Source: Streptomyces sp. NBC_00190 (GTDB lineage: Bacteria; Actinomycetota; Actinomycetes; Streptomycetales; Streptomycetaceae). Taken from it: a stretch of 64,000 nt of DNA. How positions within the stretch are numbered: the first letter of the stretch is position 1; every line of letters starts with the position of its first letter. The notes below the pieces were generated by a model, which saw only the letters and a list, made by a program, of their open reading frames with translations, ran no database searches and was not told the DNA's origin. A program made the translations under genes and the position numbers. This document shows positions 1 through 64,000 of the stretch, in pieces. Location of the stretch: NCBI RefSeq assembly GCF_036203305.1, contig NZ_CP108131.1, positions 3,596,001-3,660,000 on the forward strand, written 5' to 3'.

Positions 1-1
1 G

Positions 2-100
2 GAATCCGACCCGAAGGGCTTCGCCCGGCTCCAGCGGGGCAGCAGCGGGCTCGCCGCCGCCCTCGGGTACGCCTGGGGCGGATCCGGCCAGGAGGCGTAG
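2..100 (+). CDS. C-terminal end of an unidentified gene (cut by window edge)
   Basis: Only the last 32 codons are present, ending in TAG; the start lies off the left edge. A long perfect hairpin follows immediately, which supports this being a true gene end. The visible tail (contains RGSSGLAAALGYAWGG) is too short for me to assign a family. Confidence 0.45.
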   Translation, partial: ESDPKGFARLQRGSSGLAAALGYAWGGSGQEA

Positions 101-104
101 GAAC

Positions 105-143
105 GGGCGGCCGGCCGGGGGACACTCCCCCGGCCGGCCGCCC
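105..143. terminator. Bidirectional terminator hairpin
   Basis: Perfect 17-bp GC-only stem (105-121 with 127-143) around a 5-nt loop, placed between two convergent genes. There is no U-tract, as is usual for Streptomyces terminators. Confidence 0.75.
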
Positions 144-157
144 GCCGCCGCCCTGTC

Positions 158-1624
158 TCAGCCCGTCCAGACGATCGACTGCATCTCGCTGTACGCGTGC
201 AAGGCGTACGAGCCCACGTCCCGGCCCACGCCCGACCTCTTGAAGCCGCCGAACGGCGCCTCCATGTTCCGGCCGATGGTGTTCACGCCCACCCCGCCCG
301 CCCGCAGCCGCCGCGCCACGCGGAACGCGCGTGCGGAGTCCCCGGACCACACGTAGCTGAGCAGGCCGAAGTCGCTGTCGTTGGCCAGCTCGACGGCCTG
401 GTCCTCGCCCCCGTCGAAGGGCACGACCACGACGACCGGGCCGAAGATCTCCTCCCGGACCACGCGCATGTCGTTCGTGCAGTCCACCAGCAGGGTCGGC
501 GCCACGTAGAAACCGCGGCCGTCCCCGACGACCGGGCGCTCGCCGCCGTACGCGATCCGCGCCCCCTCCTTGCGGCCCAGCTCGACGTACGACTCCACGC
601 GGTCCCGGTGCGCCGCCGAGATCACCGGGCCCACCACCGTGCCCTGCACCTTCGGGTCGCCGACCTTCATGAAGGCCAGGTAGCCGGTCAGCTTCTCGAC
701 CAGCTGCCCGTAGACCGAGCGGTGCACGATCACCCGCGTCGGAGCCGTGCAGATCTGCCCGGAGTAGAAGGAGAAGGTCGTCCCGATCCCCATCACCGCC
801 GCGTCCAGGTCGGCGTCCTCCAGGACGACGGCCGCGCCCTTGCCGCCCAGCTCCATCAGCTGCCGCTTCATCGTCCGGCCGCAGACCTCCGCGATGCGCT
901 GGCCGACACCCGTGGAACCGGTGAAGGACACCATGTCCACGTACGGGGAGTCCACGGCGGCCTCGCCGACCTCCACCGCCTGCCCGCCGACCACGTTCAC
1001 CACGCCCGCCGGAACCCCGGCCTCCGCGAGTGCCTCGGCCATCTTGAACACCGACAGCGGGTCCTGCGGGGCCGGTTTGACCACCACCGTGTTGCCCATG
1101 GCCAGGGCCGGGGCGACCTTGCCCGCCGGGTTGGCCCACGGGTTGTTGTACGAGGTGATGCAGGTGACCACGCCGACCGGCTGGCGCACCTCCAGGGCTC
1201 CGAGGACACTCGCCTTCCCCATCGGGCCGGCCTCGGTGACCTGCGGCGGAAGGCCCCTCTCCACCGGTTCCAGGGCGCCCTTCGCGTACCGCCTGAAGCG
1301 CGAGACCCCGACGCCGACCTGCATCCCGCGCGCGATGCCCGTCGGCGCGCCCGTCTCCGCCCGGGCCAGGGCCGCCCACGGCTCGAACTCCCGCTGGATG
1401 ATGTCCGCGGCCCGGTCGAGGATCGCCGCCCGCTCCTCCGGCCTCGTACGGGACCACGCGCCGAATGCCTCGGCCGCGGCCCGCGCCGCCTCCTCGACCT
1501 GGGCCCGCGAGGCCTCGGGCGCGAGCCCGGCCACCGACTCGTCCGCCGGGTCGACCACCTCGTAGTGGCCGCCGTCGGGTTCCACCCACTCGCCGCCGAT
1601 GAAGAGCCTCTGCGCTTCGGTCAC
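158..1624 (-). CDS. Aldehyde dehydrogenase family protein
   Basis: NAD(P)-dependent oxidation of an aldehyde to the acid, cytosolic; 488 aa, the normal family length. Visible landmarks are the Rossmann motif FTGSTGVG, the general base in LMELGGK (Glu258) and the nucleophile in SGQICTAPT (Cys292); the C-terminal APFGGFKRSGVGRD block is also typical. The GTG start shares a GTGA overlap with the stop of the upstream amidohydrolase gene, so the two are translationally coupled. It is the last gene of a unit that begins with the LLM oxidoreductase and is preceded there by two copies of the CTGACG-N3-CGTCAG palindrome. The natural aldehyde is unknown; a product of the upstream oxidoreductase or amidohydrolase is an inference. 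Confidence 0.9.
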   Translation of the reverse strand: MTEAQRLFIGGEWVEPDGGHYEVVDPADESVAGLAPEASRAQVEEAARAAAEAFGAWSRTRPEERAAILDRAADIIQREFEPWAALARAETGAPTGIARGMQVGVGVSRFRRYAKGALEPVERGLPPQVTEAGPMGKASVLGALEVRQPVGVVTCITSYNNPWANPAGKVAPALAMGNTVVVKPAPQDPLSVFKMAEALAEAGVPAGVVNVVGGQAVEVGEAAVDSPYVDMVSFTGSTGVGQRIAEVCGRTMKRQLMELGGKGAAVVLEDADLDAAVMGIGTTFSFYSGQICTAPTRVIVHRSVYGQLVEKLTGYLAFMKVGDPKVQGTVVGPVISAAHRDRVESYVELGRKEGARIAYGGERPVVGDGRGFYVAPTLLVDCTNDMRVVREEIFGPVVVVVPFDGGEDQAVELANDSDFGLLSYVWSGDSARAFRVARRLRAGGVGVNTIGRNMEAPFGGFKRSGVGRDVGSYALHAYSEMQSIVWTG

Positions 1625-3360
1625 CGCGTGCTCACCGTCCTCGTGTCCCGGCCCGACCGGAGCACGACGCCCGGAATCGCGCCCGTCACCTCGTCGTCGC
1701 GGATGGTCTCCACGCCGTTGACCCGTACCGAGACGATCCCGATGGCCCGCGCGTCCAGCCGCGGGCTGTCCCCGGGCAGGTCGTGGACCAGCGTCGCCGG
1801 TCCGGCCTCGATGCGCGCCGGATCGAAGAGCACCAGGTCCGCGTGGTAGCCCTCGGTGATGCGGCCTCGCTCGCGCAGCCCGAACAGCCGGGCCGGATCG
1901 TCGGTGAGCATCCGTACCGCCTGCTCCAGCGGCACCAGCTTGCGGCCGCGCAGGCAGTCGCCGAGGAAGCGGGTCGTGTACGGGGCCCCGCACATGCGGT
2001 CCAGGTGCGCGCCCGCGTCGGAGCCGCCGAGCATGACGTCCTCGTGCTGCCAGGTCTCGGCGCGCAGCGCCCAGCTGGCGGGGTCGTTGTCGGTGGGCAT
2101 CGGCCACAGGACCGTACGGAGGTCGTCGTTGGCGCAGATCTCCACCAGGCAGTGGAAGGGGTCCTGGCCGCGCTCGGCCGCGATGTCGCGCACGACGCGG
2201 CCGGAGAGGCCCTCGTTCTCCTTGCTGTACGTGTCGCCGATGACATAGCGGCCGAAGTTGGCGAGGCGCCGGAAGACTCCGGCCTCCTTGCTGTCGGCGC
2301 GGCGCAGCATCTCGGCCCGCACGTCCGCGTCGCGCAGCCTCGCGATCCGCTCGGGGACGGGCAGGGCGAGGACCTCGCCCCAGCCGGGGATGAGGTTGAG
2401 CGCGCAGAAGGTGCCCAGCGACATGTTCATGGGGGTGAGGATCGGCATCGTCAGCGCCACGATGCGGCCGCCGGCCTTGCGGGCGCGTTCGCTGGGGATC
2501 AGCTGGCGCGGGACCCGCTCGGGGACGGAGGCGTCGATGGTGAGGACGTTCCAGTTCAGGGGCCGTCCGGCGGCGGCGCTCATCTCGACGAAGAGGTCGA
2601 TCTCCTCGTCGGAGAACTGGTCGAGGCAGCCCGCGACGATCGCCTCCAGCTGGGTGCCCTCGTGTTCGGCGACGGCCTTGGAGAGCGCGAGGAGTTCGCC
2701 GGGCCCGGCGTGCCGGGAGGCGACGGGGGCGCCGGCGCCGTCGGAGTGCGTGGAGGACTGGGTGGTGGACAGGCCCCAGGCGCCGGCGTCCATGGCGTCG
2801 TGGAAGAGGTCGATCATCTGCTGGAGCTGTTCGGGCGTGGGCTGGCCGCCGACGGCGTCCTCGCCCATGACGTGGCGGCGCAGTGCGCAGTGGCCGACCA
2901 TGAAGCCGGCGTTGACGGCGATCCGGCCCTCCAGGGCGTCGAGGTACTCGCCGAAGGTGGACCAGGTCCAGTCGACGCCCTCCTCCAGGGCCTTGAGGGC
3001 CATGCCCTCGACCTTGCTCATCATGCGGCGGGTGTAGTCGGCGTCTTCCGGGCGGGCCGGGTTGAGGGGGGCCAGGGTGAAGCCGCAGTTCCCGCCGGCG
3101 ACGGTGGTGACGCCGTGGTTCATGGAGGGGGTGGCGTACGGGTCCCAGAACAGCTGGGCGTCGTAGTGCGTGTGCGGGTCGACGAAGCCGGGGGTGAGGA
3201 CGAGGCCGGTGGCGTCCTCGCTGGTGCGGGCCTCTTCGGTGACGGTGCCGGGCGCCGCGATGACGACGATCCGGCCGTCGCGCAGGCCGACGTCCGCGAC
3301 GCGGGCGGGGGCGCCTGTGCCGTCGACGACGGTGGCGCCCTTGATCAGGTGGTCGAGCAT
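1621..3360 (-). CDS. Amidohydrolase, N-acyl-D-amino-acid deacylase (D-aminoacylase) family
   Basis: 579-aa metal-dependent hydrolase of the urease/dihydroorotase superfamily. N-terminal small beta domain (LIKGATVVDGTGAPARVADV), then the metal site PGFVDPHTHYDAQLFWDP (His-x-His on strand 1), and near the C-terminus GGSDAGAHLDRMCG, which carries the Asp ligand typical of this family, followed by ARLFGLRERGRI. Family members hydrolyse N-acyl amide or ring C-N bonds; many actinobacterial paralogues sit in lipid-catabolic operons with no known substrate. It is translationally coupled to the aldehyde dehydrogenase downstream. The ATG start is followed at once by the beta-domain core, so no longer start is needed. 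A hairpin separates it from the upstream LLM gene and may reduce read-through. Confidence 0.8.
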   Translation of the reverse strand: MLDHLIKGATVVDGTGAPARVADVGLRDGRIVVIAAPGTVTEEARTSEDATGLVLTPGFVDPHTHYDAQLFWDPYATPSMNHGVTTVAGGNCGFTLAPLNPARPEDADYTRRMMSKVEGMALKALEEGVDWTWSTFGEYLDALEGRIAVNAGFMVGHCALRRHVMGEDAVGGQPTPEQLQQMIDLFHDAMDAGAWGLSTTQSSTHSDGAGAPVASRHAGPGELLALSKAVAEHEGTQLEAIVAGCLDQFSDEEIDLFVEMSAAAGRPLNWNVLTIDASVPERVPRQLIPSERARKAGGRIVALTMPILTPMNMSLGTFCALNLIPGWGEVLALPVPERIARLRDADVRAEMLRRADSKEAGVFRRLANFGRYVIGDTYSKENEGLSGRVVRDIAAERGQDPFHCLVEICANDDLRTVLWPMPTDNDPASWALRAETWQHEDVMLGGSDAGAHLDRMCGAPYTTRFLGDCLRGRKLVPLEQAVRMLTDDPARLFGLRERGRITEGYHADLVLFDPARIEAGPATLVHDLPGDSPRLDARAIGIVSVRVNGVETIRDDEVTGAIPGVVLRSGRDTRTVSTR

Positions 3361-3420
3361 GACGTCCCTTCTGCCGGTGTTCGCGTTGCGCGCCGTGTGC
3401 TGGGGCTCTGCCCCCGCGTG

Positions 3421-3474
3421 CCCCGGCCGGAGGCCGCCGGGCGGCCGCGGCCTCGGCATGACCTCCGGCCGGGG
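3421..3474. terminator. Hairpin between LLM and amidohydrolase genes
   Basis: Perfect 13-bp arms CCCCGGCCGGAGG / CCTCCGGCCGGGG (3421-3433 and 3462-3474) with a GC-rich 28-nt loop. In this 194-nt intergenic gap it could attenuate read-through from the LLM gene. No separate promoter or operator is obvious in the gap. Confidence 0.4.
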
Positions 3475-3521
3475 CCGGTGTGGGACGGCGGTCCGGGAAG
3501 ACGCCGTCCCCGTTCTCCCCG

Positions 3522-3554
3522 CCTGGGGGTCCCTCCCAGCGGTAGCTGGGGGAG
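3522..3554. repeat. Intergenic GC hairpin repeat, copy 1
   Basis: A 33-bp element of form CCTGGGGG...CTCCCAGC-GGTA-GCTGGGGGAG that abuts the stop codon of the LLM gene. A related copy lies at 32967-32999. Elements of this look are scattered through many Streptomyces genomes (from memory). Here it can also act as the LLM gene's terminator. Confidence 0.5.
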
Positions 3555-4676
3555 TCAGACGGCCTGGCGGAAGCGCGTCGTGCGGTGGACCGGGTCCGTG
3601 TCGATCTCCGGGATCACGTGCTCGCCGATGAGCTTGATCGTGGTCATCGTGTCCTCGTACGACACCCCGGTCGGCAGGCCGAAGGACAGCTGGTCCGCGC
3701 CCGCCTGTTCCCAGCGCCTGCACTGCTGGAGGACCTCCGACGGGTCACCGCAGATCAGCAGCTCCTCGGCGATCAGCAGCTCGATGATCTCCGCGTTGTA
3801 CTCGGGCAGCAGCTCGGGCCACTGCGGGATGGCCTCCGGCCGCGGGAAGGTGTCGTGGTAGCGGAAGACCAGCGACTGGAAGCGGTTCATGTGGGCGTTG
3901 ACGGCGATCTCGACCGCCTTGTCGTGGGTCTCGGCGCATATCGCGGTCGAGGTGACCATGACGTTGTCGTTGACGAAGGCGCCGATGGCCTTCGCCTCCT
4001 GGATCGCCGTCTTGTACTGGTCCAGCACCCACTCCATGTCCGAGACCTTCTGGACGCTGAAGCCGAGGACCCCGAGCCCCTTCTTCGCCGCCATCGCGTA
4101 CGAGGACGGGGACCCGGCGGCGTACCACATCGCCGGGTGCGCCTTGCCGTACGGCTTGGGGAAGATCTTCCGCGGCGGCAGCGACCAGTGCTTGCCCTGG
4201 AACCCCTCGTACTCCTCCTGGAGGAACATCTTGGGGAACTCCGCGATGGTCTCCTCCCAGATCTCCTTCGTGCCGTTCATGTCCTCGATGCCGGGCAGGA
4301 ACCCGAGGATCTCGTGGCTGCCGGCGCCGCGGCCGGTGCCGAACTCGAAGCGGCCCTTGGAGAGGTGGTCGAGCATGGCGACCTTCTCGGCGACCTTCAC
4401 CGGGTGGTTCACCGGCGCGAGCGGGTTGAAGATGCCGGAGCCGAGGTGGATCCGCTCGGTGGCGTGCGCGAGGTACCCGAGGAAGACCTCGTTCGCCGAG
4501 AGGTGTGAATACTCCTCCAGGAAGTGGTGCTCGGAGGCCCAGGCGTACTTGAAGCCCGACTTGTCTGCCTGGATGACGTAGTCGGTCTCCTCGATCAGCG
4601 CCTTGTGCTCTGCCTCGGGGTCGACCTTGGACCGTGACTCGGCCACGTATCCCTGCACGAAGAGCCCGAATTCCAA
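3555..4676 (-). CDS. LLM-class flavin-dependent oxidoreductase (luciferase-like)
   Basis: 373-aa TIM-barrel flavin oxidoreductase of the bacterial-luciferase superfamily (FMN monooxygenase or F420-dependent). It begins MEFGLFVQGYVAESR on a TTG codon; the only nearby alternative GTG is out of frame, and AAGGA lies 12 nt upstream. Family blocks present are SEHHFLEEYSH, LGSGIFNPLAPVNHPVKVAE, the GRFEFGTGRGAG phosphate/flavin loop, and AAGSPSSYAMAAKKGLGVLG. It is the first gene of the unit amidohydrolase/aldehyde dehydrogenase, with one perfect CTGACG-N3-CGTCAG palindrome 23 nt upstream of its start and a second, one-mismatch copy further up. It probably oxidises a hydrophobic acyl or carbonyl substrate; no substrate can be read from sequence. 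Confidence 0.85.
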   Translation of the reverse strand: MEFGLFVQGYVAESRSKVDPEAEHKALIEETDYVIQADKSGFKYAWASEHHFLEEYSHLSANEVFLGYLAHATERIHLGSGIFNPLAPVNHPVKVAEKVAMLDHLSKGRFEFGTGRGAGSHEILGFLPGIEDMNGTKEIWEETIAEFPKMFLQEEYEGFQGKHWSLPPRKIFPKPYGKAHPAMWYAAGSPSSYAMAAKKGLGVLGFSVQKVSDMEWVLDQYKTAIQEAKAIGAFVNDNVMVTSTAICAETHDKAVEIAVNAHMNRFQSLVFRYHDTFPRPEAIPQWPELLPEYNAEIIELLIAEELLICGDPSEVLQQCRRWEQAGADQLSFGLPTGVSYEDTMTTIKLIGEHVIPEIDTDPVHRTTRFRQAV

Positions 4677-4699
4677 GGGGGTTCACCGTCCTTTGATTT

Positions 4700-4714
4700 C
4701 TGACGTTGCGTCAG
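4700..4714. promoter_or_regulatory. Operator palindrome, perfect (site 1)
   Basis: CTGACG-TTG-CGTCAG, 15 bp with perfect half-sites, 23 nt upstream of the LLM start codon. The flanking T...A extends the dyad by one base pair each side. First of 14 copies in the window. Confidence 0.8.
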
Positions 4715-4760
4715 ATTCGATGTCTCGACTGTTCCATCGGCGGGGGCGGAGCGTCAATAC

Positions 4761-4775
4761 CTGACGCTCCATCAG
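4761..4775. promoter_or_regulatory. Operator palindrome, one mismatch (site 2)
   Basis: CTGACG-CTC-CATCAG, one mismatch in the right half. It lies 61 bp upstream (start to start) of the perfect copy in the same promoter region and just after the stop of the SDR gene. Confidence 0.65.
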
Positions 4776-4792
4776 ATATGACTGGAAGGTGG

Positions 4793-5578
4793 CTAGAGGA
4801 TGCTGACGCCGGCCATCCAGCCGCCGTCGATCACGAAGGGCTGGCCGGTGATGTACGAGGAGTCCTCGCCGGTCAGGAAGAGGGCGAGCTTCGCGATCTC
4901 CTCCGGCTGCCCCACCCGCCCCATCGGGACGACCCGCTTGTACAGCTCCGCCATCGCGTCCCTGGCCTCGTCGGTCATGTTCGCCGGGTCCAGCAGGCCG
5001 GGATTGGCCATCGGGGTGTCCACGGCACCCGGGCACATCGCGTTGACCCGGATCCCCTTGCCCGCCAGCTCCAGCGCCGCCACCCGGGTCAAGCCGAGGA
5101 TGGCCGCCTTGGTCGCGGCGTACGCGCCGACGTAACTCATGCCCGTCAGGCCCGTGTACGAGGAGGTGTTGACGATCGTGCCGCCGCCGGCCGCCTCGAT
5201 CTCGGGGGCGACGGACTTGATGCCGAGGAAGGCGCCCACCTGGTTGACCTGGACCACCTGCTGGAACTCCTCCAGCGGGGTCGCGGTCAGCTCGTTGAAG
5301 CGCAGGATGCCCGCGTTGTTGACGAGGCCGTCGACCGGGCCGAAGGCCTCCTTCGCGGCGGCGACCGCCCCGGCCCAGTCCTCTTCGCGGCTCACGTCGA
5401 GGCGTACGTACCGGGCCCGGTCCTCGCCGATCTCCTTGGCCACGGCGGCGCCCTGCTCGTCCAGCACGTCACCGAGGAGCACCTTGGCCCCCTCGGCGGC
5501 GAAGAGGCGGGCCTCCTGCTCGCCCTGGCCCCGTGCGGCGCCGGTGATGATCACGACGCGCCCGTCCAGCTTGCCCAT
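4793..5578 (-). CDS. SDR-family NAD(P)-dependent oxidoreductase
   Basis: 261-aa classical short-chain dehydrogenase. Cofactor motif TGAARGQGE near residue 12, an NNAG block, catalytic Ser in NTSSYTGLTG and the Tyr-x3-Lys in YVGAYAATKAA, then PGAVDTP. The C-terminus VIDGGWMAGVS is the usual SDR end. The ATG is chosen over a GTG six nt upstream because AGGAG sits 8 nt from the ATG but only 2 nt from the GTG. It follows the F420-type LLM gene by 11 nt and is surely co-transcribed with it. Likely a hydroxyacyl-CoA or alcohol dehydrogenase of the same degradative route (inference). Confidence 0.88.
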   Translation of the reverse strand: MGKLDGRVVIITGAARGQGEQEARLFAAEGAKVLLGDVLDEQGAAVAKEIGEDRARYVRLDVSREEDWAGAVAAAKEAFGPVDGLVNNAGILRFNELTATPLEEFQQVVQVNQVGAFLGIKSVAPEIEAAGGGTIVNTSSYTGLTGMSYVGAYAATKAAILGLTRVAALELAGKGIRVNAMCPGAVDTPMANPGLLDPANMTDEARDAMAELYKRVVPMGRVGQPEEIAKLALFLTGEDSSYITGQPFVIDGGWMAGVSIL

Positions 5579-5589
5579 GGTCACGACTC

Positions 5590-6537
5590 CTAGTCGTTGA
5601 GAAGCGGGGCCACCTCGGCCCCGAAAGCGGTGATCTGGTCGACGAGTTCGGCGCGGTCGCGATTGCGGAACCGGACCTGGATCTGGTCGACGCCGAGCGC
5701 CTTGTACTCCCGCAGGGACTCGGCGAGCGCCTCCGCCTTGCCGGTGAGGGCGCGGCGGCCGGTGTCCCAGCCGGGCTCGCCGACGTACAGCGGCTCGGTG
5801 ATCGCGCCGAACTCGACGGGCCCGGTGACTCCGGCCGCCTCGCGGAGCTCCTTGATACGGGCGATCTGCGCCGGGAGCCTGTAGCGCGGGTCGCCCTGCG
5901 GGAGCCAGCCGTCGCCGCGGACGGCGGCCCGGCGCACGGCGGCGGGCGAGGAGCCGCCCACCCAGACGGGGATCCGCTCCTGGGCGGGCCGGGGCAGCTG
6001 GCCGAGGTCCTTGAAGGAGAACAGTTCGCCCTCGAACTCCGGGTACTCCTCGGGCCCCAGCGCCGCCCGCAGCACGTCGAGGGTCTCGTCGAGGACGGCT
6101 CCGCGCCGGGCGAAGTCCACGCCGAGGACCTCGAACTCCTCCTGCACGTGCCCGGCGCCGACGCCGAGGATCAGCCGCCCGCCGGAGAGGTGGTCGAGGG
6201 TGGCGTACTGCTTGGCGCTGATCAGCGGGTGGCGCAGGCCGAGGATCGCGACGTGGCTCAGCAGCCGCACGTGCTCGGTGATGCCGGCGAGGAAGGACAG
6301 GGTGGCCACCGGGTCGTACCAGACGGTGCTCATGGGTCCGGCGAGCCGGCGCGGGATGGCGACGTGGTCGCAGGTGGCGACGTAGCCGAAGCCGGCCCGG
6401 TCGGCGGCCCGCGCCACCTCGGCGAGATCGGCGGCGGTGGCCGACGCCTCCCAGGGCTCGGCGTAGATGGTGCTCTGCGACTGGACCGGGAGCTGCATCC
6501 CGTGGACCAGCCGCCCTTCCGGAAACACGCGCGCCAT
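5590..6537 (-). CDS. LLM-class F420-dependent oxidoreductase
   Basis: 315-aa luciferase-like TIM barrel, closer to the F420-dependent group than the first LLM gene. Blocks include ATCDHVAIPRRL, TLSFLAGITEHVRLLSHV, LGLRHPLISAKQYATLDHLS, the GRLILGVGAGHVQEEFEVLG signature and VWVGGSSPAAVRRAAVRGDG. The ATG start has AGGCGGG upstream. First gene of a two-gene unit with the SDR; a perfect CTGACG-N3-CGTCAG site lies 96 nt upstream. Proposed role: hydride transfer with F420 on a CoA thioester or a ketone/alcohol; substrate unknown. Confidence 0.85.
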   Translation of the reverse strand: MARVFPEGRLVHGMQLPVQSQSTIYAEPWEASATAADLAEVARAADRAGFGYVATCDHVAIPRRLAGPMSTVWYDPVATLSFLAGITEHVRLLSHVAILGLRHPLISAKQYATLDHLSGGRLILGVGAGHVQEEFEVLGVDFARRGAVLDETLDVLRAALGPEEYPEFEGELFSFKDLGQLPRPAQERIPVWVGGSSPAAVRRAAVRGDGWLPQGDPRYRLPAQIARIKELREAAGVTGPVEFGAITEPLYVGEPGWDTGRRALTGKAEALAESLREYKALGVDQIQVRFRNRDRAELVDQITAFGAEVAPLLND

Positions 6538-6633
6538 GGCGGACCCGCCTCGCCTTCGACTAGTCGTCTGCTTCGTCGGCCTCGACTGCTGCGTCTGCCG
6601 ATTCGTCATATCGGTGCCGGGCCATCGTCGTAG

Positions 6634-6648
6634 CTGACGATCCGTCAG
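6634..6648. promoter_or_regulatory. Operator palindrome, perfect (site 3)
   Basis: CTGACG-ATC-CGTCAG between the divergent F420-type LLM gene (96 nt to its start) and the SMI1-like gene (51 nt to its start). By analogy with the other sites it is assigned to the LLM/SDR unit. Confidence 0.75.
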
Positions 6649-6699
6649 GCAAGGGGTCCGACGGGTCCGGCCCCGCCGCTGTCGGTGGCGCCCGCTTCA

Positions 6700-7623
6700 A
6701 TGGCCGTCATGGACGAACAGGAAGAACTCCTCTCGGCCGTCCACCACCTGGCCTGGCCGGGTACGGGCGATCTGGCGTGCGACGAGGCAGGACACCCGGC
6801 GGGACACGTGTGTCTGCCGCTCTCGGACGAGAACGGCCTCGACTCGATCCAGGAGGCGCTCAGCGGGCGGTACGGACAGCCGCGCAACCTCGCCATGGGC
6901 GGGTACGCCGATCCGACCGTGAGCACGCGGACCGGGCTGCCGCTGCTGGCCCCGTTCGGCGAACGGATCGTGGAGATGCGCGCGTGGGCGCACGCGGGCC
7001 GGTGGATCGGCTGCGGCACCGCCCGCTTCGACGACGGCGTACGGATCGTGGCGCTGGTCGCGGAGCGGGAGGATCCGGCGGCGGACCTGGCGGAGGTGAC
7101 GTCCTGGGTGGACGGGGTCGTCGCCGTCACGGGATGTGACACGACCCGCGCGCGTACCGTCGACTGGGAGGCGGTCGAGGCCCGGATCGGGACCGCGCTG
7201 CCCGCCGACTACAAGCAGCTCGCCGAGCTGTTCGGGTACGGCGCCTTCGACGGATACCTCCAGCTCCACATACCCGACGCCCCGTACAGGAGCGATGACA
7301 TCGTCCTGCACACCCAGTGGCTGGGCGAGTGGGCCGCGTCGCACGACAGCGGCCTGTGGGAACCGTACGAGGTGTATCCGGTCCCCGGCGGGCTGCTGGA
7401 GTGGGCCTCCTCCGAGCAGGCCGACCAGTTCTTCTGGCTCACCGAGGGCGCGGACCCCGACCGGTGGCCCATCCTCATGAAGGAGGACGTCCCCGACTCG
7501 TGGCGGCGGTTCGACGGGACGACCGCCGAGTTCGTCCACCGCCTGCTCACCGACCGCGGGCACCCCTTCTCGACGGCCCGGTACTTCGATACCCACTGGT
7601 TCCAGAGCTACGAGACCCCCTAG
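6700..7623 (+). CDS. SMI1/KNR4-domain protein
   Basis: 307 aa. The C-terminal half begins WEAVEARIGTALPADYKQLAELFGYGAFDG, the typical start of the SMI1/KNR4 (SUKH) fold, and continues through EWASSEQADQFFWLTEG and WRRFDGTTAEFVHRLL. The N-terminal half (about residues 1-145) resembles no family I know. SUKH proteins often serve as immunity proteins against secreted toxins, but no toxin gene is adjacent, so that role is not supported here. Starts at 6700 and 6709 (both ATG) are possible and neither has a clear ribosome site. The next gene starts 10 nt after the stop and may be co-transcribed. Confidence 0.75.
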   Translation: MAVMDEQEELLSAVHHLAWPGTGDLACDEAGHPAGHVCLPLSDENGLDSIQEALSGRYGQPRNLAMGGYADPTVSTRTGLPLLAPFGERIVEMRAWAHAGRWIGCGTARFDDGVRIVALVAEREDPAADLAEVTSWVDGVVAVTGCDTTRARTVDWEAVEARIGTALPADYKQLAELFGYGAFDGYLQLHIPDAPYRSDDIVLHTQWLGEWAASHDSGLWEPYEVYPVPGGLLEWASSEQADQFFWLTEGADPDRWPILMKEDVPDSWRRFDGTTAEFVHRLLTDRGHPFSTARYFDTHWFQSYETP

Positions 7624-7633
7624 GGTGCGGCGG

Positions 7634-8326
7634 ATGGACCTCATACTCACGCTGGTCAGCGGGATCGCCTGGACCGTCGTGTACGTGGAGGCGATCCGCG
7701 TCGGGCTGCGCGACCGGACGTACGCGATGCCCCTGGCCGCGCTCGCGCTGAACTTCGCCTGGGAGTCGGTCTACGCCGTCCGCGACTTCGCGACCGGGGT
7801 CTCTCCCCAGGGCGTGGTGAACGTGGTGTGGGCGGCCGCCGACATCGTGATCATCTCCACCTACCTGCGGTTCGGGCGGCCCGAGCTCCCGCGGTTCGTG
7901 ACCCGTCCGCTCTTCGCCGCCTGGTCGGTCCTGGTGTTCGCCACCGGGTTCGCCGTGCAGGGGCTGTTCCTCGCCCACTTCGGGGCGCACGACGCCTCCC
8001 GCTACTCGGCGTTCCTGCAGAACCTGCTGATGTCCGGCCTGTTCATCGGCCTCTACGCCGCCCGGCAGGGGCCGCGCGGGCAGTCCCCGACCATCGCCGT
8101 CGCCAAGTGGCTGGGCACGCTGGCCCCGACCCTGCTGTTCGGCGTACTGGAGCACTCGCCCTTCGTCCTCGGGCTCGGTCTCCTGTGCAGCGTCTTCGAC
8201 CTGGTCTACATCGGGCTGCTGCTCCGAGACCGCCGCCGCCCGGACCGGGCAGAGTCAGAGGCTGGGGCAGAGGCGGCGGCTTCGGCCCCCGCTCCGGTCA
8301 GAAGCCTTCCGGACCCATCACGATGA
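7634..8326 (+). CDS. Pyr4/PaxB/DmtA-like transmembrane terpene cyclase family protein
   Basis: 230-aa integral membrane protein with about six or seven hydrophobic segments and a charged tail. The N-terminal block IAWTVVYVEAIRVGLRDRTY followed by ALALNFAWESVYA matches my memory of the fungal PaxB/Pyr4 family pattern (Trp...Tyr...Ile...TYxM...NFAWExVY). The Glu of NFAWE corresponds to the catalytic Glu, and the Asp in SVFDLVYIGLLL to the second acidic residue of that family. Known members cyclise epoxidised or plain prenylated substrates in the membrane; DmtA is a Streptomyces example. No prenyltransferase or epoxidase is adjacent, so the substrate is open. The GTG at 7625 is an alternative start. 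The 3' end overlaps the convergent L,D-transpeptidase gene by 29 nt. Confidence 0.62.
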   Translation: MDLILTLVSGIAWTVVYVEAIRVGLRDRTYAMPLAALALNFAWESVYAVRDFATGVSPQGVVNVVWAAADIVIISTYLRFGRPELPRFVTRPLFAAWSVLVFATGFAVQGLFLAHFGAHDASRYSAFLQNLLMSGLFIGLYAARQGPRGQSPTIAVAKWLGTLAPTLLFGVLEHSPFVLGLGLLCSVFDLVYIGLLLRDRRRPDRAESEAGAEAAASAPAPVRSLPDPSR

Positions 8327-9167
8327 CCGGCTTCGCCGCCGGATCGAGGGTCTCCAGGACCTTCTTCATCGCCTCCTTCGGGATGCCGACGCACCCCTGG
8401 GAGGGACCGTCGTGGTCCACGTGGAGCCAGATGTTGCCGCCCTTCTCCTCGCCCTCCGGCTTGGCCTGGTCCAGCGGCGAGCGGCCCGGTCGGCGGTTGA
8501 AGTCGATGGCGACGACGTAGTCGAAGGACCCCGCCAGGGACTCGCCGTTCACCCCGCGCCCCGAGGCGACGAAGGCGCGGTCCTTGTCGTACGGGAGCCG
8601 GGTGCCGGACGGCGGCGCCAGCAGGCCGCCCGCGTCGGTCAGCGCGAACACGCCCCGCGGAGAGGTCAGGTCGCCGTACGTGCGCTCCTCGGTCGTCGAC
8701 CAGCCCTTCGCGCCGTTGCGGGCCGGCCAGCTCTCGACACGCGCCCAGTCGGCGCCGGCCGCCGGGCGGGTGTAGAGCGTGGCGGTGGACTCCGAGGAGT
8801 CCGGGGCCTTGCCGGTGACCAGGACGAGCTGACGGGACTCGGCCGGGATCCGTGCAAGCGTCTGCTCGCTGATGCCGGTCAGGCCCTGGAGGACGTCTCG
8901 GGGCGCGTCGCGGGGGGTGTCGCGGGGCGCGTCGCGGTGGGCGTCGCGCGCCGCGCGGTCCGACGCCGGCGGCCGGTGGTCCGCCCGCGCCTGCGACACA
9001 CTGCCGACGGCCTTCTGGTCGACGGCGTACACCCAGCCCGCGGCGAAGGTCACCAGGCCGAGGGCGGCGGCGAGGACCACCCGGCGGCGGGACCTGCCCG
9101 ACGTCTTGCGAGGTCGGGCAGGCGTGCGGGTACGGAAACGGGAGCGGGCTCGGCGGTGCTTGCTCAT
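8298..9167 (-). CDS. L,D-transpeptidase (YkuD-type) family protein, membrane-anchored
   Basis: 289 aa. Basic N-terminus, one hydrophobic segment (VVLAAALGLVTFAAGWVYAV) acting as signal anchor, a linker with a short repeat of Ala-Pro-Arg-Asp units (APRDTPRDAPRDV), then a YkuD-like catalytic domain with NIWLHVDHDGPSQGCVGIP. The Cys of SQGC and the upstream His are the expected catalytic pair; the canonical SHGC is SQGC here. Such enzymes form 3-3 peptidoglycan cross-links or attach proteins, acting outside the membrane. The ATG is preferred to the TTG one codon upstream. The DNA of the Ala-Pro-Arg-Asp linker (about 8890-8950) is a short tandem repeat that could vary in copy number. Confidence 0.78.
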   Translation of the reverse strand: MSKHRRARSRFRTRTPARPRKTSGRSRRRVVLAAALGLVTFAAGWVYAVDQKAVGSVSQARADHRPPASDRAARDAHRDAPRDTPRDAPRDVLQGLTGISEQTLARIPAESRQLVLVTGKAPDSSESTATLYTRPAAGADWARVESWPARNGAKGWSTTEERTYGDLTSPRGVFALTDAGGLLAPPSGTRLPYDKDRAFVASGRGVNGESLAGSFDYVVAIDFNRRPGRSPLDQAKPEGEEKGGNIWLHVDHDGPSQGCVGIPKEAMKKVLETLDPAAKPVIVMGPEGF

Positions 9168-9318
9168 CAAACCGACCGTACATCAGCCGGTCTTCATCGC
9201 GGCTGAACGCTGCGCTTCCGACAAAAAGTCTGCCACCGGGAATCCGGCCCGTACCCATCGGGCCGCCGCCCGGCGCAGGGCATGCCCCTGCGAGGGATCA
9301 CGGGCGTACGCTGATTCG

Positions 9319-9759
9319 ATGCGAACTCCACGTCACGCAGCGCGTGTTGTCATCCTGTCCCCCGCCGGGTCGGTGTTCCTCTTCCGCGAGGACAACGTGG
9401 AGGTCGGCATCCACTGGCTGCCGCCCGGCGGCGGGATGGACCCCGGCGAGAGCCCCGAGGAGTGCGTGCGCCGCGAACTCCGCGAGGAGACCGGCTGGAC
9501 CGACCTGGAGCCCGGGCGGCTGCTGTGCACCTGGGAGCACGACTTCACGCACCAGGGGATCCCCGTCCGCCAGCACGAGCACATCTACCTCACCTCGGGC
9601 CCGCGCCGCGAGCCGGTGCTGGAGGACCCCGGCATCCACTGGCAGTGGCTGCCCCAGGAGCGCCTGGCCACCCTCGGTGAACCGCTCTGGCCACCGCGCC
9701 TGCCCGACCTCCTGGCGAACGCACCGGCGGAACCGGTCCACTTGGGGCTGCTCGCGTAG
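9319..9759 (+). CDS. NUDIX hydrolase
   Basis: 146 aa, a single Nudix domain. The Nudix box G-x5-E-x7-REUxEExGU is complete: GGMDPGESPEECVRRELREE followed by TGW. Substrate class (nucleoside diphosphate-X) cannot be told. The ATG start gives a normal N-terminus (MRTPRHAARVVILSP). Single gene, convergent with the nucleotidyltransferase gene 11 nt away. Confidence 0.88.
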   Translation: MRTPRHAARVVILSPAGSVFLFREDNVEVGIHWLPPGGGMDPGESPEECVRRELREETGWTDLEPGRLLCTWEHDFTHQGIPVRQHEHIYLTSGPRREPVLEDPGIHWQWLPQERLATLGEPLWPPRLPDLLANAPAEPVHLGLLA

Positions 9760-9770
9760 GGGTGGGTGGC

Positions 9771-10586
9771 TCAGGTGGCGGCCGAGGGCCGCAGCGCGGC
9801 GACGGTCTCCTCGGCCAGGAGCCGCGCCTCGGCCACCGTCGCCACCAGCTGCTCGGCCGTGGCGCCGGGCGCCCCCAGCAGGGCGCGGACCCGCGGGCCG
9901 AAGCCGGGCGGCGCGCCCGGCAGCGTCTCGGCGACGGCCAGCGCGCCCTTCTCGTTGAGGCACCAGCGCCGGTCCTCGGCGTACAGCGCCTGCACCAGCA
10001 CGCCCACCGCCCGGGACAGGCAGAGCGAGACGTGGAGCACGTCCGCCCGGGCCGCCCCCTTCGCCGCGGCGGCGACCAGGAACTCCGCCTCCCAGGCACC
10101 CGCCATGAGCGCCTGCCGCAGCGCCTCGGGGTAGTGCGCGGTCCGCCGCCGGAGGTCCGTCAGCTCGCCGCTCGGGTCGGCCAGCACCCGGCCGAGCGCC
10201 ACCTCGCCCGCGTAGCAGGGCGACCAGAACCCGAGCGGATGCCCCGCCTGCACGCCCACCTCGTACCGGCCCTCCCGGCAGTCCTCCCAGACCCGCCCGA
10301 CCCGGTCCGCATCCCGCAGGATCCAGTCCACCGCCACCCCGTCGACCGTCAGCCACGCGCCGCCGTTGACCCACGGCCCCCAGCCGCCCGGCCCGGCCAC
10401 CTCCACCCCGGGGCCGGCGAGCGCGCCGAGCGCGGCGAGATCGAGCGCGCCGCGGTAGTAGACGCCGAGGTCCCAGTCGGAGTCCGGCCGGTGCTCCCCG
10501 CGCGCCCGGCTGCCGCCGAGCAGCACGGCGACGACCCCGGGCACCTCGGCCAGGCGGCCGGCCATGTCCTCGATCTTCTTCTGCAT
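9771..10586 (-). CDS. Nucleotidyltransferase-fold protein (MNT/KNTase-like)
   Basis: 271 aa. The N-terminus carries the pol-beta superfamily signature VVAVLLGGSRARGEHRPDSD followed by WDLGVYY, i.e. GGSxARG-x6-DxDL, the metal and nucleotide site. A further acidic residue in DGVAVDWIL fits the third carboxylate. The C-terminal 130 residues are helical and resemble the HEPN-like extension of aminoglycoside/unknown-substrate transferases. No resistance phenotype can be claimed. The ATG start is clear; no operon partners. Confidence 0.75.
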   Translation of the reverse strand: MQKKIEDMAGRLAEVPGVVAVLLGGSRARGEHRPDSDWDLGVYYRGALDLAALGALAGPGVEVAGPGGWGPWVNGGAWLTVDGVAVDWILRDADRVGRVWEDCREGRYEVGVQAGHPLGFWSPCYAGEVALGRVLADPSGELTDLRRRTAHYPEALRQALMAGAWEAEFLVAAAAKGAARADVLHVSLCLSRAVGVLVQALYAEDRRWCLNEKGALAVAETLPGAPPGFGPRVRALLGAPGATAEQLVATVAEARLLAEETVAALRPSAAT

Positions 10587-10617
10587 GGGGACGATTCTGC
10601 CGAGTGGCTGCCCGGGG

Positions 10618-11466
10618 TCAGCGCTTGGCGCCGGTGGCCTTGGCGTACAGCGCGGCCGCGTAGTCACCGAGGACGGTGCTGGTCGACACGTCGTCGGTGT
10701 CGCCGCCCGTCAGGATGCCGATGATCTTTCCGTCGCGGGCGATCCACGCGCTGCCGCTGGTGCCGCCCGGGAAGTCGGCGCAGTCGAAGCGCTGTTCGGT
10801 CTCGCTCTCGCGGACGGCGACCGCCGTGCAGGTACGGGGAACCTTGCGGTCGGCGGGGTAGCCGGTGACGGTGACCTCCTCGCCCGCGCGGCCGCTGGTG
10901 TCCAGCACGGCCGCGCCGGTCACGCTCTCGATGGTGCGGCCCTTGGCGTCGGGGGCCAGGCGGGCGAAGGCGAGGTCGTAGTCGTCGTCCGTACCCTCGG
11001 CCCAGCGGCCGTCCTCGAAGACTTCCTCCAGCTTCCATGTGCCGTACGGGGCCTGGCCATTCGCGTACGCAGGTGCGAAGACGGCGGTGCCGTTGCCCTG
11101 TTGTCCGTCGAGCAGGCAGTGCCCGGCGGTGACGATCATGTTCCGGCCCGGGCTGTGCACCACCGTGGCGGTGCAGAAGTGATCGCTGTCCAGACCGTCC
11201 GTGAAGAGGGCGCCGGTGAAGGCCGCGGGCCCACCGGGCGGGGGTGTGACGGCGGGCGGCAGCGAGCCCCCGGGCGGGGTGGAGAGCTGAGGCTTTGCCG
11301 CTTGCGAACGTGACGGCGCGGTCGGCGAACCCGTCGGCCCCGCCTTCACCCGCACGGACTGAGCCCCGTCGGGCGGCGGCACCAGCTCGGCCACCGCGGC
11401 GGAGGCTCCCAGAGCCGCCGCAGCACACAGCACCGTTGTCACCAGGGTCCGCTTGTCCACCGGCAT
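10618..11466 (-). CDS. Secreted trypsin-like serine protease
   Basis: 282 aa. Signal peptide MPVDKRTLVTTVLCAAAALG with an Ala-rich cleavage region, a Pro/Ser-rich segment to about residue 75, then a chymotrypsin-fold domain. Catalytic triad is visible as His in VTAGHC, Asp in DDDYDLAFARL and Ser in GGTSGSAW. Two Cys pairs (FCTATVV/GHC and TCTAV/FDCADF) could form the usual disulfides. An exported enzyme of the small V8/glutamyl-endopeptidase-like group, substrate unknown. Monocistronic; 206 nt separate it from the next gene upstream. Confidence 0.87.
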   Translation of the reverse strand: MPVDKRTLVTTVLCAAAALGASAAVAELVPPPDGAQSVRVKAGPTGSPTAPSRSQAAKPQLSTPPGGSLPPAVTPPPGGPAAFTGALFTDGLDSDHFCTATVVHSPGRNMIVTAGHCLLDGQQGNGTAVFAPAYANGQAPYGTWKLEEVFEDGRWAEGTDDDYDLAFARLAPDAKGRTIESVTGAAVLDTSGRAGEEVTVTGYPADRKVPRTCTAVAVRESETEQRFDCADFPGGTSGSAWIARDGKIIGILTGGDTDDVSTSTVLGDYAAALYAKATGAKR

Positions 11467-11601
11467 GATGATCCTTCCGATTTGCCCTGGCGAAGCATGC
11501 CCCGGAGGCGGGTTCGGTTGCAAGGGGCCCATCGGCCGATCCCCGCCTCCCGCTGCCCTGCGGGGCCGTGGCGAAGTCGCCGGGGACCACGGCCGCGACA
11601 C

Positions 11602-11628
11602 CGGCGCCCCACCGGAAGTGGGGCGCCG
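11602..11628. terminator. Terminator of the amidohydrolase gene
   Basis: Perfect 11-bp stem CGGCGCCCCAC / GTGGGGCGCCG around CGGAA, 44 nt after the amidohydrolase stop codon on the minus strand and upstream of the protease gene. Confidence 0.65.
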
Positions 11629-11672
11629 CGCACCTCAGGGCCCGTGCCGGCCGCTCCGCCCGGGCTGCCCGG

Positions 11673-12899
11673 CTACGCCCCCGGCCCCGCCCACAGGCCC
11701 TCCGGCGTCAGGCCCAGCAGGTCGATCGCGTTGCCGCGCACGATGCGGTCGATCGCGTCCGGGGGCAGGTGGCCCATCTGGGCCTCGCCGACCTCGCGGG
11801 ACTTCGGCCAGGTCGAGTCCGAGTGCGGGTAGTCCGTCTCGTAGAGGACGTTGGCGACGCCGATCGAGTCCAGGTTCTTCAAGCCGAAGGCGTCGTCGAA
11901 GAAGCAGCCGAAGACGTGCTCCGCGAAGAGCTCCGACGGCGGGCGGTGGACCTTGTCGGCCACGCCGCCCCAGCCGCGGTTCTCCTCCCAGACCACGTTC
12001 GCGCGCTCCAGGATGTACGGAATCCAGCCGATCTGGCCCTCCGCGTACATGATCTTCAGGTTGGGGAAGCGCTCGAACTTGCCGCTCATCAGCCAGTCGA
12101 CCATCGAGAAGCAGCAGTTGGCGAAGGTGATGGTGGAGCCGACCGCCGGCGGGGCGTCCGCCGAGGTGGACGGCATGCGGGACGAGGAGCCGATGTGCAT
12201 GGCGATGACCGTGCCGGTCTCGTCGCACGCCTGGAGGAAGGGGTCCCACTCGTCCGTGTGGATGGACGGGAGGCCCAGGTGCGGGGGTATCTCCGAGAAG
12301 GCGACCGCCCGGACGCCGCGCGCCGCGTTGCGGCGGACCTCGGCCGCGGCGAGGCGGGCGTCCCACAGGGGGATCAGGGTCAGCGGGATCAGCCGGCCCC
12401 GCGCGTCCGGGCCGCACCACTCCTCCACCATCCAGTCGTTGTACGCCCGGACGCCGAGCAGCCCCAGCTCACGGTCCTTGGCCTCGGTGAAGGTCTGGCC
12501 GCAGAAGCGCGGGAAGGTGGGGAAGCAGAGCGCCGACTGGACGTGGTTGACGTCCATGTCCGCGAGACGGTCGGGAACCGAGAAGGACCCCGGGCGCATC
12601 TGCTCGTAGGTGATGACTTCCAGTTTGATCTCGTCGCGGTCGTACCCGACAGCGGTGTCGAGGCGGGTGAGCGGCCGGTGCAGGTCCTCGTACACCCACC
12701 AGTCGCCGATCGGGCCGTCGTCACCCTTGGCCCCCATGACAGGAGCGAACTTGCCGCCGAGGAAGGTCATTTCCTTCAAGGGGGCGCGGACGACCCGCGG
12801 GCCGGTGTCCTTGTACCTGGACGGGAGCCGGTCCCGCCAGACGTGGGGGGGCTCAACCGTGTGGTCGTCCACCGAGATGATCTTCGGGAAGGTCTCCAT
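11673..12899 (-). CDS. Amidohydrolase-2 family protein (paralogue 1)
   Basis: 408-aa TIM-barrel metal hydrolase/decarboxylase of the amidohydrolase_2 (ACMSD/LigW-like) family. It opens KIISVDDHTVEPPHVWRDRL, with Asp-His replacing the usual His-x-His start; other landmarks are FPTFPRFCGQTF, AYNDWMVEEWCG, VIAMHIGSSS (His) and LYETDYPHSDSTWP, whose Asp-His block is a metal/proton site. It is strikingly similar along its length to the gene at 59046-60257. Family members in actinobacteria lie beside acyl-CoA dehydrogenase genes, without assigned substrates. Monocistronic, with a perfect CTGACG-N3-CGTCAG operator 21 nt upstream of the ATG. Confidence 0.83.
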   Translation of the reverse strand: METFPKIISVDDHTVEPPHVWRDRLPSRYKDTGPRVVRAPLKEMTFLGGKFAPVMGAKGDDGPIGDWWVYEDLHRPLTRLDTAVGYDRDEIKLEVITYEQMRPGSFSVPDRLADMDVNHVQSALCFPTFPRFCGQTFTEAKDRELGLLGVRAYNDWMVEEWCGPDARGRLIPLTLIPLWDARLAAAEVRRNAARGVRAVAFSEIPPHLGLPSIHTDEWDPFLQACDETGTVIAMHIGSSSRMPSTSADAPPAVGSTITFANCCFSMVDWLMSGKFERFPNLKIMYAEGQIGWIPYILERANVVWEENRGWGGVADKVHRPPSELFAEHVFGCFFDDAFGLKNLDSIGVANVLYETDYPHSDSTWPKSREVGEAQMGHLPPDAIDRIVRGNAIDLLGLTPEGLWAGPGA

Positions 12900-12920
12900 G
12901 GCCCATACGGTAGCGCTGAT

Positions 12921-12935
12921 CTGACGAGTCGTCAG
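12921..12935. promoter_or_regulatory. Operator palindrome, perfect (site 4)
   Basis: CTGACG-AGT-CGTCAG, 21 nt upstream of the amidohydrolase ATG and 96 nt upstream of the divergent afsR start. Spacing matches the other sites that serve the nearer, catabolic gene. Confidence 0.8.
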
Positions 12936-13031
12936 CTAGTTGGAGGCCGATCGGCCCGGGACGGGCTGACGTGTACGCGCGAGACAGGGCAGACTGACCA
13001 TTACACCGACGGAAGGCAGGGGGGACGACAG

Positions 13032-16000
13032 ATGGACGGCGTACCGGCCATCCCGCACCCGCGGAACCCGCGGAACCACCCCGAGGCATCCCGGACCACC
13101 CGCAAGAGCGCAGCCCCCGCACGCGCGGCCGCCCCCACGGACCCGGCCGCCCCCACGGACCCGGCCGCCCTCGCGAAACCGGCCGCCGCGTTCCCCGACG
13201 GCGCCGCCACGGCCTCGGCCCCCGCCCCCACCCCCGCAGGGTCCCGCTTCGCCGTCCTCGGCCCCATCCGCGCCTGGCGCGGCGCCGAAGCACTGCCCTC
13301 CGGCACCCCCCAGCAGCGCGCCCTGCTCGCCACGCTCCTGCTGCGCGACGGCCGCACCGCCACCGCGCCCGAGCTCATCGACGCCATCTGGGGCGAGGAC
13401 CCGCCGCAGCAGGCCCTCGCCACCATCCGGACGTACGCCTCCCGCCTGCGCAAGGTCCTCGACCCCGGGCTGCTCGTCACCGAGTCCGGCGGGTACGCCA
13501 TCCGGCTGCGCTCCACCGCCACCCTCGACCTCGGCGTCGCCCGCAGCCTCGTCACCGACGCCGAGACGGCGCGCGAAGCCGGTGACCGCGCCCTCGCCCG
13601 TACGCTGCTGGCCCGCGCCCTGGACCTGTGGGACGGCGAGCCCCTCGCCGGAGTCCCCGGCCCCGCGGCCGCCACCGAGCGCACCCGGCTCGCCGAGTGG
13701 CACCTGCAACTGCTGGAGACCCGCCTCGACCTCGACCTGGAGGTCGGCCACCACGCCGAGGCCGTCTCCGAACTCACCGCGCTCACCGCCGCCCACCCGC
13801 TGCGCGAGCGCCTGCGCGAGCTGCTCATGCTCGCCCTCTACCGCAGCGGTCGGCAGGCCGAGGCCCTCGCCGTCTACGCCGACACCCGCCGGCTCCTCGC
13901 CGACGAACTCGGCGTCGACCCGCGCCCCGAACTCGCCGCCCTCCAGCAGCGCATCCTCAACGCCGACGCCGACCTGGCCCGCGCCGAGGACCCGGCCCCC
14001 GCGGCCGCCGCCGCCCATGTGAGGCCGGCCCAGCTGCCCGCCACCGTGCCCGACTTCACGGGCCGCACCAGCTTCGTCGACGAACTCGGCGCCATCCTCT
14101 CCGGCGGCGCCGAGGGCCAGGTCATGGCCGTCTCCGCGCTCGCCGGGATCGGCGGCGTCGGCAAGACCACCCTCGCCGTGCACGTCGCGCACGCCGCCCG
14201 CCCGCACTTCCCGGACGGCCAGCTCTACGTGGACCTCCAGGGCACCGAGGCCCGCCCCGCCGAGCCGGAGGCCGTCCTCGGCTCGTTCCTGCGCGCGCTG
14301 GGCACCCCCGACACCGCCATCCCCGACTCCCCCGCCGACCGCGCCGCGCTCTACCGCTCCACCCTCGACGGCCGCCGCGTCCTGGTCCTGCTCGACAACG
14401 CCCGCGACGCCGCCCAGGTCCGCCCGCTGCTGCCGGGCACGGCGGGCTGCGCCGCGCTGGTCACCAGCCGGGTCCGCATGGCGGGCCTCGCCGGGGCCCA
14501 TCTCGTCGACCTCGACGTGATGAGCCCCGAGGAGGCCCTCCAGCTCTTCACCCGGATCGTCGGGGCCGAGCGCGTCGGAGCCGAACGGCAGGCCGCCCTC
14601 GACGTCGTCGGCGCCTGCGGCTTCCTGCCGCTCGCCATCCGGATCGCCGCCTCCCGCCTCGCCGCCCGCCGCACCTGGACCGTGTCGATCCTCGCCGCCA
14701 AACTGGCCGACGAACGCCGCCGCCTCGACGAGCTCCAGACCGGCGACCTCGCCGTCAAGGCCACCTTCGAGCTGGGCTACGGCCAGCTGGAGCCGGCCCA
14801 GCAGCGCGCCTTCCGCCTCCTCGGCCTCGCCGACGGCCCCGACATCTCGCTGTCCGCGGCCGCCGCCGTGCTCGACCTGCCCGAGTACGACACCGAGGAC
14901 CTCCTCGAAGCTTTAGTGGACTGCTCCCTCCTGGAATCGGCCGCCCCCGGCCGCTACCGCTTCCACGACCTCGTACGCCTCTACGCGCGTGCGTGCGCCG
15001 AACGCGACGAGCAGCCGCCGGGCGGGCGCGACGCCGCCCTGGACCGGCTGCTGGACTTCTACCTGGCCACCGCCTCCGGGGTCTACGCCCTGGAACGCCC
15101 CGGCGACCGCCTCCCCGCGCACCTGTCCGACACCAACTACCCCGGGCTGGTCTTCGGCGAGCCGCGCGCCGCCCTGGACTGGCTGTACGCCGAGGCCGAC
15201 CCGCTGCTGGCGTGCGTACGGCAGGCCTCCGCGCGCACCGACGAGACAGAGGTCCTGCGCCGGGCCGTGGACCTGCTGTGGGCGGCCAAGGACCTCGCCG
15301 AGTCGGGAGCCAACTCCAAGCAGTACGAGTCGGCCGCCATGGCCCTGCGCGACGCCGCACACGCCGCGCAGGACCCGCGCTCGGAGGGGCGGGCCCGGAC
15401 CACCCTCACCATGGTCCACCTCTTCACCGGCCGATTCGCCGAGGCCGACGACGAGGCCCGCCAGGCCACGGCGCTCGCCCGCGAGGCCGGCGACCCGCTG
15501 CCCAGCTGCTGGGCGCCCAACGACCGCGGGATCATCGCCCTCTACCAGGGCCGGCACGCGGACGGCGAGCGGTACCTGCTGGAGGCCATCGAGAACTTCC
15601 GCGCCGACGGCAACAACATCGGCGAGGCCAGCGCGCTGTGCAACCTCTCCCGCATCCACGTGGAGCTGGGCCGCCTCGCCAGCGCGATAGACCTCGCCCA
15701 GCAGGGCATCGCCATCTACGACCGGATGGGGCTGACCCTGCGGCTGGCCAACGGCCGCTACGCGCTCGGCATCGCCCTCACCCAGGCGGGCCGGCTCGGC
15801 GAAGCACTGGCGCAGCTCGCCGAGGCGCTGTCGCTGTTCCACGACAACCGCCAGCCGCTGTGGGAGGGCGTGACCCACTTCAGGCTCGCCGAGGCCCATC
15901 TGGCCGCGCGCCGGCCGACGCTGGCCGCCTCGCACGCCGAGCAGGCCATCGCGCTGCGCGGGATCGGCGGCGAGTGGCGGCGGGCGACCGTGCTGACGGT

Positions 16001-16142
16001 GCTGGGCAGGGCGCTGCGGCAGCTGGGGCAGACGGACCGGGCGCGGGCGTGCTGGCGGGAGGCGGAGACGGTGTTCAGGCAGCTGGGATCGGCCGAACTG
16101 GCCGAAGTGCAGGCCCTGCTGGCCTCGGAGCTCGCGGCCTGA
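13032..16142 (+). CDS. afsR: AfsR, global SARP-family transcriptional activator with NB-ARC and TPR domains
   Basis: 1036 aa; S. coelicolor AfsR is 993, and the extra length is an Ala/Pro-rich N-terminal leader (about residues 1-70). Order: OmpR-like winged helix (FAVLGPIRAWRG onwards, about 72-160), BTAD helical domain (about 165-315), NB-ARC with Walker A ALAGIGGVGKTTLAVHVAH (about 370) and LVLLDNARDAA as Walker B, then TPRs to the end. Long stretches agree with my memory of AfsR. AfsR is phosphorylated by AfsK and related kinases and activates afsS by binding its promoter. A good ribosome site (AGGGGGGA) precedes the ATG. Codon 628 (14913-14915) is TTA, the rare codon read by bldA tRNA, so translation may be developmentally gated. 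Confidence 0.95.
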   Translation: MDGVPAIPHPRNPRNHPEASRTTRKSAAPARAAAPTDPAAPTDPAALAKPAAAFPDGAATASAPAPTPAGSRFAVLGPIRAWRGAEALPSGTPQQRALLATLLLRDGRTATAPELIDAIWGEDPPQQALATIRTYASRLRKVLDPGLLVTESGGYAIRLRSTATLDLGVARSLVTDAETAREAGDRALARTLLARALDLWDGEPLAGVPGPAAATERTRLAEWHLQLLETRLDLDLEVGHHAEAVSELTALTAAHPLRERLRELLMLALYRSGRQAEALAVYADTRRLLADELGVDPRPELAALQQRILNADADLARAEDPAPAAAAAHVRPAQLPATVPDFTGRTSFVDELGAILSGGAEGQVMAVSALAGIGGVGKTTLAVHVAHAARPHFPDGQLYVDLQGTEARPAEPEAVLGSFLRALGTPDTAIPDSPADRAALYRSTLDGRRVLVLLDNARDAAQVRPLLPGTAGCAALVTSRVRMAGLAGAHLVDLDVMSPEEALQLFTRIVGAERVGAERQAALDVVGACGFLPLAIRIAASRLAARRTWTVSILAAKLADERRRLDELQTGDLAVKATFELGYGQLEPAQQRAFRLLGLADGPDISLSAAAAVLDLPEYDTEDLLEALVDCSLLESAAPGRYRFHDLVRLYARACAERDEQPPGGRDAALDRLLDFYLATASGVYALERPGDRLPAHLSDTNYPGLVFGEPRAALDWLYAEADPLLACVRQASARTDETEVLRRAVDLLWAAKDLAESGANSKQYESAAMALRDAAHAAQDPRSEGRARTTLTMVHLFTGRFAEADDEARQATALAREAGDPLPSCWAPNDRGIIALYQGRHADGERYLLEAIENFRADGNNIGEASALCNLSRIHVELGRLASAIDLAQQGIAIYDRMGLTLRLANGRYALGIALTQAGRLGEALAQLAEALSLFHDNRQPLWEGVTHFRLAEAHLAARRPTLAASHAEQAIALRGIGGEWRRATVLTVLGRALRQLGQTDRARACWREAETVFRQLGSAELAEVQALLASELAA

Positions 16143-16193
16143 CCCTTGGGCACCGGCACCGGTACCGGAACGGGCACAAGCACGAGGAACGAT

Positions 16194-16877
16194 ATGAACG
16201 AGTTGATCGCCGTCCCGCCGGGGCGTGTGACGCTGTCGGACCGGCGGACACAGCGGAGCTGGACCGTCGAGGTCCCGCCGTACCGGCTGGCGGCGTTCCC
16301 GGTCACCCAGGCGTTGTACGCGCGGGTCACCGGGGAGCGGCCGGGAAGCGGGCAGGGGGACGGGCTGCCCGTCGAGGGCGTTTCCTGGTGGGACGCGGTG
16401 CGGTTCTGCAACGCCCTGTCCCGGCAGGACGGGTTCACGCCCGCGTACCGGCTCGATGCCGAGGGCGAGGAGCTCGGCGCCGGCGCCGGCGTCGGCGTCG
16501 AGTGGGACGCGTCCGCCGACGGGTACCGGCTGCCGACCGAAGCCGAGTGGGAGCACGCCTGCCGTGCCGGTACGACCGGACCGCACTACGGGCCGCTCGA
16601 CGAGATCGCCTGGTACCGGGGCAACTCGCAGGAGCGCATCCACGAGGTGGGCGGCAAGCGGCCCAACGCGTGGGGCTTCCACGACATGCTCGGCAACGTC
16701 TGGGACTGGTGCTGGGACGTCTACGACCCCGAGGTCTACGGCACCTACCGGGTGCTGCGCGGCGGTGGCTGGTTCGACGAGCACTGGAGCTGCCGGGCCT
16801 CGGCGCGGCGCCGCAGCCACCCGACCTTCCGGGTCGACGACGTGGGCTTCCGCCTGGCGCGCTCCGCAAGGCGCTGA
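16194..16877 (+). CDS. SUMF1/formylglycine-generating-enzyme-like protein without the catalytic cysteines
   Basis: 227 aa, one FGE-sulfatase domain: FPVTQALYARV, VEGVSWWDAVRFCNALS, GYRLPTEAEWEHACRAGT, NAWGFHDMLGNVWDWCWDVY and VLRGGGWFDEHWSCRASARR. In true FGE the segment after the GG contains a Cys-x4-Cys pair that oxidises the sulfatase Cys; here only one Cys (HWSC) is present, so formylglycine synthesis is unlikely. Related cofactor-poor SUMF1 proteins act as binding or hydroxylase-like domains. ATG with GAGGA six nt upstream is preferred over an upstream TTG that would add a Gly-Thr repeat. It sits 51 nt after afsR, ahead of the afsS promoter, and may be co-transcribed with afsR. Confidence 0.8.
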   Translation: MNELIAVPPGRVTLSDRRTQRSWTVEVPPYRLAAFPVTQALYARVTGERPGSGQGDGLPVEGVSWWDAVRFCNALSRQDGFTPAYRLDAEGEELGAGAGVGVEWDASADGYRLPTEAEWEHACRAGTTGPHYGPLDEIAWYRGNSQERIHEVGGKRPNAWGFHDMLGNVWDWCWDVYDPEVYGTYRVLRGGGWFDEHWSCRASARRRSHPTFRVDDVGFRLARSARR

Positions 16878-16925
16878 CCTGCGACGGAGCAGGTCGGCGT
16901 CAGGTCGACGTCCGATGAATGAGGC

Positions 16926-16958
16926 GTTCATCGTTCGTTTATCGCCCCACGACAGTAT
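16926..16958 (+). promoter_or_regulatory. afsS promoter with AfsR/PhoP-like direct repeats
   Basis: Two direct repeats 11 bp apart, GTTCATC (16926-16932) and GTTTATC (16937-16943), followed after 9 bp by a -10-like CAGTAT (16953-16958). Eleven-bp repeats placed about 8 bp before the -10 are the known architecture of SARP targets. In S. coelicolor AfsR binds the afsS promoter at such repeats and PhoP overlaps the same site. The afsS ATG is 112 nt downstream. Confidence 0.6.
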
Positions 16959-16966
16959 TAGTGCAT

Positions 16967-16997
16967 CGACCCGGCGCGTCGGGGGGCATCCGGGTCG
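16967..16997 (+). promoter_or_regulatory. afsS leader hairpin 1
   Basis: Inverted repeat CGACCCGG / CCGGGTCG (8 bp, 15-nt loop) at or just after the expected transcription start of afsS. It could shape the 5' end of the mRNA; no known riboswitch class is recognised. Confidence 0.35.
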
Positions 16998-17009
16998 GTT
17001 GGAGGACTA

Positions 17010-17045
17010 CCCGTTCGGCGATCCTCGGGGGAATCGCCGAACGGG
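17010..17045 (+). promoter_or_regulatory. afsS leader hairpin 2
   Basis: Perfect 13-bp inverted repeat CCCGTTCGGCGAT / ATCGCCGAACGGG with a 10-nt loop, ending 25 nt before the afsS ATG and about 12 nt before its ribosome site. Position fits an attenuator, an mRNA-stability element or a terminator for read-through from the upstream genes. Confidence 0.5.
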
Positions 17046-17070
17046 CCCGACCCATCCATCAGGAGATCCG

Positions 17071-17295
17071 ATGACGACGAACGAGAACATCCTGCCGACC
17101 GACGGCGACATCAAGCCGCTCGACAACCACGCCTCGGGCATCGAGATCAAGCCGCTGGAGAGCCCTGCACCGGGCGTCGACATCACGCCGATGGACAACC
17201 ACGCCTCCGGCATCGAGATCAAGCCGCTCGACAACCACGCTTCGGGCGAGGAGATCCAGACGCTGGACAACCACGCGTCCGGCCCGCGCCCGTAA
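17071..17295 (+). CDS. afsS: AfsS, small sigma-like activator of secondary metabolism
   Basis: 74-aa acidic protein made of a 13-residue head and five 12-residue repeats of pattern I-K-P-L-D-N-H-A-S-G-x-E. Four repeats keep the DNHASG core; the second is degenerate (ESPAPG). This TLDNHA-type repeat is the hallmark of AfsS (63 aa in S. coelicolor), annotated as sigma-like protein, which is induced by AfsR and raises antibiotic production and stress responses by an unresolved mechanism. AGGAG lies 6 nt before the ATG. Its position downstream of afsR, separated here by the SUMF1-like gene, and the repeats in its promoter support the assignment. It is closed by a strong hairpin. Confidence 0.88.
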   Translation: MTTNENILPTDGDIKPLDNHASGIEIKPLESPAPGVDITPMDNHASGIEIKPLDNHASGEEIQTLDNHASGPRP

Positions 17296-17366
17296 GACGC
17301 ACACGGCACGACGTACGACGCACAGCGAAAGACGTACGGGGGATCAGCGGGGGAATTACGGGGGAA

Positions 17367-17409
17367 CGGCGGCCGCGGTGGCCTGGAGGGGGAGCCACCG
17401 CGGCCGCCG
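17367..17409. terminator. Terminator after afsS
   Basis: Perfect 16-bp GC stem (17367-17382 with 17394-17409) around an 11-nt loop, 71 nt after the afsS stop and before the methyltransferase start. Confidence 0.7.
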
Positions 17410-17443
17410 CACGCGTGCGTCCGCGTGCCCCTACGCTGGGTGT

Positions 17444-18190
17444 GTGTTCACCACCCACGGGCCGAGCGTCCGAGAACTCGCCGTGCAGGGCCTCTCCTCC
17501 GTCGAGCGGGGCTACGACCTGCTGGCGCCCAAGTTCGACCACACGCCGTTCCGCACCCCGGACCGGATGCTCGATGCCGTCGAGGAGACCCTCGCCCAGC
17601 GGGAGGGCTCCTTCGGCGCCGGGCTGGACGTGTGCTGCGGCACGGGAGCGGCGATCGGGATGCTGCGGCGGCTGTGCCGGGAGCGCGTCACCGGGGTGGA
17701 CCTGAGCACGGGCATGCTGGCCGAGGCCGCGCGGTCGTACCCGGACGAGCGCGTGGACTTCGTACGGGCCGACGCGCGGGCCCTGCCGCCCGCGCTCGGG
17801 GACTCGTACGACCTGGCGGTGAGCTTCGGGGCGTTCGGGCACTTCCTGCCGGCCGAGCGGCCCACCCTCTTCTCCCAGGTCCACGGCGCGCTGCGCGAGG
17901 GCGGGGTCTTCGCCTTCCCGATCGGCGCCCCGATCCCGCCGAGTTCGCCGCTGTGGTGGGCGGTGGCCGGTTTCGACGCGGTGATGCGGGTGCGCAACGC
18001 GGTGTGGCGGCCCCCCTTCGTCATGTACTACCGGACCTTCCCGCTGGGCGGTGTCCGCGCCGACCTGCGGGCGGCCGGCTTCACCGTGGAGACCGTGCCG
18101 CTGGAGCACTTCGGCCGCACCCCGCAGGGCGCACCCCGCTGGCGGCTGGTCCTGGCCCGGCGCCGCCCCTCGGACACGGCGCGGGCGTAG
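17444..18190 (+). CDS. Class I SAM-dependent methyltransferase
   Basis: 248 aa. SAM-binding motif I is GLDVCCGTGAAIGMLRRL, acidic motif II VTGVDLSTGMLAEAA, then VRADARALPPALGDSYDLAV and a post-motif FAFPIGAPI. The middle region WWAVAGFDAVMRVRNAVWRP is hydrophobic, suggesting a lipid-like or aromatic substrate, but nothing specific can be read. GTG start (VFTTHGPSVRELAVQG). A terminator precedes it, so it has its own promoter in the 148-nt gap. Confidence 0.8.
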   Translation: MFTTHGPSVRELAVQGLSSVERGYDLLAPKFDHTPFRTPDRMLDAVEETLAQREGSFGAGLDVCCGTGAAIGMLRRLCRERVTGVDLSTGMLAEAARSYPDERVDFVRADARALPPALGDSYDLAVSFGAFGHFLPAERPTLFSQVHGALREGGVFAFPIGAPIPPSSPLWWAVAGFDAVMRVRNAVWRPPFVMYYRTFPLGGVRADLRAAGFTVETVPLEHFGRTPQGAPRWRLVLARRRPSDTARA

Positions 18191-18202
18191 AGCCCCCCAC
18201 GC

Positions 18203-18240
18203 GCACCGGCCCGGACCCGAGGTCGGGTCCGGGCCGGTGC
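18203..18240. terminator. Bidirectional terminator hairpin
   Basis: Perfect 16-bp stem GCACCGGCCCGGACCC / GGGTCCGGGCCGGTGC with loop GAGGTC between convergent genes. Confidence 0.75.
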
Positions 18241-18253
18241 GGGCCGATGCGGC

Positions 18254-21016
18254 TCAGCGCAGGGTGAACGGTGCCACGTGGGTCGTGGTGTCCGCTCCGC
18301 TGATGGTGAACCGCAGGTTGTAGCTGCCGTCCGCCATCCCCTTGGTGGGGAGGTTGACGATGTAGCCGCCCAGACCCGCGTCGTACCGGAACGGGGTCGT
18401 GAACGGCCTGGTGGTGGGGCCGACGACCTGGCTGGGTGTGAGGGTGATGCCAGGACTGGACAGGTTGACTCCGTTGACGTCGCAGATCCGGAGCCTGATC
18501 GGGATCGTGCTGTTCCCGCCGCGGATCGGCCGGCTCGGGTCGTAGAGCAGACAGATCCGGTACGCCACGGTGTACGTGACGCTCTTGGTGGCCGGGTTGG
18601 CGGCGACGTCCGTGGCGTTCACCGTGAAGGTGCGCGACCCGAACGTCGAGGTGTCGACCGGGCTGCCGTTCGGGACCGTACCGACGCAGCTCGCCACACC
18701 GGAGGTGGCGTCCGCGCACGAGTAGGACGCCGTGACCGACTCGTGGAACAGGTACGTGCCGGCCGTCGGGCGCACGATGGTGATCGTCGGCGCTGCGGTG
18801 TCGAGGCGCACGGTGACCGTCCGCGGCGCGGACGTGTTGCCGGCGTTGTCGGTGGCGGTGAACGTCACCGTCGTCACGCCGTCCGTCGTGACCGGCACGG
18901 CGGCGCTCGCTCCGGACACGTCGGTGGATGCGATCGGCTGGGCGCCGCTCGCGCTGTACGTGATCTTCTGGACGCCCGAGCCGCAGGACCCGTCACCGGC
19001 GCTGATGTTGACGGTCGCCGGGCTGCTGTTGTTCCAGCCGGCGCCGTTCGGCGATGGCGTAACGCTCGCGGAGGCGGTCGGCGCGGACGTGTCCGCGTCG
19101 TACGTGAACTTGTCGGCGCCGGTGATCGGGCTGGTGCCGTTGGGCGTGGTCACGGTGACGTCCACCGTGCCCCGTGCCTGCGGGGGTACCCGCGCGGTCA
19201 GTTCCTCCGGCCCGATGACGTTGACGTTCGTGGCGGCCACGGAGCCGAAGCGCACGGTAGTGCCGCTCGTGGGGAACTCCGTGCCGCGCACCGTCACGGT
19301 GTTCACGCACTGGGCCAGTTCGGGCGCGTGGTTCGGGGCGACGCTCGTAACGGTCGGCGGGGACAGCGTGACGCGGTCCATCGCGGTGCCCCAGTCGCCG
19401 CCGAAGGTCGTGGTGTGCCCGATGGCGCCAATCTGCTGGACCGTCCAGACATCCTTGCGGTTGCTCGGATCGCGGGCCGTACCCGAATAGTCGCCCCAGC
19501 GGCTCTCGCCGTTGCAGCGGCATGCGTAGGCCTCGCTGCCCGCGGCGTAGAAGTCACCGAAGGTGGTGGCCGGGAAGTTGCCGCCCGGCACTCCGATCGC
19601 GACCGCGCCGGGGAACAGGGTGGACGAGGAGGCGGTGAAGCCCGCGAACAGGTCGTCCTCGTCGTTCAGGGTCAGCGAGCCGTAGTAGATGTCCCCGCCC
19701 ACGAGACCGAGATTGAGGTTGGTGGCCAGGCTCTGGCCCCCGCCGGTCGCGATCTGGACGAAGCGCTGGCAGGCGTGGGTCGCGGTGTCGCCGATGGGGG
19801 TGCAGATGACGTTGAAGACGCCCCACAGGTGGTTGTTCTGCCAGGCGACCGACAGCATCCGGTCGTCGTTGGTCTCGATGGTGGCATCGCCCCCGGCCGG
19901 CTGGGCAGCCGCAGGCGGCGGGGCGGCGGCTCCAATGGCAATGGTGTTCACCGACTGGTTGACCGTGCTGACGCCGGGCACGCCGGTGATCGTGGTCACC
20001 TTCACGTCGGTGCCCGCGTGCTCCATCGCGAGCTGGTCGTTGATCGCCGAGAGCGAGGTGGCCGGGACGACGTCGGACTTGCTGATGTCCTGCGCGAACG
20101 TCGTGAAGCTGACCGTTCCTCCGGCCAGCAGGTCGGCCTTGTTGGCGACCACGGTCGCCGAGCCCAGGAACGGCGGCTCGGCTTTGCTGTTGTCGAAGTT
20201 GTTCCAGGTCAGCGTGACCTTGTCGCCGCTGTAGCCGAGGTTCGGCCGGTCCTGCTGGACGTTCGAGGTGTTGCTCCCGGCGATGTAGACGGACCAGTCC
20301 CCGCGGGGGTCGGAGCTGTCACTGACCGCGACGTCGACCTCGTCGCCGCCGGCGGGGAGCCCCTCGTACGCGGCGAAGAAGCGACCGGACCCCTCGTCGT
20401 AGTGCACCCGAGGATCGGTACCGTCACCTGCCGGGAAGCCGAAGAACGTTCCCAGGTCGAACGGGGAGCCCACGGCGTTGCCGGCCTTGTCGTAGATCTG
20501 GCCCGTGGTGTTCACCATCTGGATGATGTAGGTGGGCCCGACCGCGAGATTGGTGTCGGAGGGAGCGTTGGTGTTCACGTTCCCGAGTGTGGAGAAGGTC
20601 TTCAGACGCTCCACGACGGCCGAGGACGGCACCGTCTTCGGGGACGCCGTGGCCTTCGGCGTCAGCAGCGCGGTGGTGACCGGCAGGGTCGGCTGCCGCC
20701 CCGGTTCCGCGGCCGCCGCCCGCCTCGGAGGGACGAGGTAGGGCCGCACCTGCTTCTCGACGGGCCGCTTCGGCCGGGGCAGCGTGCGTACGTCCACGCG
20801 CTTCTTCACACGGACCCGCGACAGCTTCCCCTCGCCGTCCGCTCGCGACGGGCTGCTGGCCGTGGACGGGGCGCTGGGACGCGGCTCGGCCGCCGCCCCG
20901 CCGACGGGTGCGGCCACGGTGAGCGTCACGGCGAGCGTGAGGAGAAGGGCGCGCGGCCAGCCGCGTACGGCGCGCATCACCCGTCGGTTCACTCGGAGAA
21001 GGCGTCTCGACGACAT
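18254..21016 (-). CDS. Large secreted multidomain protein with IPT/TIG and Ig-like domains
   Basis: 920 aa. Twin-basic N-terminus followed by a hydrophobic signal segment (ALLLTLAVTLTVAAPVGGAAA). Residues about 130-550 form a large beta-rich exported domain (DTNLAVGPTYIIQMVNTTGQ, DPRVHYDEGSGRFFAAYEG, SRWGDYSGTARDPSN). Then an IPT/TIG domain (PPTVTSVAPNHAPE... VDVTVTTPNGTSP), an Ig-like OmpL47-type segment (TVTFTATDNAGNTSAPRTV), a second one (TITIVRPTAGTYLFHES), and a C-terminal PxKF-like domain (GGNSTIPIRLRICD, PFRYDAGLGGYIVNLP). Paired Cys suggest disulfides. Probably a surface or matrix protein; no catalytic motif found. Alternative ATG starts lie a few codons in (MRAVRGWPR). Confidence 0.75.
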   Translation of the reverse strand: MSSRRLLRVNRRVMRAVRGWPRALLLTLAVTLTVAAPVGGAAAEPRPSAPSTASSPSRADGEGKLSRVRVKKRVDVRTLPRPKRPVEKQVRPYLVPPRRAAAAEPGRQPTLPVTTALLTPKATASPKTVPSSAVVERLKTFSTLGNVNTNAPSDTNLAVGPTYIIQMVNTTGQIYDKAGNAVGSPFDLGTFFGFPAGDGTDPRVHYDEGSGRFFAAYEGLPAGGDEVDVAVSDSSDPRGDWSVYIAGSNTSNVQQDRPNLGYSGDKVTLTWNNFDNSKAEPPFLGSATVVANKADLLAGGTVSFTTFAQDISKSDVVPATSLSAINDQLAMEHAGTDVKVTTITGVPGVSTVNQSVNTIAIGAAAPPPAAAQPAGGDATIETNDDRMLSVAWQNNHLWGVFNVICTPIGDTATHACQRFVQIATGGGQSLATNLNLGLVGGDIYYGSLTLNDEDDLFAGFTASSSTLFPGAVAIGVPGGNFPATTFGDFYAAGSEAYACRCNGESRWGDYSGTARDPSNRKDVWTVQQIGAIGHTTTFGGDWGTAMDRVTLSPPTVTSVAPNHAPELAQCVNTVTVRGTEFPTSGTTVRFGSVAATNVNVIGPEELTARVPPQARGTVDVTVTTPNGTSPITGADKFTYDADTSAPTASASVTPSPNGAGWNNSSPATVNISAGDGSCGSGVQKITYSASGAQPIASTDVSGASAAVPVTTDGVTTVTFTATDNAGNTSAPRTVTVRLDTAAPTITIVRPTAGTYLFHESVTASYSCADATSGVASCVGTVPNGSPVDTSTFGSRTFTVNATDVAANPATKSVTYTVAYRICLLYDPSRPIRGGNSTIPIRLRICDVNGVNLSSPGITLTPSQVVGPTTRPFTTPFRYDAGLGGYIVNLPTKGMADGSYNLRFTISGADTTTHVAPFTLR

Positions 21017-21181
21017 GGGCTCCCCCCTTCGGCCCTTGTCGGAAGTGCGGTCCCGCCTGCGGATCGGCAGCGGGCGGTCGGTGTCCTGCGGTAGCCGGTG
21101 ATCACGACCGGGTGTCTATCGGACGGGCCCGTCACCGGCTTCTGTCCGCGCCAAGGTTCGCCGACGCTTCCCTCGTACGGC

Positions 21182-22855
21182 CTACCTCGTTTCGCGCAGC
21201 TCCCGCTTGAGGACCTTTCCGCTCGCATTGCGCGGCAGTTCGGTGACGAACTCCACCGCGCGCGGCACCTTGTAGTTGGCCATTTCCCGCCGGGACCAGG
21301 CGATCAGGTCGTCGGCGGTGAGGGTGGAGCCGGGCCGGCGGACCGCGTACGCCTTGCCGACCTCGCCGAGCCGCGGGTCCGGGACGCCGACCACGGCCAC
21401 GTCCGCGATGTCCGGGTGGAGGCCGATGAGCTGCTCGATCTCGGCGGGGTAGGCGTTGAACCCGCCGACGATGAACATGTCCTTGATCCGGTCGGTGATG
21501 CGCAGGTTGCCGCCCGCGTCGAGCACTCCGACGTCGCCGGTGCGCAGCCATCCCTCGGCGGTGACGGCATCGGCGGTCTCGGCCGGGTCCTCGAAGTAGC
21601 CCCGCATGACGTGGTGGCCCCGGACCCACACCTCGCCGGCCGTGCCGGCGGACAGGGCGCCGCCTTCGGGTCCGGCGATGCGGACCTCGGTGCCGGGGAT
21701 GGGCCGGCCCGAGGTGGCGGCGATGACCTCCGCCGGGTCGCCGCGCCGGCACATGGTGACGATGCCGCTGGCCTCGGAGAGCCCGTACGCGGTGAGGACG
21801 GCTCCGATGTGCAGCTCTCCGCGGAGCCGCTCGACGAGCCTGAGCGGGACCACGGCCGCGCCGGTGACCACCAGGCGCAGGGCGGTCAGGTCGTGGTGGT
21901 CACGCTGGGGGTGGTCGAGGAGTGACTGGTGGAGGGTGGGCGGGCCGGGGAGTACGGAGATGCGCTCGGCGGCGATGTTGGCGAGGACGGTGTCCACGTT
22001 GAAGACGGGCTGGGGGACCATCGTGGCGCCGCGCATCAGGCAGGCGATGATCCCGGCCTTGTAGCCGAAGGTGTGGAAGAAGGGGTTCACGATCAGGTAG
22101 CGGTCGCCCTCGCGCAGTCCGGCGAGCTCGCTCCAGACGGCGTAGCAGCGCAGGGACTGGGCGTGGGTGATGACGGCGCCCTTGGGGCTGCCGGTGGTGC
22201 CGGAGGTGAAGATGATGTCCGAGGGGTCGTCGGGCCGGATCGCTTCGGCACGTTCGCGGACCGCCTCGGCCGGTACGGGGTCCCCGCCCGCGAGGAAGTC
22301 CTTCCAGGTGCGGAAGGACTCGGGGGCGTCCTCGGCGAGGACGACGACCTGCTCCAGGTGCGGCAGCCCGGGCAGCGGCCCGGTGCCGGGGCCCTCGGCC
22401 GCGGCACGGCGCAGGGAGGCGACGTACGAGGTGCCGAGGAAGGTGCCGGTGACGAAGAGGAGCCTGGCCCGGCTGCGCCGCAGGACGTACGCGGCTTCCG
22501 TGCCCTTGAAACGGGTGTTGAGGGGGACGAGGACCGCGCCCGCGGAGACGGCGCCGAGCGCGGAGACGATCCACTCCAGGGTGTTGGGGGCCCAGACGGC
22601 GACCCGGTCGCCGGGCTCGACTCCGGCGGCGAGGCAGGCGGCCGCGGCGCGCTCGACGCGCTCGCCGAGCTGCGCGTAACTGATCCGGACGCGGCCGTCG
22701 ACGACGGCCTCGCGGTCGGCGTACCGTGCCGCCGACGCCCGGACCAGTCCGGCGATGCTGCCCCAGCGAAGGTCCCCGCGGGGGTCGTCGTGCTCGTCCT
22801 CGCGCCGCACCTCGCGCGCGTCCCCGTATATGTCCCCGTGCGCGTCCTCGTCCAT
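21182..22855 (-). CDS. AMP-dependent acyl-CoA synthetase (FadD3-like)
   Basis: 557-aa ANL-superfamily ligase that activates a carboxylic acid to its CoA thioester via an acyl-adenylate. P-loop IIFTSGTTGSPKGAVITHAQ, A5 block TAYGLSEASGIVTM, A7-A8 WLRTGDVGVLDAGGNLRITD-R, and the catalytic Lys in NASGKVLKRELRE. The opening RWGSIAGLVRASAARYADREA is like the FadD3 group, which activates the propanoate side chain of steroid ring remnants, but that substrate cannot be assumed. The shared intergenic region with the divergent thiolase operon holds one CTGACT-N3-CGTCAG operator 26 nt from this start. Confidence 0.88.
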   Translation of the reverse strand: MDEDAHGDIYGDAREVRREDEHDDPRGDLRWGSIAGLVRASAARYADREAVVDGRVRISYAQLGERVERAAAACLAAGVEPGDRVAVWAPNTLEWIVSALGAVSAGAVLVPLNTRFKGTEAAYVLRRSRARLLFVTGTFLGTSYVASLRRAAAEGPGTGPLPGLPHLEQVVVLAEDAPESFRTWKDFLAGGDPVPAEAVRERAEAIRPDDPSDIIFTSGTTGSPKGAVITHAQSLRCYAVWSELAGLREGDRYLIVNPFFHTFGYKAGIIACLMRGATMVPQPVFNVDTVLANIAAERISVLPGPPTLHQSLLDHPQRDHHDLTALRLVVTGAAVVPLRLVERLRGELHIGAVLTAYGLSEASGIVTMCRRGDPAEVIAATSGRPIPGTEVRIAGPEGGALSAGTAGEVWVRGHHVMRGYFEDPAETADAVTAEGWLRTGDVGVLDAGGNLRITDRIKDMFIVGGFNAYPAEIEQLIGLHPDIADVAVVGVPDPRLGEVGKAYAVRRPGSTLTADDLIAWSRREMANYKVPRAVEFVTELPRNASGKVLKRELRETR

Positions 22856-22881
22856 CGTCCGCCCCTCCCCGGTACCAGTAG

Positions 22882-22896
22882 CTGACTATCCGTCAG
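22882..22896. promoter_or_regulatory. Operator palindrome, one mismatch (site 5)
   Basis: CTGACT-ATC-CGTCAG between divergent genes: 26 nt to the acyl-CoA ligase start and 51 nt to the thiolase-like start. Suited to control both directions. Confidence 0.75.
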
Positions 22897-22947
22897 ATTA
22901 GCTGTAGCCTTCGCGGCTGTCAGTACTGGCGCACCCCGGAGGTGGCG

Positions 22948-24099
22948 ATGGCGGCAACGCTCAAGGACGCTACGGCGATAGTCGGCATCGGCCAGACCGC
23001 CTTTGCCAGACAACTGCCGGAGTCCGAGAAAGAATTGGCCTGCCGGGCCATCCTGGCGGCCCTCACCGACGCGGGCATCGAACCGTCCGAGGTCGACGCC
23101 TTCGCCTCGTACACCATGGAGGAGACCGACGAGGTCGAGGTCGCCAAGGCCATCGGCGCCGGCGACGTCACCTTCTTCTCCAAGGTCGGCTACGGAGGCG
23201 GCGGCTCCTGCGCCACCGTCGGCCACCTCGCCTCCGCCGTCGCCACCGGCCAGGCCACCGTCGGCGTCGCCTGGCGCTCCCGCAAGCGCGGCTCAGGACC
23301 CCGCCCCTGGAAGAACACCGCGGTCCAGCTGCCCACCCCCGGACAGTGGACCCGCCCCTTCGGCCTGCTGCGCCCCGCCGACGAGATCGGCATGCTGGCC
23401 CGCCGCTACATGCACGAGTACGGCGCCACCCGCGACCACCTCTTCAACGTGGCGATGGCCTGCCGCAACCGGGCCAACGAGAACCCGGCCGCGATGATGT
23501 ACGAGCGCCCGCTGACCCGCGAGATGTACATGAGCGCCCGCATGATCAGCGACCCGCTCTGCCTCTTCGACAACTGCCTCGAGACCGACGGGGCGCTGGC
23601 CTGCGTGATCGTCTCCGCCGAGCGGGCCCGGGACTGCCGCCAGAAGCCCGTGTACGTGCACTCCGTCGCGCAGGGCCTGCCCGCCCAGCACCACGGCATG
23701 GTCAACTACTGGAACGACGACCCGCTGTCCGGGCCCGCCTGGACCGCGGCCCGGCACCTGTGGAAGCAGGCGGACTTCGGGCCCCAGGACGTGGACGTCG
23801 CGCAGATCTACGACGCCTTCACCCCGCTGATCCCGCTCTCCCTGGAGGGCTACGGCTTCTGCGGGCGCGGCGAGGGCGCCGCCTTCACCGAGGGCGGGGC
23901 CCTGGAGATGGGCGGCCGGCTCCCGATCAACACGGGCGGCGGCGGCCTCAGCGAGGCCTACGTGCACGGCTTCAACCTGATCAACGAGGGCGTCAAGCAG
24001 CTGCGCGGCGTCTCCACCGCCCAGGTGCCCGACGCCGCCACCTGCCTGGTGACGGCGGGCGAGGGTGTCCCGACGTCCGCGATCCTGCTGCGAGCCTGA
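22948..24099 (+). CDS. Thiolase-like / lipid-transfer protein (Ltp/SCP-x family)
   Basis: 383 aa of the SCP2-thiolase/Ltp branch of the thiolase fold. Core pieces are AIVGIGQTAFARQ, FSKVGYGGGGSCATVGHLAS with a Cys at the nucleophile-like position, VDVAQIYDAFTPLIPLSLEG, GYGFCGRGEGAAFTEGG and LPINTGGGGLSEAYVHGFN. Members pair with DUF35 proteins and act as thiolases or as retro-aldolases that cleave CoA side chains in steroid catabolism. ATG chosen because GGAGG is 5 nt upstream; the GTG two codons earlier overlaps that site. First gene of a three-gene operon with DUF35 and enoyl-CoA hydratase. Confidence 0.87.
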   Translation: MAATLKDATAIVGIGQTAFARQLPESEKELACRAILAALTDAGIEPSEVDAFASYTMEETDEVEVAKAIGAGDVTFFSKVGYGGGGSCATVGHLASAVATGQATVGVAWRSRKRGSGPRPWKNTAVQLPTPGQWTRPFGLLRPADEIGMLARRYMHEYGATRDHLFNVAMACRNRANENPAAMMYERPLTREMYMSARMISDPLCLFDNCLETDGALACVIVSAERARDCRQKPVYVHSVAQGLPAQHHGMVNYWNDDPLSGPAWTAARHLWKQADFGPQDVDVAQIYDAFTPLIPLSLEGYGFCGRGEGAAFTEGGALEMGGRLPINTGGGGLSEAYVHGFNLINEGVKQLRGVSTAQVPDAATCLVTAGEGVPTSAILLRA

Positions 24100-24110
24100 G
24101 GAGCCGACCG

Positions 24111-24560
24111 ATGACCGCACCCGCCACCGACGAGCTGCTGCTCCCGGTCCCCGACGAGGACGGCGCCCCCTTCTGGGAGTACGCGGCCCGGGGCGAACTC
24201 CGCGTCCAGGCCTGCGCCGCCTGCGGCAGGCTCCGCTTCCCGCCGCGCCCCTGCTGCCCGCACTGCCGGTCCTTCGACTCCGAGTGGCGCCTGATGTCCG
24301 GCCGCGGCCGGATCTGGTCCTACGTGCGGCCGCACCCGCCGCTGCTGCCCGCGTACGCCGCGCAGGCCCCGTACAACGTGATCCTCGTGGAGCTCGCCGA
24401 CGCCCCGCACATCCGGCTGGCCGGGAACCTGGTGGCCTCGGCGGACGCCCCGCTGAACTCGGTGGACCCGGCCCGGCTGCGCATCGGCGCGCGCGTGCAG
24501 GTGGTCTTCACCGAGACGGGCGGGATGGCCGTGCCGCGCTGGATCCTGGAGCGGTCATGA
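24111..24560 (+). CDS. Zn-ribbon OB-fold protein (DUF35/ChsH2-like), partner of the thiolase-like protein
   Basis: 149 aa. N-terminal helix (FWEYAARGELRVQ), rubredoxin-like zinc ribbon with CAACG and CCPHC four-Cys knuckles, then an OB-fold (WSYVRPHPPLL ... YNVILVELADAPHIRLAGNL). DUF35 proteins bind acyl-CoA and form complexes with thiolase/Ltp proteins; in steroid catabolism the DUF35 part of ChsH2 is needed for Ltp2 aldolase activity. It follows the Ltp-like gene by 11 nt, and its stop overlaps the ATG of the enoyl-CoA hydratase (ATGA), so all three are coupled. Confidence 0.88.
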   Translation: MTAPATDELLLPVPDEDGAPFWEYAARGELRVQACAACGRLRFPPRPCCPHCRSFDSEWRLMSGRGRIWSYVRPHPPLLPAYAAQAPYNVILVELADAPHIRLAGNLVASADAPLNSVDPARLRIGARVQVVFTETGGMAVPRWILERS

Positions 24561-25333
24561 CCGTGCGGGTGGAGCGGGACAAGGCGACCGGGGTCGCGGT
24601 CGTCACCCTGGACCGGGAGCACAGGCACAACGCCGTCGACCTGGGGACCGCGGCCGAACTGAGCGAGGTGTGGCGGGAGTTCCGCTTCGCCGAGGACGTA
24701 CGGGCGGTGGTGCTGACGGGAGCCGGGACGGCGGCCTTCTGCACGGGCATCGACCGCGGCGTGGACGTCCCCCAGCCCGGCTCCCCGTACTCGGCCGACG
24801 ATCCGCTGCTCTCCATCGGCCCGAAGGCGGGCGACCTGTGGAAGCCGGTGGTCGCCGCCGTGAACGGCATGGCGTGCGGCGGGGCCTTCTACCTGCTGGG
24901 CGAGGCGGAGTTCATCATCTCGTCCACGTCCGCGACGTACTTCGACCCGCACACCTCGTACGGGATGGTCAGCGCCTACGAGGCCGTCTACATGGCGCAG
25001 CGGATGCCCTTCGGGGAGGCCGCCCGGATGTCCCTGATGGGGACGGCGGAACGGCTCTCCGCGCAGCGGGCCTACGACATCGGCCTGGTGTCGGAGCTGG
25101 CCGAGCCCGGTGACCTGCTCCCGGCGGCCCTGCGCGCGGCCCAGACCCTGGCCGGCTTCCCGACGGAGGCCGTGCAGGGCACCGTACGGGCCCTGTGGTC
25201 GGCGAAGCAGGCGGCGCTGCAGCAGGCGTTGGCGCAGGCTCCGGCGCTGATCGCGCTGGGGAACCTGGCGCCGGAGCGCCAGGCGGACCTGTTCGCGGGG
25301 CGGCGGCGGGCGCCGGAGCCGCGGGTGCGGTGA
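24557..25333 (+). CDS. Enoyl-CoA hydratase/isomerase family protein
   Basis: 258-aa crotonase-fold protein: VAVVTLDREHRHNAVDLGTA at the N-terminus, oxyanion-hole segments in AAFCTGIDRG and VNGMACGGAFYLLGEAEFII. At the two usual acidic catalytic positions I read non-acidic residues (the region is SYGMVSAYEAVYMAQRMP), so the exact reaction (hydratase, isomerase, hydrolase or C-C lyase) is open. Last gene of the Ltp/DUF35 operon with a 4-nt ATGA overlap. Confidence 0.87.
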   Translation: MTVRVERDKATGVAVVTLDREHRHNAVDLGTAAELSEVWREFRFAEDVRAVVLTGAGTAAFCTGIDRGVDVPQPGSPYSADDPLLSIGPKAGDLWKPVVAAVNGMACGGAFYLLGEAEFIISSTSATYFDPHTSYGMVSAYEAVYMAQRMPFGEAARMSLMGTAERLSAQRAYDIGLVSELAEPGDLLPAALRAAQTLAGFPTEAVQGTVRALWSAKQAALQQALAQAPALIALGNLAPERQADLFAGRRRAPEPRVR

Positions 25334-25356
25334 GGCCCGGGCGAGACCGCTGAGCG

Positions 25357-25848
25357 CTAGGAGGGGGTGATCCGGCCGAGCCGGCAGTTCTTGACCTCGG
25401 ACGCCTTGTCCGCCTGCGTCATCGGGACGGTGACGATCCGGGTCTCGTTCGCCCCCAGCGTGAGCCGGATGGTGTTCCGGTCGACCGCGGCCCCGGTCGC
25501 GCCCTCGAACACCACCGGCACGTCCACCGCGCGCTGCGTGTTCACGGCGGAGGTGACCTTGAGAGTGGCTTCCGTCTTCCCGGCGCCGACGCAGCTGACG
25601 ACCTCGGCGCGCGCGGGCGGAGCGGTGTTGCCGGGTGAGGGCGTCGGGCTGCTGGAGCTGCCGTTGCCGCTGCTGTGGGACTTCTTCTTCGTCTTGGAGC
25701 TGGAGCAGCCGCCTCCGCCGCTGCTCTTGCTCTTGCTCTTGCCGCTGCTTCCGCTGCTGCTGCTCCCGCCGTGCGACGAGAACCCGGTCAGCGCGAACAC
25801 GACGGCGACGAGCACCGCGGTGAATCTGATGTGACGTCCAGCCACCAT
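25357..25848 (-). CDS. Small exported protein, Ser/Gly/Lys-rich
   Basis: 163 aa. Signal peptide HIRFTAVLVAVVFALTGFSS; the sequence looks like a lipobox but has Phe where the lipidated Cys should be. Then a low-complexity Ser/Gly/Lys tract (residues about 30-65, including one Cys), a short Pro/Ser linker, and a C-terminal beta-rich domain with one Cys pair (VVSCVGAG ... VKNCRLG) and a TLKVTSAVN...VVFEG core like a small DUF-type extracellular domain. Function unknown. Convergent with the enoyl-CoA hydratase gene. Confidence 0.65.
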   Translation of the reverse strand: MVAGRHIRFTAVLVAVVFALTGFSSHGGSSSSGSSGKSKSKSSGGGGCSSSKTKKKSHSSGNGSSSSPTPSPGNTAPPARAEVVSCVGAGKTEATLKVTSAVNTQRAVDVPVVFEGATGAAVDRNTIRLTLGANETRIVTVPMTQADKASEVKNCRLGRITPS

Positions 25849-26139
25849 GGCCCGAACCCCTCCCGTTGGACAGACGGCGCGTCACGCTACCAGGCCCCCT
25901 CCTGGCAGGCACCGGCCTTGCGCGCGTCCCCCGGGTGCGCGGGCCGGTGCCCGGGCGTAGCGTCGGGATCGAGGCCCGCACCTCGCGGGTCGGGGCGTGT
26001 CCGCGAGGTACCCGGCTCCCCGAGGGGTCTCATCGAAGCGGCGGCCGCCGTCCGAGCCCCTTCCGTGCCTTGCACGACGGCCGTCCCACGGACACGGGAC
26101 ACGGGCCCACGCCGCACGCCGCACGCCGGAAACGGCGGC

Positions 26140-26169
26140 GGCCCCGGCCCCCGGAGAGGGGGCGGGGCC
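26140..26169. terminator. Terminator after cyclophilin gene
   Basis: GGCCCCGGCCCCC / GGGGGCGGGGCC with loop GGAGA and a single bulge, 27 nt after the cyclophilin stop. The rest of the 347-nt gap to the exported-protein gene (25849-26195) holds no gene that I can support. Confidence 0.65.
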
Positions 26170-26195
26170 GACCGGCCGTACTGGCGGAGAGGTGA

Positions 26196-26693
26196 TCAGG
26201 CGGCGTCGACGACGCCCGAGGCCGCGATCTCGATCTTGGCGCGGGTGGCGCCGGACTGGGAGCCCAGGGACTCGATCTTCTTGACCAGGTCCGAACCCTC
26301 GACGACCTCGCCGAAGACGACGTGCTTGCCGTCGAGCCACGGGGTCGAGACGGTCGTGATGAAGAACTGCGAGCCGTTGGTGTTGCGGCCGGCGTTCGCC
26401 ATCGACAGCAGGAACGGGCGGTCGTGCTTCAGCTGGAAGTTCTCGTCGGCGAACTTCTCGCCGTAGATGCTCTTGCCGCCGGTGCCGTTCTGGTTGGTGA
26501 AGTCGCCGCCCTGGAGCATGAACTCCGGGATGACGCGGTGGAACGGCGAGCCCGCGTAGCCGAAGCCGTGGACGCCCGTGGCCAGCTCGCGGAAGTTCTG
26601 GGCGGTCTTCGGGACGACCTCGTCGAAGAGGTTGAAGACGATGCGGCCGGCGGCCTCGCCGTTGATGTTGATGTCGAAGTAGACGTTGCTCAT
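26196..26693 (-). CDS. Peptidyl-prolyl cis-trans isomerase, cyclophilin type
   Basis: 165-aa single-domain cytosolic cyclophilin that catalyses proline isomerisation in protein folding. Complete family core: [31 protein letters not shown] (catalytic Arg, Phe, Met, Gln), [20 protein letters not shown] and [15 protein letters not shown]. Length equals that of the Streptomyces cyclophilin A type. ATG at MSNVYFD has AGGA 8 nt upstream; an in-frame ATG three codons earlier is less well placed. Monocistronic between two hairpins. Confidence 0.95.
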
Positions 26694-26715
26694 GGGGTCC
26701 ATCCTGTCACTCCCC

Positions 26716-26767
26716 GTCCGGTGCGCTACCCGGCGGGGCCGCGGCCCGGCCGGGTGGCGCACCGGAC
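26716..26767. terminator. Strong terminator after afsK
   Basis: 19-bp stem (26716-26734 with 26749-26767) with a single non-Watson-Crick position, 3 nt after the afsK stop. It isolates the cyclophilin gene from afsK transcription. Confidence 0.8.
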
Positions 26768-26770
26768 AGG

Positions 26771-29182
26771 TCAGCCGCTCGTACGGGTGCCCGTGCCCTT
26801 GGCCGCGTCCAGGGCGTACACGCAGCGGTCCTTGCTGCACGCGTAGACCACGCCCGCCTCGGCGACGGGGGCGCCCGTGATCTCACCGCCCGTGGCCAGC
26901 TTCCAGCGCAGCTGCCCGCCCGCCGCGTCCAGCGTGTACAGGCAGTGGTCGGCCGAGCCGAAGTGCACCCGGCCGTCCGCGACCGCGGGCAGGCCGGTGA
27001 TCTCGCCGCCCGCCGCGAACCGCCACTTGGGGGTGCCGGTGACCGCGTCGAGCGTGTACAGCGCGCTGCCCGCGCCCAGGTGGACGTTGCCGTTCGCCAC
27101 CAGCACCGGGTCCGCGGACGAGCGCGCCTCGGTCGCGATCCGCCAGCGGTCCTGCCCGGTGGCCGCGTCCAGCGCGTACACGGTGCCCAGATAGTCGGCG
27201 AGGTAGACCCCGCCGCCCGTGACGGCGGCGCCCGGCGCGAAGGCCGGCGGCGCCAGGAAGACCGCGGGGGCCTCGAAGTGCCAGCGGACCCGCCCCGACG
27301 CCCGGTCCACGGACAGCACCCGGGTGCCGGCCGCGACGTAGACGTTGCCGTCCGGCGCCGGGGTGACCCGTACGGGGACGTTCCCGCAGGAGGCGGCGTC
27401 GCCGACCGGGTACGACCAGGACTCGCGGCCGCTGCGTGCGTCGAGCGCGCGCAGCCGGGCGTCCGCCCACACGTACACCGTGCCGTCGTGCAGGACGGGG
27501 GCCGCCTCCGGGGTCTCGAAGTCGGTCTGCGCGCCGGTCAGCTCCCAGAGCTTCTGGCCGTTGGACGCCTCCCAGCCCTGTACGCCGCCACCGCGGGTGG
27601 CGGTGACGACCGTGCCGCGTTCCGCGCGCAGGGCGTACACCCAGGCGTCGGAGGCCAGCCGCCACCGCTCGGAGCCGTCGGAGGCGTCGAGCGCGTAGAG
27701 CGAGGGGCCGTCGGAGGCGTGGATGCGGCCGTCGGCGACGGCCATGGACCAGGCGACGTCCCGGGTCTTGAACTGGCGGCGGCCGCTCGCCACGTCCAGG
27801 GCGTGCACCTCGAAGGAGGTGACGTAGAGCAGGTCGCCGGCGACGGTCGGGGTGCCCCAGACCTCGTTGGACATGCGGAAGCGCCACGGGCGCCAGCGGC
27901 CGCTGTCCGGGGCCGGCCCGGGGGCCGGTACGGACGCCACGGCGGAGCCGGACGGGGTGGCGGACGCCGCGCCGCCGGGCGGGCGGACCCAGCCGGTCGC
28001 CGAGTCCACGGAGGCGTGCGCGGCGGGCGCCGCGGCGCTCGCGCGCGGCCCGGGACCGATCGGCACCGGGGAGCCGCCCAGCCGGACGGGCTCGCCGGAG
28101 GGCGCCGGGGTCATCGGGGGGTGGTGCGGGCGCTGCGGAACGGCCTGGCCGGTGCGCGGGTCGACCCATCCCTCGGCGCCGCGCGGGCGGCGGTGCGTGG
28201 CGGCCGCGGAGCCCGGCCCGCGGGAGGCGCCGCCCCCGCCGTCCCGGCCGTGGCCGGGCGCGGGCACCACGGCGGCGGCGGGCGTACGGTTGCCGGCCCG
28301 CCGGGCCTCGATCATCGCGACGGCCCGCCCGGGCAGCCACGCCGAGGCGGTCCCGCTGTCGTCGCCGCCGTCGAACAGGTGCGGGGCGAGCTGCGCCTGT
28401 AGGTCGGCCGGGGTCGGCCGCAGCGTGGCGTCCATCTGCATGCAGGAGTCGATCAGCGGCCGCAGCTCCTCGGGCAGCCCCTCCAGGTTGGGTCCCTCGC
28501 GCAGCAGCATGAAGACCGTCTCCACCGGGTTGGCCCCGTGGTACGGCGGATGCCCGGTCGCGGCGAAGACCAGCGTCGAGCCGAGCGAGAAGACGTCGCT
28601 GGCGCCCTTGACGCTGCGCGAGTCCTTCGCCTGCTCGGGCGACATGTACGCGGGGGTGCCGACGGCGACGTTCGTCATGGTCAGGCGGGTGTTGGAGACC
28701 CCGCTCGCGATGCCGAAGTCGATCACGCGCGGCCCGTCCTCGACGACGAGGACGTTGGACGGCTTCAGGTCGCGGTGGACCAGGCCGGCGCCGTGGATGG
28801 ACTGCAGCGCCTCGGCGATCCCGGCCGCGAGCCACCGTACGGCCTGGGCGGGCATGGGCCCGCACTCGTTGACGATCTCCTCCAGGGAGGGCGCCGGGAC
28901 GTAGGCGGTGGCCAGCCACGGGACGGCAGCGCGGGGGTCGGCGTCGACCACGGCCGCGGTGTAGAAGCCGGACACGGCGCGGGCCGCCTCCACCTCGCGG
29001 GTGAAGCGGACCCGGAACAGCTGGTCCTCGGCGAGCTCGGTGCGCACCGTCTTGATCGCGACCCGTCGTCCGGACGCGGACCGTGCGAGATAGACCAGCC
29101 CCATGCCGCCGGCGCCGAGCCGTCCCAGCACCTCGAAGGGGCCGATCCGTCTCGGGTCGTGCTGCGTCAGCTGCTCCACCAC
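26771..29182 (-). CDS. afsK: AfsK, membrane-associated Ser/Thr protein kinase with PQQ repeats
   Basis: 803 aa. N-terminal Hanks kinase: Gly loop LGAGGMG, Lys44 in [16 protein letters not shown] (Asp138), VIDFGIAS (Asp155), activation loop [17 protein letters not shown]. With the first GTG as start, the Thr of RLTMT is residue 168, the autophosphorylation site known in S. coelicolor AfsK. The second GTG has better ribosome-site spacing (GGAGG, 6 nt), so the start may be one codon later. Middle 280-430 is Pro/Ala-rich; the C-terminal half is a PQQ-type beta-propeller with repeated LYALDA-x-[10 protein letters not shown] blades, which binds at the membrane in AfsK. AfsK phosphorylates AfsR and also influences hyphal tip growth. 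No transmembrane segment is visible. Confidence 0.93.
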
Positions 29183-29440
29183 TCGCCTCCACACCTCCCC
29201 GTACGAACCCTCGCCGGGCCCGCTTCCACCAGCACGCGCACCGGTACGGGGCCCTGGTCGTGCCCCGTGCAGCGTCTCACCCCCGGACGCCGCCCGGGTC
29301 GCGCACCCCGATTCTGTCAGGCCCGCGCCCGGTCCGGCCCCGGCACGGCGGACGCCGGGTCCTGTCGCGTAGGTCACGCTCGCGCCGGGCGTCGGCCGGA
29401 CATGGCCCGGGCGCGGCCCGGGGCACGGCTCAGGCGTGGT

Positions 29441-30241
29441 TCAGGCCCGGTCCGCCGGCTCGGTGCCCGGTTCCGACAGCAGCCCGAAGACGGCCCCCTG
29501 ATTGTCGGCGACGACCGCGATCCTCCCGTAGGGGGTGTCGAAGGGGTCGGCGGTGACCCGGCCGCCGAGCCGCTGCACCGCGGCCACGGACCGGTCGCAG
29601 TCCGGGACGGCGAAGTACGCCAGGAAGTGGGCCGGCATGATCTCCGGGAAGGCGTCGGTGATCAGGCTGCGGCCCATGACGGCGGTGCCGGTGCCGGGCG
29701 CGCTGCCGGGCGGGGACCAGAGGCGGTACTCCACGCCCGCGTCGTCCTGGTCCTGCGGGACGTAGCCGAAGACCTTGGCGTAGAAGACGTCCACGGCGTC
29801 GCGGGCGCGCGTGTAGACCTCGGTCCAGCAGTACGTGTACGGCTCCTGCTGGGCCTCGAAGCCGTGGTGGGTGCCGGGCTGCCACAGGCCGAAGACGGCC
29901 CCGCCGGGGTCGGCGGCCATGGCCGCGGTCCCGTACGGGCCGACCGGCATCGGGTCCATCACCATCTGGCCTCCGGCGGCGCGGATGCGCTGGGCGCAGG
30001 CGTAGGCGTCGCGGGTGTAGAGGTAGATCCCCCATACGGTGGGCATCCGGCCGTCGGGCTTGGGGGCGAGGGCGGCGACGTTGCGGCCGCGGCTGTAGGC
30101 CTGCGTGTAGTGGCCGTACTCGGCACCCGCGCCCTCGGAGAAGGTCCACCCGAAGAGCTCACCGTAGAAGCGCTTGCCCGCCTCGACGTCCGGGAGCGAG
30201 GCGTCCACCCAGCAGGGTGCGCCTTCCGCGAATGCGGCCAT
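29441..30241 (-). CDS. kbpA: Two-domain VOC (glyoxalase/bleomycin-resistance fold) protein, probable KbpA
   Basis: 266 aa, two tandem VOC domains: ASLPDVEAGKRFYGELFGWT then PVGPYGTAAMAADPGGAVFG, and TEVYTRARDAVDVFYAKVFG then TPYGRIAVVADNQGAVFG. It lies immediately upstream of afsK in the same direction. In S. coelicolor the AfsK-binding inhibitor KbpA is encoded next to afsK and, as I recall, is a hydroxylase-like protein of about this size, so the assignment rests on position plus family. KbpA inhibits AfsK autophosphorylation. AAGGA lies 8 nt before the ATG. A second protein of the same design is at 44554-45348. Alternative: an unrelated VOC enzyme. Confidence 0.65.
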   Translation of the reverse strand: MAAFAEGAPCWVDASLPDVEAGKRFYGELFGWTFSEGAGAEYGHYTQAYSRGRNVAALAPKPDGRMPTVWGIYLYTRDAYACAQRIRAAGGQMVMDPMPVGPYGTAAMAADPGGAVFGLWQPGTHHGFEAQQEPYTYCWTEVYTRARDAVDVFYAKVFGYVPQDQDDAGVEYRLWSPPGSAPGTGTAVMGRSLITDAFPEIMPAHFLAYFAVPDCDRSVAAVQRLGGRVTADPFDTPYGRIAVVADNQGAVFGLLSEPGTEPADRA

Positions 30242-30312
30242 GGGCCCGGTTCCTTCCGTTGTGCGGGGGTGTGTACCCTCTCACCCCTCCCAGCCATGAT
30301 CCGCCCGAAAAC

Positions 30313-30333
30313 TTGTCCACAGCCTGTTGATAA
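30313..30333. promoter_or_regulatory. Paired DnaA-box-like motif
   Basis: TTGTCCACA (30313-30321), the Streptomyces DnaA box, is followed by TGTTGATAA, whose complement TTATCAACA is a near-box, in the 321-nt gap between kbpA and the TetR gene. The rest of the gap (30242-30562) holds GC-rich sequence with no gene I can support. Confidence 0.4.
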
Positions 30334-30554
30334 GACTAATCGGGGGAAACGTTGAGGAACCGGGCGACACGCCCGGACCGGGCTCCGGAGCCGGTCGTGC
30401 GGGCGGTCGCGTGGGCGCACCGCGGCCGGACAGCGGCCGGATCGCGGCCGGATTTCGCCGCCTTGGCCGCACGGGACCGGCTTCCGCCCAGGCCAGGGAC
30501 CCCGTAACCCCATTTGCAGGCGGCCGAATAGCGCGCCCATCACCCCTCGGTAAG

Positions 30555-30569
30555 CTGACGGCATGACAG
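30555..30569. promoter_or_regulatory. Degenerate operator over the TetR start codon
   Basis: CTGACG-GCA-TGACAG: left half perfect, right half with two mismatches to CGTCAG. The spacer A is the first base of the tetR ATG. Possible weak autoregulatory site; chance cannot be excluded. Confidence 0.3.
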
Positions 30570-31210
30570 GACAAGTACGCACCGTCGACGGGCGTGTCGC
30601 AGGCCGGCGCGGCCAGGCGACGCGGCAGAAGCTGCTCGACTGCCTCGGCGAGATGCTCAGCTCCTCGCCGTACCGCGACGTCAAGGTGATCGATGTCGCA
30701 CGCAAGGCCGGCACCTCGCCCGCGACCTTCTACCAGTACTTCCCGGACGTCGAAGGCGCCGTCCTGGAGATCGCCGAGCAAATGGCCACCGAAGGTGCCC
30801 AGTTGACGGCACTGGTCGAAGGCCGGAACTGGGTCGGCAAGGCCGGCTGGGCCGCCGCGGAGGAACTCGTCGAGGGCTTCCTGGAGTTCTGGCGGCGCAA
30901 CGACGCGATCCTGCGGGTCGTCGACCTCGGCGCGGCCGAGGGCGACAAGCGCTTCTACAAGATCCGCATGAAGATCCTGAACTCGGTCACCAACTCCCTC
31001 ACGGAGTCGGTGAAGGAGCTCCAGTCCAAGGGCAAGGTCGACAAGGACATCAGCCCTGCGGCGATGGCCGGTTCGCTGGTCGCGATGCTGGCCGCGGTCG
31101 CCTCGCACCAGAAGGGCTTCCAGACCTGGGGTGTCAAGCAGGCCGAACTCAAGCCGAACCTGGCGCTGCTCGTCCACCTCGGCATCACGGGCAAGAAGCC
31201 CACCAAGTAG
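30563..31210 (+). CDS. TetR-family transcriptional regulator (candidate repressor of the palindrome regulon)
   Basis: 215 aa. N-terminal TetR DNA-binding domain: RGQATRQKLLDCLGEMLSSS, then helix-turn-helix VKVIDVARKAGTSPATFYQY-FPDVEGAVLEIAEQ. The C-terminal helical ligand domain (about 70-215) is rich in hydrophobic residues. TetR proteins bind short palindromes as dimers and release them on ligand binding; a 15-bp CTGACG-N3-CGTCAG site fits. This is the only TetR-type gene in the window. A tetR gene beside kbpA/afsK also fits my memory of S. coelicolor, so its target could equally be elsewhere. The ATG overlaps a degenerate copy of the palindrome. Confidence 0.9.
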   Translation: MTGQVRTVDGRVAGRRGQATRQKLLDCLGEMLSSSPYRDVKVIDVARKAGTSPATFYQYFPDVEGAVLEIAEQMATEGAQLTALVEGRNWVGKAGWAAAEELVEGFLEFWRRNDAILRVVDLGAAEGDKRFYKIRMKILNSVTNSLTESVKELQSKGKVDKDISPAAMAGSLVAMLAAVASHQKGFQTWGVKQAELKPNLALLVHLGITGKKPTK

Positions 31211-31235
31211 CGGCGGGCCCCTCCCGGGTCCGCCG
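31211..31235. terminator. Terminator between convergent tetR and Ddn-like genes
   Basis: CGGCGGGCCC / GGGTCCGCCG (10 bp with one G-T pair) around CTCCC, directly after the tetR stop. Confidence 0.6.
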
Positions 31236-31263
31236 CCCCGGTACTGCTTCCGTACGCCTGCGA

Positions 31264-31755
31264 TCAGCGTCGCTCCAGGCGGAACAGCCGGATCTCGCGC
31301 TCGATGCGCGCCTGGTACGTCGCGTACGGCGGCCAGAACCTCAGCACCGCCTGCCACGCCGCAGCGCGCTCCTCACCTGCCAGCAGCCGGGCCCGTACGG
31401 CGATGTCCCGGCCCTTCCAGCTCACGGACGCGTCCGGGTGCTTGAGCAGGTTCCCGGTCCACGCCGGGTGCCCGGGCCGCCCGAAGTTGGAGCCGATCAG
31501 CAGCCAGCTCGCCCCGTCGCCCTCCGGCATGCAGGCGAGCGGGGTGGTGCGCGGCTCGCCGGTCCTGGCGCCCTTGGCGGTGAGAATCACGCCCGGCAGC
31601 ATCTGGGCGCTGAGCATGACCTTGCCGCGGGTCAGTTTGTGCACCGCCTTGTCCATGGCGGGGATGAAGTGCGGTGCGATCTTGGCGAACAGCATGGTCG
31701 AGGAGACCTTCTGCATCAGCCTGACGCCGGGAGCCACCCGGTCCGCGCGAGCCAT
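31264..31755 (-). CDS. F420-dependent nitroreductase-family (Ddn-like) deazaflavin oxidoreductase
   Basis: 163 aa, split-beta-barrel fold of the Ddn/FDOR-A type: KVMLSAQMLPGVILTAKGAR followed by TGEPRTTPLACMPEGD, WLLIGSNFGRPGHPAWTGNL (F420/FMN phosphate site) and HPDASVSWKGRDIAVRARLL. Members use F420H2 to reduce enones, quinones or fatty-acid-like substrates at the membrane. The ATG overlaps the stop of the upstream acyl-CoA dehydrogenase gene (ATGA), so the two are coupled and under the operator at 33001. Confidence 0.87.
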   Translation of the reverse strand: MARADRVAPGVRLMQKVSSTMLFAKIAPHFIPAMDKAVHKLTRGKVMLSAQMLPGVILTAKGARTGEPRTTPLACMPEGDGASWLLIGSNFGRPGHPAWTGNLLKHPDASVSWKGRDIAVRARLLAGEERAAAWQAVLRFWPPYATYQARIEREIRLFRLERR

Positions 31756-32954
31756 CAGACGGCCACCTTCACGTGTGCGGTCGGGGACGCGAACAGGCCC
31801 GCGCGGTCGGCGGCGTGCGCCCGCAGCCGGTGGACCGGGCCGAACAGCAGCTCGTCGGCCGCCGCGCGCTTGAAGTAGAGGTGCGCGTCGTGCTCCCAGG
31901 TGAAGCCGATCCCGCCGTGCAGCTGGATCGCCTCGCCCGCGGTCACGCGCAGCGCCTCCAGGGCCTGGGCGAGGCCGAGGCCGCCCTGCCGCGGGTCCCA
32001 GGCGGCGTAGTAGGCCGCCGAGCGGGCCGCCTGCACCTGTACGTAGAGGTCGGCGAGGCGGTGCTTGACCGCCTGGAAGGAGCCGATCGCCCGGCCGAAC
32101 TGCTCGCGCTGCTGGACGTAGTCCACGGTGCGGGCGAGCGCCTGGGCGGCCGCGCCGACCGCCTCGGCGGCGAGCGCGGCGCAGGCGGTGGCGCCGGTCG
32201 CGGCGAGGGCGCGCAGTACCTCGCCGTCGGCGTCCGCCTCGCCCAGCAACTCGGCCGGGGAGTCCCTCAGCTCGATCCGGGCCTGGGGGCGGGTCTCGTC
32301 CAAGGTGGCCTGCCTCGACCGGACGAGTCCGGGCGCGTCCTCCCGTACGAGGAACAGCAGCGTACGGCTGCGCGCGAATCCGCCCGTGTGCGCGGCGACC
32401 AGCAGCAGCGAGGCGCTGTGCCCGTCGAGCACCTGGGCGGCCTCCCCGTACAGCCGCCAGCCGTCGCCGTCGGCGTCGGGGCGGGCCTGGACCCCGCCCG
32501 CACGGCCGCCGCCGGACCACGGGCCGGCGGTGTTGTCGCCGGTCAGCGCGAGGGCGGTGGCCAGCGCCGGGCCGGGGACGGCGAGGGCGGCGGTCAGCCC
32601 GCCGGCGGCCAGCGGCGGGAGCAGCGCGGAGCGCTGGGCGGCGGTGCCGAGCGCGGTGATCAGCGGCACGCAGAGCGCGGCGGTGGCGAACAGCGGCGAG
32701 GGCAGCAGCGCCCGCCCGGTCTCCTCGCAGGCCAGGGCCAGGTCGGCGGGCGTACAGCCGACGCCGCCGTACTCCTCGGCGACGGCGAGGCCCGGCAGTC
32801 CGAGCCGCTGGGAGAGCTGCTGCCACAGCTCGCGGTCGTGTCCGCAGGCGGTGCGGACGGCGGCTTTGACCTCGTCCGGGCCGCAGCGTTTGCCCAGGAT
32901 CTCGCGCAGGGTACGGCGCATCTCTTCCTGCTCCGCGGTGAAGGCGGCATCCAT
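31755..32954 (-). CDS. Acyl-CoA dehydrogenase, beta-type partner (FadE-like)
   Basis: 399 aa with the usual ACAD order: helical N-domain (AFTAEQEEMRRTLREILGKR), beta domain, helical C-domain with DYVQQREQFGRAIGSFQAVK and QLHGGIGFTWEHDAHLYFKR. It lacks the IQRNI-x-AERILGLP tail seen in the enzymes at 49784 and 57892. In steroid-type catabolism such proteins are one subunit of an alpha2beta2 dehydrogenase, so it may need a partner. Operon with the Ddn-like gene (ATGA overlap). Upstream lie an intergenic hairpin repeat and a CTGACG-N3-CGTCAT operator 46 nt away. Confidence 0.87.
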   Translation of the reverse strand: MDAAFTAEQEEMRRTLREILGKRCGPDEVKAAVRTACGHDRELWQQLSQRLGLPGLAVAEEYGGVGCTPADLALACEETGRALLPSPLFATAALCVPLITALGTAAQRSALLPPLAAGGLTAALAVPGPALATALALTGDNTAGPWSGGGRAGGVQARPDADGDGWRLYGEAAQVLDGHSASLLLVAAHTGGFARSRTLLFLVREDAPGLVRSRQATLDETRPQARIELRDSPAELLGEADADGEVLRALAATGATACAALAAEAVGAAAQALARTVDYVQQREQFGRAIGSFQAVKHRLADLYVQVQAARSAAYYAAWDPRQGGLGLAQALEALRVTAGEAIQLHGGIGFTWEHDAHLYFKRAAADELLFGPVHRLRAHAADRAGLFASPTAHVKVAV

Positions 32955-32966
32955 CGTCGGGCTCCT

Positions 32967-32999
32967 CCCGGGGGCACCTCCCAGCGACAGCCGGGGGTA
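32967..32999. repeat. Intergenic GC hairpin repeat, copy 2
   Basis: CCCGGGGGCACCTCCCAGCG...GCCGGGGGTA, related to the element at 3522-3554. It sits between the acyl-CoA dehydrogenase start and its operator, inside the 5' leader, so it may have been inserted into a working promoter region. Confidence 0.5.
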
Positions 33000-33000
33000 T

Positions 33001-33015
33001 CTGACGGGCCGTCAT
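33001..33015. promoter_or_regulatory. Operator palindrome, one mismatch (site 6)
   Basis: CTGACG-GGC-CGTCAT, 46 nt upstream of the acyl-CoA dehydrogenase start; 80 bp (start to start) from the perfect site 7 that serves the divergent thiolase-like gene. Confidence 0.7.
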
Positions 33016-33080
33016 GTTAGGGCGGGCGGACGCAGATGCACAGGGGGCGGACGGAACGGGCCGCAATCGCGGGCTAGCTT

Positions 33081-33095
33081 CTGACGATGCGTCAG
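33081..33095. promoter_or_regulatory. Operator palindrome, perfect (site 7)
   Basis: CTGACG-ATG-CGTCAG. The spacer itself contains an in-frame ATG (33087) of the thiolase-like gene, so either translation starts further down or the mRNA is nearly leaderless. Confidence 0.78.
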
Positions 33096-33110
33096 ATGTA
33101 CCGTCCCCTC

Positions 33111-34340
33111 ATGCCTGGACTCACACCCGGACCCCTTTCCGGACCCGCATCCGGACCCGCCCCCGGTCGTGCGCCCCGCCCCCGCCGCAGGGTCGCGGTG
33201 GTCGGCGTCGCGATCTCGGACTGCGGCCGGGTGGACGGGCCCACCCCGTACGCCCTGCACGCGCAGGCCGCCCGCCGCGCCCTGGCCGACTCCGGCCTGG
33301 ACCGCTCGGTCATCGACGGCTTCGCCTCCGCCGGCCTCGGCACGCTCGCGCCGGTCGAGGTGGCCGAGTACCTGGGCCTGCGCCCCACCTGGGTCGACTC
33401 CACCTCGGTGGGCGGCTCCACCTGGGAGGTCATGGCCGCCCACGCGGCGGACGCGATCGCCGCAGGGCACGCGGGCGCGGTCCTGCTGGTCTACGGATCC
33501 ACGGCCCGCGCGGACATCAAGGCCCGGCGGCGGACCTCGAACCTCTCCTTCGGGGCGCGCGGACCACTGCAGTTCGAGGTCCCGTACGGCCACACGCTGG
33601 TCTCCAAGTACGCGATGGCCGCCCGCCGCCACATGCACGAGTACGGGACGACGCTGGAACAGCTCGCCTCGGTGGCCGTGCAGGCCCGCGCGAACGCGGC
33701 CACGAACCCCGACGCGATGTTCCGCGACCCGATCACGGTGGACGATGTCCTGTCCGGCGAGATGATCGCGGACCCGTTCACGAAACTGCACTGCTGCATC
33801 CGCTCGGACGGCGGCTGCGCGGTGCTGCTGGCGGCGGAGGACTACGTACCGGACACGGCGAAGGCACCGGTCTGGATCCTGGGGACGGGGACCTCGGTCT
33901 CCCACACCACGATGTCGGAGTGGGAGGACTTCACGGTGTCCCCGGCGGCGGTCTCGGGCCGGACCGCCTTCGAGCGGGCGGGCCTGACCCCGGCGGACGT
34001 GGATGTGGCCGAGATCTACGACGCCTTCACGTACATGACCCTGGTGACCCTGGAGGACCTCGGCTTCTGCGCGAAGGGCGAGGGCGGGGCCTTCGTGGAG
34101 AAGGGCCGCCTGCTGCGCGAGGGGGAGCTCCCGGTCAACACGGACGGCGGCGGCCTCTCGGCCTGCCACCCGGGCATGCGGGGCCTGTTCCTGCTGGTCG
34201 AGGCCGTCCGCCAGCTCCGCGGCGAGGCCGGCCCGGGCCAGGTCACCAAACCCGGCAACCGCCTCCCGGAGGTGGCCCTGGCCTCGGGCACGGGCGGCTG
34301 GTTCTGCTCGTCGGGGACGGTGCTCCTGGGACGGGGGTGA
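33111..34340 (+). CDS. Thiolase-like / lipid-transfer protein, second paralogue, lacking the active-site Cys
   Basis: 409 aa from the third in-frame ATG; ATGs at 33087 (inside the operator) and 33096 are also possible and none has a good ribosome site. A Pro/Gly/Arg-rich leader precedes RRVAVVGVAISDCG. Family pieces: STSVGGSTWEVMAAHAADAI, VDVAEIYDAFTYMTLVTLED, LGFCAKGEGGAFVEKG and LPVNTDGGGLSACHPGM. At the position where the 22948 paralogue has Cys (GGGGSCATVG) this protein has Thr (GGSTWE), so Claisen thiolysis through Cys is unlikely and an aldolase-like role, as for Ltp2, is more plausible. No DUF35 gene is adjacent; the DUF35 at 38547 may be its partner. Confidence 0.82.
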   Translation: MPGLTPGPLSGPASGPAPGRAPRPRRRVAVVGVAISDCGRVDGPTPYALHAQAARRALADSGLDRSVIDGFASAGLGTLAPVEVAEYLGLRPTWVDSTSVGGSTWEVMAAHAADAIAAGHAGAVLLVYGSTARADIKARRRTSNLSFGARGPLQFEVPYGHTLVSKYAMAARRHMHEYGTTLEQLASVAVQARANAATNPDAMFRDPITVDDVLSGEMIADPFTKLHCCIRSDGGCAVLLAAEDYVPDTAKAPVWILGTGTSVSHTTMSEWEDFTVSPAAVSGRTAFERAGLTPADVDVAEIYDAFTYMTLVTLEDLGFCAKGEGGAFVEKGRLLREGELPVNTDGGGLSACHPGMRGLFLLVEAVRQLRGEAGPGQVTKPGNRLPEVALASGTGGWFCSSGTVLLGRG

Positions 34341-34432
34341 GGGGGCGGCCCTGCCGCAATCCTCGCCGTCGGCACCGGCCTGGGCGGCGAGGTCGGTGTG
34401 CCCAGAGGCGACCTCGAATACCCTGGCCGGCA

Positions 34433-34467
34433 GAAGGCCCCCGCCGCTTCGATCGGCAGGGGCCTTC
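34433..34467. terminator. Bidirectional terminator hairpin
   Basis: 14-bp arms GAAGGCCCCCGCCG / CGGCAGGGGCCTTC with one mismatch, loop CTTCGAT, between convergent genes. Confidence 0.7.
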
Positions 34468-34482
34468 GTCATGCGGCGGACA

Positions 34483-34785
34483 TCAGTCGTCGGCGCTGGT
34501 GTCGTCCGAAACCACCGAGACGATGGCGTCGGCCGGCGGACGGGGATCGGGCACGAACACGTACGTCACGGACAGTGCAGGCATCGTTGCTCGCTGCTCG
34601 ATCCGAGTCGTCCACACCTGGACACCGCCGGGCCTGACCTGCACCAGGCGCCCCAGGCGCGGTGTCGCCGAAAGCTCCGTCTGCAGCTCTTCGACTGCGG
34701 TCGAGACCTCGTCCCCCAGTTCGGCGACACGCTTGGCGGCGGCGTGGGTGATTTCCACGACCACCGGCTCCCCCTGATTGCTCAA
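34483..34785 (-). CDS. Small unidentified protein, downstream member of an overlapping pair
   Basis: 100 aa, TTG start inside a TTGA overlap with the upstream gene's stop. N-terminal helix (VEITHAAAKRVAELGDEVST), then a strand-rich part (LGRLVQVRPGGVQVWTTRIE, LSVTYVFVPDP, DAIVSVVSDD). The helix-then-four-strand outline resembles the RelE/ParE toxin fold, but no catalytic residues can be assigned. With its 82-aa partner it might form a toxin-antitoxin-like pair; this is inference from size and overlap only. Confidence 0.5.
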   Translation of the reverse strand: MSNQGEPVVVEITHAAAKRVAELGDEVSTAVEELQTELSATPRLGRLVQVRPGGVQVWTTRIEQRATMPALSVTYVFVPDPRPPADAIVSVVSDDTSADD

Positions 34786-35030
34786 CGGCCCCTTTCCTCC
34801 TTCAGGGACTGCACAAGCGCGATCCCCTCGGCGAGGGCCTCCTCGAACCCCGGGTCGCAGCGCGTCAGTACGTGACCCCGGTAGGCGGCGATGATCTCGG
34901 ACACTTCACTCAGGTCGGTGTAGTCGACGCGCTCCAGAGTCGCGGCGAGTTCAGCCTCCATGCCTGCCAGATCGCCGGGGAACCCGAGACCGGCTGCGAG
35001 GGCTGCGCGGACCTCTCCGAGGGTGCGCAT
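34782..35030 (-). CDS. Small unidentified protein, upstream member of an overlapping pair
   Basis: 82 aa, almost wholly helical and acidic (MRTLGEVRAALAAGLGFPGD, SEVSEIIAAYRGHVLTRCD, EGIALVQSLKEERGR). No family recognised. The ATG has no strong ribosome site. Translationally coupled to the 100-aa gene by a 4-nt overlap. The 218-nt gap upstream (35031-35248) contains no other gene I can support. Confidence 0.45.
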   Translation of the reverse strand: MRTLGEVRAALAAGLGFPGDLAGMEAELAATLERVDYTDLSEVSEIIAAYRGHVLTRCDPGFEEALAEGIALVQSLKEERGR

Positions 35031-35248
35031 GGGCGGCGGGGCGGGTGGGGCAATGGGGGAAAACTGGGTGGGTCGTCATAGACGCAGGCACCAATCGGTC
35101 TGGGGCAAGGACAGGGCCCTGACCCGGTGTGCAACGACGCTACTCCTCAGCCCCAGGTGATGGTGCGGCTCATTTCGAGTTTGGCGAGGCACCGCTTCAC
35201 CTACGCACGGTCGGCCGTCGGCTGGGCCCGTGGTGTTCCATAGGCGGC

Positions 35249-35923
35249 ATGACCCGTGAGATCGGCACCGACGAGTTCCGCGAGACCCTGCACTCCCTGC
35301 GGGTGTGGGACGGCCCGCTTCCCGGATTCGATGCCGGACAGGCGCCCGAGGAGCCGTTGGCGCTGTTCCGGGAGTGGTTCACGCACGCCGCGCGGGCGGG
35401 GCAGGCCGAGCCGCACACCATGAGCCTGGCGACCGTGGACGGCGAGGGGCGGCCCGACGTGCGCACGCTGATGCTGCACGACGCCGACACGCGGGGCTGG
35501 CACTTCGCCTCGCACGCCACCAGCGCCAAGGGCAGGCAGCTGGCCGGGCAGCCGGAGGCCGCGCTCGGGTTCTACTGGCCGGCCGTGGCCCGGCAGGTAC
35601 GTATCCGGGGGCGGGTGACCGCCTGCGGGCCCGAGGAGAGCCGGGCCGACCTGGCCGTGCGCTCGCGCGGGGCGCTGGCCGCCGCGCTCACGGGCCGCCA
35701 GAGCGAGGTCCTCGGCTCCGCCGAGGAGCTGACGCGGGCTTCGACGGCCGCCTGGGAGCGGGCCGGGGCCGAGCCGGACGCCCCGGCCCCGACGTGGACG
35801 CGGTACGTGCTCGACCCGGTGGAGGTCGAGTTCTTCCAGGGCGACGCCGCCCGCCGCCACGTCCGGCTGCGCTACCGCCGCGCCGCCGACGGCTCCTGGG
35901 TCCGCGAACTGCTCTGGCCGTAG
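35249..35923 (+). CDS. Pyridoxamine 5'-phosphate oxidase family protein (PdxH-like)
   Basis: 224 aa. FMN-dependent oxidation of pyridoxamine/pyridoxine phosphate to PLP is the family role. Visible blocks: PHTMSLATVDGEGRPDVRTL with MLHDADTRGWHFASHATSAK (FMN phosphate binding), LGFYWPAVARQVRIRGRV, and the C-terminal dimer/PLP segment VEVEFFQGD followed by RRHVRLRYRR. The canonical C-terminal RL-P ending is replaced by VRELLWP, so it could be a divergent flavin-binding paralogue. Single gene; an ABC transporter operon starts 23 nt later and may share the transcript. Confidence 0.75.
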   Translation: MTREIGTDEFRETLHSLRVWDGPLPGFDAGQAPEEPLALFREWFTHAARAGQAEPHTMSLATVDGEGRPDVRTLMLHDADTRGWHFASHATSAKGRQLAGQPEAALGFYWPAVARQVRIRGRVTACGPEESRADLAVRSRGALAAALTGRQSEVLGSAEELTRASTAAWERAGAEPDAPAPTWTRYVLDPVEVEFFQGDAARRHVRLRYRRAADGSWVRELLWP

Positions 35924-35946
35924 GACCTGCGAAGTAATCTCAGACG

Positions 35947-36675
35947 ATGAGCGTCCTTTCCTGTCACGAAGTGACCAAGAGCTTCCGGAAGCACTCCGTG
36001 CTGGCAGGGGTTCATCTCAGCCTGGAGGCCGGCGAGATCGTCGGCCTCCTCGGGCTCAACGGCGCGGGCAAGACCACCCTGATGCGGGTGATCACCGGGC
36101 TGTCCACCCCCGATTCCGGTGAGGTGCGGCTGTTCGGGGAGGCCTTGCCGATGCGGCCGCGGCAGCTCGACCGGCTCGGAGCCGCGCTCGACGCGCCCGC
36201 CTTCCACCGGTGGTCCACCGGACGCGCCATGCTGCGCACCCTGCTCGACACCGCCGGGCTGCCCGACGGCGGGCGCATCGCCCGCACGCTCGACCGCGTC
36301 GGGCTCAGCGGCGCCGCCGACCGGCGGCTCGGGACGTACTCGCAGGGCATGCGGCAGCGGCTGGCCATCGCCGCGGCGCTGCTCAAGCAGCCCGATCTGC
36401 TGATCCTCGACGAGCCCACCAACGGGCTCGACCCCGAGGGACTGCGCATGGTGCGGCGGATCGTGGCCGAGGAAGCCGCCCGCGGAGCCGCCGTCCTCGT
36501 CTCCAGCCACCAGCTCGACGAGATCCAGCGCATCTGCCACCGCGTGATCATGCTCGCCCAGGGACATATCGTCGCCGCCGGCACCCTCGGCGCACTCGGC
36601 TACGACCCCGAGAGCGGTCCGGCCGCCTTCGAAGACTGGTTCTTCGGGCTCGTCGGAGACGGCGGCCGCCGGTGA
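35947..36675 (+). CDS. ABC transporter ATP-binding protein
   Basis: 242-aa ATPase of the drug/bacteriocin export (CcmA/BcrA-like) group: Walker A GLNGAGKTT, signature YSQGMRQRLAIAAALLKQPD, Walker B LLILDEPTNGLD, H-loop SSHQLDE. Its stop overlaps the GTG of the first permease gene (GTGA), so ATPase and two permeases form one exporter unit. Substrate unknown. Confidence 0.93.
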   Translation: MSVLSCHEVTKSFRKHSVLAGVHLSLEAGEIVGLLGLNGAGKTTLMRVITGLSTPDSGEVRLFGEALPMRPRQLDRLGAALDAPAFHRWSTGRAMLRTLLDTAGLPDGGRIARTLDRVGLSGAADRRLGTYSQGMRQRLAIAAALLKQPDLLILDEPTNGLDPEGLRMVRRIVAEEAARGAAVLVSSHQLDEIQRICHRVIMLAQGHIVAAGTLGALGYDPESGPAAFEDWFFGLVGDGGRR

Positions 36676-37625
36676 ACCGCCTCGTCCGGGCCGAGACCCG
36701 GCGGCTGCTGCGGCACCCGCTGGCCCTCACCCTCGCCGCGCTGTTCGTCTTCGGCTCCCTCTACTGCGCCTGGGTGAGCCAGAACATGGCCTCGTACAAC
36801 ATCCAACAGGTGCAGTCCAACCTCGACTTCCTCCCCGCCTCGTGCGAGTCCAAGCAGAACACCCCGGAGCAGAAGGCCAAGTGCCTCGCCGAAGTGCCCC
36901 TGCAGGCCGTCGGGCTGGAGCGGATCCAGGACCGGTTCGTCGCGGAAGGGGTGCGTGCCGCGCAGGCCCAGCATCCCGCGGGTGCCCTGCTGTGGACCGT
37001 ACGGCTGATGACGTCCGTCCCGGGGCTCGCGCTCCTCGTCATGCTGGCGGCCTTCTCCGTCGCGGGCGAGTGGACCCGGGGCAGCATCGTGCCGCTGCTC
37101 CTCTACGAGTCCCGCCTCAGCCGGCTCCTCGCCGCCAAGGCCCTGGCCGTCTGGGTGTGGAGCCTCGCGCTGCTGTGCGCGTCCGCCGCCGTGACGGCCG
37201 CGTTCGGCCTGCTGTACGGCCGTGGCGCCTATCCGCTGCCTTCGCCCGGCGCCCTCGGCACCGTCCTCGCCGACACCGCACTCGGCGTACTGGCCGGGGC
37301 TGCCGTGCTGGCCGGGGCCGCAGCCGTCGCGGTCGCCCTCGGCGCACTGCTGCGCCAGCCGATGCGCACCTTCCTCGCCGGGATGCTGGTGCTCGTCCTC
37401 GTGGTCCGCACCTCCGCCGCCCCGGGGCTGGGCGCCTGGCTCCCCGGCGGGGCGCTGGCCGACCTCGTCGGCTTCGGCGCGGTCGACGGGGTCTGGGACC
37501 ACTTCTGGATCTCGACCGACCCCTCCACCGTCCCCGTCCTGCTCCGCGTCCTGCCGACCCTGGTCCTCATCGGCCTGCTCTGGCTCGGGCTGGACCGCCT
37601 CAACCGGACCCGGGACCGCGCCTGA
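36672..37625 (+). CDS. ABC transporter permease 1
   Basis: 317 aa with about six membrane segments (HPLALTLAALFVFGSLYCAW, LALLVMLAAFSVAGEW, VWVWSLALLCASAAVTAAFG, VLAGAAVLAGAAAVAVALGA, FLAGMLVLVLVV, VLIGLLWLGL) and an extracellular loop of about 100 residues after the first, containing two Cys. ABC-2 type arrangement. Coupled at both ends by overlaps (GTGA with the ATPase gene, TGATG with permease 2). Confidence 0.87.
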   Translation: MNRLVRAETRRLLRHPLALTLAALFVFGSLYCAWVSQNMASYNIQQVQSNLDFLPASCESKQNTPEQKAKCLAEVPLQAVGLERIQDRFVAEGVRAAQAQHPAGALLWTVRLMTSVPGLALLVMLAAFSVAGEWTRGSIVPLLLYESRLSRLLAAKALAVWVWSLALLCASAAVTAAFGLLYGRGAYPLPSPGALGTVLADTALGVLAGAAVLAGAAAVAVALGALLRQPMRTFLAGMLVLVLVVRTSAAPGLGAWLPGGALADLVGFGAVDGVWDHFWISTDPSTVPVLLRVLPTLVLIGLLWLGLDRLNRTRDRA

Positions 37626-38524
37626 TGGCCGGTACCCGGCGGCGGCCGGTACGCGGGGAAGGGGCCGCCTGGGCCGGCGAGCTGCGGGCCCTGTGGACCG
37701 TTCCCGTGTGGGGCGTGACCGCGGCCGTGGTGCTGCTGGCCCTGGCGCTCGTCGGCCGGCTCTGGATCTCGGGCGCCCCGTACGGGGTGCTCGACCCCTC
37801 GGTGTCGGCACTCACCTCGCTCCCGTCCGCACTGCGGGCGGCGGCCTGGCAGTTCGCGACCCTGCTGGGGCTCGTCCTCACGGCGGTGGTCGTCGCGACG
37901 GGACTCGGCCAGACCCTGGAGGGCGGCACCTGGAGCGCCCTGCGCCTGTTCGAGAACCGCGTCGGGGTGCTGTGGGCGCGCAAGGCGGGCGCCGCACTCG
38001 TCCTGTCGCTCGCCGGTCAGATCGTCACCGGCGTGCTGCTGTGGCTGGCCACGTCGGCGCTCGCGCGGCTGTGGCCGGTGCGGCCCCCCGCGGTGCCCCC
38101 GGGGTTCGGCGGCGGGGCCGTCCACACTCCCCTTCCCCTGCCCGTCGAGTCCGCGACCTGGGGCCAGGCGATCGGCGCCATCGCCGCCGCCCTCCTGGTC
38201 CAGGTCCTCTTCGTCTCCCTCGCCGGGCTCGCAGCGGCCCTGCTGCGCAGCGTCATCGGGACCCTGGCGCTCGGGGTCGGGCCCCTGCTGGTGACCGCGC
38301 CGCTCGTATTGCTTCCGGCGGCGCCGTTCCTGCCTCACCGCTGGATCGCCGATCTGCTGAACCTGCCCTCCGAGGCCCAGTACCAGCTGTACCTCTGGAA
38401 TCAGGCCCCGCCCGATCCGTCACCCCTGACCGGGGGCCTCGCCCTCGCCGCGGTCGCGGCCCTGGCCGCCGTGGCCGCCTGGGCGGCGCTGCGGGGCGAG
38501 CGGGCGCTACGGCCCGTCGACTGA
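37625..38524 (+). CDS. ABC transporter permease 2
   Basis: 299 aa, about six membrane segments (VWGVTAAVVLLALALVGRLW, FATLLGLVLTAVVVATGLG, AALVLSLAGQIVTGVLLWLA, AALLVQVLFVSLAGLAAALL, LGVGPLLVTAPLVLLPAAPF and a C-terminal Ala-rich helix). Pairs with permease 1 to form the membrane part of the exporter. Start overlaps the previous stop as TGATG. Confidence 0.87.
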   Translation: MAGTRRRPVRGEGAAWAGELRALWTVPVWGVTAAVVLLALALVGRLWISGAPYGVLDPSVSALTSLPSALRAAAWQFATLLGLVLTAVVVATGLGQTLEGGTWSALRLFENRVGVLWARKAGAALVLSLAGQIVTGVLLWLATSALARLWPVRPPAVPPGFGGGAVHTPLPLPVESATWGQAIGAIAAALLVQVLFVSLAGLAAALLRSVIGTLALGVGPLLVTAPLVLLPAAPFLPHRWIADLLNLPSEAQYQLYLWNQAPPDPSPLTGGLALAAVAALAAVAAWAALRGERALRPVD

Positions 38525-38546
38525 CCCCGCCGACTGGCCCCCGGGG

Positions 38547-38975
38547 TCAGTCCGCCGGACGGAACACCGCCACCCACACCCCGTCCGCCGCCTCGCGGAA
38601 GGTGACCGTGAGCGGCATGCCGACGCGCAGGTCCGCCGCCTCGCAGCCGACGACCTCCGTCATCATCCGCGGACCCTCGGCCAGGTCGACGACCGCCGCC
38701 GTGTACGGCACGCGCGTGCCGAACGGCGGGAGGTCGTTGCGGTGGATCACCGACCAGGTGTAGAGGGTCGCGCGGCCGCTCGCCGCCTCCCACGCCACCC
38801 GGTCCTCACCCGCCCAGCAGAACGGGCAGAACTCCCGCGGGTAGTGGTGCGTACGCCCGCACTGCGCGCAGCGGCGCAGCAGGAGCCGGCCGTCGGCCGC
38901 CGCGTCCCAGTAGGGGCGGGTGAAGTCGTCCGCCTCGGGGAGGTCGTACCGTACGGCGCTCAGGGGTGCGTTCAC
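38547..38975 (-). CDS. Zn-ribbon OB-fold protein (DUF35), second paralogue
   Basis: 142 aa. N-terminal helix (DFTRPYWDAAADGRLLLRRC), zinc ribbon with CAQCG and CPFC, OB-fold (LYTWSVIHRNDLPPFGTRVP, YTAAVVDLAEGPRMMTEVVG). Same family as 24111-24560, i.e. partner of thiolase/Ltp proteins. The GTG start shares a GTGA overlap with the DoxX-like gene upstream. No Ltp gene is adjacent, but the Cys-less one at 33111 has no adjacent DUF35 and carries the same operator. Confidence 0.85.
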   Translation of the reverse strand: MNAPLSAVRYDLPEADDFTRPYWDAAADGRLLLRRCAQCGRTHHYPREFCPFCWAGEDRVAWEAASGRATLYTWSVIHRNDLPPFGTRVPYTAAVVDLAEGPRMMTEVVGCEAADLRVGMPLTVTFREAADGVWVAVFRPAD

Positions 38976-39424
38976 AGGAAAAGTCCGATCGCCGCGTCGA
39001 GGGACCAGGTCTGCCAGGCCATCGCGAAGAGCGCGACGAGCGAGATGAGCGCCATCATGGCGTTCTGGCCCTGCTCGGCCCAGTCGTGGATCATCAGGAC
39101 GAGGTAGAGCAGGTTCAGCAGCAGCCCTCCGACCAGCGCGACCGGGGTCAGGAAGCCGAACACCAGGCCCAGCCCGAGGGCGAGTTCCGCGTAGACGACG
39201 ATGTAGGCCATCACCTTCGGCCGCGGCCCCACGACCAGCTCGAAGCCGCCCCTGACGAAGGTCCAGCGGTGCTTGCCCGCGACGTCGGCGGCCCAGGCGA
39301 TGCCGGTGCCGCGTTCGAACCAGCCCTTCTTGTCCTTGTGCCGCCAGCTCTCCAGCCACCACAGGCCGAGGCCTATCCGGAGCACGGCGAGCCACTCTGC
39401 CCCACTGAGCCAGATGGTCTGCAT
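38972..39424 (-). CDS. DoxX-family membrane protein
   Basis: 150 aa with four membrane segments (WLAVLRIGLGLWWLESW, VMAYIVVYAELALGLGLVFG, ALVGGLLLNLLYLVLMI, MMALISLVALFAMAWQTW). DoxX/DoxD-type proteins are small quinone-linked membrane subunits of unknown exact role. Operon with DUF35; a perfect CTGACG-N3-CGTCAG site lies 24 nt upstream of the ATG. A membrane redox partner for the flavin/F420 enzymes is possible but not shown. Confidence 0.78.
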   Translation of the reverse strand: MQTIWLSGAEWLAVLRIGLGLWWLESWRHKDKKGWFERGTGIAWAADVAGKHRWTFVRGGFELVVGPRPKVMAYIVVYAELALGLGLVFGFLTPVALVGGLLLNLLYLVLMIHDWAEQGQNAMMALISLVALFAMAWQTWSLDAAIGLFL

Positions 39425-39448
39425 CCCACCCTCACCCACCCAATCGAT

Positions 39449-39463
39449 CTGACGGTACGTCAG
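39449..39463. promoter_or_regulatory. Operator palindrome, perfect (site 8)
   Basis: CTGACG-GTA-CGTCAG, 24 nt upstream of the DoxX-like ATG and just after the stop of the next gene upstream. Confidence 0.8.
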
Positions 39464-39482
39464 TTCAGCGGATCGGAGGCGA

Positions 39483-39965
39483 TCACGCAAGGGCCCGGCC
39501 GGGGTCGGGCGCCGCGACATCACTGACCCAGACCGGGAAGGGCGGGAACTCCGGCTCGGCCGGTTCCCGTACCTCGTCGAGCTCCGACCAGGCGATGAGC
39601 CCGGGATCCCCGTCGGCGAGGAAGGCCTCCACGACGGGCCCGAGGTCGGTGACGGGCACGTAGGCACCCCCGAACGGCAGCTCGTCCGCGGCCACCGACC
39701 CGGTCGAGCAGCGCAGCTGGCCGGCCTGCTCGTCGTGCCAGACGTAGAACGTCGCCGGCCCCGCGAAGCCCCGTTCGAGAATGCGGCGCCGGATGGCTCC
39801 GGCCGTCCGCTCGAAGGCACCGGCCACGTCGGCGACCGACAGGGACCGCCGGTCCTCGTCCTGCGCGCTCAGCCACCAGGTGTTGGTGTCCCGCTCGGCC
39901 TGCCGGTCGGCCGGGTCCAGCACGAGGGGCTCGTCCGCTATTTCCGCGATGTACGTCAGAAGCAC
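39483..39965 (-). CDS. Unidentified protein
   Basis: 160 aa from a GTG ([20 protein letters not shown] ...). Mixed alpha/beta with a strand segment [19 protein letters not shown] and an acidic C-terminus ([20 protein letters not shown]). No family recognised. The start is uncertain; GTG at 39965 is the first that leaves a compact protein, and the divergent monooxygenase begins about 100 nt upstream. Confidence 0.6.
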
Positions 39966-40066
39966 CGCAGCAGTATCCCGGCGCGCCGGGGCCCGTGACC
40001 GATCCGCAATCGATTCCCTCCTCGTCCGAGACCCATCAACCCAGCGTGGCGATACGATCACACCTC

Positions 40067-41245
40067 ATGCCAGGAGTCCCCGCAGCACCCGACATGAGCA
40101 CCCAGCCCCGCCCCGTGTACGTCATAGGCGGCGGTCCCGGCGGTCTCGCCGCCGCCGCGGCGCTGCGCGCCCGCGGGGTCCGCGCGGTGGTCGTCGAGAA
40201 GTCCGACGAGGTCGGCGCCTCCTGGCGGCGCCACTACGACCGCCTCCACCTGCACACCACGCGACGGCTCTCGGCCCTGCCGGGCCTGGCCATGCCGCGC
40301 CGCTTCGGCCGCTGGGTCGCCCGCGAGAACGTGGTGCGGTACCTAGAGAAGTACGCCGAGTTCCACGGGCTGGAGATCGTCACCGGCGTCGAGGTGACCC
40401 GGATCGAGCGCGAGGCGGACGGCGGCTGGACCCTGCACGCGAGCGGCGGGCGGGTGCTCACCGCCGGGGCCGTGGTCGTCGCCACCGGCTTCAACCACAC
40501 GCCCGTGCTGCCCGACCGGCCGGGCCTGGACGGCTACACCGGACGGCTGCTGCACGCCGCCGACTACCGCAACCCCCAGCCCTACGCCGGCCAGGACGTG
40601 CTCGTCGTCGGCGTCGGCAACACCGGCGCCGAGATAGCCGTCGACCTCGCCGAGGGCGGGGCCGCCCGGGTGCGGCTCGCCGTGCGCACCGCGCCGCACA
40701 TCGTGCGCCGCTCCACCGCGGGCTGGCCGGCTCAGCGCACGGGGATCCTCGTACGCCGGCTGCCCGTGCGGCTCGTGGACCGGCTGTGCGTGCCCGTCGC
40801 CAAGGCCTCCGTCCCCGACCTGTCGGCGTACGGGCTCCCGCGCCCCGGCCCCGGCCTGTACAGCAGGGTCAAGGAGGGGGCGATCCCGGTCCAGGACGTC
40901 GGCCTGATCGAGGCGGTCCGCGCCGGGCGGGTCGAGCCGGTCGCGGCCGTCGAGGCCTTCGACGGCGCCGAGGTGGTCCTCGCGGACGGCTCGCGCATCA
41001 CCCCGGACGCGGTGGTCGCGGCGACCGGATACCGCCGCGCGCTGGAGGGCCTGGTGGGCCACCTGGACGGGGTGCTCGACGAGCACGGGCGGCCCCGTAC
41101 GCACGGCGCCGACACCCCGGCCCAGGCCCCCGGCCTGTACTTCACCGGCTTCACCAACCCGATCAGCGGGATGCTCCGGGAGCTGGCCCTGGACGCCGAG
41201 AAGATCGCCAAGGCCGTGCAGCGGCACCTGCGCAGAGCGGCCTGA
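40067..41245 (+). CDS. FAD/NAD(P)-binding flavin-containing monooxygenase
   Basis: 392 aa. Two Rossmann motifs: FAD site VYVIGGGPGGLAAAAALRAR and NADPH site VLVVGVGNTGAEIAVDLAEG; between them VVVATGFNHTPVLPD, similar to the FMO/YUCCA identifying segment; C-terminal ATGYR and GLYFTGFTNPISG. Typical reactions are N/S-oxygenation or Baeyer-Villiger oxidation. A TACGAT -10-like hexamer ends 8 nt before the ATG at 40067 and no ribosome site is present, so the mRNA may be leaderless; ATG 40094 is the alternative. No palindrome operator directly upstream. It precedes the acyl-CoA synthetase gene but is separated by 166 nt with two operators. Confidence 0.82.
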   Translation: MPGVPAAPDMSTQPRPVYVIGGGPGGLAAAAALRARGVRAVVVEKSDEVGASWRRHYDRLHLHTTRRLSALPGLAMPRRFGRWVARENVVRYLEKYAEFHGLEIVTGVEVTRIEREADGGWTLHASGGRVLTAGAVVVATGFNHTPVLPDRPGLDGYTGRLLHAADYRNPQPYAGQDVLVVGVGNTGAEIAVDLAEGGAARVRLAVRTAPHIVRRSTAGWPAQRTGILVRRLPVRLVDRLCVPVAKASVPDLSAYGLPRPGPGLYSRVKEGAIPVQDVGLIEAVRAGRVEPVAAVEAFDGAEVVLADGSRITPDAVVAATGYRRALEGLVGHLDGVLDEHGRPRTHGADTPAQAPGLYFTGFTNPISGMLRELALDAEKIAKAVQRHLRRAA

Positions 41246-41326
41246 ACGGCACTCTGGACCCGATCAGAGGAAATCTGCCACCGTTTTACACACCACCTCC
41301 ACCAGCTTTCCTGCGCAGCCCTGTTC

Positions 41327-41341
41327 CTGACGGCACGTCAG
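41327..41341. promoter_or_regulatory. Operator palindrome, perfect (site 9)
   Basis: CTGACG-GCA-CGTCAG upstream of the acyl-CoA synthetase gene; first of a tandem pair 24 bp apart start to start (just over two helical turns). Confidence 0.8.
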
Positions 41342-41350
41342 TTCAGTAAT

Positions 41351-41365
41351 CTGACTACGCGTCAG
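41351..41365. promoter_or_regulatory. Operator palindrome, one mismatch (site 10)
   Basis: CTGACT-ACG-CGTCAG, 46 nt before the ATG of the acyl-CoA synthetase gene; second of the tandem pair. Confidence 0.75.
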
Positions 41366-41411
41366 TTATTGAGGTTCCATCGAGGTTCATCGAGCAGGAG
41401 CGGGCGGAACG

Positions 41412-43646
41412 ATGCTTGGATCTACTCACGGCACCCTCACCACCGACTTCCGCGCACGTGTCGAGGCCTGCGGGGAGTCCCCCAGGACGGCCGTCCACTC
41501 GACCGCGGCCAAGGCCACCGAGGACGCGGTCGCCGTGGACGTCAGCGGGCGGCCCCTGCACTCCGACGTCCCCGACCTGGACCGGTTCTTCCGGCCCGAG
41601 TCGGTCGCCGTCGTCGGCGCCTCCGACGCCGAGGGCAGACCGAACACCGGCATCACCCGCCAGCTCATCGCCTGGGCGCAGCGCGTCGGCGCCCGGCTCC
41701 ACCCCGTGCACCCGACCCGCGAGAGCGTCTTCGGGCTGCCGTGCGCGCCCTCGGTGGCGGCCCTGCCCGAACAGGTGGACCTCGCCGTCCTGCTCGTCGC
41801 CGACCCGCTCCCCGTGATCGAGGAACTCGCCGAGACCAAGGTGAAGTTCGCCGTCGCGTTCGCCTCCGGTTTCGCAGAGACCGGCGACGCGGGCGCCGCC
41901 GCCCAGGCCCGCCTCACGGCCGCCGTCGGCCGCTCCGGCCTGCGTCTGCTGGGCCCCAACACGAACCTCAACGCCTTCGAGGAGTTCCGCGACGACCTCG
42001 ACGGCCCGGCCATCGCTCTGATCACCCAGTCCGGGCACCAGGGCCGGCCCGTCTACACCCTCCAGGAGCTGGGCATCCGCCTCTCCCACTGGGCGCCGAC
42101 GGGCAACGAGGCCGACCTGGAGACCGCCGACTTCATCTCCTACTTCGCCGAGCAGCCCGAGGTCGGGGCCATCGCCTGCTACGTCGAAGGCCTCAAGGAC
42201 GGCCGGTCCTTCCTGCTCGCCGCCGACCGGGCGGCCCGAAACGGGGTCCCGGTCGTCGCCGTCAAGGTCGGCCGCACCGAGACCGGGGCCCGGATGGCCG
42301 CCTCCCACACCGGGAAGCTGACCGGCGCGGACACCGTCGTGGACGCCGCCATGCGCCAGTTCGGCGTGATCCGTGTCGACGGCCTGGACGAACTCCAGGA
42401 CACGGCCGCGCTCCTGGCCCGCGCCCGCGAGCCCAAGGCCGACGGCGTGGTCGTCTACTCCATCTCCGGCGGCACCGGGGCCCACTTCTCCGACCTCGCC
42501 TCCGAGGCGGGCCTGACCCTCCCCGCCCTCTCCCGGGCCAAGCAGGACGAGCTCCACCAGTGGATCCCGGAGTACCTGAACGTCGCCAACCCCGTCGACA
42601 ACGGCGGCCACCCCGTCGGCGACTGGCGCGGCCGCAAGATCATCGACGCGATCCTCGCCGACCCGTCCGTCGGCGTGCTGATCTGCCCGATCACCGGCCC
42701 CTTCCCGCCGATGAGCGACAAGCTCGCCCAGGACCTGGTGGACGCCGCCGAAGCCACGGACAAGCTCATCTGCGTGATCTGGGGCTCCCCGGTCGGCACC
42801 GAGGAGGCCTACCGGACCACCCTGCTCGGCTCCTCCCGCGTGGCCACCTTCCGTACCTTCGGCAACTGCATCACCGCGGTGCGCGCCTACCTCGGCCACC
42901 ACCGCTTCACCGCGTCCTACCGCTCCCCCTTCGACGAGGCCCCCCGCACGCCCTCCCCCTCGTACCGCAAGGCGCAGGCCCTGATGCGCCCGGGCCAGCA
43001 GCTCAGCGAGCACGCGGCGAAGCAGCTGCTGCGGGCGTACGGGATACGGGTCCCCCGCGAGCAGCTGGTGACGAGCGCGGCGGCGGCCGTCCGCGCGGCC
43101 GGTCTGGTCGGCTACCCGGTCGTCATGAAGGCCTCGGGCCCCCAGCTCGGCCACAAGACCGAACTCGGCCTGGTCAAGATCGGCCTGACCTCGGCCAGCC
43201 AGATCCGCGACGCGTACCGCGAGCTCACCGACATAGCCCGCTACGAGAACGTCCCGCTGGACGGCATCCTGGTGTGCCAGATGGTCGAGCGGGGCGTCGA
43301 GATGGTCGTCGGCGTCACCCAGGACGACCTCTTCGGTCCCACCGTCACCGTCGGCCTCGGCGGGGTCCTCGTGGAGGTCCTGCACGACGCGGCGGTCCGG
43401 GTGCCGCCGTTCGGTGAGGACCAGGCGCGCCGGATGCTCACGGAACTGCGCGGGCACGCGCTGCTGGAGGGCGTACGGGGGGCGCCGCCGGCCGATGTCG
43501 ACGCCCTGGTGGAGGTCATCCTGCGGATCCAGCGGATGGCGCTGGAACTCGGCGACGAGCTGTCCGAGCTGGACATCAACCCGCTGATGGTCCTCCCCCG
43601 CGGACAGGGTGCGGTGGCGCTGGACGCCCTCGCCATCTGCCGCTGA
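41412..43646 (+). CDS. Acyl-CoA synthetase (NDP-forming) / acetate-CoA ligase family fusion
   Basis: 744 aa. Order: CoA-binding domain (FFRPESVAVVGASDAEGRPN, about 55-150), succinyl-CoA-ligase-like domain with LLGPNTNLNAF, SGHQG, TGNEAD and MAASHTGKLTG, and from about residue 530 an ATP-grasp domain (LLRAYGIRVPREQLVTSAAA, GYPVVMKASGPQLGHKTELG, ... LSELDINPLMVLP). This is the alpha-beta fused ADP-forming acyl-CoA synthetase type, also seen as pimeloyl-CoA-synthetase-like proteins. It would activate an acid with ATP to ADP plus phosphate, unlike the two AMP-forming ligases here. A ribosome site (GGAGCGGGCGG) precedes the ATG; two tandem operators lie upstream. The downstream enoyl-CoA hydratase is 103 nt away. 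Confidence 0.88.
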   Translation: MLGSTHGTLTTDFRARVEACGESPRTAVHSTAAKATEDAVAVDVSGRPLHSDVPDLDRFFRPESVAVVGASDAEGRPNTGITRQLIAWAQRVGARLHPVHPTRESVFGLPCAPSVAALPEQVDLAVLLVADPLPVIEELAETKVKFAVAFASGFAETGDAGAAAQARLTAAVGRSGLRLLGPNTNLNAFEEFRDDLDGPAIALITQSGHQGRPVYTLQELGIRLSHWAPTGNEADLETADFISYFAEQPEVGAIACYVEGLKDGRSFLLAADRAARNGVPVVAVKVGRTETGARMAASHTGKLTGADTVVDAAMRQFGVIRVDGLDELQDTAALLARAREPKADGVVVYSISGGTGAHFSDLASEAGLTLPALSRAKQDELHQWIPEYLNVANPVDNGGHPVGDWRGRKIIDAILADPSVGVLICPITGPFPPMSDKLAQDLVDAAEATDKLICVIWGSPVGTEEAYRTTLLGSSRVATFRTFGNCITAVRAYLGHHRFTASYRSPFDEAPRTPSPSYRKAQALMRPGQQLSEHAAKQLLRAYGIRVPREQLVTSAAAAVRAAGLVGYPVVMKASGPQLGHKTELGLVKIGLTSASQIRDAYRELTDIARYENVPLDGILVCQMVERGVEMVVGVTQDDLFGPTVTVGLGGVLVEVLHDAAVRVPPFGEDQARRMLTELRGHALLEGVRGAPPADVDALVEVILRIQRMALELGDELSELDINPLMVLPRGQGAVALDALAICR

Positions 43647-43662
43647 CCGGCGCGAACCACTA

Positions 43663-43689
43663 CCGGGGGTCCGGGGGCCGGACCCCCGG
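43663..43689. terminator. Hairpin between acyl-CoA synthetase and enoyl-CoA hydratase
   Basis: CCGGGGGTCCGG / CCGGACCCCCGG (12 bp, 3-nt loop), 16 nt after the synthetase stop. It may partly terminate, lowering expression of the hydratase. Confidence 0.45.
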
Positions 43690-43749
43690 CAGCGGTGCCG
43701 CGCCCGGCACCCGGCCTCGCCCAACGACCCCTGAACGGGAGTTCAACCC

Positions 43750-44538
43750 ATGACGGACGAGATCCTGCACCGCCTGGACAACGGCGTCTCCTGGATCACC
43801 CTGAACCGCCCCGACGCCATGAACGCCGTCACCTGGGACCAGCGCGAGCGCGTCATCGCGCTGCTCGCCGACGCCTCCGCCGACCCCGGCGTCCGCGCCA
43901 TCGTCATCACCGCCACCGGCAAGGGCTTCTGCGCCGGCGCCGATCTGCGGGGCGGCCCCGCCGTCGGCGACCGCGTCACCGGCGACGTCGCCCGCATGAT
44001 CCGCCTCGGCGCGCAGCGCCTGATCACCGCGGTGCTCGACTGCGAGAAACCGGTCGTCGCCGCCGTCAACGGCACGGCCGCCGGCATCGGCGCCCACCTC
44101 GCGCTCGCCTGCGACCTGGTCATCGCCGCCGAACCGGCCCGTTTCATCGAGGTGTTCGTCCGCCGCGGCCTGGTTCCCGACGGCGGCGGGGCGTACCTGC
44201 TGCCCCGCCTGGTCGGCCCGCAGAAGGCCAAGGAGCTGATGTTCTTCGGCGACGCCGTCCCCGCGGCCGAGGCCGAGCGCCTCGGTCTGGTCAACAAGGT
44301 GGTCCCGGCCGAGGAGCTGGAGGCCACCGCCCGCGCGTGGGCCGAGCGCCTCGCCCAGGGCCCCACCCGGGCCCTCGCCATGACGAAGCAGCTGGTCAAC
44401 GCCTCCCTGGACAGTGACCGGGCGACCGCGCTGGCCGCCGAGGCCACCGCCCAGGAGCTCAACATGACCACGGCCGACGCCAATGAGGGCGTGAGCAGCT
44501 TCGTGGAGCGCCGCACGCCCAAGTACCTCGGCCGCTGA
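43750..44538 (+). CDS. Enoyl-CoA hydratase/isomerase family protein
   Basis: 262-aa crotonase fold: VSWITLNRPDAMNAVTWDQR, oxyanion hole ATGKGFCAGADLRGG and VNGTAAGIGAHLALACDLVI, and EVFVRRGLVPDGGGAYLLPR, where Glu is replaced but the Asp of PDGGG is kept, as in isomerase-like members. C-terminal LGLVNKVVPAEELEA and a helix ending RTPKYLGR. GGGAG lies 8 nt before the ATG. Presumably in the same operator-controlled unit as the acyl-CoA synthetase. Confidence 0.9.
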   Translation: MTDEILHRLDNGVSWITLNRPDAMNAVTWDQRERVIALLADASADPGVRAIVITATGKGFCAGADLRGGPAVGDRVTGDVARMIRLGAQRLITAVLDCEKPVVAAVNGTAAGIGAHLALACDLVIAAEPARFIEVFVRRGLVPDGGGAYLLPRLVGPQKAKELMFFGDAVPAAEAERLGLVNKVVPAEELEATARAWAERLAQGPTRALAMTKQLVNASLDSDRATALAAEATAQELNMTTADANEGVSSFVERRTPKYLGR

Positions 44539-44553
44539 GCGCGCCGCGGCGGG

Positions 44554-45348
44554 CTACATCCGCGGGCTGGGCTTCAGCAGCGCGAACACGGCGCCCGCCG
44601 GGTCCGAGGCCCACGCGATGCGGCCGACGTCCGGCACGTCCGCCGCGGGCATGAGCACCGCACCGCCGTTGCCCTCGATCGCCGAGACGGTGGCGTCCAC
44701 GTCGCCCACGTTGAAGTACGGCACCCAGCGCGGCACCATCGCCGACCCGCCGCCCGCGCCCTCGCCCTGCGGCGCGATCCCGCCGAAGGACGTCTGCTGC
44801 TTGTCGCCCTCGGCGAGGCTCAGCACCCGGTACGTCATCCCGGGCGTCTGCATCTCCTCGTGGCGCCACCCGAACGGCCCGTAGTAGAAGGCGATGGCGG
44901 CGACGGGGTCCGGGACGTGCAGCTCCACCCACACCACGGAGTTCTCGGCGGAGGTCAGCTCCAGCCCGGCGGTCTTCCCGGGCTGCCAGCACGCGAACTC
45001 GGCGCCCTGCGGGTCGGTGAACTGCGCCAGCCAGCCCTCGCCCATGACGTCCATGGGCTCCATCCGCACCCGCCCGCCGCCGTCCCTGACGGCCTGGGCG
45101 GTGGCCTGGATGTCGGGGCTCATGAAGTGGACCATCCACGCGGACGTGGCCCCCTCCTCGGTGAGGGGGCCCATCGCGGCGACGGTCTTCCCGTCCGCCC
45201 GGAAGAAGCCGTACCCGCCCGCCTCGGGCCCTGCGGACTGGAACTGCCAGCCGAACACGGCGCCGTAGAAGCGCGCCGCGGCGTCGGTGTCGGGGCTGCC
45301 GAGGTCGAGCCAGTTGGGTGATCCGGTACGGAAGTCGGTGCCGAGCAT
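44554..45348 (-). CDS. Two-domain VOC-family protein (KbpA-like paralogue)
   Basis: 264 aa, two VOC domains: DLGSPDTDAAARFYGAVFGW ... GWLAQFTDPQGAEFACWQPG, and LHVPDPVAAIAFYYGPFGWR ... GRIAWASDPAGAVFALLKPS. Same architecture and size as the kbpA-like gene at 29441. A perfect AGGAGG ribosome site is 4 nt from the ATG. No palindrome operator. Function unknown; VOC proteins include dioxygenases, isomerases and binding proteins. Confidence 0.83.
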   Translation of the reverse strand: MLGTDFRTGSPNWLDLGSPDTDAAARFYGAVFGWQFQSAGPEAGGYGFFRADGKTVAAMGPLTEEGATSAWMVHFMSPDIQATAQAVRDGGGRVRMEPMDVMGEGWLAQFTDPQGAEFACWQPGKTAGLELTSAENSVVWVELHVPDPVAAIAFYYGPFGWRHEEMQTPGMTYRVLSLAEGDKQQTSFGGIAPQGEGAGGGSAMVPRWVPYFNVGDVDATVSAIEGNGGAVLMPAADVPDVGRIAWASDPAGAVFALLKPSPRM

Positions 45349-45469
45349 GGTGCCTCCTGCGGGTGGGGTGGACGACGACCCGGGCCACGATGCCGACCGT
45401 CCCCTGCCGCCCGCCCGCACTTCCCCCCGCGGGGACGGTGGATTCACCCGTTGGGGGGAACCGCGAGGC

Positions 45470-46083
45470 TCACCACTCCAGCCGCGCGATCTCCTCTCGC
45501 AAGGTCTCCTCCAGGCCTTTGCGGCAGACGAGCAGGTCCGGCAGCCGGGGGTCGCGCCGGTTGTAGCGCAGCGGGGATCCGTCGAGCCGGGAGGCGTGGG
45601 CGCCGGCGACAGGGCCACGGCGACCGGCGCAGGCACCGGCGCGGGCACCGACAGCCCGGGCCCGGTGGCGAGCACCCGGCCCTTGGGCGCGCAGGGCGGC
45701 GGGATCCGCGAATCCGGTCCGGGCCCGCAGGTGGCCGATCCGACGACGAAGGCGATCGCGAGGCGTATCCACAGGTTCAGGCCGAACAGGGCGTATCCGA
45801 CGCTGAGCAGGGCGAGCGCGGCGCCGCGCAACGAGGTGACCACCCGGTCCCCGGATTCGGTGAGCGGGCCGACGCGTGAGCCGCGGCGCCTGAGGGCGAG
45901 TACCGCCCGCAGGGCGGCCGGCCCGCCGGGGTCGCCCGGCGCGATCTCGGGCCAGGGTTCGCCGTTCGCGGTCCAGGCCACGTCGGCCGCCTGCGGGTGG
46001 CGTACCTTCACGTCCTGCAGTGCGCCGTGCGCCGTCTCCAGGTACACCTGCCGGGCGTACCGTACGGGCGCGGTCCGGCTCAC
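45470..46083 (-). pseudogene. Frameshifted membrane-protein gene
   Basis: Two reading frames carry one apparent protein. From a GTG at 46083 the first frame reads [20 protein letters not shown], then a two-sided hydrophobic stretch [20 protein letters not shown], to an Ala-Pro-Val-rich tract near 45640. The protein-like sequence then continues in another frame as [20 protein letters not shown] through [13 protein letters not shown] and stops at 45470. The switch lies in a GC-repetitive segment (about 45590-45650), so it could be a sequencing error, a real mutation or programmed slippage. It follows the gene at 46137 closely and in the same direction. Family not recognised. Confidence 0.4.
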
Positions 46084-46136
46084 CGGCTCGACGAGCGCGA
46101 TCCGCGCGTGGGGATCGCGGAGTGGTCCCCGGTCCG

Positions 46137-46877
46137 TCAGATCCCCACGCGGTCCAGTGCCGGCAGGAACTGGTCGTAGAAGCTCACCTTGACCTGGAGC
46201 GAACGCTCCTCGGACTCCCTGAAGGCGTCGGCCGCCCCCTCGCCCCCGCCCAGCAGGAACTCCCTCAGCCGGGTCGCCAGCCGGTCGGGGTGGGCCGTGG
46301 ACAGCATGCCCCCGGCCGCGAGCGTGCGCGTCTTGGCGTCGTGGACGTGGTGCGGGTGGTAGAAGCGCGAGAGGTTCTCGCCGTCCCGGGTCAGCAAGGG
46401 CTCCATCCGCTGCCACAGCCGCCCGTACTCGACGGACACCAGGATCTCGCCCCAGAAGCGCAGGACCGTCAACAGCCGCAGGTCGGCGTCGTCATGGGTG
46501 CCCGCGTCCGCGATCAGGTCGAAGGTGTCGCCGATCGCCCGCTTCGTCGCAGGCGTCGGCCTGGTGTGGACGAGATCGGTCCGCGAGACGCCGAGTCTCG
46601 ACATGTCCTGCGTCATGTCCTCGCGGTGCGAGGGCGTGTTCCCGCGCCGGTCCGGATACTCCTCGCGCAGGATGACCCGGGCGATCCGCAGCCCCACCTC
46701 GTCGCGCAGGAGATCGATCGCCAGGTCGTAGGCCGGCGTGAAGGCGAGCGAGAGGAAGCGCCGCTGCAGCAGGATCGCGGCGAAGTCCTCGTCCGGAAGC
46801 AGCGCGATGTTCGCCAGGACCGGGTGCTGCTCGTACCGCCCGATCAGTTCGTCCTCGAACATGTCCAGTTCACGCAC
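46137..46877 (-). CDS. Putative heme-oxygenase-like (TenA/HDO-type) all-helical protein
   Basis: 246 aa, all-alpha. Segments [40 protein letters not shown] and [20 protein letters not shown] place Glu and His residues at helix spacings like the iron-binding heme-oxygenase-like oxidase superfamily, but ligands cannot be proven by eye. GTG start with GAGGAG 8 nt upstream; an ATG five codons in is second choice. It follows the membrane protein gene by 21 nt and precedes the frameshifted gene, forming a likely three-gene unit. Function unknown. Confidence 0.6.
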
Positions 46878-46898
46878 GACCGTAACTCCTCTTCCGCA

Positions 46899-47726
46899 TC
46901 ACTGATTGGTGCTCTCGATCGACCTGTGCCAGTCCCTGAGGTCCACATCGCTGCCGATGCCCCACAACGTGTTCAGCTCGTTCTGGACCTCCCGGCCCAT
47001 CACGGTGTCGCTCCCTTCGATCTCGGTCTGGGTGGACTCGATCGCGAGGCGGCGGTGCAGGAACGAACTGACCAGGTAGCGCTCGTCGGCCTTGTACACG
47101 GCGATCGACGGCAGGGAGTTGTAGACCTTCACCCGCAGCTTGCCCCGGAGGTCCGGCGGAAGCTGGCTGTGGATCACTCCGAGGATCCGCAGGCTCGCGT
47201 CCACGTCCACCACCCCGGAACTCGGTTCGCTGCCCAGCGCCTCGTCGCGCAGCCCCGCCACGGGGGACGACGGATGCAGCAGCAGGATGTTCACCTCGAC
47301 CTGCCGCTCCTTGACGGCCTGTGCCAGCTCGTCCTTGAAGCTGGTCAGGTTGGGGATCCAGGTCTGGAGAATGGCCACCTCGCGTTCGGCGGCCCGGACG
47401 AGCCCGATGAACGCCTGCTCGGGGAAGGACTCGTGCACCTGGACCACGCCGAGGTAGTGCCGGCGCCGGAGGTCGCCCGTCAGGCCGTCGACGGTGAGCC
47501 CGGAGATCTGCCGGTTGATGTTGTCGAGCACCTTCAGGCGGTCGAACTCCATCAGGAGGAACAGGGTGACCGTGCTCAGGATGAGCAGCGTGATCTTCGG
47601 GAGCGTGCCCCCGGGGGCCATCTTGTCGAGCCATCCGAGGAGATCGGCGACCAGGACCGCGATGCCCGCGGCCGCCATCGTGCCCAGTGAGATCCGCTCG
47701 GCCCGGTAGCGAAAACCGTTCCCCAT
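46899..47726 (-). CDS. Membrane protein with a cytosolic PLD-like/sensor domain
   Basis: 275 aa. Two N-terminal membrane segments (ISLGTMAAAGIAVLVADLLG and ITLLILSTVTLFLLMEFDRL), then a soluble domain beginning VHESFPEQAFIGLVRAAERE with VAILQTWIPNLTSFKDELAQ and VEVNILLLHPSSPVA, a pattern seen in phospholipase-D-like N-terminal folds. I see no HxK-x4-D motif, so it is probably non-catalytic or a different enzyme. First gene of the group with the heme-oxygenase-like gene. The region 47727-47936 upstream shows no gene or known operator on this strand. Confidence 0.55.
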   Translation of the reverse strand: MGNGFRYRAERISLGTMAAAGIAVLVADLLGWLDKMAPGGTLPKITLLILSTVTLFLLMEFDRLKVLDNINRQISGLTVDGLTGDLRRRHYLGVVQVHESFPEQAFIGLVRAAEREVAILQTWIPNLTSFKDELAQAVKERQVEVNILLLHPSSPVAGLRDEALGSEPSSGVVDVDASLRILGVIHSQLPPDLRGKLRVKVYNSLPSIAVYKADERYLVSSFLHRRLAIESTQTEIEGSDTVMGREVQNELNTLWGIGSDVDLRDWHRSIESTNQ

Positions 47727-47936
47727 GCCCACCCCAGCCCCCGACGTCGTTGTCGTTGGCGACGACTGTACACAGGCACTGTCACGGGCATGACCGGAGA
47801 TCATGTCTCCTTTGTCACAAGGGAGTTGAGCCGCCAAAGCGGGGACTGGGGGCGAGCGGGCGAAGCGCAGGTGGGGGCCCTGTGCCCCACCCCTGAACGC
47901 GCTCGACCGACGCGGAGCCCACACCCCCCTTCCCAT

Positions 47937-47951
47937 CTGACGAACCGTCAG
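47937..47951. promoter_or_regulatory. Operator palindrome, perfect (site 11)
   Basis: CTGACG-AAC-CGTCAG, 17 nt upstream of the flavin reductase ATG. Confidence 0.8.
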
Positions 47952-47968
47952 CTTCAATCGTTGACGTG

Positions 47969-48595
47969 ATGGGACATGCAGGGATGGCGGCCACCGTCGT
48001 CCGGTACCTCAGGTCAGTCGGCTCCCCCACCTCCGCCGCGGCGGGTCCGGAGCCCGTGGACGTGTCGCCGCGCCCGGACCTGCGGGCCGTCGGCGAGGAC
48101 GAGCGCGCGCCGGTCTCTCCCGCCGAGTTCCGGGCCGTGCTCGGGAACTTCGCCAGCGGGGTCACCGTCATCACCGCGCCGCCCGGCGAGGACGAGGCGG
48201 GCCCGGCCGGCTTCGCCTGCCAGTCCTTCGCCTCGCTGTCCCTCGACCCGCCCCTGGTCACCTTCATGGTGGCCCGTACGTCGACCACCTGGCCGCGGAT
48301 CGCCCGCGCCGGGGTGTTCTGCGTGAACATCCTCGGCGCCGAGCAGGGCGAGCTGTGCCGGTCCTTCGCCGTCAGCGGCGCGGACAAGTTCGCCGGGGTG
48401 GCCCACACCCCGGCCCCGGTCACCGGGTCCCCGCAGCTCGACGCCGTGCCCGCCTGGATCGACTGCCGGATCCACGCCGTCCACACCGGAGGCGACCACC
48501 TCATCGTGATCGGGCGGGTCGTGGCCATGGGCGCGGCGGGAGAGGGCGAGCCGCTCCTCTTCCACAAGGGCCGCTTCGGCCGCTTCAGCGACTGA
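47969..48595 (+). CDS. Flavin reductase family protein (HsaB-like)
   Basis: 208 aa. A 50-residue leader, then the flavin-reductase split barrel: FRAVLGNFASGVTVITAPPG, GFACQSFASLSLDPPLVTFM, GVFCVNILGAEQGELCRSFA, and a late HTGGDHLIVIGRVVAMG. Such proteins supply reduced FMN/FAD to a partner monooxygenase; HsaB does so for the steroid-ring hydroxylase HsaA. A partner in this window could be the first LLM oxidoreductase (3555), but this is inference. The ATG at 47969 lies 17 nt from the operator and lacks a ribosome site; ATG 47984 is possible. Confidence 0.82.
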   Translation: MGHAGMAATVVRYLRSVGSPTSAAAGPEPVDVSPRPDLRAVGEDERAPVSPAEFRAVLGNFASGVTVITAPPGEDEAGPAGFACQSFASLSLDPPLVTFMVARTSTTWPRIARAGVFCVNILGAEQGELCRSFAVSGADKFAGVAHTPAPVTGSPQLDAVPAWIDCRIHAVHTGGDHLIVIGRVVAMGAAGEGEPLLFHKGRFGRFSD

Positions 48596-48666
48596 CCCGG
48601 CGCCCTGGCAGGCCCGGCGCCGTGCCAGACCGGGCGCCGTGCCAGGCCCGGCAGACCGGGACCGCT

Positions 48667-48705
48667 CCCACCCAGGACCGTGACGGCCACCCGGACCTGG
48701 GTGGG
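48667..48705. terminator. Bidirectional terminator hairpin
   Basis: CCCACCCAGG / CCTGGGTGGG (10 bp, 19-nt loop) between convergent genes. The preceding 48600-48660 is a GC-rich tract with direct repeats of GGCGCCGTGCCAG. Confidence 0.55.
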
Positions 48706-48719
48706 GGGGCGTTCCCCGC

Positions 48720-49787
48720 TTAGAACGTGAGCACCCCGCGCGCCACCCTCCCGTGGTGGGCGTCGTCGACGGCCTTCGCGAAGTCCTCGACCGGGTAGAC
48801 CTCCGTCACCAGCTCGTCCAGCAGCAGCCGGCCCTGCCGGTAGAGCTCGGCGTACAGCGCGATGTCGCGCTGCGGACGGGAGGATCCGTACCGGCAGCCC
48901 ATGATCGTCTTGTCGAGGTACATCGACGAGACGAGGAAGGAGGCCTCCTCCTTGAAGCCGGGCACCCCGAGCAGGATCGCCTGACCGTGCCGGTCGAGGA
49001 GGTCGATCGCCTGGCGGATCAGTTTCACGCTGCCCACGCACTCGAAGGCGTGGTCGGCGCCGGTCGGCAGGATCTCCCGGACCGCCGCGCCCGTGTCCGC
49101 CACCGCCGACGCGTCGATGAAGTGCGTGGCCCCGAACTGCCGGGCCACCGCCTCCTTCGCCGGGTTCGCGTCCACCGCCACGATCGTCGTCGCGCCCGCG
49201 ATCCGGGCGCCCTGGAGCACGTTCAGCCCGATCCCGCCGGCGCCGATGACGACCACCGACTCGCCGCGGTCGACCTTCGCCCGGTTCAGCACCGCGCCCA
49301 CCCCCGTCAGCACCCCGCAGCCGATCAGAGCCGCCGAGGCCGGCGGGATGTCGGCCGGGATCTTCACCGCCTGGACGGCCTTGACGATCGTCCGCTCGGC
49401 GAAAGCGGAATTGGAGGCGAACTGGAACAGCGGCTTCCCGCCCCGCGAGAACGGCTGCCCCGGCATCCCGATCGCCTTGCGGCACATCGTCGGCCGGCCC
49501 CGGTCGCAGTCCGCGCACGCACCGCAGTTGGCGAGGGTGGACAGCGCCACGTGATCGCCGGCCGCCACGTGCGTGACACCGGCGCCGACGGCTTCGACCA
49601 CCCCGGCCCCCTCGTGCCCGAGCACCACCGGCGGCGGGAACGGAATCGTCCCGTCGATCACCGACAGGTCGCTGTGGCAGAGCCCGGCCGCCGCTATCGC
49701 GACCAGCACCTCCCCCGGTCCCGGATCGCGGATCTCCAGGTCGTCGACCACCTGGGCCTGCTTGCCGTCGAACACGACGCCTCTCAC
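48720..49787 (-). CDS. Zn-dependent alcohol dehydrogenase (MDR superfamily, class-III-like)
   Basis: 355 aa. Catalytic zinc ligands in GLCHSDLS and LGHEGAGVVEAVG; structural zinc CGACADCDRGRPTMC with four Cys; NAD site VVIGAGGIGLNVLQG; third catalytic ligand region HAFECVGS. Similar to actinobacterial AdhD and mycothiol-dependent dehydrogenases. GTG start with AGGAG 5 nt upstream and a GTGA overlap with the stop of the acyl-CoA dehydrogenase gene. Third gene of the SDR/ACAD/ADH operon. Oxidation of a primary alcohol, or formaldehyde-adduct-like substrate, is plausible; substrate unknown. Confidence 0.92.
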   Translation of the reverse strand: MRGVVFDGKQAQVVDDLEIRDPGPGEVLVAIAAAGLCHSDLSVIDGTIPFPPPVVLGHEGAGVVEAVGAGVTHVAAGDHVALSTLANCGACADCDRGRPTMCRKAIGMPGQPFSRGGKPLFQFASNSAFAERTIVKAVQAVKIPADIPPASAALIGCGVLTGVGAVLNRAKVDRGESVVVIGAGGIGLNVLQGARIAGATTIVAVDANPAKEAVARQFGATHFIDASAVADTGAAVREILPTGADHAFECVGSVKLIRQAIDLLDRHGQAILLGVPGFKEEASFLVSSMYLDKTIMGCRYGSSRPQRDIALYAELYRQGRLLLDELVTEVYPVEDFAKAVDDAHHGRVARGVLTF

Positions 49788-50983
49788 CTGGACTCCTTAG
49801 GCAGGCCGAGCACGCGCTCGGCGATGATGTTCCGCTGGATCTCGTCCGAGCCGCCGTAAATGGTGTCGGCACGGGTGAACAGGAAGAGCCGCTGCCCCTC
49901 GTCGAGTCCGAGCTCGTACGGGAGCCCGGGCGCCCAGCCCACCGGTCCGGCCGAGGCCGCCGCGCCGCGGACCTCCACCGCCAGCTCGCCGAGCCGCCGG
50001 TGCCACCCGCCCCACAGCAGCTTCGCCACGCTCGGGGCACCCGGGTCGTCGGCGGCGCCGAGGGTGCGCAGCGCGTTCCAGCGCATCGTGCGCAGCTCGG
50101 CCCACTGGCGTACGAGGCGGCCCTGGACGATCGGATCGGCCGCGCCCGAAGCCGCGTACAGCCGGACGATCCGCTCCAGTTCGGCGGCGAAGCCGATCTG
50201 CTGGACCAGGGTGGAGACCCCGCGTTCCAGGGCGAGCAGGCCCATGGCCACGGTCCAGCCGTCGCCCTCCGCACCGACGGCCTCGGCGGCGACGGCCCCG
50301 TCGAAGAAGACCTCGTTGAACTCGGCGGTCCCCGACATCTGCCGGATGGGCCGTACCTCGACGCGGCCCGGCTGGTCCATCCGTACGAGCAGGAACGACA
50401 GCCCGCGGTGGCGGCGCGAGCCGGCCTCGGTGCGGGCCAGCACGAAGCACCAGTCGGCGTCCTGGGCCAGCGAGGTCCAGATCTTCTGCCCGGTGACGCG
50501 GAAGAGCCCGTCGGCCGGGTCCCGTACGGCGGCGGTACGGATGCCCGCGAGGTCGGAGCCGGCCCCGGGCTCGCTGTAGCCCTGGCACCACAGCTCCTCG
50601 CCGCGGGCGATGCCGGGCAGGAAGCGGCCCTGCTGCTCCGGGGTGCCGTAGGCGATGAGCGTCGGCGCGAGGAGGTTCTCCCCGATGTGCCCGACCCGGC
50701 CGGGTGCGCGCAGCGCCGCGTACTCCTCGGCCCACACCACCTGCCCGGTCAGGGAGAGCCGCCGCTGCCCGTACGCCCCATCCGGCGCGTCCCAGCCCTG
50801 CCCGATCCAGCCGCCCCGGCCCAGCTCGCGCTCCCACGCGCGCCGGACGTCGACCCCCTCGTGCTCGCTGCCCGGGCCGCCGAGGCCGAGGGCGTGCGCG
50901 TACGGGCCCACGAGGTGCTCGGTCAGCCACGCCCGGGCGCGCCCGCGCAGCTCCTCGTCCTCGGCCCCGAAGCTGAAGTCCAC
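49784..50983 (-). CDS. Acyl-CoA dehydrogenase, alpha-type
   Basis: 399 aa. FAD/substrate segment GYSEPGAGSDLAGIRT, RVTGQKIWTSLAQDADWCFV, SGTAEFNEVFFDG, C-domain ending TIYGGSDEIQRNIIAERVLG. The -IQRNI-AERVLGLP tail marks the alpha-type subunit of heteromeric steroid-type ACADs. GTG start with AGGGG 8-9 nt upstream. Middle gene of the operon after the SDR; coupled to the ADH gene. Its beta partner may be the product of 31755, the only other unpaired ACAD. Confidence 0.9.
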   Translation of the reverse strand: MDFSFGAEDEELRGRARAWLTEHLVGPYAHALGLGGPGSEHEGVDVRRAWERELGRGGWIGQGWDAPDGAYGQRRLSLTGQVVWAEEYAALRAPGRVGHIGENLLAPTLIAYGTPEQQGRFLPGIARGEELWCQGYSEPGAGSDLAGIRTAAVRDPADGLFRVTGQKIWTSLAQDADWCFVLARTEAGSRRHRGLSFLLVRMDQPGRVEVRPIRQMSGTAEFNEVFFDGAVAAEAVGAEGDGWTVAMGLLALERGVSTLVQQIGFAAELERIVRLYAASGAADPIVQGRLVRQWAELRTMRWNALRTLGAADDPGAPSVAKLLWGGWHRRLGELAVEVRGAAASAGPVGWAPGLPYELGLDEGQRLFLFTRADTIYGGSDEIQRNIIAERVLGLPKESR

Positions 50984-50997
50984 GCTGCTGCGCCCCT

Positions 50998-51918
50998 CTA
51001 CGCGTTCGGGCGGTCCTTGGCGGCCGCCGCCTTGGCCATGGACTCCAGCTGCGCGAGCATCGGCATCGGGTCGGTGCCCACCGTCCCGGGCAGGAAGTCG
51101 GCGATCTTCTCCGGGGTCCAGGAGCCCTCGGCGTAACCGGCGCGCAGCTCGCGCGGCTGCGCCCAGACGGCGATCTTCGGGCCGGCGATCGTGTACACCT
51201 GCCCGGTGATCTTCTCTCCGCCGACGGCCACGGCCTTGTCGCTGAGCAGGTAGGTCACGAGCGCGGCCACGTCCTCGGGCTCGCCGATCTCCTTGAGCTC
51301 CATGGGCACGTTGGCGGACATGCGGGTCCGGGCGACCGGTGCGACGGCGTTGGACGTGACCCCGTACTTGGCCAGGCCCAGCGCGGCGGACCGGACGAGG
51401 GAGATGATCCCGCCCTTGGCGGCGCTGTAGTTGGCCTGCGCCACCGAGCCCTGGTGGTTGCCGCTGGTGAAGCCGATCAGGGTGCCCGAGCCCTGCCTGC
51501 GCATGACGGCGGAGGCGGCGCGGAAGACGGTGAAGGTGCCCTTGAGGTGGGTGGCGACCACCGGGTCCCACTCCTCCTCGGACATGTTGAACAGCATCCG
51601 CTCGCGCAGGATGCCGGCCACGCAGACGACGCCGTCGATGCGCCCGTAGTGGGCCAGCGCGGTGTCCACGATCCGCTGGCCGCCCGCCATCGTCGAGATG
51701 TCGTCCGCGACGGCGACGGCCTCCCCGCCCGCGGCGAGTATCTCCTTCACCACTCCGTCGGCGATCTCGCTGGTGGGTTCCCCGCCCTCGATGCCGACCC
51801 CGTAGTCGTTGACGACGACCTTGGCACCCTCGGCGGCCGCGGCGAGTGCCACGGCCCGCCCGATGCCCCGGCCTGCGCCGGTGACGGCGACGACCTTGCC
51901 TGCCAAGAAGTTCCCCAC
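50998..51918 (-). CDS. SDR-family dehydrogenase (hydroxyacyl-CoA type)
   Basis: 306 aa. VVAVTGAGRGIGRAVALAAA cofactor site, VVNDYGVGIEGGEPTSEIAD insertion as in multifunctional-protein 3-hydroxyacyl-CoA dehydrogenases (MFE-2 type), catalytic Tyr-x3-Lys in ANYSAAKGGIISL, NAVAPVARTRM. A C-terminal extension (ELRAGYAEGSWTPEKIADFL and on) exceeds the classical SDR length of 250. Mycobacterial KstR-regulon SDRs have the same shape. GTG start with AAGGGG. First gene of the operon; a CTGACG-N3-CGTTAG operator is 22 nt upstream and shared with the divergent cyclase. Confidence 0.87.
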   Translation of the reverse strand: MGNFLAGKVVAVTGAGRGIGRAVALAAAAEGAKVVVNDYGVGIEGGEPTSEIADGVVKEILAAGGEAVAVADDISTMAGGQRIVDTALAHYGRIDGVVCVAGILRERMLFNMSEEEWDPVVATHLKGTFTVFRAASAVMRRQGSGTLIGFTSGNHQGSVAQANYSAAKGGIISLVRSAALGLAKYGVTSNAVAPVARTRMSANVPMELKEIGEPEDVAALVTYLLSDKAVAVGGEKITGQVYTIAGPKIAVWAQPRELRAGYAEGSWTPEKIADFLPGTVGTDPMPMLAQLESMAKAAAAKDRPNA

Positions 51919-51940
51919 GTCCGGCCCCTTCCCGCGTTTT

Positions 51941-51955
51941 CTGACGGTCCGTTAG
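51941..51955. promoter_or_regulatory. Operator palindrome, one mismatch (site 12)
   Basis: CTGACG-GTC-CGTTAG between divergent genes: 22 nt to the SDR start, 71 nt to the cyclase start. Confidence 0.72.
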
Positions 51956-52026
51956 ATTCTATGGGCACCTCGATACGCGAGCACAAGCCCTCGTTGCCGT
52001 TTCCACGCAAGGAGCTGTTGAGGCCC

Positions 52027-52953
52027 ATGTCACTGCCCGCCGAGTTCCACGACATCGCCAAGCGCGTCAACAACTGGGGGCGCTGGGGCTCCGAGGACGA
52101 GATCGGCACCTTGAACCTGGTCACCGACGAGGTCGTCCGGGCCGCCGCCGCCGAGGTGCGCAGCGGCCGCCGCATCCCGCTCGCCCTCCCGCTGAAGGAG
52201 GACGGTGTACAGGCCGGCCTGATCCCCGGCCGGATCAACCCGCTGCACACGATGGTGCAGATCAACCAGGAGCTCTTCGGCCCGGGCACGGTGGCGTGCA
52301 GCGACGACGCCGTGACCATGGGCCTCCAGGCGGGCACCCACTGGGACGCCCTCACGCACGTCTCGCACTCGGGGAAGATCTACAACGGCCGCCCGGCCTC
52401 GTCGATCACCCCGCACACCCGCGCCCAGTACAGCGGTATCGACAAGGCGGGGCACATCGTCTCGCGCGGTGTCCTGCTGGACGTGGCGCGCGCCAAGGGG
52501 CTGGACCGGCTGCCCGGCGGGCACGCGGTGACCCCGGAAGACCTGGCCGAGGCCGAGGAGTTCGGCGGGGTGACGGTCCGGGCCGGCGACATCGCACTGG
52601 TCCGCACCGGCCAGATCCAGGTCTACCTGGCGGGCGACAAGCACGGCTACGGCTTCCCGTCGCCCGGGCTGTCCGTCCGTACGCCGCAGTGGTTCCACGC
52701 CCGCGACGTGGCGGCGGTCGCGAACGACACGCTCACCTTCGAGATCTTCCCGCCGGAGATCGACGACCTCTGGCTGCCGGTCCACGCCTTGGACCTGGTC
52801 GAGATGGGCATGCACCAGGGCCAGAACTGGAACCTCGAAAAGTTGTCCACAGCCTGTGCAGAAGAGAACCGGTACTCGTTCCTCCTCTCCGCCATGCCGG
52901 AACCCTTCGTCGGCGGAACCGGCACCCCGGTGGCCCCGGTCGCCGTCCTCTGA
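52027..52953 (+). CDS. Cyclase-family protein (kynurenine-formamidase-like metal hydrolase)
   Basis: 308 aa. The fold's metal motif is AGTHWDALTHVSHSGKIYNG (His-x-Asp-x3-His), with a later RGVLLDVARAKGLDRLP and RAGDIALVRTGQIQVYL; GYGFPSPGLSVRTPQWFH is the third site. Members hydrolyse amides, lactones or carbocyclic rings. Common in actinobacterial lipid and aromatic operons. ATG 52027 is preferred, giving the usual MSLPAEFHDIAKRVNNWGRW beginning; ATG 51961, just after the operator, would add 22 residues. Divergent from the SDR operon, sharing its operator. Confidence 0.83.
   Translation: MSLPAEFHDIAKRVNNWGRWGSEDEIGTLNLVTDEVVRAAAAEVRSGRRIPLALPLKEDGVQAGLIPGRINPLHTMVQINQELFGPGTVACSDDAVTMGLQAGTHWDALTHVSHSGKIYNGRPASSITPHTRAQYSGIDKAGHIVSRGVLLDVARAKGLDRLPGGHAVTPEDLAEAEEFGGVTVRAGDIALVRTGQIQVYLAGDKHGYGFPSPGLSVRTPQWFHARDVAAVANDTLTFEIFPPEIDDLWLPVHALDLVEMGMHQGQNWNLEKLSTACAEENRYSFLLSAMPEPFVGGTGTPVAPVAVL
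52843..52863. other. DnaA-box-like motif inside the cyclase gene
   Basis: TTGTCCACA-GCC-TGTGCAGAA, nearly the same 20-mer block as at 30313 (shared AAAA-N-TTGTCCACAGCCTGT). It lies in coding sequence (residues LSTACAEE), so it may be chance. Confidence 0.25.
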
Positions 52954-52992
52954 CCCGCTCCCGGCACCGCAGCGCGCCTCCGGTCACCCCTG

Positions 52993-53027
52993 CCCTCAAC
53001 CCGCCGGCCTGGACGCGGGATTGAGGG
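52993..53027. terminator. Terminator of the cyclase gene
   Basis: CCCTCAACCCG / CGGGATTGAGGG with one bulged base, 40 nt after the cyclase stop and just before the next promoter. Confidence 0.6.
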
Positions 53028-53028
53028 C

Positions 53029-53056
53029 TTGACAGCTCACCGGAGTCGCATAGTCT
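53029..53056 (+). promoter_or_regulatory. Sigma-70 (HrdB-type) promoter of the alpha/beta hydrolase gene
   Basis: TTGACA (53029-53034), 16-bp spacer, TAGTCT (53051-53056), 37 nt before the ATG. The best consensus-like promoter in the window. Confidence 0.65.
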
Positions 53057-53093
53057 TCCCCCGCAAGCAAAACAGTGTCTGGGGGAAACAGTA

Positions 53094-54161
53094 ATGATCG
53101 GTGCCATCCTCGCCGCCACGCTCGCCGCACCCGCCGCCGGGCTGTTCGGCCACCGCGCCGTGCGCCGGTCCGCACATGCGCGGCTGATGCGGATCGACTC
53201 GCCGGACGGCATCGACGAGCAGGGCTTCGTCCGCATCGGCGGGATCGACCAGTGGATCTCGATCCGCGGCGAGGACCGCACCAACCCCGTCCTGCTGGAG
53301 GTGCACGGCGGGCCCGGGGCCGCCAACTCCCCCTACGGAGCCCGCACCCGGGAGTGGGAGAAGCACTTCACCCTCGTCCGGTGGGACATGCGCGGCGCCG
53401 GCCTGACCTTCGCCCACGGCGGCGCCGAAGGCCAGGGCGGGCCGGTCACCTTCGACCGGCTCTACGAGGACGCACTGGAGGTCACCCGGTACGTCCTGGA
53501 CCGGATGGGCGTGGAGCAGGTGGTGCTGATGCCGAACTCCTTCGGCACGACCTTCGGGCTCCGCCTTGCCCGCAACCACCCCGAGCTCTACTCGGCGTAC
53601 GTCGGCACCGACCAGAACATCCAGGAGGCGGGCCGGGACACCTCCGCCTACCAGGGCACGCTGGAGCGGCTGCGGGCCGCCGGGAAGGCCAAGGACGTGG
53701 CGACGGTCGAGGCGATGGGCTCCGACCCGCGGAAGTGGACCTCGGCGCAGCGCTCCTCGTACGACAAGCTGTGCGCCGGCAGCGACCCGCTGACCCTGGA
53801 CACGGTCAAGAAGGTGATCCTGGGGTCGCTGTGGCTGTCGCCGCTGTACTCCCTCGGCCGCGTGAAGGCGTACTTCAAGGGCCAGGGCTTCTCGGAGTCC
53901 GTCACCGAGGGGGCGTCGGAATTCGACGACTGGGCCGACGGGACCCGCTTCGAGATGCCGTTCTTCATCTTCCAGGGCGCCCAGGACGTGATCACCCCGG
54001 CAGCGCGCGCCAAGGCGTACTTCGACGCGGTCGAGGCCCCCGTGAAGGGTTTCGAGCTGATCGAGGACGCGAGCCACTTCGCGTCGTTCCGGCGCCCCGA
54101 GCGGTTCCTGGAGCTCCTGCTGACCCACGTCCGCCCGGCGGTCGCGGGCGTCAAGCGCTAA
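53094..54161 (+). CDS. Alpha/beta hydrolase (proline-iminopeptidase-like)
   Basis: 355 aa. Short hydrophobic N-terminus (IGAILAATLAAPAAGLFG) suggests export or membrane association. Oxyanion loop LLEVHGGPGAANS, RWDMRGAGLT, nucleophile elbow LMPNSFGTTFG (Ser in the Asn-Ser-Phe-Gly form rather than GxSxG), acid in GAQDVITP and His in EDASHFASF. Peptidase or esterase of the S33 type. Driven by the promoter at 53029; not linked to the palindrome regulon. Confidence 0.85.
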   Translation: MIGAILAATLAAPAAGLFGHRAVRRSAHARLMRIDSPDGIDEQGFVRIGGIDQWISIRGEDRTNPVLLEVHGGPGAANSPYGARTREWEKHFTLVRWDMRGAGLTFAHGGAEGQGGPVTFDRLYEDALEVTRYVLDRMGVEQVVLMPNSFGTTFGLRLARNHPELYSAYVGTDQNIQEAGRDTSAYQGTLERLRAAGKAKDVATVEAMGSDPRKWTSAQRSSYDKLCAGSDPLTLDTVKKVILGSLWLSPLYSLGRVKAYFKGQGFSESVTEGASEFDDWADGTRFEMPFFIFQGAQDVITPAARAKAYFDAVEAPVKGFELIEDASHFASFRRPERFLELLLTHVRPAVAGVKR

Positions 54162-54202
54162 GCGGCCTCGCACGGGCGCGGCCCGGCGTAGCCCCCTGGC
54201 GC

Positions 54203-54613
54203 TCAGGCGTCCGCCGCTCCCGTCTCACCGAGGATCTCCAGGTAGTGCGCGTTGTACATGACGCCCAGGACGTTGCCGAAGGGGTCGATCACCGAAGCGG
54301 TGACGAACCCCGGTCCGCGCTCCACCGGGCCCTCGTACTCCTTCGCCCCCATGGACAGCAGCTTCTCGAAGACCGCCCGCACATCGTCCACGTGCCAGTA
54401 CACGACCGCCCCGCCCGGACCTGCCGACGCGGTCCCGCCGGGCGCGTAGCGGGCGTCGATCAGGCCCAGTTCGTGCTGGTAGTCGCCCAACCGGAACTCG
54501 GCGTAGCCGGGGCGCTCGAAGTACGGCTCGACGCCCAGCAGTTCGGCGTACCAGCGCTTCGCCGCATCCAGGTCGGCGGCCCAAAAACTGACGGTGGTGA
54601 GTCCTCGCAACAT
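54203..54613 (-). CDS. VOC-family protein, single domain
   Basis: 136 aa: LTTVSFWAADLDAAKRWYAE LLG at the start, then YQHELGLIDARYAP, VYWHVDDVRAVFEKLLSMG and ASVIDPFGNVLGVMYNAHYL. One glyoxalase-fold unit, likely a homodimer; metal-site residues are only partly apparent. ATG start. Divergent from the exported-protein gene, with a palindrome between them. Confidence 0.85.
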   Translation of the reverse strand: MLRGLTTVSFWAADLDAAKRWYAELLGVEPYFERPGYAEFRLGDYQHELGLIDARYAPGGTASAGPGGAVVYWHVDDVRAVFEKLLSMGAKEYEGPVERGPGFVTASVIDPFGNVLGVMYNAHYLEILGETGAADA

Positions 54614-54700
54614 GTGCCTGCCTGCCCCTTCGCCGCCACGGAAATCGCATGCCCCGGCCGCGTTCCCTCCCACGGCCGAGCCCGACTCTAGCCAGCAGGC

Positions 54701-54717
54701 AGGACAGACCCTGTCCT
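54701..54717. promoter_or_regulatory. Perfect 7-3-7 palindrome
   Basis: AGGACAG-ACC-CTGTCCT, 87 nt upstream of the VOC gene start in the 294-nt divergent intergenic region. It is unlike the CTGACG-type site and could bind another dimeric regulator. The rest of 54614-54907 holds nothing else I can support. Confidence 0.4.
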
Positions 54718-54907
54718 AGTCGGAGCCGTGTTGCGGACAGGCGGCGGCCGGCGCGGGTTCCGGTCGCGGACGGGGCGCGAAGGCTTCGGGGGGCCGACGG
54801 TCACGCGTGCACCCGACACCTGGAACCATGAGGTGTACATGACGCGTCCCCCGTTCGCGCGCCACCCCCCGGCCCCCGCCCCGCACCCTCAGCAGCTGGA
54901 GAAAACC

Positions 54908-55600
54908 ATGACAAACCCGTACCAGGTCTCGCCGCCGCAGCAGCCCCAGCCCCCCAGACGCCGCTCGGGCGGCGGGCTCGCCGGATTCCTGACCGTCGCC
55001 CTGATCGTCGGCGGCATCTACGGGCTCTCCCAGTGGCTCGGCGACGACGGCGGCAAGAAGCCGTCGGCCTCCGCTTCGGCGTCGCCCTCGGCCAAGCCTT
55101 CCGACCCGGGGAGCCCCGAGTCCTCCTCCGACACCTCCAGTTCGTGGAAGGTGGGCGACTGCGGCGGGCCCGACCCGGCCAACAAGCCCGACGGGTACCG
55201 TCCGCAGCGCTGTTCCGACTCCGGCGCCACCTTCAAGGCCATCGACATCAAGGAAGCCAGCATCCTGCCGGGCTCGATCCAGTGCCCGGCCGGCACCGAC
55301 CTGATGATCGAGGTGAGCATCTCCTACGGCGGCAAGAAGAGCGGCATCCCCACCAACACCGTCTGCGGCCGGAACCTGTCCAACGACCACCCCGGCGACG
55401 CGGGCGCCGGCGGCGGGCAACTGGTGAAGGGCGACTGCGTGACCGACCAGGCCCAGGAAGTCGCCTGCGGCGGTTCGGGCACGCTCAAGGTGCTCGGCCT
55501 GGTCAAGCAGAAGAGCGAATGCCCGGCGGGCACCACGGAGCCGATGCAGCTGACGATGGCCGTCGGCCGCCCCTACGACGTGATCTGCACCGACGGCTGA
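54908..55600 (+). CDS. Single-pass membrane/exported protein (LppU-like Cys-rich domain)
   Basis: 230 aa. Pro/Gln-rich cytosolic N-terminus, Arg patch, one membrane segment (LAGFLTVALIVGGIYGLSQW), a Ser/Lys/Pro linker, then an extracellular domain with six or more Cys (VGDCGG, QRCSDS, IQCPAG, TVCGRN, GDCVTD, VACGGS, SECPAG, VICTDG). Alternating Cys suggest disulfides like LppU/DUF-type domains. ATG at 54908 has GGAG 6 nt upstream; an ATG at 54839 would lengthen it. Function unknown. Confidence 0.75.
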   Translation: MTNPYQVSPPQQPQPPRRRSGGGLAGFLTVALIVGGIYGLSQWLGDDGGKKPSASASASPSAKPSDPGSPESSSDTSSSWKVGDCGGPDPANKPDGYRPQRCSDSGATFKAIDIKEASILPGSIQCPAGTDLMIEVSISYGGKKSGIPTNTVCGRNLSNDHPGDAGAGGGQLVKGDCVTDQAQEVACGGSGTLKVLGLVKQKSECPAGTTEPMQLTMAVGRPYDVICTDG

Positions 55601-55740
55601 GCCTCGGACCCACGGGCGCCGGCGGACGCACATCCGCCCCGACCCCACCGCCGCCCCCTCCCCGCCACTCGTCACACAGGGAGGGGCGCGGCCCCACCAC
55701 ACCGGCAGCAACGACGGCAGCCAGGAGCTCCACACGAAAA

Positions 55741-55881
55741 GGCCATGGCGATGAATCCCAGCTCAAGCGAATCCGAGAAGCCGCGAAGTCTGCGCGCAAA
55801 GACCTGATTCTCCAAGCCATTGAAGATGCAGCGCCCGAGGTGCCGTCCGCCGACAGAGCGCCCTCAGAACCGCAGGCGTGA
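55741..55881 (+). other. Low-GC3 coding-like remnant
   Basis: An open stretch without a start codon encoding an amphipathic helix (DESQLKRIREAAKSARKDLI ...) and ending in TGA, in the 563-nt region 55601-56163 that is otherwise without a supported gene. Third-codon G+C is visibly lower than in neighbouring genes. It could be the tail of a decayed, possibly acquired gene, or chance. Confidence 0.2.
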
Positions 55882-56163
55882 GACGGGGTGGCGGTGCGGT
55901 CAGCGCCGCCGAGCTTCGATACGACCCGGGTCCCGTTGAGGCCGCGCGCCTCCGGCACATTCAGGACCCGGGGACCTAGGACCGGCCTCGATCCGGTATC
56001 GGCGAGGTACTGCGGGTGGCGGCGGCGCTGGTGCACGCCCCGAGCGCGGCACCGCGGCCGCCACCCCGCGACCCGCACTCGTCAAGGCAGGCCCTTGGCG
56101 TCCCCTCGCGTCGAATCGCTCCACACCAGGGTGATCAAGATGTGACGGAACGTCAACACCTCG

Positions 56164-56628
56164 TTAGAGGTACACGCGCGGTTCCCTCACCGGAGGGTGA
56201 ATTTCCGAAGGCCCCTCCGCCGCGCAGTCCGCCGCCGCCTTCTCCGCGCGGTCGATCTCGCACCAGATCCGCTTGCCCGCACCCTCGCGCTGCCAGCCCC
56301 AGCGGTCCGCCAGGCCGTCCACCAGCTCCAGGCCGCGGCCGCCCGTGTCGTCCCCGGCGGCCTGGCGGGGGGCCGGGGCGCGGTCGCTCGCGTCGGCGAC
56401 CTCGACCCGCACCCCCGGCTCCCCGAACAGCATTCTCAGCACGGCCGGACAGCCCGTGTGCACGACCGCGTTCGTGACCAGTTCGGAGATCAGGAGGATC
56501 AGGGTCTCGGCGAGCGGCTCGTCATCCCCTATGCCCGACCCCGCCAGCCGGGACCGGGCCCACCGGCGCGCCCGGCCGACTTCGGCGGGATCCGGTCCTA
56601 CCTCCAGCTGAACCTGAAGCACCTGCAC
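56164..56628 (-). CDS. RsbW-like ATP-binding protein (HATPase)
   Basis: 154 aa, one GHKL ATPase domain of the anti-sigma/serine-kinase type: N-box ELVTNAVVHTG, G1 VADASDRAP, G2 DTGGRGLELVDGLADRWGWQ. The family phosphorylates or binds anti-anti-sigma factors; Streptomyces has many orphan copies, usually beside a helix-turn-helix gene, which I do not see here. GTG start at 56628 (or GTG 56622). Confidence 0.87.
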   Translation of the reverse strand: MQVLQVQLEVGPDPAEVGRARRWARSRLAGSGIGDDEPLAETLILLISELVTNAVVHTGCPAVLRMLFGEPGVRVEVADASDRAPAPRQAAGDDTGGRGLELVDGLADRWGWQREGAGKRIWCEIDRAEKAAADCAAEGPSEIHPPVREPRVYL

Positions 56629-56770
56629 CGCTCACACCATCCGAACCGGCGGACACTTCGCCTCGCGACAGGATGGAATCACCCAGTGTGATCCCCTTGC
56701 GGAGCAGCATGGTTGACATACAGTCACGACAACAAGCGCTTCGGGCATATTCCCGCGCGAAGGAGTGGGC

Positions 56771-56899
56771 GTGGTGCATACTGTGCGACGCCTGCGCCGC
56801 TCAACCGCTCGCATTCGTGGGAGCGTACCGGAGCAGCCCCCTGCCTTCGGGCCTCAAAGGCGCGGGCGAAGGACACAAACCGATATCAACTCTCTGTAA
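56771..56899 (+). CDS. Possible small Arg-rich peptide gene
   Basis: 42 codons from GTG (VVHTVRRLRRSTARIRGSVP ...) ending TAA, preceded by GAAGGAG at 5 nt spacing, in the 322-nt gap between the HATPase and the acyl-CoA dehydrogenase gene. A TTGACA lies at 56713 but has no aligned -10. The composition could be chance in GC-rich DNA. Confidence 0.25.
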   Translation: MVHTVRRLRRSTARIRGSVPEQPPAFGPQRRGRRTQTDINSL

Positions 56900-56950
56900 T
56901 CGGACATGCGTCCCTCGCCGTTCGTCCCGTGCCCCTCCGGTAACAACGAG

Positions 56951-57886
56951 CTACGAAGAGCTAGGGCCTGTCGTCCCCAGCAGTTCCGACGCCAGCAGCT
57001 CCTCCGCCTCCGCCGCGGTCCGCCACTGCTCGGCCCGCACCCAGGCCCGCTTCAGGTGCAGGTGAACGTCCGCCTCCCATGTGAAGCCCATCCCCCCGTG
57101 CACCTGGAGACAGTCCCGGGCGCCCAGCACGGCGGCCTCGTCCGCCAGGAGTTTCGCGCCCGCGATCTCCGCGCCGTCCTCCGTCACCGCCGCCGCGTAG
57201 ACCGCCGTACGGGCCACCTCCGCCCGCACCAGCATCTGCGCGCACAGGTGCTTGACCGCCTGGAAGGCGCCGATCGGCTGCCCGAACTGCTCGCGCTCCC
57301 CCGCGTACCGCACCGCCAGCTCCACCGTGCGCAGCGCGCTCCCCACCTGGAGCGCCGCCGTCAGCAACGCTCCCGCGGAGACGTCGGAGGACGCGTACGA
57401 GGGCGCGTACGAGGACACGTCGCCGGAGGGCGGCGCCACCCGGTGCAGCGGGGTCAGGGGGTCCGCCGAGCGCACCGGCTGCCCCGCCGGCAGCTCCGCC
57501 GCGCCCAGCACCGCGTCGGCCTCCGCCAGGTGGGTCACCAGGCCCCCGCCCAGGTCGAAGGCGGTGACCACGGCCGTGCCCGCCGCCGCCCCCGGGACCA
57601 CCCCGGCGGCCAGGTGCGTGGCCACCAGCGGCCCCGGCAGCAGGACCCGCCCGGCTTCCTCGAAGACCAAGGCCGCCTCCGGCAGCCCCAGCCCCACGCC
57701 CCCCGCCGCCTCCGGCAGCCGCAGCGCGAAGAAGCCGGCCTCGCCCAGCTCCCGCCACAGCCCCCGGTCCACGGCGCCGCCCGTGTCCACCGACGTCCGC
57801 AGCGCCTCCCGCCCGTACCGCCCCGCCAGCAGGTCCCGTACGCCCGCCCGCAGGTCTCTCTGGTCCTCGGTCGGCTGGAAGTCCAC
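56951..57886 (-). CDS. Acyl-CoA dehydrogenase, beta-type partner (short)
   Basis: 311 aa, shorter than the usual 380-400 mainly because the middle beta domain is reduced. FQPTEDQRDLRAGVRDLLAG, AVRYAGEREQFGQPIGAFQA, LQVHGGMGFTWEADVHLHLK. It lacks the -IQRNI- tail and is adjacent to the alpha-type gene 57892, so the two probably form an alpha2beta2 enzyme as in steroid side-chain dehydrogenation. GTG start 5 nt after the upstream stop. Last gene of the amidohydrolase/ACAD/ACAD operon. Confidence 0.87.
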   Translation of the reverse strand: MDFQPTEDQRDLRAGVRDLLAGRYGREALRTSVDTGGAVDRGLWRELGEAGFFALRLPEAAGGVGLGLPEAALVFEEAGRVLLPGPLVATHLAAGVVPGAAAGTAVVTAFDLGGGLVTHLAEADAVLGAAELPAGQPVRSADPLTPLHRVAPPSGDVSSYAPSYASSDVSAGALLTAALQVGSALRTVELAVRYAGEREQFGQPIGAFQAVKHLCAQMLVRAEVARTAVYAAAVTEDGAEIAGAKLLADEAAVLGARDCLQVHGGMGFTWEADVHLHLKRAWVRAEQWRTAAEAEELLASELLGTTGPSSS

Positions 57887-57891
57887 GCCCC

Positions 57892-59046
57892 TCACCGGCC
57901 CTTCGGGAGGCCGAGGATGCGCTCGGCGACGATGTTGCGCTGGATCTGCGAGGTGCCCGCGGCGATGGTGTACGAGAGGGACGAGAGCCGGTCCAGGACC
58001 CACTCCTCCTCCATCACCAGCGAGTCCGCCCCCAGCACCTGCGCCGCCGTGTCGTACAGCTCCTGGCGCGCGTGCGAGTAGGCGAGCTTGAAGACGGAGC
58101 CGCCGATGCCCGGGACCCCGCCGGACCTCTCCGACTCGCTGACGTTCCACTGCGTGAGCCGCCACAGCGCGCCGAACTCCCCGTGCAGCCGCCCCAGCCT
58201 GCGCCGCAGCACCGGGTCGTCCCAGCGCCCGTTCGCCCTGGCCCTGCGCGCGAGCTCGCCCAGGGTGCGGCGGCAGGCGACGACCTCGCCGACGAAGGCG
58301 GTGCCCCGCTCGAAGGACAGGGTCACCATGGTGACCCGCCAGCCGTCGTTCTCCGCCCCGACCCGGTTCGCGACCGGGACCCGCACCTCGTCCAGGAACA
58401 TCTCCGCGAACTCGGTGGATCCCGCGAGGGTGCGCAGCGGCCGTACGGTGACCCCCGGCGCGTCCATCGGCATGGCCAGCCACGAGATCCCCCGGTGCTT
58501 CGGCGCGGCCGGATCGGTGCGCACCAGCAGCTCGCACCAGTCGGCGACCTCGGCGTGCGAGGTCCAGATCTTTGACCCGGTGATCACGTACTCGTCGCCG
58601 TCGCGGACCGCCCGCGTGCGCAGGGAGGCCAGGTCGGAGCCCGCGTCCGGCTCACTGAAGCCCTGGCACCACACCTCGTCGCCCCGCAGTACGGGCGGCA
58701 GCCAGCGCGCCCGCTGCTCGGCCGTGCCCTCGGCGGCGACGGTCGGACCCGCGTGCAGCAGCCCGACGAAGTTCGCGCCGACGTACGGGGCCCCCGCGCG
58801 CTCCGTCTCCTCCAGGAAGATCAGGTGCTGGGTCGGGGTGGCCCCGCGCCCGCCCGCGTCCACCGGCCAGTGCAGGCCCGCGTACCCGGCCTCGTACAGC
58901 CGGCGCTGCCAGCCGAGGTCGTACGCGCGGCGCCCCGGCCAGTCGTCCGGGGACGGCTTGGCGGGCAGCTCGGGCAGCACCTTGCCGAGCCATTCGCGCA
59001 GCCGCGCCCGGAAGTCCCGTTCCTCCTCGGTGTAGGTCAGGTCCAT
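57892..59046 (-). CDS. Acyl-CoA dehydrogenase, alpha-type
   Basis: 384 aa. LTYTEEERDFRARLREWLGK, WCQGFSEPDAGSDLASLRTR, VITGSKIWTSHAEVADWCEL, AGSTEFAEMFLDEVRVPVAN, VLDRLSSLSYTIAAGTSQIQ followed by RNIVAERILGLPKGR. Normal family length and FAD/CoA motifs. ATGA overlap with the upstream amidohydrolase; the beta-type ACAD follows within 5 nt. Confidence 0.9.
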   Translation of the reverse strand: MDLTYTEEERDFRARLREWLGKVLPELPAKPSPDDWPGRRAYDLGWQRRLYEAGYAGLHWPVDAGGRGATPTQHLIFLEETERAGAPYVGANFVGLLHAGPTVAAEGTAEQRARWLPPVLRGDEVWCQGFSEPDAGSDLASLRTRAVRDGDEYVITGSKIWTSHAEVADWCELLVRTDPAAPKHRGISWLAMPMDAPGVTVRPLRTLAGSTEFAEMFLDEVRVPVANRVGAENDGWRVTMVTLSFERGTAFVGEVVACRRTLGELARRARANGRWDDPVLRRRLGRLHGEFGALWRLTQWNVSESERSGGVPGIGGSVFKLAYSHARQELYDTAAQVLGADSLVMEEEWVLDRLSSLSYTIAAGTSQIQRNIVAERILGLPKGR

Positions 59047-60257
59047 CAGCGGCTCCCCAGGTCCTGGTCGAAGGACAGGCCGAGCATGCGGATGGCGTTG
59101 CCGCGCATCAGCTTGTAGACCGTCTCCTCGTCCAGTCCCTTCACGTGGTCGAGCGCGACCTCCTTGGTGTGCGGGAAGGTCGAGTCCACGTGCGGGTAGT
59201 CGGTCTCGAAGGTGGCGTTGTCGCGGCCGACGACGTCCAGCGAGGCGATGCCGTGCTTGTCGCGGAAGAAGCAGCAGAACATCTGCCGGTAGTAGTACGT
59301 GGACGGCGGCTCGGGGATCAGGTCGCGGACCCCGCCCCAGGCGCGGTGCTCCTGCCACACGTCGTCGGCGCGCTCCAGGGCGTACGGGATCCAGCCCATC
59401 TGCCCCTCGCTGTACGCGAGCTTCAGCGTCGGGAACTTCACCAGCACCCCGCTGAACAGGAAGTCCATCATCGAGGCCATCGCGTTGTTGAAGCTGAGCG
59501 AGGCCTGGACGGCGGGAGGCGCGTCGGGCGAGGCGGCGGGCATCTGGGAGCTGGACCCGATGTGCATGTTGACCACCGTCCCGGTCTCCTGGCAGACGGC
59601 GAAGAAGGGGTCCCAGTAGCCGGAGTGGATCGACGGCAGCCCCAGGTAGGTCGGGATCTCGGAGAAGGTCACCGCCCGTACGCCCCGGGCGGCGTTGCGG
59701 CGGATCTCCGCGACCGCGAGGTCGATGTCCCACAGCGGGATGATGCAGAGCGGGATCAGCCTGCCGCCGCTGTCGCCGCACCACTCCTCGACCATCCAGT
59801 CGTTGTAGGCGCGCACGCAGGCGAGCGCCACTTCCTTGTCCTGGGCCTCGGCGAAGGTCTGGCCGCAGAAGCGCGGGAAGGTCGGGAAGCACAGCGAGGC
59901 CTCGACGTGGTTGAGGTCCATGTCGGCGAGGCGCGCCTTGGGGTCCCAGCAGCCGCGCCGCATCTCCTCCCGGGTGATCCCCTCCAGCGTCATGTCGTCG
60001 CGGTCGAAGCCGACGGCGGCGATGTTGCGCTTGTACGGGAACTTCAGGTCCTCGTAGATCCACCAGTCGGTGGGCGGGCCGTCGGGGTCCATGGAGATCA
60101 CGTACTTGCCGCCCGTGTACTCGAGCTCGCCGATGCCGGCGGTGAGCGCCTTGGGCCCGCGGTCCCGGTACTTGGCCGGCAGCCAGACGTCGAACAGGTG
60201 GGCGGGCTCGATCACGTGGTCGTCGACGCTGATGATCCGAGGCAGTCCCAGTTCCAT
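59046..60257 (-). CDS. Amidohydrolase-2 family protein (paralogue 2)
   Basis: 403 aa, closely parallel to 11673-12899: RIISVDDHVIEPAHLFDVWL, LCFPTFPRFCGQTFAEAQDK, AYNDWMVEEWCGDSGGRLIP, VVNMHIGSSSQMP, TFETDYPHVDSTFPHTKEVA. A TIM-barrel metal hydrolase or decarboxylase. First gene of an operon with two acyl-CoA dehydrogenases, with a CTGATG-N3-CGTCAG operator 23 nt upstream. The link with ACADs suggests action on an acyl-CoA or a ring-cleavage intermediate (inference). Confidence 0.85.
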   Translation of the reverse strand: MELGLPRIISVDDHVIEPAHLFDVWLPAKYRDRGPKALTAGIGELEYTGGKYVISMDPDGPPTDWWIYEDLKFPYKRNIAAVGFDRDDMTLEGITREEMRRGCWDPKARLADMDLNHVEASLCFPTFPRFCGQTFAEAQDKEVALACVRAYNDWMVEEWCGDSGGRLIPLCIIPLWDIDLAVAEIRRNAARGVRAVTFSEIPTYLGLPSIHSGYWDPFFAVCQETGTVVNMHIGSSSQMPAASPDAPPAVQASLSFNNAMASMMDFLFSGVLVKFPTLKLAYSEGQMGWIPYALERADDVWQEHRAWGGVRDLIPEPPSTYYYRQMFCCFFRDKHGIASLDVVGRDNATFETDYPHVDSTFPHTKEVALDHVKGLDEETVYKLMRGNAIRMLGLSFDQDLGSR

Positions 60258-60280
60258 GACAGTCTCCCCAATTCACCGAT

Positions 60281-60295
60281 CTGATGGATCGTCAG
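60281..60295. promoter_or_regulatory. Operator palindrome, one mismatch (site 13)
   Basis: CTGATG-GAT-CGTCAG, 23 nt upstream of the amidohydrolase start; 78 bp (start to start) from site 14, which serves the divergent acyl-CoA ligase gene. Confidence 0.7.
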
Positions 60296-60358
60296 AAACA
60301 AGCTAGCCCCGCCACCCCTGGACCGACAAGCGTCGGCCGCCTACGCTCTGCGCTTGAT

Positions 60359-60373
60359 CTGACTAGCCGTCAG
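60359..60373. promoter_or_regulatory. Operator palindrome, one mismatch (site 14)
   Basis: CTGACT-AGC-CGTCAG, 27 nt upstream of the acyl-CoA ligase ATG. Confidence 0.75.
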
Positions 60374-60400
60374 CTGCTTCTGGCCAAGGGGAGGTCCGGG

Positions 60401-61963
60401 ATGACGGACACCGCGACAGAACTGAGCCGCAGCGCGACCCTGTGGGAACTGATCACCCGCCGGGCCGCCCTGACCCCGGACACCACCGTTCTCGTCGAAG
60501 CCGCCGAAACGCCCCGGGCAGACGCGTCGACGGACCGCCGGCTGACCTTCGCGGAGCTGCGCGACCGCTCCGAACGCGTCGCCGCGGGCCTGCACGGGAT
60601 GGGCGTACGCCCCGGCACGGTCGTCGCCTGGCAGCTCCCCACCCGCATCGAGACCGTGCTGCTCTCGGTCGCCCTCGCCCGGATCGGCGCCGTCCAGTCC
60701 CCCGTCATCCCCTTCTACCGGGACCGCGAGGTCGGCTTCGCGCTCCGCGAGTCCAAGGCCGAGTACTTCGCCGTCCCCGGCACCTGGCGCGGGTACGACC
60801 ACACCGCGATGGCCGCCCGGCTCGGCGCGCGGGGCGTGTTCGAGGCGTACGGGACCCTGCCCGACGGCGACCCGGCCGTACTCCCGCCGCCGCCCGCCTC
60901 CGGCACGGACGTCCGGTGGATCTACTGGACCTCCGGCACCACCTCCGACCCCAAGGGCGTCCTGCACACCGACCGCTCCCTGATCGCGGGCGGCTCCTGC
61001 CTCGCGCACGCCCTGCACCTGACCCCGGCCGACGTCGGCTCGATGGCCTTCCCCTTCGCGCACATAGCCGGGCCCGACTACACCGTGATGCTGCTGCTGT
61101 ACGGCTTCCCCGCGGTCCTCTTCGAGAAGTTCGCGATGCCCGACGCGCTGGACGGCTACCGCCGCCACGGGGTCACGGTGGCCGGCGGGTCGACGGCCTT
61201 CTACTCCATGTTCCTCACGGAGCAGCGCAAGGAGCCCGCCGCCAAGCTCATCCCCACCCTGCGCCTCCTCGCGGGCGGCGGCGCCCCCAAGCCGCCGGAG
61301 ATCTACCACGCGGTCGTACGCGAGATGGGCTGCCAGCTGACCCACGGCTACGGCATGACCGAGGTCCCGATGATCACCATGGGCTCCCCGGACGACACCC
61401 CGGAACACCTCGCCACCACCGAGGGCCGCCCGCCGGCGGGCATGTCCATCCGCATCACGTCCGCCGACGGCACGCCGCTCCCTCCGGACACGGACGGGGA
61501 GGTCCGCCTCCGGGGCGAGGCGGTCTGCCAGGGCTACTTGAACCGGGACCAGTCGGCGGAGGTCTTCGACCCCGACGGCTACCTGATCACGGGCGACCTC
61601 GGCCACCTGACGCAGGACGGGTACCTGGTCCTCACGGGGCGCAGCAAGGACGTCATCATCCGCAAGGGCGAGAACATCTCGGCGAAGGAGATCGAGGACC
61701 TGCTGCACCAGGTGCCCGGTGTGGCGGACGTGGCGGTCATCGGGCTTCCGGACGCGGAGCGCGGCGAGCGCGTCTGCGCGGTGGTGGAGCCGGTCCCGGG
61801 CGCGGCCCCGCCGCTGACCCTGACCGCCCTGACCTCGTACCTCCGCGGTCAGGGCCTGTCCCCGCACAAGCTCCCGGAGCAGCTGGAACTCCTGGAGTCC
61901 CTCCCTCGCAACGACGCCTTGCGCAAGGTCCTGAAGTACCGCCTCCGCGAACGCTACTCCTGA
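60401..61963 (+). CDS. AMP-dependent acyl-CoA synthetase / cyclohexanecarboxylate-CoA-ligase-like
   Basis: 520-aa ANL ligase. IYWTSGTTSDPKGVLHTDRS (P-loop), THGYGMTEVPMITMGS, LITGDLGHLTQDGYLVLTGR, RKGENISAKEIEDLLHQVPG, and a C-terminal Lys in LRKVLKYRLRE, one residue out of register with the usual S/T-GK block. The group contains ligases for cyclic and branched acids. GGGAGG is about 7 nt before the ATG. Under operator site 14, divergent from the amidohydrolase operon. Confidence 0.88.
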   Translation: MTDTATELSRSATLWELITRRAALTPDTTVLVEAAETPRADASTDRRLTFAELRDRSERVAAGLHGMGVRPGTVVAWQLPTRIETVLLSVALARIGAVQSPVIPFYRDREVGFALRESKAEYFAVPGTWRGYDHTAMAARLGARGVFEAYGTLPDGDPAVLPPPPASGTDVRWIYWTSGTTSDPKGVLHTDRSLIAGGSCLAHALHLTPADVGSMAFPFAHIAGPDYTVMLLLYGFPAVLFEKFAMPDALDGYRRHGVTVAGGSTAFYSMFLTEQRKEPAAKLIPTLRLLAGGGAPKPPEIYHAVVREMGCQLTHGYGMTEVPMITMGSPDDTPEHLATTEGRPPAGMSIRITSADGTPLPPDTDGEVRLRGEAVCQGYLNRDQSAEVFDPDGYLITGDLGHLTQDGYLVLTGRSKDVIIRKGENISAKEIEDLLHQVPGVADVAVIGLPDAERGERVCAVVEPVPGAAPPLTLTALTSYLRGQGLSPHKLPEQLELLESLPRNDALRKVLKYRLRERYS

Positions 61964-61971
61964 CCCGGCCG

Positions 61972-61995
61972 GCCGGGGGCGGCCAAGCCCCCGGC
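61972..61995. terminator. Bidirectional terminator hairpin
   Basis: GCCGGGGGC / GCCCCCGGC (9 bp) around GGCCAA, directly after the ligase stop and before the convergent anti-sigma gene. Confidence 0.6.
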
Positions 61996-62014
61996 ATGAA
62001 CCGGCGCGAACCGG

Positions 62015-63262
62015 CTACATCCGGCTCAGCGACGCCGCCGCGAACAGTACGTCCCGGATCGCCTCGCGGTCGCCGTGCTGGCCCACCGCCGCCTCTTCCG
62101 GGGAGATGTGGCCCGCCGCCAGCTGGCAGAACTCGATGCCGTCCAGGGCGATCTCCGCCACCGTCCGCTCCGGCGACGGCTTCGCCGCGGGCGAGTCCAG
62201 CGCGATGTCCCAGCCGCCGCCGCCCGCGCCCTCGATCTCCAGGTGCAGGGTCCGCCCGGGCGCGCCCGCCGCGACCAGGCCGCGCGCCGGTGCCGCCAGG
62301 CCGTCGCGCCGCCGCTTCGCCAGGGCCCGCGGCAGGAGCCGCGCCGCCAGGTCGATCATCCGGTGCAGATGCGGCCCGGACGGCAGCCCGTACGGGTAGT
62401 CCACGGCCTCCGCGATGTCCGTCGCGTGCACCCAGCACTCGAAGGCCCGCTCCAGGAACGCGTCCCCGAGCGGCAGTACGAAGCCCCCGTAGTCCACCGC
62501 CAGCTCGGCGACGCCACGGCCGGCGAAGGAGACCGTACGCACCAGCGTGTGGCCCTGCTCCCGCCACGGCTCGCGGACCTTCCGGGTGGCCGGGTACTGC
62601 GAGGCGTTCCAGAAGGCCTCCGTCCGCGCGGTCGTGCCGCCGCCCTCCGGCGCCTCCTTCCCCAGCGGGTCGTCCAGCCCCAGCGCGGCGGCCACCATCC
62701 CGTCCACCGTCAGCAGGTGCCCGATCACCCCCGCCACCGTGGTCCGGTGCGTCATCCGCCGCTCCTCCTCGAACCACTTCAGCCGGACCGGGGTGTGCCA
62801 CTCGGAGTCGCCGAAGTCCTGGAGCAGCGCGTCGAGCCGCGCGGTCTCGGTGTCGTACGGGTTCGCCCACGCCGGCACCGGAATGCGGGCCGGCCGCTTG
62901 CCGAGGCAGTCCTCCAGCACCCGCGAGCGCAGCAGCGGACCCAGGTCGAGGTTCTCCTCCGGGTGCAGCAGCCCCACCGCGTCGCGCAGCCGCAGCGCCT
63001 CGTCCGCGCAGGGCGCGCACTCGGTGAGGTGGTCCTCCACCGCCTGCGTCTCCTCGGCGGAGCACGCGGCCAACGCCCACGCCCCGAGCAGGGACTTCAG
63101 CACGGCGTGCGTGGGCGGCGGCACCGCAGCCGCCGACGGCTCCGGGACCGGGGGCGCGTGCCGCGGATCCAGGTCGTCGGCGGCCCCGCGCGGACCCGGT
63201 ATCCACACCTGGCCGCCGGGCCGCTCGTATCCGTCGTCGTGGGACTCGGCGGGACCGTTCAT
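62015..63262 (-). CDS. Zinc-finger anti-sigma factor fused to a mycothiol-isomerase-like (MDMPI) domain
   Basis: 415 aa. N-terminal 50 residues disordered; zf-HC2 (ZAS) domain with EDHLTECAPCADE (His-x3-Cys-x2-Cys); then an MDMPI/DinB-like helical bundle (MTHRTTVAGVIGHLLTVDGM) with a His as possible metal ligand, plus a C-terminal domain (LHLEIEGAGGGGWDIALD). ZAS proteins hold the cognate ECF sigma factor; the fused isomerase-like domain suggests sensing of mycothiol or redox state. ATGA overlap with the sigma gene, the classic arrangement of a sigma/anti-sigma pair. Confidence 0.82.
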   Translation of the reverse strand: MNGPAESHDDGYERPGGQVWIPGPRGAADDLDPRHAPPVPEPSAAAVPPPTHAVLKSLLGAWALAACSAEETQAVEDHLTECAPCADEALRLRDAVGLLHPEENLDLGPLLRSRVLEDCLGKRPARIPVPAWANPYDTETARLDALLQDFGDSEWHTPVRLKWFEEERRMTHRTTVAGVIGHLLTVDGMVAAALGLDDPLGKEAPEGGGTTARTEAFWNASQYPATRKVREPWREQGHTLVRTVSFAGRGVAELAVDYGGFVLPLGDAFLERAFECWVHATDIAEAVDYPYGLPSGPHLHRMIDLAARLLPRALAKRRRDGLAAPARGLVAAGAPGRTLHLEIEGAGGGGWDIALDSPAAKPSPERTVAEIALDGIEFCQLAAGHISPEEAAVGQHGDREAIRDVLFAAASLSRM

Positions 63263-63837
63263 CGGGGCGTTCCGTACTCGCGCGGGCCGTATCCGGGCTG
63301 GGCGGGGTCCTCCTGCGGGAGGGTGTTGGCGGTCGACAGCAGCTGCAGCCCGAGCCGCAGCCGGCGCCGCGCCTCGTCCTCGCTGATGTGGAGGTCGGCG
63401 GCGGCCTGCCGGTAGTCGCGCCGCTTGAAGTACGCGAGTTCGAGCGCGGCACGCAGCGGCGTGGGCATGGAGGTGACGATGTAGTCCGCGCGGGCGGCGG
63501 CGTTGGCGCTGCGCACCTTCTGCTCCAGCTCCTCGCGCGAGCCGCGGCCCAGTTCGGCCTGGCGCAACCGGGCCACGGCCTGGCCCTGGGCGATCCGGGC
63601 GACCCAGGAGCGCATGGAGCCCTGCTTGGGGTCGTAGGCGTCCGGGTTCTCCCAGATGTAGCCGAAGACCTCGCGGGTGATCCGGTCCGCCGCCTTCTCG
63701 TCACCCAGCACGCGGTGCGCCAGGCTGTGCACGAGCGAGGCGAACCGGTCGTACAGCTCTCCGAGCGCGGCGGCCTCCCCGCGCGCCAGGCGTTGCTGCA
63801 TGCGGCGGTCCCAACGCGGTGGTACGTCCTTAGGCAT
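63259..63837 (-). CDS. ECF-family RNA polymerase sigma factor
   Basis: 192 aa. Region 2 GELYDRFASLVHSLAHRVLG ... ITREVFGYIWENPDAYDPKQ then GSMRSWVARIAQGQA, and region 4 TSMPTPLRAALELAYFKRRD with YRQAAADLHISEDEARRRLR (helix-turn-helix). Directs polymerase to its own promoters; usually autoregulated. ATG chosen at MPKDVPPRWDRRMQQ, with GGGGG just upstream. Coupled to the anti-sigma gene. The remaining 63838-64000 shows no gene that I can support. Confidence 0.9.
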   Translation of the reverse strand: MPKDVPPRWDRRMQQRLARGEAAALGELYDRFASLVHSLAHRVLGDEKAADRITREVFGYIWENPDAYDPKQGSMRSWVARIAQGQAVARLRQAELGRGSREELEQKVRSANAAARADYIVTSMPTPLRAALELAYFKRRDYRQAAADLHISEDEARRRLRLGLQLLSTANTLPQEDPAQPGYGPREYGTPR

Positions 63838-64000
63838 GGTGCCCCCAGCCGTGTGTCGACGCATCGAATGTAATGGCCACATGGGCAGGTGCGCCCGTTT
63901 TGCGGGAAGGTCACTTCGGAAGTGAACCCTCCGTGTTAGGCGCGTGGCAGCGCGTGAACCGTGGTACGGGCGGCGGCACATGCGCACATGCGTACGCGCC

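Follow-up and report, generated by a model that had tools for sequence, protein, structure and literature searches.

A candidate TetR-family repressor and its predicted palindromic operator in a dispersed catabolic regulon of Streptomyces

Introduction

TetR-family proteins are mostly repressors, and KstR (Rv3574/MSMEG_6042), from mycobacteria and Rhodococcus, is the TetR repressor with which the system considered here is best compared. According to the accessible portions of PMC1995591, the KstR palindrome lies partly over the −10 box and recurs in the promoter of kstR itself, and the M. smegmatis regulon comprises 83 genes, with a large regional cluster, divergent promoters and one two-site region. 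A second point of reference is SCO4421, a TetR protein encoded near afsK in S. coelicolor, which the excerpted text of PMC3878966 describes as expressed in spore chains, at a lower level in a whiA mutant, and as having no detected deletion phenotype. That excerpted text gives no operator or regulon for SCO4421, whereas a candidate operator and targets are proposed here.

The window is the whole stretch of Streptomyces DNA that was analysed, 64 kb in length. An initial annotation had seen in it one dispersed catabolic regulon marked by the 15-bp palindrome CTGACG-N3-CGTCAG and had named no regulator; a probable one is proposed here. Sequence comparison leads us to predict, with good confidence, that the TetR-family protein encoded at 30563-31210 recognises the palindrome as its operator and represses the window's catabolic regulon.

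Results

Excess of the palindrome over chance

Fourteen copies of the palindrome occur in the window at no more than one mismatch, and a sequence scan found each of the 7 perfect and 7 one-mismatch sites exactly where the initial annotation had put it. Their number is far above chance, as permuting the half-site with the same spacer makes clear: among the 180 resulting palindromes, CTGACG gives 14 copies at up to one mismatch and the next best 4, and perfect matches number 7 for CTGACG and 0 for any of the 179 others. An order-3 Markov model of the window (60 simulations) yielded a mean of 0.58 copies at up to one mismatch and no perfect copy. Allowing two mismatches reduces the excess: the window then holds 19 places, and 100 shuffles average 8.07. 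Chance or base composition as the source of the palindrome is ruled out by the permuted palindromes, the Markov model and the shuffles.

A scan of the whole 8.9-Mb genome, which the initial annotation had also suggested, found 13 perfect copies, 7 of them inside the window, against none for a reversed control pattern; at up to one mismatch there are 112 copies against 28. The 400 kb flanking the window hold 3 further sites, 1 of them perfect. The consensus of 268 sites, themselves chosen by the motif, extends to about TAATCTGACG-N3-CGTCAGATA. As far as the open-access literature was searched for the motif, it remains true that no regulon with this operator has been described: several spellings of CTGACG-N3-CGTCAG returned no paper, and CTGACG combined with TetR and operator returned no title on such a regulon.

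Placement and conservation of the sites

The candidate operators of the window are as follows.

4700..4714, perfect; 53 nt before an LLM oxidoreductase gene (3555-4646, − strand)
4761..4775, one mismatch; pairs with 4700
6634..6648, perfect; 96 nt before an LLM gene (5590-6537, −) with an SDR gene (4793-5578, −), and 51 nt before 6700 (+)
12921..12935, perfect; 21 nt before a PF04909 protein gene (11673-12899, −) and 96 nt before an AfsR-like gene (13032, +)
22882..22896, one mismatch; between a ligase gene (21182-22855, −) and an Ltp gene (22948-24099, +), with TAnnnT in register towards the ligase
30555..30569, degenerate, two mismatches; overlaps the TetR start codon, with TAAGCT (TAnnnT) at the −3 register
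33001..33015, one mismatch; 46 nt before an acyl-CoA dehydrogenase (ACAD) gene (31755-32954, −), with TAnnnT in register
33081..33095, perfect; 102 nt before an Ltp gene (33198-34340, +)
39449..39463, perfect; 24 nt before genes for a small membrane-like protein (38972-39424, −), which is without a Pfam match, and a DUF35 protein (38547-38975, −), with TAnnnT at the +7 register
41327..41341, perfect; 70 nt before an ADP-forming CoA-ligase-type gene (41412-43646, +)
41351..41365, one mismatch; 24 bp past 41327 and 46 nt before 41412 (+), with TAATCT at the −3 register
47937..47951, perfect; 32 nt before a flavin reductase gene (47984-48595, +)
51941..51955, one mismatch; between an SDR gene (50998-51918, −) and a cyclase-family gene (52027-52953, +)
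60281..60295, one mismatch; 23 nt before a PF04909 protein gene (59046-60257, −)
60359..60373, one mismatch; 27 nt before a CoA ligase gene (60401-61963, +)

The site-gene tests rest on our own gene calls. By these calls a start codon follows all 14 window sites at one mismatch or better and 71 of 72 sites in seven related regions. Named loci, at least 80 in number and drawn from Streptomyces, Kitasatospora, Streptantibioticus and Actinacidiphila, gave 195 sites in 79 of 80 loci among the matches listed, 183 before a start codon and 5 inside genes. The initial annotation had the sites just upstream of genes, mostly at 17-50 nt; the upstream position stands (14 of 14), but the range fits 9 of 14, the nearest start codon lying 21-114 nt away. 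It had also placed none before afsR, which needs qualifying for 12921, a site in a divergent spacer 96 nt from a gene of AfsR architecture (BTAD, NB-ARC and TPR domains). Sorting the site-gene pairs by downstream gene yields 36 groups, six of them dominant, so that the site-gene counts are not independent.

Catabolic genes and sites are retained or lost together. Site linkage holds for 104 of 116 orthologue-genome pairs of catabolic genes vs 6 of 63 pairs of other genes, and the corresponding 60-kb regions of three genomes (G010, G027 and G031) have neither a site nor a close catabolic orthologue and keep the TetR, AfsR-like and AfsK-like genes. As at 12921, a site precedes the PF04909 orthologue in G005, G007, G009, G013 and G015, and the counterparts of 22882, sites before both the ligase and the Ltp orthologues, recur in five regions from Streptomyces as well as in G038, a genome of another family.

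The TetR protein and its co-occurrence with the sites

The proposed regulator is the only TetR protein among the 57 called proteins of the window.

30563..31210, + strand, TetR-family protein, proposed regulator, with TetR_N and PF19352 domains

Its Pfam matches are PF00440 (TetR_N; 26.1 bits, cut-off 24) and a C-terminal PF19352 (243.3 bits), and its 10 solved-structure matches in the PDB include 6srn/7ky1, EthR entries and YvdT. The nucleoid occlusion factor SlmA was considered and rejected, the NCBIfam SlmA equivalog scoring 31.4 bits against a cut-off of 120. Judged by gene position alone, the protein is likely the orthologue of S. coelicolor SCO4421; a search of the open-access literature for PF19352/TetR_C_38 and SCO4422 found no paper. 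Among 61 genomes searched, there was one match each at E ≤ 1e-30 in all 37 same-genus genomes and in 14 genomes of family f3.

Across 394 genomes of the class, at least five perfect sites occur in 49 of the 68 with the TetR protein vs 2 of the 326 without a match. Together with the placement of the sites and their conservation with the genes, this co-occurrence with one TetR protein supports the earlier view of one dispersed catabolic regulon. We regard it as quite unlikely that these genuine operators belong to a different regulator, with its gene elsewhere in the genome, and that the TetR protein is a mere neighbour. Such an arrangement would accommodate the Streptomyces genomes with few sites (the TetR protein is in 40 of 40 same-genus genomes, 8 of which carry fewer than five perfect sites), the two mismatches in the TetR gene's own site, and G012, where the 80 kb around a 95% identical TetR contain 3 one-mismatch sites but none that is perfect. 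It is harder to reconcile with the association outside the genus, where at least five perfect sites are found in 17 of 28 genomes with the protein vs the same 2 of 326 without a match, or with the sites that surround or adjoin the TetR gene in G038, G062, G086 and G159; in G038 there are 9 around it, several before orthologues of window genes. More distant TetR relatives in G072 and G081 (43-44% identity) are accompanied by no perfect sites.

An operator-like element at the TetR gene's own start also argues against a mere neighbour. The site at 30555 is one of five two-mismatch places in the window, and two mismatches alone are uninformative; it is taken seriously because of its conservation at the TetR start, which within Streptomyces is partly coding. 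CTGACG[G/A/T]CATGACAG stands there in 77 of 79 named loci among the matches listed, CTGACG is retained in the f3 genomes G038 and G045, and operator-like elements are present at the TetR start in other families. On this conservation, 30555 is probably an autoregulatory site.

Overlap with −10 boxes

In 6 of 17 promoter groups (groups of at least three), many members carry TAnnnT on the operator in a fixed register: at −3 in 36/44, 41/58, 22/43 and 3/3 members per group, and at +7 in 43/68 and 22/23, where base composition predicts about 2% per register. Overlap is weak in two more groups. Pooled counts, which are non-independent, are 104 at −3 and 68 at +7, with 13 at −3 and 38 at 24 on the other strand. 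In the window, TAnnnT is in register at 4 of the 14 sites and at the TetR start. An apparent −35 box at a 17-nt spacer was withdrawn, all 36 matches being CTGAC, i.e. extra half-sites; this withdrawal and the non-independence of the site-gene counts took a little off our confidence in the repressor reading.

Could the protein instead be an activator, or block another factor, without covering the promoter? We think this very unlikely, although in the −3 and +7 registers no −10 overlap was seen in 9 of the 17 groups or at 10 of the 14 window sites, 28 of 70 site pairs less than 130 bp apart are spaced by 24-27 bp, and further CTGAC half-sites occur upstream of sites. These features have to be set against how near the sites are to start codons (a median of 34 nt for 268 sites, which are not independent) and against the sites that do lie on a −10 box, in 6 groups and at the TetR start.

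Dispersed copies in distant lineages

Five genomes of a distant family (f15) hold 109-218 perfect copies each, and in the one f15 genome sampled most of the sites fall within genes or in the gaps between convergent ones. In G063 (135 copies), 40 perfect sites were examined, of which 18 are intragenic and 13 are flanked by convergent genes. Family f15, like certain f3 genomes (G044, G045 and G047), has numerous sites that are, it seems, largely off promoters. Site lists reaching to 4.09 Mb suggested an empty stretch in G063 (3.51-3.93 Mb), as in a nucleoid-occlusion-style gap, but two sites proved to lie within it. G063 lends itself to the idea of a palindrome with a general chromosomal function (terminator, architectural or modification site) that is dense here by accident, but we give this next to no credence: start codons follow nearly all sites in Streptomyces and G038, where the sites accompany the catabolic genes and disappear with them. 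An unlikely, speculative extension would have the TetR protein be an old DNA-binding protein of actinobacteria that regulates terpenoid-type catabolism in Streptomyces and relatives and has a chromosome-wide architectural or nucleoid-occlusion-type role in f15, one of the two functions having given rise to the other.

The catabolic genes

Enzymes and units behind the sites include the following.

11673..12899, − strand, PF04909 protein, predicted dinuclear-metal oxygenase (DitZ/PtmU3-like), with DxH, HIG, AEG and DYPH
21182..22855, −, acyl-CoA ligase of the FadD3 family (799 bits, cut-off 657)
22948..25333, +, unit of Ltp thiolase, DUF35 (ChsH2-like) and enoyl-CoA hydratase, by Pfam
31264..32954, −, unit of acyl-CoA dehydrogenase and F420H2-dependent reductase
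48720..51918, −, unit of SDR, acyl-CoA dehydrogenase and alcohol dehydrogenase
56951..60257, −, PF04909 protein with two acyl-CoA dehydrogenases
59046..60257, −, the PF04909 protein of that unit, predicted to be of the same kind as the first, with DxH, HIG, SEG and DYPH

The closest solved chain to the Ltp of the 22948..25333 unit is 6ok1; for the ACAD of 31264..32954 it is 6wy8 (Tcur3481), and for that of 48720..51918 it is 4x28, followed by Tcur3483. We take the host of Tcur3481 and Tcur3483 to be Thermomonospora curvata, and these proteins and the Ltp of 6ok1 presumably act on steroid side chains. Both PF04909 proteins keep the metal-ligand pattern DxH, H, E, DxxH, for which the ligand list of AibH2 was used as given in the accessible part of PMC7782822, and are closest to DitZ (8uyr) and PtmU3 (6omp), with 59046-60257 aligned with both. 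Because of this similarity a predicted oxygenase activity is preferred, and plain hydrolases are set aside as less likely. As a set, the enzymes look like those of steroid or diterpenoid catabolism, which would make the substrate a steroid- or diterpenoid-like acid.

Discussion

A model for the regulon

Computation supports the sites themselves, their position ahead of genes, and their joint conservation with those genes and joint occurrence with the TetR protein. In the proposed model, a TetR dimer would occupy ten promoter regions of the window, a short way ahead of the start codons; in at least some of these it would sit on the −10 box and block RNA polymerase. We infer direct binding, repression rather than activation, the ligand and the substrate. 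The 28 target genes, of which about 24 belong to catabolic families, would be off by default until a pathway CoA thioester or free acid, the putative ligand, frees the DNA of the repressor. The weaker operator on the TetR gene's own −10 box and start codon would make TetR synthesis self-limited.

Under this model a TetR protein common to all same-genus genomes sampled acquires a candidate operator and a list of candidate targets; its S. coelicolor counterpart, SCO4421, was previously without a known role or phenotype. Scattered CoA, F420 and oxygenase-like genes are joined into one probable pathway, so the substrate can be searched for directly as a compound that induces these promoters. If true, the model would also offer biosensor design a repressor together with its operator, and the occurrence of promoter sites in some lineages and dispersed sites in others raises the question of how an operator multiplies through a genome.

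Comparison with known systems

At the level of enzymes, the two PF04909 members of the regulon share the DxH, HIG, E and DYPH pattern with PtmU3, DitZ and AibH2, from which their activity is predicted, and the T. curvata ACADs Tcur3481 and Tcur3483 and the Ltp of 6ok1 are the closest, or among the closest, chains to the regulon enzymes compared with them. At the level of regulation the parallel is KstR, like the protein proposed here, a TetR repressor, here a candidate one; by sequence assignment, the regulon holds similar enzyme classes (Ltp/DUF35, ACADs and FadD-type ligases). A predicted site at the regulator's own promoter, regional clustering, divergent promoters and paired sites recall KstR as well. 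KstR, however, belongs to another bacterial group, and the sites described here are scattered among genes unrelated to the regulon, the AfsR-like and AfsK-like genes for example. KstR, structures of which we take to exist in the PDB, is absent from the 10 solved-structure matches of the protein at 30563-31210. The KstR operator, given as TAGAAC-N2-GTTCTA in the accessible portions of PMC1995591, differs from CTGACG-N3-CGTCAG, and with operator and sequence both misfitting, KstR identity is rejected. The regulon thus appears to work like that of KstR, under a predicted regulator that is not KstR.

A palindrome in excess of every control

All 14 copies of the palindrome CTGACG-N3-CGTCAG, perfect or with at most one mismatch, that the initial annotation had placed in the window were confirmed at their coordinates. 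Among the 180 palindromes obtained by permuting the half-site letters, CTGACG ranked first, with 14 copies at up to one mismatch, 7 of them perfect, against 4 for the next best and no perfect match for any other, and 60 simulations under a third-order Markov model gave a mean of 0.58 copies at this tolerance and no perfect ones. The excess is modest when two mismatches are allowed (19 versus 8.07). The whole genome holds 13 perfect copies, 7 in the window, and no perfect copy of a reversed control pattern; at up to one mismatch it holds 112 copies versus 28 of the control, so some single-mismatch sites outside the window are due to chance. The genome-wide scan proposed in the initial annotation returned six perfect sites beyond the window, each before or between genes, and its statement that no regulon with this operator has been described agrees with the absence of the motif from the open-access literature searched, a scope outside which most subscription journals fall.

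Perfect sites outside the window and the genes beside them
1609622: DUF35/Ltp pair
2644989: LLM gene
3151666: CoA ligase
3575830: SDR and MFS genes
5601108: gene whose sole match, to DivIVA, is sub-threshold
5614731: LLM gene and SRP54-type GTPase gene

Genes linked to the sites

A codon model made for this analysis called 57 genes in the window, all of which were scanned against Pfam, and 28 of them are linked, that is, they lie in a transcription unit downstream of a site (gaps below 120 nt); this count excludes the AfsR-like gene and the gene after it, though the rule links both. The linked units encode two AMP-forming CoA ligases, one ADP-forming CoA-ligase-type protein, four acyl-CoA dehydrogenases (ACADs), two hydratases, two Ltp thiolases, two DUF35 proteins, two LLM proteins, two SDRs, two PF04909 proteins, a flavin reductase, an alcohol dehydrogenase, an F420H2-dependent reductase and a PF04199 cyclase-family protein. 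Other features of the window that matter below are these.

13032-16142: AfsR-like gene
26196-26702: cyclophilin
26771-29182: kinase with PQQ repeats, the make-up of AfsK
30563-31210 (+): TetR protein (TetR_N and PF19352), the only TetR among the 57, near the AfsK-like gene

For four of the 28, starting at 6700, 7634, 46137 and 46899, a catabolic role is not clear; the regions compared contained no orthologue of them, and they may be linked through divergence alone. The second of these, 7634-8326, in the unit after site 6634, carries a Pyr4-like transmembrane terpene cyclase domain and has no orthologue in any of 11 regions. Nine window genes gave no Pfam match (6700-7623, 17071-17295, 25357-25848, 37706-38524, 38972-39424, 39483-39923, 46137-46877, 46899-47726 and 54908-55600).

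Regarding the substrate, one ligase reaches 799 bits against the NCBIfam FadD3 cut-off of 657. The ACAD at 31755-32954 has its closest match in IpdE2 but falls well short of that cut-off (200 versus 450). Among solved chains, the nearest to an Ltp is 6ok1, that to one ACAD is 6wy8 (Tcur3481), and those to another ACAD are 4x28 with 6wy9 (Tcur3483). Both PF04909 proteins, each of which has the DxH, HIG, E and DYPH motifs, are nearest to DitZ and then to PtmU3. PF04909 includes dinuclear oxygenases, according to the available text of PMC10811679, and PtmU3 is described in that of PMC7782822 as a di-iron hydroxylase that serves diterpenoid biosynthesis and can act on CoA-bound substrates. We infer that the linked enzymes catabolize a polycyclic isoprenoid acid, which is the weakest step of our argument.

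Site placement and promoter overlap

All 14 window sites are intergenic and precede a start codon. The same placement holds for 71 of 72 sites in seven related regions (G005, G007, G009, G012, G013, G015 and G038), the sole exception (G005, 4457605) lying in a spacer between convergent genes. Across 1.44 Mb at 79 of 80 TetR loci among the matches listed from Streptomyces, Kitasatospora, Streptantibioticus and Actinacidiphila (one lacked an anchor), 183 of 195 sites are upstream, 5 within genes and 7 elsewhere, but because all these loci surround one gene in related species they repeat few promoters: the 371 site-gene pairs form 36 groups by downstream gene, with most pairs in six. The consensus of 268 upstream sites broadens to approximately TAATCTGACG-N3-CGTCAGATA.

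Seventeen groups have at least three members. In six of them at least half of the members have a TAnnnT -10 word that overlaps the operator, always in the same register; in two more a minority do, and the remaining groups have no such box. In the window the word is in register at the TetR start and at four sites, 22882, 33001, 39449 and 41351. This overlap is compatible with steric repression without proving it. An apparent -35 box was rejected, since its matches are further CTGAC half-sites. Site pairs in related loci are preferentially spaced 24-27 bp apart, as are 28 of the 70 pairs closer than 130 bp, and a CTGAC half-site stands at -26 in 22 further cases lacking a second site with up to one mismatch 20-30 bp upstream, hinting at cooperating dimers.

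The claim that no site precedes afsR did not quite hold, as site 12921 lies in the spacer (12900-13031) that separates the AfsR-like gene, 96 nt away, from a PF04909 gene. In G007, G013 and G015, too, the AfsR orthologue has a site no more than 260 nt away, so the regulator could touch transcription of the AfsR-like gene.

Conservation of sites with genes

The comparison covered 24 linked genes and 13 others of the window that have an orthologue in any of the 11 regions; the TetR gene and linked genes lacking any orthologue were omitted. The gene-genome pairs remained linked in 104 of 116 cases for linked genes versus 6 of 63 for the others, where the AfsR-like gene, counted among the others despite its upstream site, supplies 3 of the 6; moving it gives 107 of 124 versus 3 of 55. 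Three 60-kb regions (G010, G027 and G031) that retain the TetR, AfsR-like and AfsK-like genes are devoid of sites and contain no close orthologue of the catabolic genes, apart from one 31% match each in two of them. In G038, from another family (f3), nine sites surround the TetR gene, several of them before orthologues of linked genes.

The proposed regulator

Among 61 relatives the TetR (E <= 1e-30) is present in 37 of 37 genomes of the same genus (2-32 perfect sites each), 14 of 14 of f3 (5-20) and 0 of 10 others (0-2). Across 394 genomes of the class it was found in 68 (E <= 1e-25), although a few may have been missed because scoring took in at most seven candidates from each genome. Of these 68, 49 have at least five perfect sites, versus 2 of the 326 without a match (G200, 68% complete, and G202, 93% complete); outside the genus 17 of 28 do, versus the same 2 of 326. 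The genomes are related, so the statistical certainty of this co-occurrence is overstated, and 8 of 40 same-genus genomes with the TetR, which count against it, hold fewer than five perfect sites.

A two-mismatch site spans the TetR start codon in the window, and this element, CTGACG[G/A/T]CATGACAG, is kept in 77 of the 79 loci, in part because its right half is coding. The CTGACG half persists in f3 genomes G038 and G045 despite a different remaining promoter, and distant families have operator-like elements there in varied forms: a one-mismatch site (G064, G159, G086, G062) or a single half-site (G063, G085, G103, G119, G135) in the first codons, a perfect site before the ATG taken as the start (G120), or one-mismatch sites 22-184 nt before the called start (G106, G150, G161, G248). 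Relatives in G072 and G081 (43-44% identity) have neither a start element nor a perfect site. GTS.ATFYQYF is invariant, save at the dotted place, in eight aligned TetR sequences.

By position, this TetR is taken as the counterpart of SCO4421 of S. coelicolor. The available text of PMC3878966 describes SCO4421 as a TetR of unclear function encoded near afsK, with expression in spore chains, a lower level in a whiA mutant and no phenotype detected on deletion. This expression pattern suggests that sporulation is tied to shutdown of the linked catabolism.

Dispersed sites in other families

Perfect sites are far more numerous in family f15 (135 in G063, 109 in G085, 113 in G103, 119 in G119 and 218 in G135). 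Forty of the G063 sites were examined: 18 are intragenic, 13 separate convergent genes, 6 occupy tandem or divergent spacers and 3 stand at the edge of a locus. Over 400 kb of this genome, in stretches picked round known sites, the spacer is fixed at 3 (22 perfect copies versus 0 or 1 for each other length in the range 0-8), and the 179 other permuted palindromes reach at most 3 each. These sites look selected for, yet they are not ordinary operators. At 5 of the 13 convergent sites the stop codons of both genes fall inside the palindrome. In f3, sites in G044 (10 perfect), G045 (20) and G047 (17) may in part be of this same kind.

Comparison with KstR

The nearest parallel in logic is KstR, which the available text of PMC1995591 presents as a repressor of 83 genes, with a regional cluster, its palindrome lying partly on the -10 box and also in kstR's own promoter. 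The KstR operator and protein sequence differ from the motif and TetR described here, so the mode of action of this system may resemble that of KstR, although its regulator is not KstR.
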